Part shown: positions 1-64,000 of the stretch, in pieces | How the letters are laid out: each line of letters opens with the position of its first letter | How positions within the stretch are numbered: position 1 is the stretch's first letter | Assembly (NCBI GenBank): GCA_963920705.1 | Contig: OY987226.1 | Coordinates: forward strand, 32,477,686 to 32,541,685 | Source of the DNA: Odiellus spinosus | Lineage: Eukaryota; Arthropoda; Arachnida; Opiliones; Phalangiidae | Reading direction: 5' to 3' | DNA: 64,000 nt | Notes under the pieces: generated by a model | Told to the model about the DNA's origin: nothing | Seen by the model: the letters and a program-made list of their open reading frames with translations, nothing else | Databases searched by the model: none | Made by a program: the position numbers and the translations under genes

Positions 1-302
1 AACCTAAGTCTTGGAGATTTCAAGCAAGTTCAGTAGTCAATTGTTTCTAACTGGAGAATACAATTTCCAATTTTTTAAAAGATGTATTTGTTGAAATTTG
101 CCATGTAAATGCCTTCGTTTGAGGTAATTTTAGTCATATCACCGAGTTTAGTGTTCTGTATAGTACTATATATTTTTAGGAAAAATCTTACATTTCCTGT
201 AAGGAATTGAAATTTATTGCTTTGATATCCAAGTTCAGATAATTAAGTAATAATTTAAGATAACTTAGGTTTTTGTAAATATTATATTTATATTTTAAAC
301 AC
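1..302. other. intergenic, nothing recognised
   Basis: AT-rich sequence at the left window edge, ending at the first inverted-repeat element. I see no coding exon, repeat unit or RNA gene in it. A gene extending in from the left cannot be excluded. Confidence 0.4.
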
Positions 303-1165
303 TAGGGTGGTGGCGGATAATTCCTTGTAGTTCTAATTCCGTCCACTTTGGCTCAAAAATGTGAATATTTAATTTCGGTTGCACGAATTAAACGAAAAAG
401 GACTTAACTTAGCCACTGATAAACGCCCCGTCAGAAAAAAATATTTCAAGGCCATGTGAAAATGGTCGGATAAGACACGGCTATAATTAACAAAGTAGCG
501 ATTTATTCTTGTTAAATTAATGCCAATTTATGGGACTGAAGCTTTTTATCACTACGGAAGTAAAGATTTAAAACAATCACGGAAATTGTACAGATACGAA
601 CCCGATAGCGTTCGAAAATCCAGATCTTTAGCTATAAAATACGCATCTCCGATCTCATCTTGCCACCGTATTTAATTATTTATCGAAGATTATAAAAAAA
701 CTACCGACAGAGAGGCCAATTCTGTCCACTTGAAACAACATCGAGTTTAAAGTTATTTAACTTCTAAATAACTAAAACGTAAATTTGCGAGCTCTAAAAT
801 CATTCACTATTGACAATTCAATAATTTCGAAGCAGAAAGCGTGTTTTTCCCGCTTTTTTTCGCTGTCTTTCAGGGCTGGAAATATTTTTAATGCGAATTC
901 ATTATATCAGAAATAGATGAACAGAAATTATCAACTCTGGCCGGACGGAATTACACTCTTCTGGACGGAATTGGCCACCTCGATTGACTTTGAAAAACGT
1001 CTCGTATCTTTTAAACCAATCAAAATTATGAAAAGCAAATTGGCTTAAAATATGCGCAAAAGTTCAATTTATAAAAAGATATTCCTAAATTGGACACGAT
1101 TAACATTTGGAGAGTTTTCTTGGTGATTATACAAAAAGCGGACGGAATTACCCGCCACCACCATA
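303..1165. mobile_element. non-autonomous TIR element, TAGGGTGGTGGCGG family, copy 1
   Basis: The left end reads TAGGGTGGTGGCGG and continues into AATTCC. The right end is its inverted match, GGAATTACCCGCCACCACC followed by ATA. The body holds no long open reading frame. Copy 2, at 49224-52083, matches it on both flanks of a large insertion, so this 863-bp copy shows the family without that insertion. Internal GGACGGAATT repeats are inverted versions of the terminal block. I could not fix a target-site duplication for this copy. The superfamily is unknown. Confidence 0.75.
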
Positions 1166-1329
1166 ACTGGTATTTCTTTGAAAACTCTAGTGACCTTCTA
1201 TATTAAATTTAACGTGAAAATAATAGCTATGGACTTTCAGAAATATTATATAGTGTCCTTCAAAAAATGTCGACAGACTTTTTATATTAGTTTGGTCATA
1301 CTAATGACTGTACATAATATGGGTAATAA

Positions 1330-2134
1330 CAAAAGGGGATAGAAAGTAAAAAGGGCGCTACTGGACTTTGAGTCTAGAACCTGTAATATGGAGAACTACT
1401 GATCTCCCCTCTGAATTCCCAGCCCCCCTTATTGGCGTAAGATCTTTTTGTGCCGTAGCACTAAAATATGAGCGAAGAGGCCGAAAAATAGTTCTAACGC
1501 CACCCAAGAAGTACAGCGTCAAGAAGTAGTTTCTCTAGTGAATATATTTTAATAATCTACAGTTTTAAAGAAATAAATATATAAAACTTAATAACATAAA
1601 CTATAATTTTAATATTTTTGTCCCAAAAATAAATATCCTTATGGTAAATCCACTTGGGCCACGAATGGAAAAAGCTAGAATAGCCACCAGGCGCATCATC
1701 TTCATGTTTTCTAAAGTATATTAAACTGGCCATTCGTATTAATAATTAAGTTTTTCAAAGTAACTTTAGCCTCCATCAGATTTAATATATTTTTCCTTAG
1801 ACCAGATTGATCAATCACACAATTAGCACAATTCCTAATCACTTCCCCGAGGTCGGGAATTCCATGTTTAACCGCCTATGCAAAATGCTTCTCTGTAAAC
1901 TAGCAGACGATATTAACCTTTCCGGCCGATAGGTTCGCTACAATCGGAGAACTACTTACGGGAGAGGAAAAAATCGATATCGTAGTGAGGACCTGTGAGG
2001 TTAGAGTCATCGTGAATTGCCAAAATATAGGGGGGAATGGGGGTAAGTATTTTGTTCTCCATATTTCAGGAACTCTGCAGGTAAAGTCTTGTAGTTTAGG
2101 GAGAGGCGCCCTTTTTACTTTCTATCCCCTTTTG
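1330..2134. mobile_element. MITE-like TIR element with 7-bp TSD GTAATAA
   Basis: Terminal inverted repeats begin CAAAAGGGGATAGAAAGTAA and end with the reverse complement. The perfect 7-bp direct repeat GTAATAA flanks the element at 1323-1329 and 2135-2141. The 805-bp interior has no coding capacity that I can see. It belongs structurally with other elements here that start CA, end TG and have 7-bp duplications (5092, 15064, 52160, 57490, 60557). Confidence 0.85.
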
Positions 2135-2141
2135 GTAATAA

Positions 2142-27911
<25,770 letters not shown>

Positions 27912-30242
27912 TTTATTTTCGTATTTGTTTTTATAATTTTAAATTTCTAAATGCGATCCTTAACAACACTCAATGATTCACTTTTTATTTTTCTTATACA
28001 AAATTTTGAAATTAAATGAATCAAATTATTCTACTTCTACCGAACGAGCTGATTAAGTTTTTTTAAACGCAGATTCGAATCATTTTTGCGTAGTTGTAAA
28101 TATTTTGATATTGCGTGGTGCCAATTTCATGTAGAATTGTTCTTATTCGGAGATTGTACATTACACTGGCAAGAAATGTTATACCGTACCAAAGTTTAGT
28201 GATTTTTTTTAAATAAGTATGAATAGACTTTTTTTCCTTGAATAGAGGTATTTTTAATAATCATAACTAGCTTACAAAACACATTTTGTATTTGTAATAC
28301 TTTTAATAGTACGCGTGGATTTTCAATGTTACACGCCTGCTCACTGAACATTGTAACAAAATGCTTTAGATTATTTCTCTACTGGATTATTGCGTTGAAT
28401 ATCTTAAAATCATTTGATTTATTGCCTCCACTACAGAAAAACTAGAAAGATCATTAAAATGGCCAGGAAACCGTGATTCCTGAAATTGAGCACAATTGGC
28501 TCGCTTACACATATTGGCAATCCTTTTTTGACAGAACAAGATATCAGAAGAAAATAGAGGAAGTGGATTACTGTACCTTTGAGCCATGCAAGTCGTCCCT
28601 TACCCCAGTGTAACAATAGTCATATCACCCTCCACCCATAGAATTTGAATATAGCCAATCGGGACAAAGCTTAAAAAAATCCTCTCTCGGAATATTTTTA
28701 AGGGAAGGCGCCACCATATTGCTTTGTAATCTTCCCTATCAGGGTTCAAAACCTCTGATAAATTAATTTTCAAACTAGAAATTCATAGTAAGTTTTAACA
28801 ATGAAACCGTATAAAATAAGAAGATTAATTAATCACTACTTGCCAGCCGATTTACACCTCGACAGAGTGGAAGACGTGAAGCGGCGTAGCCCCTTATATG
28901 TTACGTCACTCGCGTCACGTGGTAATGCGCGATAAAATCGCCAATCTGTCTCTACCCCCAGGGGTAGTAAATGGCGCGAAAAAAACGAAACGGGACGCCT
29001 CGCGATTAAGGCCAAGCAATCCACTTCCTCTATTTTGTTCTGAAGATATTTAATTACGTCGGCACTTTTTCTAGAATGCTCCATACCATTTTAAGTACGT
29101 TTATAACCCAATAATTTAATTGTTAGTCCTTCAATAAAATAATAAGCCTCTTTGACGGAAGAAAAGATGGGTAGCATCTTTCAGTATCTGGCATACAAAG
29201 GGGGGATGACCCATCGCTATCACTGTGCATGATTACGTAATAACGTAATTGGGTCATCCCAATTTGTATGTCTAATGCTGAAGGATGCCTACCACATTTC
29301 TGTCCTAAAAATGTTTCTATCAGTCTGCCATTATGCAATTAATCAATTTTATTTCAAGAAAACAGAGACAGAATATTTTTGAAACGCATTGCCTTGTAGC
29401 CTGTTTATATACTAAGAGTGATGGGAATTAGTGCCAAGTGTGTGTTTGCGATCAGGCTTTGATGTGATTGATCTTTAGCATCGAGCGGGAGAACGTAAAA
29501 TTGTAAAGAAATGCATCAACCAATAAAATTAATTTCAGCGCTCTTCCCTAGTTCCTCTCTCGAAAAAGCGGTGCGCTTTTACTTGTTCGACAATGATCTG
29601 AAGCACCCAATGGAATTAAATACAACATTGTCAAAATGATAGGTGGGAAGATCCTCGCTACTTCAGCTCTAAAATCGTAAATTTGATGCCATATTATCAA
29701 TACAGGTAACACTGCCCCAATAGTGGGGCTTGCGTCACATCCCGATAAAGTTACTTTCTTTACCCCTTACATTTGGTCACTTAAGTAGAGAAATCTATTA
29801 TAGAATCCAACCTTGGAAAGTGGTTACTCTTACCGCTAAAATATCAGAACTAATAACCAGTATTCTATTTTTTCTTGTTCTATTCAGAAAATTAGTTACT
29901 TGAGGCTAGGTGTATGGGAATTTTTTAATAGCCTCTAGCCACAGCCCATCCTGCCCCCTTGGATCTAGAGGAAGTAAATTTTTGAATTTTATCCCAGGAA
30001 ATTTACTGCGGTGTGAAACCCTTGGATGTTATTCTCCCTAAACTTAACAACGCCGTGATCCTTACCTTCTTAAAAACCAAAGTGGAATTACCCTATTTTA
30101 TTTTTAAGGTCCCTTTAATTTATTCAAGAGTCATTCAAAGTCCTTTCTAAAAAATTTAAACTTTTCAAAATTGCAGGCTGAAACTATTTGCTATAACTCT
30201 ACTTATATCATTCCACCAATAGTTGTGGAAAATTTACCCTTT
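27912..30242. other. Smad4 3' flank
   Basis: Presumed 3' UTR followed by intergenic DNA. No coding exon was recognised on either strand. AATAAA at 29133-29138 is a possible but unproven poly(A) signal. Short imperfect inverted matches around 29190-29270 (GATGACCCAT.../...GGGTCATC) suggest a decayed MITE. Confidence 0.35.
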
Positions 30243-30411
30243 CCCTTACCGAAAAAAGTTAGTCTGATGTGAAGAGGTCCTTGAGAACGCTGCAAAGGTC
30301 TTGGGGAGGTCTTTAAGACCTCACCTAGAATTTTTGACATAATGGAAGACTTCCGTAAGACAACGTAAGACACCCGAAAGACTTCTTAAGACAAACTTTT
30401 TTTGGTAAGGG
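30243..30411. mobile_element. GTCTT-repeat TIR element, copy 7 (TSD TT)
   Basis: It starts CCCTTACCGAAAAAAGTTAG and ends TTTTTTTGGTAAGGG, with TT at 30241-30242 and 30412-30413. Intergenic between Smad4 and LYRM1. Confidence 0.85.
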
Positions 30412-32445
30412 TTCCAAGGCTGGTTTCTACCTATAATAATATAAAATTTGCTGTTAATCATATCGACCTAACCCTAGTAAATGGACGTGATTGATTTCTC
30501 ATTTACGCTTCCATTCAATAAAGGAAGAATTTTTATTGTAAAACACAAAATAAAATAAACTGGTACTATGCGTTTATTTACAATTCCGACAATTCATATC
30601 TGTCTGGGCTGTATTGAAATAATTCTAAAGCACTCTCGTTCTCACATCTACCTTTTTGGGTTAGCGTAGTATCGCTGAAAAGCTCTAAATTACATCTAAA
30701 TCAGCCAACAAAGCTACTTTTTTACATCTGATCATTTTGGATATCAGATTTGACTAGCACCGTGTCATGAAATTCTGACAAAAATTCAACTCTTGGTTTT
30801 AATACTAAGCCTTGGCTGCCACAAGCTTAATGTTAGAATAAGATGTTTCGATTGGTTTAATTTAAAAGCTTGAAAAAGAGGTCATCTTAAATGGTTTTTG
30901 GGCTGATTTCTTAAGCGCTTCCCATTTTCTTGGTAACCAAAACGATAACTCAAACGACACCTGTCACAGTTTGTAAATACATTTTCATCACAATTGAGTA
31001 ATATTTGAAAAAATCATCAGCTTTCCTTAAATAATATTTGAAATCAAGAGATGCCTTTAATTTTCGGTGCTCTTGCCTTTTTCTACCATATTTATTAACT
31101 ATTTAAAAGTTAATTCTGTAAAAATAATTCTAAATGTAACATTTGTTTTTAATTTAAAAGATTTTCAGAATCCAAAATTTAAGCGTATTACTGTAAACTA
31201 CGATTTGAAATCGTGGTTTTATTTTCTTCGCTACTAAATGAAATAAATCGTTTGGTCTTGTATCGAATGAAGTCTTTACTTTTGATAAAAACAAGTGAAA
31301 AAGTCACTATTTTCGAGAAAAACCAATTGATAAAGGTAATTAAATTTTTAGAGTATGAATGTATTTATCGATGAGACCATTATTAATAATTGGCATCTGA
31401 TTGCTGTTGAAATTGTTGGAAAGTTAAGATAGTTTCGCTCGTTGCGCTAAACGAAGAATATTAAAGATTGTAAATTAAAAACAAAATTGGATTCCTATGA
31501 AAATTTAAAATAACGTTTAGAAAAATAAATTTCCTCTTTCTCCTATATAGAAAAGTCTTTTTAAAAGTATATTTTTGGTAAAAAATTAAGTTTTTATTTA
31601 CCGTAGGAAAAAAAGGAAATCCTGTTGCGCGCGTGATTTACTTTTTTTTTTACTGCTTTTAATTCTGAATGACTACTCATTGATCATGTAATGGCTACTT
31701 CCTGGTAGTTATTTTAAATCATATTAAAATTGTGTATTTAAGTTAATTATATTCGTTTTGATTTGGCGCCAGCCAGACGTGATTAAGGAAGCATGGAACT
31801 TAACCACACCCTTATAATAAATAAAAAAAAAAAATTTACCCGGAAAATAGGCTTAGCTGGATTCATGGAGATCCGAAATTGCGTCCATGTAAGGTCTAGC
31901 AGCCAATGAGCAAAGGCCAGTCAATTAAGCAAGATCTCCATGAGCTTCCAATTACATTCGAGCAATCGAAATTCTATTATCGGCGGTTGTTTTTTTTTAT
32001 TTCATGACGATTTAGGCCATTGGATTGGTTTGAATAACTTCCTAAATGAAAAAAGTTCTTTAAAATTGATGAAACGGCGAATACAAAATTTCAAAGTCTG
32101 CGCTAGAAGAAATTTGGAAAAAAAGATACAAAAAAAAATTGTATCGCCATCTACTTTCGAAGGATATCTAGCATATCATTATGATAATATATATCATAAT
32201 ATTGTGAAACATATTTCGCTTTTACAGTAAAGTTGAATAGGTTGAATTGAATGGTAAATTAATTAAATCACTAATTAGCACTTGCCTAATTTTCCAGACC
32301 AAGCGTAAATAGAGGTAGGTTTTTATTTTTCGATTTGGTGAAAAGTTTAATAAATACCTTTACTAATTACTAAAATAAAAATCCGTTTGTTTGTTATGAC
32401 CAAGGCCTACAGTTTTGCTGTCAGTCTACAAATTTCCCAGAGAAA
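30412..32445. other. intergenic, low-complexity AT-rich
   Basis: No gene recognised. A 96-codon open frame at 31940-32230 (+) is lysine-rich, of no known family and without support. An 11-bp inverted pair, TCATGGAGATC/GATCTCCATGA, brackets about 31864-31941. The stretch 32222-32405 reappears inverted at about 35728-35890. Confidence 0.35.
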
Positions 32446-32870
32446 ATGGTTGCATTATGTGCAGCAGGGAATTGTAACAATAAAAGTGATAATTGCCAAA
32501 ATACAAGCATTAGTTTTCAAGCATTTCCAAAGAATCTCGTAATGAGAAAGCTATGGTGTAAAGCTCTAGGAAAATGAGAAGATTGGGTTCCATCTAGTGC
32601 TTTAAAAGTCTGTTCTGCACATTTTTAACCTGATTGCTATGGAAGCCTTTCTCCTACTCTCTCCTCCAAGGTGCTAGGCATAAAATCAAACGCTGGTCTA
32701 TACCAAGCTTATCAGTTCCAAACATCAACATCAAAATGGCTAAGGCTGGTGAAACTCTTGTTGGATCATCTGAGGATAAAAAAGTAAAATTCTGAAGCTG
32801 TTCAGCCTGAAAATTTGCACTGTTCATCTTCCTCCTGGGTAAATTCTGTTGTACAATTTTTTAATTCAAA
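32446..32870 (+). pseudogene. THAP-domain pseudogene
   Basis: The ATG at 32446 opens a THAP zinc-finger reading: a MVALCAAGNCNN start with the first Cys pair, SFQAFPKN, then RKLWCKAL. An in-frame TGA at 32575-32577 is followed by EDWVPSSALKVCSAHF and a TAA at 32626-32628. The PDCYG segment comes next. The IPSLSVPNI block that should close the domain is in another frame, so there is at least one frameshift. THAP domains bind DNA in P-element transposases and in host regulators. This copy cannot make the domain. Acidic open stretches near 33190-33310 may be more of the same gene. Confidence 0.75.
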
Positions 32871-33888
32871 ATATTGTAACGGTTTTAGGCCTACCCAGAA
32901 CCGTAGGATCCTTCCCGTCTGCCGATATACCTTTACCCATATATCACGTCGTCTGCTCAATAAATTTCTCGCCAAAACATTGAGTCACGTGAGTACGTGA
33001 CTCTAGATTGTTTTTTATCTCCCTGACGGTGAAAGCCTGCCCTGTTGTTTTTTATGCCCCATAAAAGGATCCACTCTCCCCTTGACATTATCACTTCGAT
33101 CACTTCGCTTGCTGGACGACAATGGAGAAAGATGGAACAACACGCGGGATAGTTGACGAGTTTTAATGTTTCTAAATATATTTCAGAATTGTCTCAAGTG
33201 GATGATGATATAGATACATGCCAAGTTGAACAGTCTCACCATGCAGACAAGTAGCACTCAAGATGTCGAGGAGGAAATAGAGCTTGAGGAAGATCTTGAG
33301 GAGTGTTTGTTTTGCCCTTTAAAGGCGCTATCTGCTCTGAAAAGTGACCCTTTAAAATGCACTTTGACTGTATAATTTGTTATGGTCAATGTCATTTGCT
33401 AAGCTAGAAAAGAAGGCGACTTTAAAGGGGCTTTAAAACTGTAGACAGCCCCAACTCTGAAGTTTAGAACACAAATTAAAAAATTTAATTTGTAGAGATG
33501 AAAGTGCTGCCCCGCATCTTAAGGATAAATTTGTTTTTGCTTCACAATTGTTGTTGTTCAAGTTTTGTCAAGTTTCTGGATGCCATAAAATACAATATCA
33601 AAGCTAGTCAGATATGCACGCGTCAGTTACAGTGTAAATTCAAAAATCTCGCCCAAATACCATTCATGAGTTTGATAACTGGCACCATGGAAGAATCAGA
33701 GATGGAGGAATGGTCACACGTTATAATTCGTGTCGTTCATAGCCTCTAAAACTGTGCTTTCCCCTCCGATTCCTTGTTTTTATATTCCCCCATTTGGACA
33801 AACATTTTAACTTTCGCGAATTTTTTTGGCGAATTAAGTTTCCTCTATCTTTGTCTCTTATCCAAGAAAATCCAAAATCATAGAGATG

Positions 33889-34050
33889 CAGCTAAGGTGG
33901 CTTGTATTTAGCCTGCTGTAATTTGACCCTCTGATACATACGCGTGTGGGATATCGTGACGTCATATGTGACTGTGCACCAAAAATTAGCAGTTATCATC
34001 TTTGGTTCGACCGACAGAGAGAAAACGATGTCAATGCTACGTCACTTACA
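33889..34050. repeat. dispersed repeat shared with about 61069-61210
   Basis: Both places share GTGCAGCTAAGG-like, CCTGCTGTAATTTGA, GTGCACCAAAAA-like and CTACGTCA blocks in the same order and orientation. They are diverged and non-coding, and the family is unidentified. Confidence 0.55.
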
Positions 34051-35589
34051 GACTTTTCTTGAAGCGGTTTGCCTATTCTATCGGCTGTTCCAGGGGGTTA
34101 TTCCATTCTGACCCGTTGCCAAAAGTAATTCATTAAACTAGAGTAGAGGCTAAGGGTGTGCAAATACCGCTTTTATTCGGTTTAAAACTGTTAGTCAGTA
34201 AGGAATTGATCCTAAAACAATTTGTATGATTTTTCGAATAGTCAGTTAACATGAAATGGCAAATCAATTCATTACAAAACCAACTAGAATTCAAAAAGTG
34301 TCTAGTTCGCGCAGCTCTTCTTGATGAGACATTGAAAAGAACTGACGTTGTCCTTTTAATAACTTGGTGAGGGAGGGCGCCACCGGTCCCTAAAGCCATA
34401 TGACTTTATTATAGCCTTAGTCAGAATGCAAAATGGTGATTCTGCGTCCATAACCCCCAAAAAATTTCTTTCAGCGCATCTTAAGAGTTGATTAGAAACC
34501 AAAAGTTTCAAGCACTTTCCAGACTTTTCTGCTATTTTGTAGAACAGTCTGGAAAAAGTTATGAACGTAAGAATGTACGGACATTTTTTGTTGATACAAT
34601 GTGCATTATCGACAGGTAAAAACATGAAGTTCGTATTGCGTTCGCGTATTTAAAATATTTATTGAACAGAAAAAAATGTTTTGTTTTTTATATTCTAAAA
34701 TTATGCTCTTTGTGTACTAACTTTTTTGTTTGCAATTCTAAAGAGCACATATTTTTACGCTATTTTTTATACATCAACGTATATATATACACTGTAGTAT
34801 AGTACATGTCTAAAATAAATTCAAAAAGTTCTTAAATTTTGTTTAAATAATATTTTTTAATAATAATCCATTTCTGTACCAACCTATGGTATTCTTGTAC
34901 ACTTGTTCGTGATTTCTTTTCAAAATATATGATTAAATAAGATAAATTGTGCCCGTTAAAGTGACGACATTGGCTATTGGTGCATTGAGTTGAGAGCACA
35001 TTTTTCATTTCTATAATTTAATCTAGCGTAATAATTTTTTTAAAACAATAAACTCTTTCACAGGTGCGATGAAAACCTGTCTTTCTTGTTATAAATGAAT
35101 GGTAAAAATGTATGCCCGTCTCGCATTAAAAATATGGCCGAAAATGAGATTTTTAATTTTTTGACCAAGTTTCACCAATTTTTAAAATCTGAAAAATTTC
35201 AGGAGACTAACTTAACCTAAAATACACGTAATAATTTTTATTTCGAGATAACCACTGTCTTTGTTTTTTTTAAAAGAATTTTCAAATTTAGAACAACGTT
35301 TTGAGCACTGGTTTTGAAAAAAATATCTTGTGTAATTTTGAAGATGATATGGATAAAAAACGAAAATTCACAAAATATTGTTTTTGGAGGTTATGGGCTC
35401 TTCTTTTGAGCTGAAAATTTCAACAGAACTACCATTTTGCATGCTTACTAAGGTTTTTGTCCCGATTCGTAAAATCTCCTTATACTCTAGCGGCTCATGA
35501 AAACTATCCAACGATCACCAAACGTACTCTGTAGAAGTTTTACATTTGGATTTAAATTCATTTTCTTCAAGAATTTACTGGCTATCTAT
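34051..35589. other. intergenic, nothing recognised
   Basis: AT-rich, with a short AT microsatellite near 34780. Open frames at 34133-34625 on the minus strand overlap one another and resemble nothing known. Confidence 0.35.
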
Positions 35590-35727
35590 CCCTTACGGAA
35601 AAAAGTTAGTCTGATGTGAAGAAGTCCTCAAGAATACTAAAAAGGTTTTGGAGAAGTCTTTAAGCCCTCACCAAGACTTATTGACATAATGGAAGACTTC
35701 CCCAAGACCTCTTAAGACAAACTTTTA
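35590..35727. mobile_element. GTCTT-repeat TIR element, copy 8, right end lost
   Basis: It starts CCCTTACGGAAAAAAGTTAG. The right side reaches AGACAAACTTTTAG, then switches to the repeat that is also found inverted at 32222-32405. The GGTAAGGG terminus is absent. Confidence 0.75.
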
Positions 35728-35993
35728 GTCATAACAAACAACACAAATTTTTATTCTAGTAATTAGCCACGTTATTTATTCCACTTTGCGCCATGCCGAA
35801 AAATAGAAACAAGTGCTAATTAGTGCTTTAATTTACCATTCAGATTAAAATCAAACTATCATATATTATTGTAAAAGCGTAAGAAAGTTTGTCTCTAGCG
35901 TTATATGCCAGATACTGATGATATATTTTTTTTCTGTTTATTTTCCGAATTTCCTTTGGCACAGACCTTGAAATTGTGTAGCCGTCATTTCAA

Positions 35994-36183
35994 CCCTTAC
36001 CGAAAAGATTTAGTCTAATCTGCAGAGGTCCTCAAGAACACTACAAAAGTCTTGGGAAAGACTTTAAGACTTCCCCAAGACTGCTAGTCATATTGAAAGA
36101 CTTCCCCAAGACCTCATAAGACTGCATAAGACTCTCGAAAGATTTCCCCAAGACCTCTTAAGACTAACTTTTTTTCGTAAGGG
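35994..36183. mobile_element. GTCTT-repeat TIR element, copy 9 (TSD AA)
   Basis: It starts CCCTTACCGAAAAGATTTAG and ends TTTTTTTCGTAAGGG, flanked by AA at 35992-35993 and 36184-36185. It lies about 270 bp beyond the LYRM1 stop codon. Confidence 0.85.
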
Positions 36184-36449
36184 AACAATTTACCAATTAA
36201 TTTTTTCAATATTAGAAGTTATTCAAAACAGACAATTTAGTCCTAAATCGCCACAAAACTATAAAAAAAAATGCAGATAATAGAATTTCGCTTGGTCAAA
36301 TATTTTCAATTCAAGTGAAACTACAGCCTCATAAAAAGTGAAACAATGTTAATATTAATTATTTTAGGTTTTATTGATACAATAAACTATTGAGAATAAA
36401 TCTAGATCTACAGCAAAATAAATATTTAACACATTTTCTTGATTTTATA

Positions 36450-39400
36450 TTAATTATCATTAATATTATCAAGAGATTTGATATAAATAGGTCTTGACAT
36501 TTTTTTAAGTTTCTCTTGAGTGTGCCACTTCTTTCCTTGTGGTTTAACCGTGAGAGATTGCGGAGGTAAATTAACTGGCCGAGGGTAAGGATTCCGATAG
36601 TGAATAGCTTTAAAAGAAATTAACATTATAACTTTTAAAATACATTTTTTGGTTTTAAAGATTGCGGAGGAGCAATAAGAGTTTTTTTGTGAGTGAGGCT
36701 TAAAAGGGTCATGAAAACTGTGAGTTCGACTCCAAGTAATTTGAATGAAATCCCTAAATATTTGCTAGTTCAAAATATCAATTTTAACCCCTCAACATCA
36801 GTAACATATCTCAATGGCCAATCAAACCTAATGCCAAGTTTGAAGAAATTCAAAGACTGCTTCATTAGATTGTAACCAGGGAGTATATTCTTCAATTTCA
36901 TTCGCATCAAAAGCTCCTCCCCTTACGGAAAAAAGTTAGTCTGATCTGAAGAGGTCTTCAAGAACGCTACAAAAGTCTTGAGACCTCCCCAAGACTTTTT
37001 GACGTAATGGAAGACTTCCCCAAGACTACATAAGACACCCGAAATACTTCCCCCAGAGCTCTTAAGACTAACTTTTTTTCGTAAGGGTTGCATCATTCGG
37101 AATTCGGGTTGTCTAGTCCAAAAACAAAAGAAGCTTATTCTGTAAGGTTTGAATGCGAATTATTCGGGTCGGGTGGATTCTAACCATTCGGCAGCCGAGA
37201 TAGTCGCCCTAATCAAGTTTCCTCTCTTATTGGGTGTTATCTCCCTTTAAGCGCAGCTTTCCGTCATCAGGAGGTGTATGTACCAAAAATTTAACAGCCA
37301 TGTTTTTTCAATTAGAAATAAAAGTTTTCAAATTTTGCAGGCAGTTAATTAAAATTTAATTTTAAACATGGCGATTACGTGGGGCCCCATTTATTGACGT
37401 TTTTGTAAGACCTTTCAGTTGAATAGGTTAACTAGTCAATGTTTTTAGGCCTTGGCTGATAACTGATGTGGCTCCTGTAGCCAATATTTTTCAATTTGAC
37501 TGTTGAGGGAGCCTAGAGAATTTGGACCTGGACAGCTACCAACAGTTTAAACGTATACCCACTGACCCGCTACTTTTTAGTTACTCAATAATTAAATGTC
37601 TTTTTCTTTAAATGGAATTCAATATAATTATAAGTTCAACGTTAGATGATTGTATTCCTTTTAGGCTAATGAAATTAATTGCTATAGTTAAAAGTTTAAC
37701 GCTAGATGATTGTAATCATTTTAAATGAAATATTTAAATCAACAGTATTAAGAAAACCTTATAAACAAAATTAGTCTCAAATGACCTTTTTATTTAACAG
37801 TTGATTGAATGAAGAACCATTATTCGTATACTAACCCTTAATTTCAAATCCGTTTCATTTTCATTAAATCTAAAAATAATTACAAGGCATATTCATAATT
37901 TGATCAATATAATAATGCTATATTTTCGAGAAATTAAACACATTTGATCAAGTGGAATAATTTGTGAAAAGTATTTTTTAAAAATGCAGATTTAGTTAAA
38001 TATTTGCGCATGAATTCCGACCAATAGAGAGAAAAAATACTCATCAATCTCCAGTTTCTCCAAGCAAAAATGACGTACACTATGATTCACGGTCTTGAAT
38101 GGATCGAAATCACCATTCAGGTTTCGCTTAGATAATAAGGTATTTTGTACCTAACCCGAATGAAGGCGAACATTCAAACTCTACAAATTGGGATTCTTTT
38201 TTATTTTTTAGAGAATAGCCTCCATGGCAGCTCTCGCATCAAAAAGACCTTTCCAGGGTAAATTTCATCGTTAAAAATAAATAATTTGATTGGTCGTAAC
38301 ACGATTGTTTTTTCTTTTCGGAAGTACTTTTATTATAGTAAATATTTTTGATTAATATAGAAATGCCTGGTATACATAAAAGTGGCTTATTGAGTAAGTG
38401 TGGTTAACTCTGTTCCGTGATTGGCTATTGAATATCTTTTGGAAATAACTAGACAAATTATTTGTAAATAAGTTTTCGACACAAAGTGTGTACATTACGA
38501 CCTAATAAGCTGTTTTAACCATTTTAACTGCAATTTTTATCTTAAAATCAGTTTAATGTGGGGTTCGTACACAACCTGGAATACCTGGAAAAGTTAGTGA
38601 AATAGAAAATGGGTCAAAAAGGTCTGGGAAATATATAAGTCAGGGAAAACGGTGATGATTTGTAGGCGCTGCGAAGTGGGTAATATTTTTAGCTGAAATG
38701 TTTTGTACGGAATTCTTTTTTCTCTGAGCACTTCTCAATTTAACGTGCAATTTCTTTTTCTTCTTGGCTTAGTCATCCCCATCATTTGAGTTCATTCACA
38801 CCATGGATTAATCAACCTCACAGGGATAATTGACTCTGGTACGATTTGCTATACTAGTAGTTGAAGATGTTTGTTTCAAACATGGCTGCCAGACATTTTA
38901 TCCGGCCCCTCAATTTTACCCCCTTACCCATACAAATCTGGAAGTAATCCACGAGAGCATCGTCTACTTTAGAATTTTTTTCCCCTTTAATATTTCACCC
39001 CGTGTATCGGTATCTAGAAACTTCCGGTGTAGAGACAATTTTTGCCACCAGGGTGCGATTCGAACAATCATTTTACCAGAGTGAATTATCCCTGTGAGGT
39101 TGATTAATCCATGGTTTAAGTCGCCTCTAAACATTATATGACCCGACGAAAAGGTCTATGAGGATCTCCCATGATTTTATAAAAAATAAGTTAAGTCTGA
39201 GAGGAAAAAAATCTAGAGTCTCTTTACCCAGGAATTTAATTCCTCCCCAAAAAATATAAACCTTTAAAACTATATATAAAAAGGTAAATTGTGGTTCACA
39301 TTTTTCAAAAAATGTTCACTTTGGTTTCTTAGTAAAAATTAAATTTGCGATTAACAAAATAAAACATAAAACACTTGCGGAAGATGCTTGTTAACCAATC

Positions 39401-40768
39401 ATTATATTGCCTGCTTTTTGTGGGAAAAGGTTTAAGGTTTTTACGATCCAAAAGTGAGAGACCACTGTAAAGGTTTCGATCGCTTGCTTAAAGGCGTTTT
39501 CAATTGATCTCACGCTCTGAGAAAAAAGCCAATTAGCTCTAGACATTCCCGTTCAGGTCTGAATTATGATTTTTAGGGATGGCTTAAATTCTCACTTGAA
39601 GAATTTTAACATTCGTTTCATTCACCTTTCTAGAATAACTGTATCGCAGAGTTTTAAGGCTAGAAAATAGTTCCGTAACTTTCCAAGACACGGTCAATCA
39701 GTATGTTACGTACCACTCGTTTTATAAGAATGGGGAAGGCAAACAGTGAAAACTCTTAAGTTCTCTGCTTCAAGGCTAATTGAGTAGCAAAAAAGATGGC
39801 ATTTTTTTCGAGAAATGATTGTTTGTTGTGATTGAAGGGAAGGGGGAAAGTGCGAATATCACTCTAACAATAAACATGTTAGGCCATATATATAAATCTA
39901 TAAACTCCGAGATTAAGAATCAGATGATCTAACATCATCACTAGCTAGAAGATTTCATCTAATCAATAACTAAAGGGGTTAAGAGAGAACTACCTCGTTC
40001 AACAAAGCTTAACGTGGCATAAGCATTCAATCCGAGAAAGTACAGAAATAAAACTGCGTGACTGTGCCCTTGCCAAAAAAAGTTAGTCTAAAGAGGTCTT
40101 GGGGAAGTCTTTTGGGTGTCTAATGTAGTCTTAAGAGGTCTTGGGGGAAGTCTTCCATTATGTCAAGAATTCTTGGGGAGGTCTTAAAGACTTCCCCAAG
40201 ACTTTTGTAGCGTTCTTGAAGACCTCTTCAGATCAGACTAACTTTTTTCCGTAGGGTGGTAACTTGATCTTTCTTCTTTTCACTTCTCCGTATCAGGGTT
40301 TGTTTACTCAGGTTGGTTCGATGCAACATTGTGGCACTGTTCTACCAGTAATTTGTTGCAAAATTCACTACTGAAGCTCTCCCAACAAGAGTAAACAAAT
40401 CCAGTAAAAACCACCTCTACGAATGAGATGTATTTTGTTACTTACCCATTGTTAGTCTTGTTTTGGCTTCGTCTATGTGCTGTTTGATTAGCAATTCGTT
40501 TGATACCTATAAAAATTAGATTCTAATATATTTCTAATAAAATATTGAAGTTTGGATAATCCACACATGCTCTATTATTTTCACATTTGTACTATGTTTC
40601 TAAATATCTTACATTTTTGTTTCTTCTAAATAGAGATGTTGCTTCATTTCTAATGTACTCCCGCTCAGCTTTTGTGTCTTGTATATTTCCAGAAGATGCA
40701 ACCCACTTTTGACCAGTTCTCAAGATTTCTTTATAAATTGAAAGTACTTCCTTCCTAAGAGTTGGCAT
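36450..40768 (-). CDS. LYRM1: LYRM1, LYR-motif protein (3 coding exons)
   Basis: Minus-strand exons 40768-40613, 40506-40446 and 36607-36450 join in phases 0 and 1 to give 124 residues (human LYRM1 has 122). Residues 1-52 read MPTLRKEVLSIYKEIL and onward through EREYIRNEATSLFRRNKN, the Complex1_LYR fold. Exon 2 carries LLIKQHIDEAKTRL. Exon 3 carries IHYRNPYPRPVNLPP and a basic C-terminus with the stop at 36452-36450. LYR proteins usually act in mitochondria, bound to acyl carrier protein; the exact role of LYRM1 is poorly defined. The tripeptide itself is Ile-Tyr-Lys here, not Leu-Tyr-Arg. An in-frame ATG at 40801 would add 11 residues; I prefer 40768 because it aligns with the vertebrate start. 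An acceptor-like ATTACAG just upstream hints at a non-coding first exon. Intron 2 (3.8 kb) is filled with transposons. Confidence 0.93.
36920..37087. mobile_element. GTCTT-repeat TIR element, copy 10
   Basis: It starts CCCTTACGGAAAAAAGTTAG and ends TTTTTTTCGTAAGGG. The flanking dinucleotides differ (TC and TT), one of two complete copies without a perfect duplication. It lies in LYRM1 intron 2. Confidence 0.8.
37136..38180. repeat. TIR repeat with GAATGCGAAT termini, copy B
   Basis: Opposite orientation to copy A at 22232. Left end GGTTTGAATGCGAATTATTC, right end near CGAACATTCAAACTCT. It shares the TTACTCAATAATTAAATG and GTATACCCACTG blocks. Boundaries are approximate. Confidence 0.6.
38802..39113. 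repeat. fold-back repeat with CCATGGATTAATC ends
   Basis: Arms of about 45 bp, CCATGGATTAATCAACCTCA on the left (38802-38821) and the complement ending at 39113. The central part holds a tRNA-B-box-like GTGCGATTCGAACAATC. No target duplication was found. It lies in LYRM1 intron 2. Confidence 0.7.
39114..40076 (-). other. LYRM1 intron 2, remainder
   Basis: Non-coding and AT-rich. No repeat, open frame or RNA gene recognised. Confidence 0.4.
40077..40256. mobile_element. GTCTT-repeat TIR element, copy 11 (TSD TG)
   Basis: It starts CCCTTGCCAAAAAAAGTTAG and ends CTTTTTTCCGTAGGG, with TG at 40075-40076 and 40257-40258. It keeps the uninterrupted central GTCTTAAAGACTTCC, which is the empty-site sequence for the nested insertion at 10188. 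Confidence 0.85.
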
Positions 40769-41089
40769 TATTGGAGAACGTTTTTGGACAGCTCTCAGCA
40801 TAATTTCACTCTGTAATTGATCATCTTGTTTATAGTATTTAAATTTTTAGTAAAAAGTGGGTCAGTTTTCAAAACCTAGTTTTACAGCTCATAGTTGGTG
40901 AAATTCACTCTCAATTGATACTCTTTTCATACAGTAAGTGTTAACTGACTCTAAACCAAATTTAGAATAATTAAAACAGTTATTCTAGAACTGAGAAGGC
41001 TACTTTAATCTTGCTGAAAATATATAAAATTCCAAATTTGCGCGTCTGAAGAGGGTATAACTTTTTTTCATGTATGGTCCTTAAGGCCC

Positions 41090-41375
41090 AAGGGGTCGGA
41101 CATTTGAAGAAATCCCGTACACTTCTGATGAAATCGGAAAAAAAATCCGAAATCCAGCAAGAAATCTGACGTGGATTTTGGATTTTTTAAAAATCCAAAT
41201 AATTTCTTCAAAATCGCAAAATCCGGTAAGAAATCAAGAAATCTGACACGAAATCAAGAAATCAGAAAATCCGTGAAGATTTTGAAATCCAAGATAAAAT
41301 CCTGAAATCCGGTAAGAAATCAAGAAATTCAACTCAAAATCTCATACAAATTTTTAGTAAATGTCCGACCCCTCG
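41090..41375. mobile_element. TIR element with 9-bp direct repeat TTAAGGCCC and GAAATCC-rich interior
   Basis: Inverted ends AGGGGTCGGACATTT and AAATGTCCGACCCCT. TTAAGGCCC occurs at 41081-41089 and 41376-41384. The interior is a degenerate array of GAAATC and AAATCCG motifs with inverted copies (GGATTTT). A 9-bp duplication would suit Mutator- or Merlin-like transposition; that assignment is inference. It lies between LYRM1 and the receptor gene. Confidence 0.78.
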
Positions 41376-41717
41376 TTAAGGCCCCTATGGCCCAAGCACA
41401 CACCCCTTAAAAGGCACCTTCAATTATGAATTCGAAATGAACTATGCAATGTAACTTCATCACAAGGACAATCCACACTCCAAAGAATTTCATACTAAGC
41501 CAAAATTAAGCATGTTCATCCTTTTTTTGGCGCCATAAATGGAGGGTCTGGGTTTATTTTAATGAAAAAAGTGCATTGAGAAATGTTAGAAAATGAATAC
41601 TTGCGCTGCCATCTATAATATATTTTGTTATTACTACTATCACCACCCATGAAAAAGATGTTGCTGCCGTTACGGGTGGGATTTAAACCTACAACCTTCC
41701 GCTACTCTAACAAATTA

Positions 41718-41934
41718 CCCTTACGGAAAAAATTCTGATCTGAAGAGATCTTCAAGAGCACTACAAAAGTCTTGGGGAATTCTTTAAGACTTCCCCAAGA
41801 CTTCTTGACATAATGGAAGACTTCCCCAAGACTTCTTGACATAATGGAAGACTTCCCCAAGACCTCTTAAGACTACATAAGACAACCGAAATACTTCCTC
41901 AAGACCTCTAAAGACTAAATTTTTTTGGTAAGGG
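41718..41934. mobile_element. GTCTT-repeat TIR element, copy 12
   Basis: It starts CCCTTACGGAAAAAATTC and ends TTTTTTTGGTAAGGG. The flanking dinucleotides are TA and TG, so no duplication is preserved. An internal segment containing GACTTCTTGACATAATGGAA is tandemly duplicated (about 41791-41850). A tRNA-like fragment (GGTGGGATTTAAACC) lies just left of it. Confidence 0.8.
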
Positions 41935-42036
41935 TGCACTCAAAAAATAATACTGCAGATATATTTACTAAAGCTTTAAATAAGTCAAACTTTACTTATT
42001 GTCAAAAAAAGTTTTCCATAATGGTTATTAATTTAT

Positions 42037-42322
42037 GTTCATTATGGCTTTCGTACTAAATAAACAAATAACTTTTTTTTGTAAATTAGGAAGCCCTATT
42101 AGTTTTCTAGGCCCTAAATTTCTAAATGAACCAGCCCCCACTATCCAGAAGGAATCTTACGAAGCTTTACTTACGTTCAAAATGACATCAGGGCTCTGAC
42201 GATATATTTCGGGGACTACCTCAAAATTGTAAACAAAAAACGTTTTATAGGCTTGAAACTACTCATAAGAACATCGATTGGGCTTCCTAATTTACGAAAA
42301 AACGTTGAGACCATAATGAACA
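42037..42322. repeat. fold-back repeat with GTAAATTAGGAAGCCC
   Basis: GTAAATTAGGAAGCCC at about 42080-42095 and GGGCTTCCTAATTTAC at about 42280-42295 are exact inverted matches. Weaker pairing (TTCATTATGG/CCATAATGAA) extends outward. No target duplication resolved. Confidence 0.65.
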
Positions 42323-43456
42323 AGTTAAAGTCACATGTCGGAAAACAGTGACAGATGGCGCTTAGGCTTCAGTTATCACATGTATACTACCGGCCAAACT
42401 TTCCCTTGCATTAACGCCAACTCGCAGATGGCGCGTCCCGTCTCTTGATTTTCACTTTTCTCCGAAGAGGCACATCTCTAAAACGCAGCGTATAAGATTA
42501 CTGTTATAAATGCAAAATGTGCCCCGCCCGGGACGAAGTCACTATAAATTCCTATCGCGTTACGAAGAATCGTTTAAAATAGATTACCATCGAACATGTT
42601 TCTTGTTCTGGGAGTAAGTTTAGACCATACTGTATTTCATATTTACAGGGCAGCAGATGTTATAATACACGGGCTAATTCGATTTTCTTTCTCATGCAAT
42701 ATAATTTCTTATAATGACAAAAGGCGGATTTTAACTCAAAAGTCGATTGTGTAATGACCAATGAGGAAGGGAGGCTAACATTGAAAATACATTGTAAACC
42801 CAGGCTATATCACGACCCTTGAAATTAAGTTAGATTTATAAATAATAATTAAAACACCTTTTTAAGTACTCCAATTTTTTAAGAAAATATCAATTTAAAC
42901 TTCTCGGAAAAAATTCAAGAATACTCGGGTTGTCTGTCTTCGTTTTACCCTCACTATTTTAAGTGATCTCATTCGTTCCCCCAAGTGTATATTTTTTTGT
43001 GGCTGTCAAGATGCGTGAGAGAGAGCTTCAAAATCCCTAGACCTTGGCAGAAATTCCGGACAATAAGCCCTGCCTACCTTTTTCCCTCCCCCTTATATTT
43101 AAGCCGCAACTTGGTCCATCGTGATCGCGTACGATGCGAGTCCCAATATGTGTTCTCTTTCGTTTCACTTGCCTTTTAAATCAATCCTACATTAAAATTT
43201 TAAGGAACTTCTGATAAACAAATAAATTTCGCCTCATATAGTCATTATATCTTTTCTAATGATATTTTGAGCTTGAAATAAAAATATATGGCCAGCTGGT
43301 TATCCCTTGGAAGATTGGCGTGTATTTGGTTAAGGTAGACCTCAAACCAATTCGTTACTTTAGTGTGTCTGGTGAAGACGACCTTATTTCTAAGCCAATT
43401 GGAAATTGACTTAAGATTAATTGTTCAAGAATTAATTGTAAAATATATATTTAACT
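42323..43456. other. divergent intergenic region, LYRM1 / receptor
   Basis: Right part of the 2.7-kb gap between the divergent LYRM1 and receptor genes. No promoter motif can be assigned. An in-frame TAA at 43439-43441 lies six codons before the proposed receptor start codon, with no AG acceptor between them. Confidence 0.4.
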
Positions 43457-46400
43457 ATGCCGGTTGCTTTTAACTACCATTTTAAACACCAATATGACAA
43501 CATTACCCAACATCTTCGTTTTCTTGTCATTGAAGTAAGAATTACCGCAAGATTTTTAGGTTTCATTTGTATCGCTCTTGAGGACATATTCCTTAGGTTT
43601 TCGAGATACAGAAGCTTACTTTTAGCTTCCCCTTCGTGAAAAATGAACCTATCTGCCTCCCCTTTCAACGCCGTTTAAGCAGTTTAAGTTGGCTCCTAGG
43701 GCCAATTTGCCTACAGCGACTTGAGATCTCTCGATTGTACTTATAGTGGGAGCTGTAAGGCAGAGTCTTTTATTGCCAAATGTTTAGATATTTAGACATA
43801 TTAGCAATTACGTTAGGAAATCTAACAGGCTATGCCGCCGATAATACCCCAGTTATGATGTGAAAAGTCAGGACTTTTAGATAAATGGTGTCGAAATTTA
43901 CTCATAATGGGGTGCATAAGTCATTCCTTTAATACATTCTCATCGTTCGAATGCCAAAAAACACAAGAAACTATAGAAGATTTAGCTATAGTGTTAAACT
44001 CGTTCGAGGGGCAAACCACTCTAGAAAAATTTGTACACCTGATTCCAGATTAAATTAACTTATTTTTTAAAAGACTGATACTTCATGGTTTAACAACCTC
44101 AAAACTTTAATTTTTGGGGAGCTTTCGAGCACACACGCTCCTTTTCAACGTAAAGGGGTGGGAAGATACGCATTCCTTTCTCGACCGTAAGAACAGGAAA
44201 CGTAAAGGGAAATGAGTCGCCATGGTTTGCCCCCAGATTTCAGGGGTTTATTTCCCCTTTTTTGTTTATAAAAATAAACCTGAATAGTGTTGTTAAAAAA
44301 TTTTTAGTTGTATTAGCTGGGTTGAAAAGGAGCGTGTGTGCTCGAAAGCTCCCCAAAAATTAAAGTTTTGAGCTTGTTAAACCATGAAGTATCACTCTTT
44401 TAAAAAATAAGTTAATTTAATTTATATTTAACCATGGTCAATAAATTTAATATTAATGATTCCAGATTTTTTTTATTTTTGATTCTCAGTGATTCCGAAT
44501 CATTTCGCGTGATTCCTGATTGATTCGTCTTTCACATTGATTATCATGATTCAGAATAAATTCTCGTGATTCCGAATCGATTCGTGTGATTCCGAATCAA
44601 TACGTGTGATTCCGAATCAATTCGCGTGATTCCAAATCAATTCTCTTGATTCCGAATCGATTCGCGATTCATTGATTCCTGTGATTCCGAATCGATTCTC
44701 GTGATTCCAAATCAATTCTCGTGATTCCGAATCGATTCGCGTGATTCCGAATTGATTCCATTTAGTTTGTACACCTGATTCCAAGAGTGGTTTGCCCCTC
44801 GAACTCGTTGGCTGTTCCACAGAATGTTAGAACAATGGAAAGCCCTACTCAACGCACTAAGAAATGACATTTATAAATTGTATATCTATACATTTTAGGA
44901 TTTATTAACAAAATTATTTTAATTCATCCAAGTGAATCACCAAGATAACTAAATTACAATAGGAACTTAATCCGCATTATTTATTAATGTTGAGACTTTT
45001 TACCAAAAAATAAGTTGATGAAACTTCCGTCCCTAACATAGACCCGAAAAAAAAAAAAAAAAAAAAAAAAAAAAGAAACGGTTTCCTTTAAAAAAGGCGT
45101 TCGACCCTAACATTGGCATAAATGGCTTTCGCGTTTCGAGATTTACCTGCAGGCGTTGTCAGAATAATACTTTGCCAATATTTTCAACTGTATTCTGTAT
45201 TCGCAATCATATATTTTTTCAAGTTTTTCGTGTGGATAAGGCTGTCATATTCAGACAAAAAATGATTAATTCTTCTTATTACGGAGGAAACATTCCTCTC
45301 CTTGATATTGCAAAACTATTCTACATTCATAATACAAAATTAGCATAATCCCTACCCCTACCCCTGTGAGTTGTTCTGGCTCTTTTGTTTCGACGATTTG
45401 ACTGTTTCAAAATAAATGGTTTGGAAGTCGTTGATTTTGAATAAATTTCGTCATGTTTTAGTTTTTAATAATTTGTGTGTTATACGTCTTTGTTTTTCCC
45501 CTGGACATACTGCGTGGAAAATTGATTTATTTTAAAAATATTTAAACTTTAAATATTTTTTTCAAAGGTTGGGATTTTAGTTTTCGTATGTTGAGTTAAG
45601 TAAAGACATTTGAACTTTATTATTGTAGAATCCGCCTTATGTGGAAAAATTAAAAACTCGCTATGAGTTTCCAAAGGGTTATTTCAAGGAACTGTTCAAT
45701 TACGTCGTCAAATCATTAAATTTAACGTAAATATATTACTTTAACTAAGCTAAATATGAAATTAATTTGTAATTCAAACCCAATCTTGTAGTTTTTTTAA
45801 AGGTGAATATTTTCGGAATACGCTAAGGATTTACCAAATGCTTAAGAAAAATGTAAGTACTAAAAATGAGAACTAATTTTGTGGGTAGGTCAAAGGTTTT
45901 CAAATCAGCCATTTCAGAGTGTTTTTGATTAGGGGATTTTAAATTAAATCCTTTTCTAGTCTAACCGAGCCTAATCCGCTCCCAAGATAATGAAAAAGAT
46001 GTTATGAATATCCATTTTCGTAGCGCTGTTCTATAAAACAATTCTTGAAGAAAAACCTTTACCCGAGGAAAAATACAAAATCAAATGACCCGAGCATTTG
46101 CCTTCGATCATCTGAAAAATCTAATGGCTAGCATATACCTATTACCACGCACCCGATAGTAAAAGGTTACGTTCTTCTGAAGATATATACATTAAAGTCA
46201 ATCATTAAACAAACGACAATGAACTATTTAATTTTAAAATTAAGAATGTCGCGAGTCGAGATGAGATAGACGATATTTTCGAAGCTCATTGCTACGAGAT
46301 GATAATACCAAAGAATTATTTCAAAACGAAATAATAAAGCAGAAAAACCAATTTAAATTGGTGTCATCAACATCAACCACGTAGAAAATCATGAAGTCTT

Positions 46401-49400
46401 ATCATTTCGACTCTCGATTGCAATTTCGTCTTCGTAACTGAACTTGAGCTGATAAATTCGTGGTTTGAAGAAGTCGTCTTTTTCTAATACATATTTTATT
46501 CTTTATGTTATATTGTTTATTACTGAAATATCGAATAACATTTTCAGACACCAGTAATATATTTATTGAGTAAAAATCAATTGTTACTGTAAGAGTTTAG
46601 ACGTCTCAGAATTTCGCTTTATTAGTTAACGTCTTTAGCGGAGTCTCTGTTGTAATCTGAGATATTGATGATAAGAGGTTCAATTGCACTAGCATTCTGC
46701 AAGTACGTTCTCGTGGTGTAATTCTCTGTAGTTGCGTGTTTAATGGCCAATACCATGCGTAGTTATTCCCTATTACCCAAATCAACTCAATTTGGCAAAG
46801 CAGGCATTGATATGGCAAAGTCTCACTACTTTGTGACCTCTACTTTGAGGATCGAAATAGACAAGATTTCTAAAAGTTCTTGATTTGTGGCTTTTATGTC
46901 GTAAAGTTCCGCTATAAATTAGGTTCTGTCATATTTGAATGTCGTGGTCGTCTGCATGTCACATTTACGACTTGGCCACAAAATAGAGTCCATAAATATG
47001 GTTTCAGTTTCATGTTGGGAAAAATTTCCTAAGAAAACCATTCCTTAAATCATTTAGAGTTTTGTCTTTTCCAGAAGGGAATTTTGAACTACCAACGTTT
47101 CGATGTGGTAGGATGTACCCACGTCTCGTCTTTGAAAATAACGTATCGATATTTGTTACTTTTCTTAAACGAGAACCTAATTTTTCCGCAGGGTCGCCAA
47201 GGCCCATGAATTTGACCTCAAAAGTGAAAAAGACATTGACTATCTCGAAGTCCGAGTCGTCTGTTTAACAGTTACGCAATAACTTACAACCCATTGTGAC
47301 CGATAATGTCTTCACCGTTTCCCTGGATCCATTTCTATCGTAACAGCGATGAACGCGTATTATCCACGGTGATCTACCCCAAGTCTCTTCATCGATGCCT
47401 AACTCGAGCCTCTCGTTTACGAGCCGACTGTTTCCTATTACGTGTGCTGCGGCTTCAGATACGTCGCAATTGGGCCAGATGGGAAAACATCAAAAATTGT
47501 GACAAAAAGGTCGGGGAAGAGAAGTTCCTTGAGTACAAATGTGGACCAAAATCATTTCATATTTGGGTATATTCTTGTTCAATTCGGGTTATTACATTTG
47601 ATCGAATTCTGTTGGAAATGTCCATTTTTGGATTATTTTTGACCAAAATCGAAATTTCATCTTTATTTGGAAAGCTGTTTTCTTTGTTTATTCTATGGGA
47701 GCACATTGAAATGAAATGCAAATCTGAATTTTGACAAAGGCCGAATTGAATGCCTGTTTACTTTAACTATAATTATCTTCGAAAAAAATTTGTTAAAATT
47801 TGAAAATTGTATTATACGAAAAAAAACACAAGGTACATAAGTAAAAAAATTGATTTTTATTTATCCAAAATGAAACAAGAGGTATCCAGACAGTCTGGAT
47901 AAACGTGGAGTGATGGTCAATTGTGTACTCGGTAACCACGTAAAAAAAGTAAATGATTCTTACCCGAGCAAAAAAAATAAATAAAAAAATAAATAAATGG
48001 AGAAAGGAGTCTTCGTATGATGGCGCCAGGGACTCTTTACAAGCTTCCACCAGAGAAAGAGAACTGTCGAGGAAGTAGGAACATGGGTGTCGGATACACG
48101 AAAATTGGTGTCGGAAACACGAAAAATCTGCCCTTTTTTAGGAGCGACACTAAGGGGAGTAAAAGCACTGAAATCTACGTTCCTTCCCCAACTACATCTG
48201 TATTTCGAGCTATCTTTCTATAATGTTGAGTGATGGCTGATGATGTCTCACTCCAAAAGGAGAGTTTCGAACCGCGGTTCATTATTCAATCTGTATGTTA
48301 AAATTTTAATCTTAACCCGATGATATTGCACAAATCAATTGAAGGAAAAAGTTGCGAAGTATTGTAGTTTCAATCTATTGATGGTCAATACCACAGTGAG
48401 GGCCATTAAACACGCTACCCAAGAGAACTGGACATCGAGGTCCTAGTTGTGAGAATACTGGGAAAAAGATCTTTCTATCGAACCGAAATTTAACACCGGC
48501 CTTATCATTAATATGCAAGACCACCGCAAAAATACCGATAAATATTTTAATTAATGCTCGATTTTTTAATTATTTAATTTTGATATATATTGCAAAAAGG
48601 CGTCTTTATTCTGGTATTCTCTTTGGCTGAAGGGAGTATAAAAAATAAAATAATTGAAATATATACTGTTTCAACAAATACATATTTGAGTATGATATTT
48701 TGAATAATTAATAAAACATTATAATAAACTTTTGCAGGGAACTGATATAAATTTCAACAATGAACTTATCAGATTTAACTCATCACTAATGGAAAACAAA
48801 TTTGAGTTTTCACCCCCAATAATAACGAATCGATATACTATTTTATCTTCGAGCAATAAAAACGAAGAGGATTCCCAGTATTTTTCACTGCACACTTTGG
48901 ATATGGCAGTAAGTATGTAAATACTAACCTTGCATTATTAGTTTCAAGAAATTAATAAAACTTAAAGGATTAAAATGTCAAACCACTTCAAAGTTTCAAT
49001 ATTCCGCGTTACGGATATTGGTCACTTCAAATTTCTCACTATTTGCACTTCGGTCTAATGGTTTAAGTCGCACTTTCAAAACGTGAATTTAAATATGTTT
49101 GGAACCATGCAATGATAATTATTGGCACGTGATAGACATTTCGTTTACTGTCCAATCATGTATAACTAGTTCTTTCTCTATTTCAAGGTATTTAACAGAG
49201 TTTGGGCACGTACCTATTAGACGTAGGGTGGTGGCGGGTAATTCCGTCCACTTTGGTTTAAAAATGTGAATCTTTAATTTGGGTTGCTGAAATTAAACGA
49301 AAAAGGACTTATTGTAGACACTGATAAACGCCCGGTCAGAAAAAAAATTCTTTCAAGGCCATGGGACAATGTTCGGGTAAGATACGACTATAATTAACCA

Positions 49401-52400
49401 AGTAGCAATTTACTCAGATTAAATTAATGCCAATTTAAGAGAATGAAGCTTTTTATGGCTCCGGAAAAAAGGATTTAAAACAATCACGAAAATTGTGCAG
49501 ATACGGACCAAATATCTCTCGAAAACCCAGAACTTTAGCTACAAAATACGCGTCTCCGGTCTAATCTTGACTCCGTATTTAATTATTTATCGAAGATTAA
49601 AAGAAACTACCGACAGAGGCTAATTCCGTCCACTCGAAACAACGTTTAAAGTTAACTTCAAAATACCTAAGTAAAACGCGAATTTGCGAACTCTAAAATC
49701 ATTCACGATTGACAATTTCAAAGCAGACAGCATTTTTCTCGCTTTTTCCGCAGTCTTTCAGGGCTGGAAATATTTTTAATACAAATTCAGTATAGAGGGC
49801 GGTAGTGGGACAAATTGAAGAATAGGTCCCGGTAGCCAAAATTAAAAATAAAATACTTTTTCTAAAAGAGAAAAATGCGAGAAAAATTATGGTGTAAAAA
49901 TTATTTGGGGCCGACAATTATTAACAAAGACATGGACGTTTCAATTTCCCCGTGTTGCGCCATCGTGGTGCAAGGGAGTAAACGGCGGTAGACAGAGGGA
50001 TACGGCTAGGAGAAAGGGGAGGGGGGTTTGACGGTGAAGGTTGGTGGTCGAAGCTTACTTTAAAGGGTAGGTGACTTGAAATTTGAAATTAGAAAATGTT
50101 TTTTTGTTTTTTTTCCAAAAAAAAATATTTTTAGGTTAGGTTAGGTTCGGTTCGGTTAGGTTAGGTTCGGTTAGGTTAGGTTAGGTTAGGTTATTCCAAA
50201 AATTTGTCTCCTTTCCTTTAAAATAATCCTTCGTTATTTTTACGAACCTTGGCGGTATCCCTCTAATCTACCGCTGTTTCCTCCCTCGAAACGCGATGGC
50301 GCAAAACGGGAAAATGGCCAATTTGAAACGTACATATCTTTGTTGATAATTGTCGGCCCCAAATAATTTTGACACCATAATTTTTCTCGCATTTTTCTCT
50401 TTTTTAAAAAAAAAAAAAAAAATAAAAAATGGCTACCGGGACCTATTCTTCAAAACTCCCCGGTAGGGTTTCATAAAATGGCGCGGTTTTTACTGTGTGG
50501 GCGTTTTAGTTGCCTTTCTTTTCTTTTCGGTTTTTGTTTAGAGCTAGGGCCCTAAGGCCATTACAGCTCTTGAATGTAAATTCTTCAAGAGAGAGGACAG
50601 TATATAGTGTGTACAAATAACTTATACAATTAAGTTGATATAGAAACATAGTAAGTTTAAAATAGGATTAGGTTAGGTAAAAGTTTTGTATAAATTTTTA
50701 GGTTCTTCAAATTCAAATTTTTAAATTTTAAATTTTAAATTTTTAAATTGATATTTTAGTTTAAGTTAAGTTAAATTAAGTTAAAAATTAGGATAAGTTA
50801 AATTAGTTACTAAGTAGGTTAAGTTAGATTAAGTTAATAATTAGGGTAAGCTAAATTGAGTTAATATTTAGATTAAGTTAAATTAAGTTAATATTACTTT
50901 GAAAAATGTTGTTTAAGCTTAAGTTTAAATGTATTAATAGAGGGAGAGTTAACCACCTCGGAGGGTAGTGAATTCAAAAGGGGGACAACTCGATAAAAGA
51001 AGGAATTCTTTACGATATTTAACCTAGGTCTTTGAATAAATAGTTTGCGTGAATGGCCGCGAGTGATTCCTGTATTGGGAGTGAAGTAAGGTTGGGAGGG
51101 ATCAGACAGGATGGTATATAGTAGAGTTAAGTCCACCATATCCCATCTTGTGGACAGGGTGGGCCAACGAAGGGCTTCCAATCTATCCTGACGGGGCCTG
51201 CCTCTCAACGACGGAGGAATCTTGGTAGTGCGGCGCTGAACCAGTTCTAATATAGGTTATGGATAGCGGATCCAGGAAGGAAAAATTTATGTTTAGGGCG
51301 CCAACAATACTACTCAGCCTGGACGCGATAGTGGCACAGTGTTTGGAGGAAGATAAGTTGGATGATACTATTACACCAAGATCACGATGGTCAGCTATAC
51401 GCGTGAGACGAGAGCCATTTAGAAAATAAGGGGAGAGTGTATTGGCGGTTGAAACCTTGGCGGTTATTCTAAGGTGGTAGGATTTATTGCAGTTAAAGGA
51501 CATACCGTTACGGGCAGCTCAATGATGCAGCGTATCAAGGTCTTGTTGAAGAAGCTGGACATCTGTGTAAGATTTAATTACACGGTATAATTTTGATCGT
51601 CAGCGTAAAGCACGATAAAGCTTAATACTGAGGATATTAGAAAAAGGAGGGGGCCTAGGACACTCCCCTGAGAGACGCCACTAGTAACCCTAACTGGGTC
51701 GCTGAGGGTACCCGCGATCGAAACCCTCTGAGTACGCTCCCCAAGGTAGACCTTTGAAACTGTAAAATATTGTGAATTTTATAAATGGACGTTGTCTGAG
51801 AATTAGACGCTACTTATCTACGGGCTGACGGGTATTTCCCTAAGGCCGGACGGAATTACACTCTTCTGGACGGAATTGGCCGCGTCGACTGACTTTGAAA
51901 AACGTCTCGTATCCTTTAGACCAATCAAAGTTATTGAAAGCAAAGTAGCTTGAAATACGCGTAAAAGTTAAATTATACCTAAATTAACTAAGTTAAGATA
52001 TACCTAAATTGGACACGGTTAACATTGGGGGAGTTTTCTTGGTGATTTTATAAAAAGCGGGTGGAATTACCCGATGCACCATAGACGAATAAGCATTATA
52101 CTTGAAAATATAGAGGTTAGTAAGTGGAGGCTTGAGTAATCTAACGAAGTTAGTTGGTTCATGGAGGGTAGAAAGAAGAGGAGTAGAAGGCTTGGCTTGG
52201 AGTGTTCTCGCTTGACAATTTGCATCTCAACTTCCGGTATGCGCGCGAGTTTTTCTATTATATCATAGAGGCTCTGATTGGTTCATTGGCGATGAACCGG
52301 AAGTAGAAAGACAAATTTTTCAAATAACACAAAAAAGCGAGAACACTAAAATTGCCTTGCCAAAGGCTGGCCTTCTACTCCTCTTCTTTCTAACCTCTAT

Positions 52401-55400
52401 GGTTGGTTCTCATTTATATCTAAATTAGCATATTCGAGATATTAGGCTGAGATGTAAGTTTCAATCGAGAGTCAGAGTAATTACCGAATAGAACTCGTAC
52501 AAGCTTTATCCCTGATAATCGTTTACTTTCTGTGTAATTCGATGTTTATAATTTCATTATCTCACAGACATGGATGCTTTTGGGAGCCTGTTTGATTTGT
52601 ATAACCGCAATTTATTATCGTACTGAAAACGTCGAAAATGACATGTTTCGCAATCCACTTTCGACTAAAAGATGGCGCTTCTTCGAATATCTATGTAAAA
52701 TATCATTATACCTTCTTCTTAAAGGTGAATTTTCAAGTTCGAGTGGGGTGAACAGCAACGCGAGACTGCGTGTTGGTAAACCTAGAAAACTCACATTTGT
52801 CGGTCTAGCCCAATGCAATTAGTGTTGGACCTAGAAAAAATTATGGGCAAGCAAATTCCAACTGAACTATAAAGTCATTGTGGTTTTTGTTAAGGGGAAG
52901 CTCTCCGGATTTCCGGGTGGGGAAGACCTTCAAAAATAGCTGCCATTTTGGAAATTTCGGTTTTTCCAGTTCAATTAAAATTGGACCATGAACAAATTAG
53001 GAACAAGCAAATTCTAACGGAAATATAAAGTCCTGAAATTGGCCGCCAATTAGAAAATTATCGTTTTTCGGCAAAATCGTAGTTCATATTAAAAAAAACT
53101 GTTCGAATATTAAATGGATATGATTACATCATTTATTAAACAGAATTTGATTCGATATCATAAGACTTTCCGTTCGAAAAATAGACAGATTTTAATGATA
53201 ACCCATTTAGAATTTTCCATCTTTTGTTTAATTTTTTCTTTTAAAAAATGGGAAAGAGCACGTGACATATGCTATAAATATATAGGAACAGAAATGATAC
53301 TCTTTATGCAAGTTATATTACATAAAAATGTCATTTCCATCTTCGGATACATCTTAATACAAGAGGCCCCATAGCACTCCCCACACATCGCAGAACATTC
53401 CATATAAACTGTTCGTCACGAACATGTTTGTCACAGTTTGTGGCTTTACAACAAAAAACAAAATAGTTTCAATATGCTTGCAGGTGCTGATGAATTCTCA
53501 AAATTAATGGGTGTATTGCACTTATTTAGTTTCCATAGGGATCTAGTATCGTTTCTAGGAAAAAAGGTTTCTAATACAAACAAACTCTAAAACGGACAAA
53601 AATTTCTAAAAGACCGTCTACAATTAATACTTTCAAGTATTTCAAAACAATATAATAGAATCGTGCAAAGTCAAGAACGAAAATTATGGTGTATCACTAA
53701 ATCTTGCTAAAATTAGTCTATTTTTCGAATGCTAACTCGTACGCGATGATTAAGATGGGATTTTAAGGTAATTATGAAGAGGGATTTTAAGGTTTAATTA
53801 TTAATTTTATAGAACATATAAAAAGATTTTGGGATTTCGACCAAAATGTACGGGATTTTGTGTCCAAAACCCATCTCCATTTAATATTAGAATTTTTTTT
53901 TAATATGAGATACGATTTTGCCGTTAAATCCGAAAAGACCAAATTCTCAAAATGGAGGCCATTTTTCCGGAATTTCGGAAATGTTTTCCCTTAACAAGAA
54001 GAACCACTAGGACTTTACATCTCCGTTGAAATTGCTTGTCCCTAAATTGTTTAAGGTCAAATTCTAATTGCACAGGAAAAACCCAAATTTCCAAAATGTT
54101 GGCCTTTTTTGGTGGTCTTCCTCCGCCCGGAAGTTCGGGAATTTTTTTCCCTTAACAAGAACCACCAGGACTTGAAATTTCCGTTCGTATTTGCTTGTTC
54201 CTAATTTCTTGTAGGTCGAAGAGTTTTTTCGTCCATTACACCATTTGGGCTAATCAGGTCCTCGATTGTTTTGGCATGGTGGCCAACGAAATATTTAAAC
54301 TTTTTCACCCTGGCGCATCGGACGTTTTCAATTATTGCCCTATAAAATAAAAATTAGTCTATAATCAAAGATTACGAAGGAATTGTTACTTTCATTTGGC
54401 TGAAGTGGCAGATACTTTGAATAAAAGGAAGAAACGAATAGAGATGAAGGAGTTTTAAATAACAGTGACTGTGCGAGAAAGCTTTCGATCTTGTAAGGCA
54501 TTCGTCAGTCTAAATCCACAGTAGTTTTTACAAGCGATATAGCTGAGAAAATCAATTAAATAAAATAGGTTTGCGTCCGCTTGCGCAGTTTCCCACTTGC
54601 GAATTTTCATTTGCGCAGTTTCCCACTTGCGAATTTTCATTTGCGCAGTAGCCATTTGCGCGGTTTCCCATTTGCGCATTTCCATTTGCGCAGTTTTTCA
54701 TTTGCGCGGTTTTTCATTTGCGCAGTTTTTCATTTGTGCAGTTTTTCATTTGCGCAATTTGCCATTCGAACTGTCCACAAGAGGGACAGGATAGTTCGAG
54801 TGATTAACTAATCAAACCTAACTTATAATATAACAAGAGGGACAGGCTAATTCGAGTGATTAACTAACCTAACGTAACCGAACATAACCTGCAATTAAAC
54901 AGTGCGCAAATGGAAACTGCGGAAATGGAAACCTGCGGAAATGAAAAACTGCGCAAAAGGAAATGCGCTTGTGGGAACTGCGCAATTGGAGCCTTACCAA
55001 AATAATAAAAAAGCGAAAATGATATTATTCTATTTCCAATTAAATAATTCACTTTTACACTGAGAAAAGACCTTACCGGTTGATTTTACGCTAAGCCTCA
55101 TCCGGGGGTAATTTATTTTGAAAGTAAAGAATAGGAATAATTTAAGTTCTAAAAAATAAATCATTAAAAAAAGATTAAAATCCACAAATACGGCTTTAAA
55201 TATTTTTTTGCAAACTAACACCAACCGTGTTTCTTCCAAATTATTGGAAACTAATATTGACACAATTCTAGTTGATTGGCAATAAACCAATTTAGGGGTT
55301 TGTTTGGTTAGTTAAGGAATTAAAATATTTTACCAAATATAAAACATTAAAATTGAAAATAATTCAAACTTTGTTTTAAACTATCTTATTTGGTTGATTT

Positions 55401-58400
55401 AGAGTCTTTTAGAATATTTCACGTTAACGTGAAATTGACCCGTAATTAAAGGTAGGTTATACATGACAAAAGCTATCTTTTAAAGAGAGTTGGGCGAGTC
55501 ACGTACAAAGTAATATAAAATAAGATACCTCTTTGTAAGTTCTGTTCTTCAATGGGTTCTTGGTCTCGCTTAACTGTTAATCATTATGACATTATACAGG
55601 TAATAGGAGCAGTAGACTAATATAATATTATTTACTACGTTAGGTTATGACATTGGTGGAATACTGAAGAGCTTGGGTCGACGGTTCCTTATTTGCATAT
55701 GGGGCTTTGGCGTTTTTCTTCTCATTAGCGTAATAACAAGTTTCATTGTTGGTCGTATGGTCATACCAAGCGGTTCGGAACCAATCGACAAACTCTCTGA
55801 CATTCTAAAATATCCAAATATTCGTCCATTAATTTTCCTGGAAAATTCATACGAAGCTTTTTATATCAGAGTAAGTTAAAATATGTTCAAAGAGCTTAAA
55901 GCAAAAATAAATTCTTAAAGGAAAAATATGGGAATAGAGCTATCTCATTCTGATACTCTTCACCACTGAAACGTTATACCACTCGGTAGACATAAAATTT
56001 CATAATCATACTTGAATTGACATAAATTAATGATTTGACGAGGGCAACGTGTTTAGCTTTAGTGTGGCTACTACTTTATCCACGGCGTCGGCTTTGTGTA
56101 CGAAGACGATAATCGTCATTAAGACGAAAACATATATCTACTGAAAAACCAAGTAACGCCAATAAATAACGTTATTTTTTTAATTGAAATGCTAATTTTA
56201 TTAATTTAAACAATTTAAATAATGAATTACATGCTTAAACACATCATCAATGCATGGAATTATATACATTTTTTCACATTGGCCCACGCCAGGATTCGAA
56301 CCCTGGGGTGGGAGATGTGGCTAAAAATAAACAGCAAATGAGTGGGAGCGTTTTTTCACGCAACATATTTCGGTACGGTCCCGCTGTTATTTAGAGGAAT
56401 ACATATACACCGCCTTTGTAAACGAACTGAGGCACCTGACTCAGGGGAGAGATGTTACAAACTGTCGTCATTCCATCCCGATTTCTTTTCAAAGCTGACA
56501 AGCTGTGACTGGCCAAAAAGGGTTTGGTAGGAATAATCGGCTCTTTCCCATCTCTTCTCGGTTCTATAGGCGATTCACATTGGCAGTGAACAAAATTAAG
56601 CGGCTCTAATACATGAATGATTGCTTGTTTACTATTCGAATGGTTAATATAATAGATTGTTGGACAACTAGATGATTTTAAAGAGGTGAATGATTAATAA
56701 AGTTTCACATGACGTTATAAAAAATCTCTAAATCAGTGGCTTTTTAAAGAAAAATCAGACTGGGCCAATTATTTTGCGTTATTGTCGTTGTATATTAATT
56801 AATGTACAGCGTTGCCAGATCAAAAGTCTAAAATTATAGTACCTGGTTCCAAAAATTATCGATTTTTCTAGAAAATTATAGTACGCTATATTTTTGGCGC
56901 GAATTTTGAATTCAAATGCAAATATATATGACGTCGCCCACGAAAATGTTATTTTGTTATGAACAAACTCTTGAGCAGCCTATACTTCACTGGCAGTGGC
57001 ACGCGGGGAACCTAGCGGCAGTTAAAACACAACTTATATCCCTATTGCCAAGGCAACTCGGAGCTCTCGTTCTAGCCTATCACACGCTTTGCCTCTATGG
57101 AAATACAAAAGCAATAGACTGTGGATCCCTAAGAGGGGAGTAATACTAAGAGTGGGCCATGTGACGAAGCACAAAGTTGACTAAAATTAAAGTTTTCGAT
57201 ACAAAATTTACTATTTAAAAATTATCGCACAATTATCGGAAAAATGCACAAATTATCGCAAAAAGCGTACTATATAGTACGCCGTTGAAATTATAGTACG
57301 CCCAGAATTTTTTCTTGAAATTATCGAAATGTACTATAATTATAGTACGTCTGGCAACGCTGTTAATGTAGTATCCAAATCTAATACAAACGGAAGTGAA
57401 TTGATTTCAACCCTTTGGTGTTGAAGACGTATAGTAATCAAAATCCATAGCAAACGCAATATTAAAGTTGCCCAACTATATATTATAACCAGAAGCCGAT
57501 GAAACCCTCCTTTGAAGTCTAATATGTCCCATATAGCGCTCCTCTGTATGGGTAAAATTCCCAATTTTACGAGATCGGAGGGGTCCTACATCATACCCCC
57601 TGTCTACGAAAAATTGGAAATTCTCTCTCTCCACAAACGACGACGTTTTTTTGACGAACTTCAAGGCTACTAGAGATATTCGCTCGACGAACCCCCGCTC
57701 CGAAAATATCTACCGTTAGTAGGCGTGCGAATCGCGCTTTTTGAAACTAACCCATATAGAGAGGGGTAGACAAGATCCGGGAGAAATAGACTTCAAAGGA
57801 GGGTTTCATCGGCTTCTGTTATAACTAATAGTTTCTGAAGTAACTGAAGTGGTAACCTAATACCTACTTATAATCATTTTGCGTATACAGACAGCAAAGG
57901 ACAAGAATCTGCAACAATTATGGAAACACATTCTACGTCGCGAAGGTCTCGTGGAAGATTATAATTCATTTGAATTCTTGGTTGATCAAATTAAGTATAT
58001 TATTGAAAGAAAAACGGTTGTTATCAAAGACGAAGAGTTTTTGCACAATTTTGTCAACCACCACTGCAGAAGGGACACTCATTTTTACTTTGCCAAGGGC
58101 GGATTCCTTCCGACTCACACTGGCATGGCAATATTTAAATCTTTGCCCATTAAGTTCAAGGAAGACTTCATTTCACGGTAATGTCATCCATACGCAGGAC
58201 TAAGCAAGAGAATATATAGAGTTAGGATGCACCAATAGGCGCCATAGAACAACGTTAAGCTTTGGTTAGCACTAAAATATAAAACCCTTTCACGCCAAGT
58301 TTATTATGAAGACCCCTCCCTTACCTACAGATTTAGTAAGGCCATTTTATGCAATAATGTATTCGAGGATTTCAACTTTGAAATTACAATTTTACGCCTT

Positions 58401-58635
58401 CAGAATATTGCGATACAAAGATTCAGGCCTGATGAAACTAGCTTTGGATGGACCACCAATTTATCATCGTCCCAATTGCGAGGACTATGATGCAGTCGAA
58501 GAAGAAGAAACACCCTTGAGTATTTACGACTTGCTATTCATACATCGTGTCTGGCTCTACGGCGTTTTTATTTCCTTCTGTACTCTTCTTATCGAAATGG
58601 CTTCATGCGTTATTTTAAAAAAGAAATATTATTAA
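43457..58635 (+). CDS. ionotropic receptor (iGluR-related chemoreceptor), 8 coding exons
   Basis: Exons 43457-43534, 45629-45726, 45792-45852, 48738-48908, 52568-52724, 55644-55870, 57891-58177 and 58404-58635 join with GT-AG introns in phases 0,2,0,0,1,0,2 and encode 436 residues. Order: S1 opening LRFLVIENPPYV, GYFKELFNYVVKSLNLT and FEFSPP; first membrane segment about 138-155; re-entrant region about 180-200; third membrane segment about 203-228 (LICIWGFGVFLLISVITSF); S2 at about 229-405; last membrane segment about 409-431 after PLSIYDLLFIHRVW. This is the ionotropic receptor layout, a ligand-gated cation channel of sensory dendrites in arthropods. The S1 arginine next to FSPP and the SYTANLAAF pore motif are not kept, so amino-acid ligands are unlikely. 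No amino-terminal domain or signal peptide is encoded. The start and intactness are less certain than the family. Confidence 0.86.
44051..44421. repeat. fold-back nested in the 44005 MITE
   Basis: Arms of about 95 bp contain AAATTAACTTATTTTTTAAA, then GGGGAGCTTTCGAGCACACA on the left and the complement on the right. A central spacer of about 180 bp includes ACGTAAAGGG repeats. It interrupts the sequence after GATTCCAGATT, which is continuous in the short copy. Confidence 0.8.
44464..44760. repeat. minisatellite, about 19-20 bp unit CGTGATTCCGAATCGATT
   Basis: About fifteen imperfect units, varying mainly at GATTC/AATTC and CGTG/CTTG. The short sister element has only GATTCGTTTGATTCC at this place, so the array grew within the transposon. 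The minus-strand open frame over it is an artefact of the repeat. Confidence 0.88.
45853..48737 (+). other. receptor intron 3
   Basis: 2.9-kb intron. It contains the possible transposase remnant at about 47000-47490. The plus-strand open frames at 47306-47734 lie partly over it in antisense and are not supported. The rest is AT-rich with no recognised feature. Confidence 0.4.
47000..47490 (-). pseudogene. possible decayed DDE transposase fragment
   Basis: Minus-strand translation contains RYVIFKDETWVHPTTSKRW, resembling the DET-W segment of Tc1/mariner-like (DDE_3) transposases. The surrounding frame is broken by several stops, and adjoining segments such as FKIPFWK and NMKLKPYLW lie in shifting frames. 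Only a short motif supports this; the superfamily is a guess. Confidence 0.35.
49798..50468. mobile_element. fold-back element carrying telomere-like repeats at its centre
   Basis: Arms of about 220 bp share AAAAATGCGAGAAAAATTAT, TTATTTGGGGCCGACAATTA and ACCGCCGTTT-type blocks in inverted order. The apex is the TTAGG-rich block at 50131-50190. No TSD assigned. Confidence 0.78.
50131..50190 (+). repeat. interstitial telomere-type repeat, (TTAGG)9 with three TTCGG units
   Basis: Twelve consecutive 5-bp units: nine TTAGG and three TTCGG. TTAGG is the common arthropod telomere repeat. It lies inside a transposon palindrome rather than at a chromosome end, so it is probably part of the element or a product of repair. 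Confidence 0.9.
50530..51752 (-). mobile_element. non-LTR retrotransposon fragment (antisense), 3' part of reverse transcriptase ORF
   Basis: Near-identical on the minus strand to the 62-64 kb copy from the YLGERTQRVSIAG region onward, so it is 5'-truncated at about 51752. Relative to that copy it lacks about 20 bp before the YADD box, one base just after it, and about 75 bp near 51255, so it is not functional. It does include the ORF end (stop at about 50894) and a 3' tail of TTAAGTT-type simple repeats, ending near the GGGCCCTAGCTC block at about 50545. Confidence 0.88.
52160..52401. mobile_element. MITE with 7-bp TSD GTTGGTT
   Basis: Inverted ends start CATGGAGGGTAGAAAGAAGA and close with TCTTCTTTCTAACCTCTATG. 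The perfect duplication GTTGGTT lies at 52153-52159 and 52402-52408. It ends 166 bp before receptor exon 5. Confidence 0.88.
52825..54218. repeat. 1.4-kb inverted repeat with duplicated right arm
   Basis: Left-arm blocks CTTCCGGATTTCC-like, AACAAGCAAATTC and GGCAAAATCGTA recur inverted on the right, where the AACAAGAA(C)CACTAGGACTT block occurs twice (about 53995 and 54160). Non-coding; it lies in receptor intron 5. Confidence 0.65.
54574..54990. repeat. two opposed arrays of a TTTGCGCAGTTTCC-type unit
   Basis: The left array, about 54574-54770, repeats CATTTGCGCAGTTTT with a 14-27 bp period. The right array, about 54894-54990, carries the complement (AACTGCGCAAATGGAAA). The spacer has the direct repeat AAGAGGGACAGG...TTCGAGTGATTAACTAA. 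Open frames over it are repeat artefacts. Confidence 0.85.
56807..57362. mobile_element. hAT-like MITE with 8-bp TSD TTAATGTA
   Basis: Inverted ends CAGCGTTGCCAGA and TCTGGCAACGCTG. The perfect duplication TTAATGTA lies at 56799-56806 and 57363-57370. The interior repeats AAATTATAGTAC/GTACTATAATTAT and AATTATCG motifs. The terminal CAGCGTTGCCA and 8-bp duplication fit the hAT superfamily. It lies in receptor intron 6. Confidence 0.92.
57490..57818. mobile_element. MITE with 7-bp TSD TTATAAC
   Basis: Inverted ends CAGAAGCCGATGAAACCCTC and reverse complement, identical over about 35 bp. The perfect duplication TTATAAC lies at 57483-57489 and 57819-57825. It ends 72 bp before receptor exon 7, close to the branch-point zone. 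Confidence 0.92.
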
Positions 58636-61586
58636 ATCATATCCTGATTGATATATTTTTAGTATCGTTATACGGAGAGTACAACGACCGATTCAAAATT
58701 ATGATGACAAAAAAAAAAAAGAAAAAAAAAAACATTGTGCATATATGGTTGTACCCTAAAAATATTCGCTGCTTTGCCAAACGCAAAGCGGGGAGCGAAC
58801 AAAACACTTTCATTTCAGATGTTTCATTCGTGTGCAGCGAGCTTATATATATATAATTTTTCTGAAATTATCTGGTCGGTTAAATTTCACTTAAAGTAAG
58901 CCTGGTTTAAATGAGTCACTAGCAGGTGTTACCTAGATAATGAGAATTTATAGGTTGTACATGGTTGTCGAAATCTATAGCTCTAGTGTAAATTTTCTCA
59001 TTAGCTATATTCAGCCAGGGAGGAGTAGAAGAGGAGAAGCAAAGTGAGACGATGTAGCATCCTACACCATGGGCCTAAACTCCCCCAACGGGAGAATGGG
59101 CGTTGACAAAGAAAAGGGGGATATACTTGGTTAGTTTTGTCACGTAGTTTTCTGCTGAGTTATGCACTCGATATTGCACGCCCTCTCTCGATAAAACACA
59201 ACCGGTTTTTTACAAAATTATCCAAGCAAGGAGGATCAAACCACGCGTGCATAATATATTTTACCATAAGAAAAATAATTATTTTTCTTATGATTTTACT
59301 TATTTCGACGGATATTTCACTAATGACGATGGATCATAATTATTACAAATTAAAACAAGGTCCTAGATATCGTCCCGGTTAATTGTATTTACCTATTCAA
59401 GACATTTTTCATAGTTCCTTGTTGGTTTAGGAATATCCTGTCCGTTTGAGTGTTTAGATTTTTTAATCCTATATATACAATATTTTACCATTTTAAATGC
59501 GCTAAATAAAATAAATCGAAACTAATCTCTAAACCTTCCCACGCTTTGCTTCGCGCTTAAGCCTTGTACTTCTGGCCAGGGTCTGCCGCAATTCCAGCTC
59601 TGAGGCAACGCTCACGAGAGGGCAGTTTGTCGTGCCCATTTACTGGAAATCGGAAGAAGCTTGCCATGTCACCCACGTGATCAGCTTTAACCAAGTTTTT
59701 CCCCCATTCTCCTTCTTTCCCGTTGTGGGAGGTAGGTTTATCAGTTGGTAGTCTTTGCCCCTCCTTCCCCATCCTCCTTGATTCAGCTGAAACGGGAAAA
59801 ATTCCAATGTTCATGTATACGCTCCATATAATGTTATCTCTATATCTTGGATACCCTGTTAACGCGCCTTTAACTCATCTTTATTATGCATTTTTTATGT
59901 TTGATACCTGTGTTACTGTGTAAACGCACCTTCACTTAAAGTACGCGCGATTGTCTAAAATATAAATCTTAAATATCTTCTAAATTATCTCTTATAATGA
60001 ATTAATTTCTCGGCTATATTATTAATAAGATTAACTTAAACCATTTTTAATATTTTTCATTATAATAAAAATTAATATTGCGTTTCATTTCCCTAAACGA
60101 TATCACAACATAAAGCTCATTTGCCTTCATTCAAAAAAGGTAGTAAATAAACCAACCGTTCAAGCGGTGTGGACATGAAGTTGGGAGGACGATTCGTGAA
60201 TCTTGATTATAGGTACGTGGTAGGCAACGCAAACCTAGGATGGGCGATGTTTGGAGAGTGGAAAGTTGATGTGGACCATATTCTTAGTGAGGGACGCCTC
60301 GCTAATGTAGCCCGGAAACTGGAGGTTGGACTTTGGTGTGGGGATGGTCGGAATTTTTCTTCCTTCCCCTATGAAAAACCAAGGAAGATGAATAGTAAGG
60401 AACGGCCGCCTCACGTTATAACTTGTGTCGTACAAGCTCAGCTTCTGCTTCCAATTCCCCCTTTGTTTCCCCCCTTGGCTGATACATATTTTCAAATGCG
60501 CATCCTTTTTCGCGCACTCTACGTGTAACACTCGTGACTCCTTGCTAGAGAAGGTGCATAGCCTCCTCGATCACGCACTTCGGCTGCGCTCGCGCTATAT
60601 AGGGAGCGCAGCCGAAGCGCGTGATCGAGGAGGCTATGGAAGGAGCGACCTATGGATTTTCTCAGCAGGGGTGCCAATTTACAATAAGGTTTCGATTCCA
60701 CCACTGTTTGCAGCGCGTAAAAATTACCTTATCCGTTATCCTTACGAATAGTTTATTTATGGGGATATTGAGCGCCTCGCTTTATGCGCGCTGACCATCA
60801 CGTTTGGTGACCATTCGCCCGCAGCTGGTTCACTCTCTGTGGTTCACCTTAATTTGGCAGCTCGTATAAACCTACTCTTTCCTTTATTTCTAAGAATTGT
60901 TTACTTAGAAATGTAGGGAGGGTTATTGAAAGAGGGTCCCCAACTTCATGTTGTACGAAATTTGTCACCTGCGAATAAAAGGATGACCTTGTACCATTAC
61001 AATCTGTGAGAGAGTGGACTAAAACATTCCCCAAGCCCACTCTTCCAGGAAAATCCGAAATTATTCAGGTGCAGCTAAGGCGCCTAGGATATAACCTGCT
61101 GTAATTTGATACGAGATGATGTTGGTATGTCACGTGAGTGCGCACCAAAAAAGCGCAGTTAGCTTCTTTGGACACAGAAGCGAGAGAGGAAACTACGTCA
61201 TCTTCAGACATTTCACGGACGGGTTCTGCTATACTTGTGGCTATTCCTTACCCTTCATTTTCCTTGGAAAAACTCCCCTTGAAGTGAAATTTTTCTAGAG
61301 GGATTTCGAAGTCTAGAAACTGAAGGTAATATTATTGAAGGGAGTTCGAGCTTCTTTTTTTGTGAAGAAAATTCTCCTTCCCAAAAAAAGAAGGAGACTT
61401 GCCAAAGAAGGAAGATTTCCTTCTTTTCTCCCGATTGGAGAGAGCCAAGGAGAGAAATATTTTGGGGGGGTGGGTGGCCCCAGAAGGCAGGGTGGTTTCT
61501 AGAGAATGGAAAGAAGTAACATAATGCACCTTCTTTATCTCTCGATAGTGAATAGAAACGAGTATTAGAGTAGGCTCAGTAGGTAG
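58636..61586. other. receptor 3' flank and intergenic region
   Basis: Presumed 3' UTR, then non-coding DNA. An A-rich run lies near 58710-58731. A 119-codon open frame at 60169-60528 (+) matches no family I know, overlaps an antisense frame and is not supported. The hairpin at 60557-60638 and a dispersed repeat at about 61069-61210 (partner at 33889) lie here. Confidence 0.4.
60557..60638. mobile_element. 82-bp near-perfect hairpin, candidate mini-MITE (7-bp TSD, one mismatch)
   Basis: Arms of 35 bp start CATAGCCTCCTCGATCACGC and are complementary at all but one position; the loop is about 12 bp (CGCTATATAGG). Flanks GAAGGTG (60550-60556) and GAAGGAG (60639-60645) match at 6 of 7. It is GC-rich against an AT-rich background. 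Confidence 0.7.
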
Positions 61587-61968
61587 AAAAGAATCGTGAT
61601 TAACCTAACTAAAAAGAATCGTGATTAACTAAAAAAATAATCGTGATTAACCTAACTACAAAAAGAATCGTAATTAACGTAATTAACCTAACTAAAAAAG
61701 AATCGTAATTAACGTAATTAACCTAACTAAAAAAGAATCGTAATTAACGTAATTAACCTAACTAAAAAAGAATCGTAATTAACGTAATTAACCAAACTAA
61801 AAAAGAATCGTAATTAACCCAACTAAAAAAGAATCGTAATTAACCTAACTAAAAAAGAATCTTATTAACCCAACTAAAAATAATCATAATTAACCTAACT
61901 AAAAAATAATCGTAATTAACCTAACTAAAAAATAATCGTAATTAACATATTAACCTAACTAAAACTAA
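61587..61968. repeat. tandem array, unit AAAAAAGAATCGTAATTAACC with longer variants
   Basis: About a dozen imperfect units of roughly 25 bp (ending TAACCTAACT) or 36 bp (with an extra GTAATTAAC). It ends shortly before the retrotransposon at about 62030. Confidence 0.88.
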
Positions 61969-62029
61969 TATTATCTATCCTAAATATTTAATTAAATTTA
62001 ATTCAAATAACATTTTTAATAAATATTAA

Positions 62030-64000
62030 ACGATCTGGCCACTTTCTCTAACGCAGATTATGATTCCCTCAATAAGGCCATCGCGGAGGTTGACTGGGAG
62101 GCTCTGTTGCAGGTGGACGATTTCTACTTATCCTGGACCAATTTCCTCACTACTATCCGCTCTATCATAGCTAAGTATGTTCCCCCTTTTAAGACCATCT
62201 CTGCTTCTAAAGTAACCAAACCCTGGATTTCCAAATCCCTCAAACGTAAACTTCGAAAGAAAGAGCGCTTATGGCGTAAACTTAAAATGGCCATCTCTCA
62301 GAACCGCACTTCACGTGTTGCCCTGTTGCGCCGTCAGTATAATGCCTTACTTACAGACACTAAACATGAGATTAGTTCTGCTAAACGTCGCCAAGAAACT
62401 AGGAAGCTCAAGCAGATTAAAAGTAATCCCTCTTCCTTTTGGAAATTTGTAAATCACCGTATCAAACCTCGCAACTCGGCTCCCTCTGTCAAACTTCAAG
62501 ATGGTAGTGTTCCCACTCCTCTTGAGGCATCAAATTTATTTAACTCTCACTTTTTTGCCAGTTTCTCTACTTTGAACTGCTCCCCCACTGCAGACTTACC
62601 AAGTATTCCCTGTTCTCCATTTAACTTTTCACCCCCTACTCGCGCCGAGGTCAGACTAATTTTAAGGAAGTTAAAAGTCCAGTCTTCTGCTGGTCCTGAC
62701 TTTATACCTAACCGTTTCCTACGTGGTTGCGCTAACACCATCTCTCGGCCTCTGGCTATGCTTTTCACTAGATCTTTGGAAGAGGGCAAGCTTCCGCCTG
62801 AATGGCTTACCGCGACTGTGGTCCCTGTGTACAAAAAGTCAGGATCTCGAACCAATGTGTCTAATTATAGGCCTATTAGTCTGACCTCTGCAATTTGTAA
62901 AGTTTTGGAGAAGTATCTTAAAACTACTATCTACCAACATATTGAACAGTTTCTCCATAAATCCCAACATGGATTTCTTCAAGGTAAATCTACGGGTACA
63001 AATCTCCTTTCCACTCTCCACAGCTGGCTGGAGGCCTTTGACGAGGGTTTTCCTTCTGATGCTATCTATTTGGACTTGTCCAAGGCCTTTGACACTGTTC
63101 CTCATTCAAGGCTTCTTTCTAAGTTGAATTGTTATGGCGTCGGTGGTGAACTCCTCCGATGGCTTTCGGTCTACCTTGGGGAGCGTACTCAGAGGGTTTC
63201 GATCGCGGGTACCCTCAGGGACCCAGTTAGGGTTACTAGTGGCGTCCCTCAGGGGAGTGTCCTAGGCCCCCTCCTTTTTCTAATCTATATCAACGACATG
63301 CCTTCCTCAGTATTAAGCTTTATCGCGCTTTACGCTGACGATGCAAAATTATACCGTGTAATTAAATCTTACACAGATGTCCAGCTTCTTCAACAAGACC
63401 TTGATACGCTGCATCATTGGGCTGCCCGTAACGGTATGTCCTTTAACTGCAATAAATCCTACCACCTTAGAATAACCTCCAAGGTTTCAACCGCCAATAC
63501 ACTCTCCCCTTATTTTATAAATGGCTCTCGTCTCACGCGTATAGCTGACCATCGTGATCTTGGTGTTATAGTGTCATCCAACTTATCTTCCTCCAAACAC
63601 TGTGCCACTATCGCGTCCAGGCTGAGTAGTATTGTTGGCGCCCTAAACAGAAATTTTTCCTTCCTGGATCCGCTATCCCTAACCATCTTATATAATGCCT
63701 ATGTGCGGCCCATCTAAGAATACTGTTCCCCAATCTGGCGCCCTCACCTTGCTAAAGACATCTCTATATTAGAACTGGTTCAGCGCCGCGCTACCAAGAT
63801 TCCTCCGTCGTTGAGAGGCAGGCCCCGTCAGGATAGATTGGAAGCCCTTCGTTGGCCCTCCCTGTCCACAAGATGGGATATGGTGGACTTAACTCTACTA
63901 TATACCATCCTGTCTGATCCCTCCCAACCTTACTTCACTCCCAATACAGGAATCACTCGCGGCCATTCACGCAAACTGTTTATTCAAAGACCTAGGTTAA
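62030..64000 (+). mobile_element. non-LTR retrotransposon, 5'-truncated, continuing past the right edge
   Basis: The coding frame enters at about 62032 without an endonuclease domain, so the copy is truncated at its 5' end. Reverse transcriptase and the following region run to the window end. Family traits resemble the CR1/Jockey group (KPWISKSLKRKLRKKE linker, QGSVLGPLLFLIYINDMP, YADD). The copy at 50.5-51.75 kb is the same family. Confidence 0.92.
62032..64000 (+). pseudogene. retrotransposon reverse transcriptase ORF with one in-frame stop
   Basis: The reading frame is open from about 62032 to a TAA at 63715-63717 and open again in the same frame from 63718 to the edge. Landmarks: SSAGPDFIPNRFL, VVPVYKKSG, NYRPISLTSAICKVLEK, FLQGKSTGTNLL, YLDLSKAFDTVPHSRLLSKL, TSGVPQGSVLGPLLFLIYIN and catalytic YADD at 63331-63342. 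The stop falls in the conserved YVRPI/EYCSPIW junction of the thumb region. Apart from this stop the coding sequence is well preserved, which suggests recent insertion. Confidence 0.9.

What the first reader, a model, noticed from the sequence alone, without database searches (positions are those of the whole stretch)
1330..60638. A structural superfamily of MITEs: 5'-CA...TG-3' ends and 7-bp target duplications
Five elements with unrelated sequences share one architecture. They are 1330-2134 (GTAATAA), 5092-5393 (CTAAAAT), 15064-15397 (GTAATAG), 52160-52401 (GTTGGTT) and 57490-57818 (TTATAAC). Each TSD is a perfect 7-mer and each element begins CA and ends TG. The hairpin at 60557 fits with one mismatch. 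A 7-bp TSD is uncommon; P-like (7-8 bp) and some rarer superfamilies are candidates. One transposase type with relaxed end recognition, or several related ones, would have to mobilise them.
Basis: partly seen in the sequence, partly recalled or inferred. Interest (0 to 1): 0.75.

Follow-up and report, generated by a model that had tools for sequence, protein, structure and literature searches.

The report
P-element miniature transposons with 7-bp duplications
Five short mobile DNA pieces that look unrelated share one insertion signature and are best read as stripped-down relatives of P elements, one of them cut down from a full-length P-type element elsewhere in the genome; some P elements of this genome seem to have their enzyme split between two genes.

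Summary
All five elements begin CA, end TG and have inverted ends and perfect 7-bp target duplications. Each is a repeat family, with 103 to 13,619 counted ends. Copy pairs confirm 7 bp: A 8 of 8, B 14 of 19, C 7 of 10, D 10 of 12; no B, C or D pair matched at 8. Flanks of B-E and of the hairpin family F share a palindromic target, NTNNNAN: 48.5% of 476 flanks, against 4-9% at shifted offsets. Galileo, a P-superfamily transposon, has such a target and 7-bp duplications.

P transposases abound in this genome. Of 17 regions examined, nine P elements have mapped ends, seven with 7-bp and two with 8-bp duplications. MITE A (1330-2134) is an internal deletion of L047, a 5,951-bp element with a P-type transposase domain. 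Parents of B-E were not found. The 60557 hairpin is a bare pair of ends of a sixth such family.

P-derived MITEs are known. Less expected: in one P clade the transposase's C-terminal domain lies in a separate convergent gene on the opposite strand.

The parts
1323..1329 (.). Target duplication GTAATAA, left copy, of MITE A (right copy 2135-2141)
1330..2134 (.). MITE A, 805 bp; internal-deletion derivative of a 5,951-bp element with a P-type transposase domain (L047)
5092..5393 (.). MITE B, 302 bp, duplication CTAAAAT at 5085-5091 and 5394-5400
15064..15397 (.). MITE C, 334 bp, duplication GTAATAG at 15057-15063 and 15398-15404
52160..52401 (.). MITE D, 242 bp, duplication GTTGGTT at 52153-52159 and 52402-52408; imperfect inverted ends
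57490..57818 (.). MITE E, 329 bp, duplication TTATAAC at 57483-57489 and 57819-57825; the family with most counted ends (6,770 + 6,849)
60557..60638 (.). Hairpin F, 82 bp: two ends of a longer CA/TG, 7-bp-duplication family with nothing between them
28545..29042 (.).
60380..61266 (.). Element H, 887 bp, CA/TG, duplication GAAAAAC; hairpin F lies inside it; copies in the genome not searched

Best explanation
The elements are non-autonomous cut-and-paste transposons (MITEs) of the P superfamily. Each family keeps about 30 bp of inverted ends plus some subterminal DNA of a P element that had lost its gene. A P transposase supplied in trans cuts at the CA/TG ends and inserts the element into a palindromic site close to RTNNNAY with a 7-bp stagger, which gap filling turns into the 7-bp duplication. 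Several P lineages, not one enzyme, probably serve the different families. Shown: architecture, copy number, 7-bp length, shared target, P elements with the same signature in the genome, and descent of A from an element with a P-type transposase domain. Inferred: the enzymatic steps (from what is known of P elements), that P transposases mobilised B-E, and that the 43-82 bp F hairpins are end-to-end remnants made by internal deletion.
For: Ends and duplications; copies: (control patterns 0). Length 7 in copies. Shared palindromic target T2/A6: B 53%, C 60%, D 49%, E 51%, F 29% of distinct flanks, with 1-13% at shifted offsets. P transposases: PF21787 has 386 candidates, 150 scored, all over the cut-off; PF21787 + PF21788 in L021, L027, L024, L038 and L083; the L021 protein matches solved P transposase 6p5a, E 8.1e-20. 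P elements with mapped ends, 9 of 17 regions tested: 7-bp duplications in L021, L024, L027, L028, L032, L038, L083; 8-bp in L010, L015. Direct descent: L047, 5,951 bp, duplication GTAAAAC; its two ends align with MITE A positions 1-313 (88%) and 316-805 (81%), in effect the whole MITE; its 433-aa ORF hits PF21787 at 1.7e-10. Literature: Galileo is a P-superfamily element with 7-bp duplications, GTAGTAC in D. buzzatii, GTATTAC in D. willistoni, GTANTAC over six genomes (passages of PMC2775673 and PMC4168063).
Against: No parent was found for B, C, D or E: blastn against the loci held found MITE copies, or pieces of copies, and for C two longer relatives without a P transposase. Those are L049, a C-ended pair with an LTR-retrotransposon insertion (RVT_1 and aspartyl protease), and L050, 2.5 kb with no ORF of 100 aa. 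Inverted ends are not alike between MITE families beyond CA. MITE ends resemble the nine P ends more than any of 300 shuffles does, but the excess is small (mean score 2.53 against 1.95). Two of nine mapped P elements start CG, not CA, and two have 8-bp duplications; eight of 17 regions gave no ends. The target match of F is weaker (29%). No THAP or GTP-binding domain was detected in the three L047 ORFs scanned.
Confidence: 0.9

Rival explanations
1. The five belong to different superfamilies that happen to share CA/TG ends and a 7-bp stagger.
For: Inverted ends are unrelated between families; no parent was found for B-E.
Against: Four families plus F share one palindromic target motif in the same register, which chance convergence would hardly give; A derives from an element with a P-type transposase domain.
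Confidence: 0.06
2. They are hAT MITEs (CA-type ends) whose 8-bp duplications were misread as 7 bp.
For: hAT ends often start CA (recalled, no call).
Against: With boundaries fixed by the inverted ends, 50 of 66 B, C, D and F pairs match exactly at 7 and none at 8.
Confidence: 0.01
3. A single promiscuous P transposase with relaxed end recognition moved all families.
For: Similar target and the same stagger in all families.
Against: Many diverged P lineages with different ends are present (tree); A matches its own parent family over its whole length.
Confidence: 0.08

Closest known systems
P-MITE families of Anopheles gambiae (PMC1562414; abstract parts and passages seen)
   Same: MITEs with terminal and subterminal sequence of P elements of the same genome; P inverted ends of 27-31 bp; several P subfamilies with their own MITEs.
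   Different: 8-bp duplications there, 7-bp here; 5-310 copies per family there, while here E alone has 13,619 counted ends.
Galileo of Drosophila, P superfamily (PMC2775673, PMC4168063; passages seen)
   Same: 7-bp duplications (a few of 8 bp) and a palindromic GTANTAC-like target.
   Different: Galileo has long, internally repetitive inverted ends (abstract of PMC3573991 in the listing); here the terminal inverted stretches are about 22-38 bp.
Canonical P element and zebrafish THAP9 transposon (PMC7776569; passages seen)
   Same: 31-bp inverted ends in P; transposase with THAP, RNase H, GTP-binding insertion and C-terminal domains in one protein; internally deleted copies.
   Different: 8-bp duplications. 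In one clade here the C-terminal domain is encoded on the opposite strand.

Membership tests
P superfamily | Autonomous partner encodes a P-type transposase (RNase H with GTP-binding insertion) | tested here: inconclusive
   For MITE A: L047 433-aa ORF hits the RNase H part, PF21787, at 1.7e-10; the GTP-binding part was not detected. For B-E no partner was found.
P superfamily | Inverted ends of roughly 30 bp, CA...TG | tested here: met
   Exact runs 26-33 bp in A, B, C, E; D 28 of 30. Mapped P elements of this genome: CA in 7 of 9, CG in 2.
P superfamily | 7- or 8-bp target duplication | tested here: met
   7 bp in the MITE families; mapped P elements 7 bp in 7 of 9, 8 bp in 2 of 9.
P superfamily (Galileo) | Palindromic GTANTAC-like target | tested here: met
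   B, C, D, E and, less strongly, F, with shifted-offset control; published consensus. A was too small a sample for this test (8 sites).
Galileo | Long, internally repetitive inverted ends | tested here: not met
   Terminal inverted stretches are short. Not filed as Galileo.
Canonical Drosophila P element | 8-bp duplication | tested here: not met
   7 bp in the MITEs.
hAT | 8-bp duplication and hAT transposase (recalled) | tested here: not met
   0 of 66 pairs match at 8 bp. The transposase half was not tested.
MITE of a P element | Subterminal sequence shared with a P element in the same genome | tested here: inconclusive
   Met for A over its full length; not found for B, C, D, E with the loci held.

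The most novel reading that the evidence does not exclude
Among the P elements of this genome that make 7-bp duplications, one clade has a split transposase. The plus-strand gene carries the RNase H and GTP-binding parts up to the catalytic glutamate region (with THAP in L021). The C-terminal domain is a separate, convergent gene on the opposite strand and is kept under purifying selection. The enzyme would then work as two proteins made from facing genes, and MITEs of these families would need both in trans. Whether L047, the parent of MITE A, is also split is undecided.
Probability: 0.75. Interest if true: 0.75.

Novelty: new member of a known kind. Interest (0 to 1): 0.5.

Why it matters
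It gives one superfamily, one target rule and, for one family, an identified parent to a set of repeats that look unrelated, including a family with thousands of copies. It shows 7-bp and 8-bp P lineages side by side in one genome, so what sets the stagger can be studied by comparing their transposases. The split-transposase clade, if confirmed, would be a natural test of what the P transposase C-terminal domain does, because evolution has separated it from the catalytic chain.

Tried and rejected
Rejected: chance; 8-bp duplications; end similarity as proof of one transposase; L048 and L049 as autonomous copies, since they are a MITE A and a C-ended element with LTR-retrotransposon insertions. 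The 17 eight-base hits are mostly palindromes such as AATCGATT, and I set them aside as extensions of inverted repeats. My first joining of the L038 region had the wrong orientation (there called '801', no ends found) and was redone. One search's reversed-sequence control is invalid.

Not found: ends for L013, L018, L031, L033, L034, L036, L082, L084; parents of B-E; the opposite-strand C-terminal gene in L018 and L036. L047's minus strand has short stretches that resemble the C-terminal motif, but their scores do not stand out from shuffles (99 and 12 of 300 reach them), so no claim is made. ORF2 hits no Pfam family over its cut-off. A first profile comparison of ORF2 with only the L024/L032/L038 C-termini was weak (33.7%, E 4.4e-4); a later one with five C-termini (L010, L031, L038, L013, L034) was better. 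Paper searches, seen as listings only, listed no paper that describes a split P transposase; one search returned none. Of the searches on P MITEs with 7-bp duplications, one search listed ten papers, several on Galileo, and one search returned none. All cover only the open-licence library.

Full report
OBSERVATION. A systematic scan of the window for exact 7-bp duplications around inverted ends gives nine hits. Seven are CA-ended: the five, plus 28545-29042 and 60380-61266. Twenty Markov sequences of the same length give none.

COPIES AND LENGTH. The window is G000:C2:32477686-32541685 of an unnamed 443-Mb genome. End searches counted, forward + reverse, A 108 + 115 (up to three mismatches), D 64 + 39, E 6,770 + 6,849, B 508 + 498, C 88 + 86, all four exact, and F 402 + 401 (one mismatch). 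The controls were 0. Searches also asked for a non-T base nine positions upstream, so they undercount, and the numbers are not on one scale. About 100 places were listed per search, and the pair counts of B, C, D and F come from those lists. Exact 7-bp duplications: A 8 of 8, B 14 of 19, C 7 of 10, D 10 of 12, E 2 of 2, one being the window copy, F 19 of 25. None of the 66 pairs matched at 8. Three of the five B misses share one left flank, and three of the six F misses have near-identical flanks, so some are probably copies of one event.

TARGET. Pooling distinct flanks of B, C, D, E and F (476), position 2 of the duplication is T and position 6 is A in 48.5%; the same spacing at other offsets gives 9.0, 6.1 and 3.8%. 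The motif is palindromic, roughly RTNNNAY, in B, C, D and E; F is weaker (29%). Galileo, a P-superfamily element, makes 7-bp duplications with consensus GTAGTAC, GTATTAC or GTANTAC (passages), and three D. willistoni copies have 8 bp. The Drosophila P element makes 8 bp (passages).

P ELEMENTS IN THIS GENOME. The P-element RNase H model PF21787 finds 386 candidates; 150 were scored and all passed the cut-off. I looked for ends in 17 regions chosen from those. Nine have inverted ends with duplications: L021 (5,670 bp, CATAGAC, ATATTAT), L027 (5,725, CATGGAC, ACTACAC), L028 (4,609, CATCGAC, GTTAAAC), L032 (4,140, CACTACC, ATCCGAC), L083 (6,182, CATAGAC, ATAGAGC), L024 (4,581, CGTTGCC, GTTTATA), L038 (3,777, CGGTGCC, ATTATAC), and with 8 bp L010 (4,426, CATAGAT, GTTATAAC) and L015 (5,207, CATAGAT, CGCCAACC). 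Eight gave none. Of the seven 7-bp sites, four have both T2 and A6, and three have one of the two (L047 set aside). In the tree the two 8-bp elements fall in other groups than the 7-bp ones, but the deepest forks are weak. Pfam finds RNase H and GTP-binding parts in L021, L027, L024, L038 and L083, and THAP in L021 and L038.

PARENT OF MITE A. Among the listed ends of A, one pair lies 5,951 bp apart (L047), with duplication GTAAAAC. Its two ends align to MITE A positions 1-313 at 88% and 316-805 at 81%, and it carries a 433-aa ORF with PF21787 at 1.7e-10. MITE A is therefore an internal-deletion derivative of such an element. Another long pair of A ends (L048) is a MITE A with an LTR-retrotransposon insertion. 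Parents of B-E were not found.

THE HAIRPIN. F ends also bound longer elements, 1,263 to 3,514 bp in the listed pairs. The 3,514-bp one (L071) has F ends in its middle too and looks like two copies joined. In the five fetched no ORF exceeds 147 aa, and two ORFs scanned hit no Pfam family. Elsewhere F occurs as bare hairpins of 82, 76, 74, 48 and 43 bp; those of 82, 48 and 43 bp have exact 7-bp duplications, and the 82-bp one, L076, is a perfect palindrome. The different lengths suggest separate internal deletions at each site (inferred). The window copy lies inside element H.

SPLIT TRANSPOSASE. P elements L021, L027, L028 and L083 carry a second ORF on the strand opposite the transposase, downstream of it and facing it. 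A model of these four ORFs finds opposite-strand ORFs in four elements that were not used to build it: L022, L030, L033 and L035 (4e-24, 7.4e-44, 5.8e-12, 1e-11). L030 is a fairly close relative of L028 and L022 a more distant one of L027, so these are not fully independent. In L022, L030 and L033 the plus-strand catalytic region lies just upstream. In other lineages the same model hits the end of the transposase on its own strand: L031 1.2e-9 and L013 4e-5, L038 8e-4, L010 0.0019 and L015 0.014; L009 (0.044) and L012 (0.42) are weaker. A joint model of 12 rows places this domain on the transposase strand in 12 loci (L009, L010, L012, L013, L015, L024, L031, L032, L034, L038, L082, L084; L034 and L082 are near-identical copies) and on the opposite strand in 8. 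Twelve of these 20 loci are in the model itself. Profile-profile comparison of four ORF2 sequences with five same-strand C-termini gives 93% and E 3.5e-7; an earlier one against three C-termini gave 33.7% and E 4.4e-4. Of nine same-strand C-termini, six beat all 300 of their shuffles, and the other three are reached by 1, 2 and 4. L010's same-strand ORF hits RNase H C-terminal PF21789 and THAP9 C-terminal PF22824, while L027's plus-strand ORF hits PF21789 only. Between L028 and L030, dN/dS is 0.20 for ORF2 (211 codons) and 0.10 for ORF1 (541 codons), with dS of 1.3-1.6, close to saturation. So ORF2 is most simply the transposase's C-terminal domain turned round into its own gene and kept functional. 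It was not found in L018 or L036 of the same clade, and L047 is undecided. The listings of searches show no description of this.

VERDICT. Its P-like guess is right for A and best supported for the rest. P-derived MITEs are described in Anopheles (passages), so the window elements are new members of a known kind. The split-transposase clade is the more surprising part, but it lies outside the window.

Noticed in passing
L083:1989-4007 (+) and 5306-6760 (-); also L021, L022, L027, L028, L030, L033, L035: P elements whose transposase C-terminal domain is encoded by a separate convergent gene on the opposite strand.
   Followed up: partly
window 28545-29042 and 60380-61266: Two more CA/TG elements with exact 7-bp duplications; hairpin F sits inside the second.
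   Followed up: partly
L076-L080: Bare hairpins of F ends, 43-82 bp, of different lengths at different sites, three of them with exact duplications; L076 is a perfect palindrome.
   Followed up: partly
L048:1085-3910 (-): The LTR retrotransposon inserted in this MITE A copy has a copia-type reverse transcriptase (RVT_2) and, in the same ORF, a methyl-CpG binding domain (PF01429, 6.5e-16).
   Followed up: no
L049, L075, L043/L027/L044: Other nested insertions: an RVT_1 LTR retrotransposon in a C-ended element, a MITE B in an F element, a P element in what looks like an E copy.
   Followed up: no
window 62023-63717 (+) and 50894-51518 (-): Reverse transcriptase ORF (PF00078) and two ORF fragments on the other strand, the second of which shares long stretches with it by eye.
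   Followed up: no
window 10229-10531 and 15877-16271: Inverted-repeat elements bounded by the palindrome AATCGATT, another repeat family.
   Followed up: no
L010, L015: 8-bp-duplication P elements in the same genome as 7-bp ones, in other branches of the transposase tree.
   Followed up: partly
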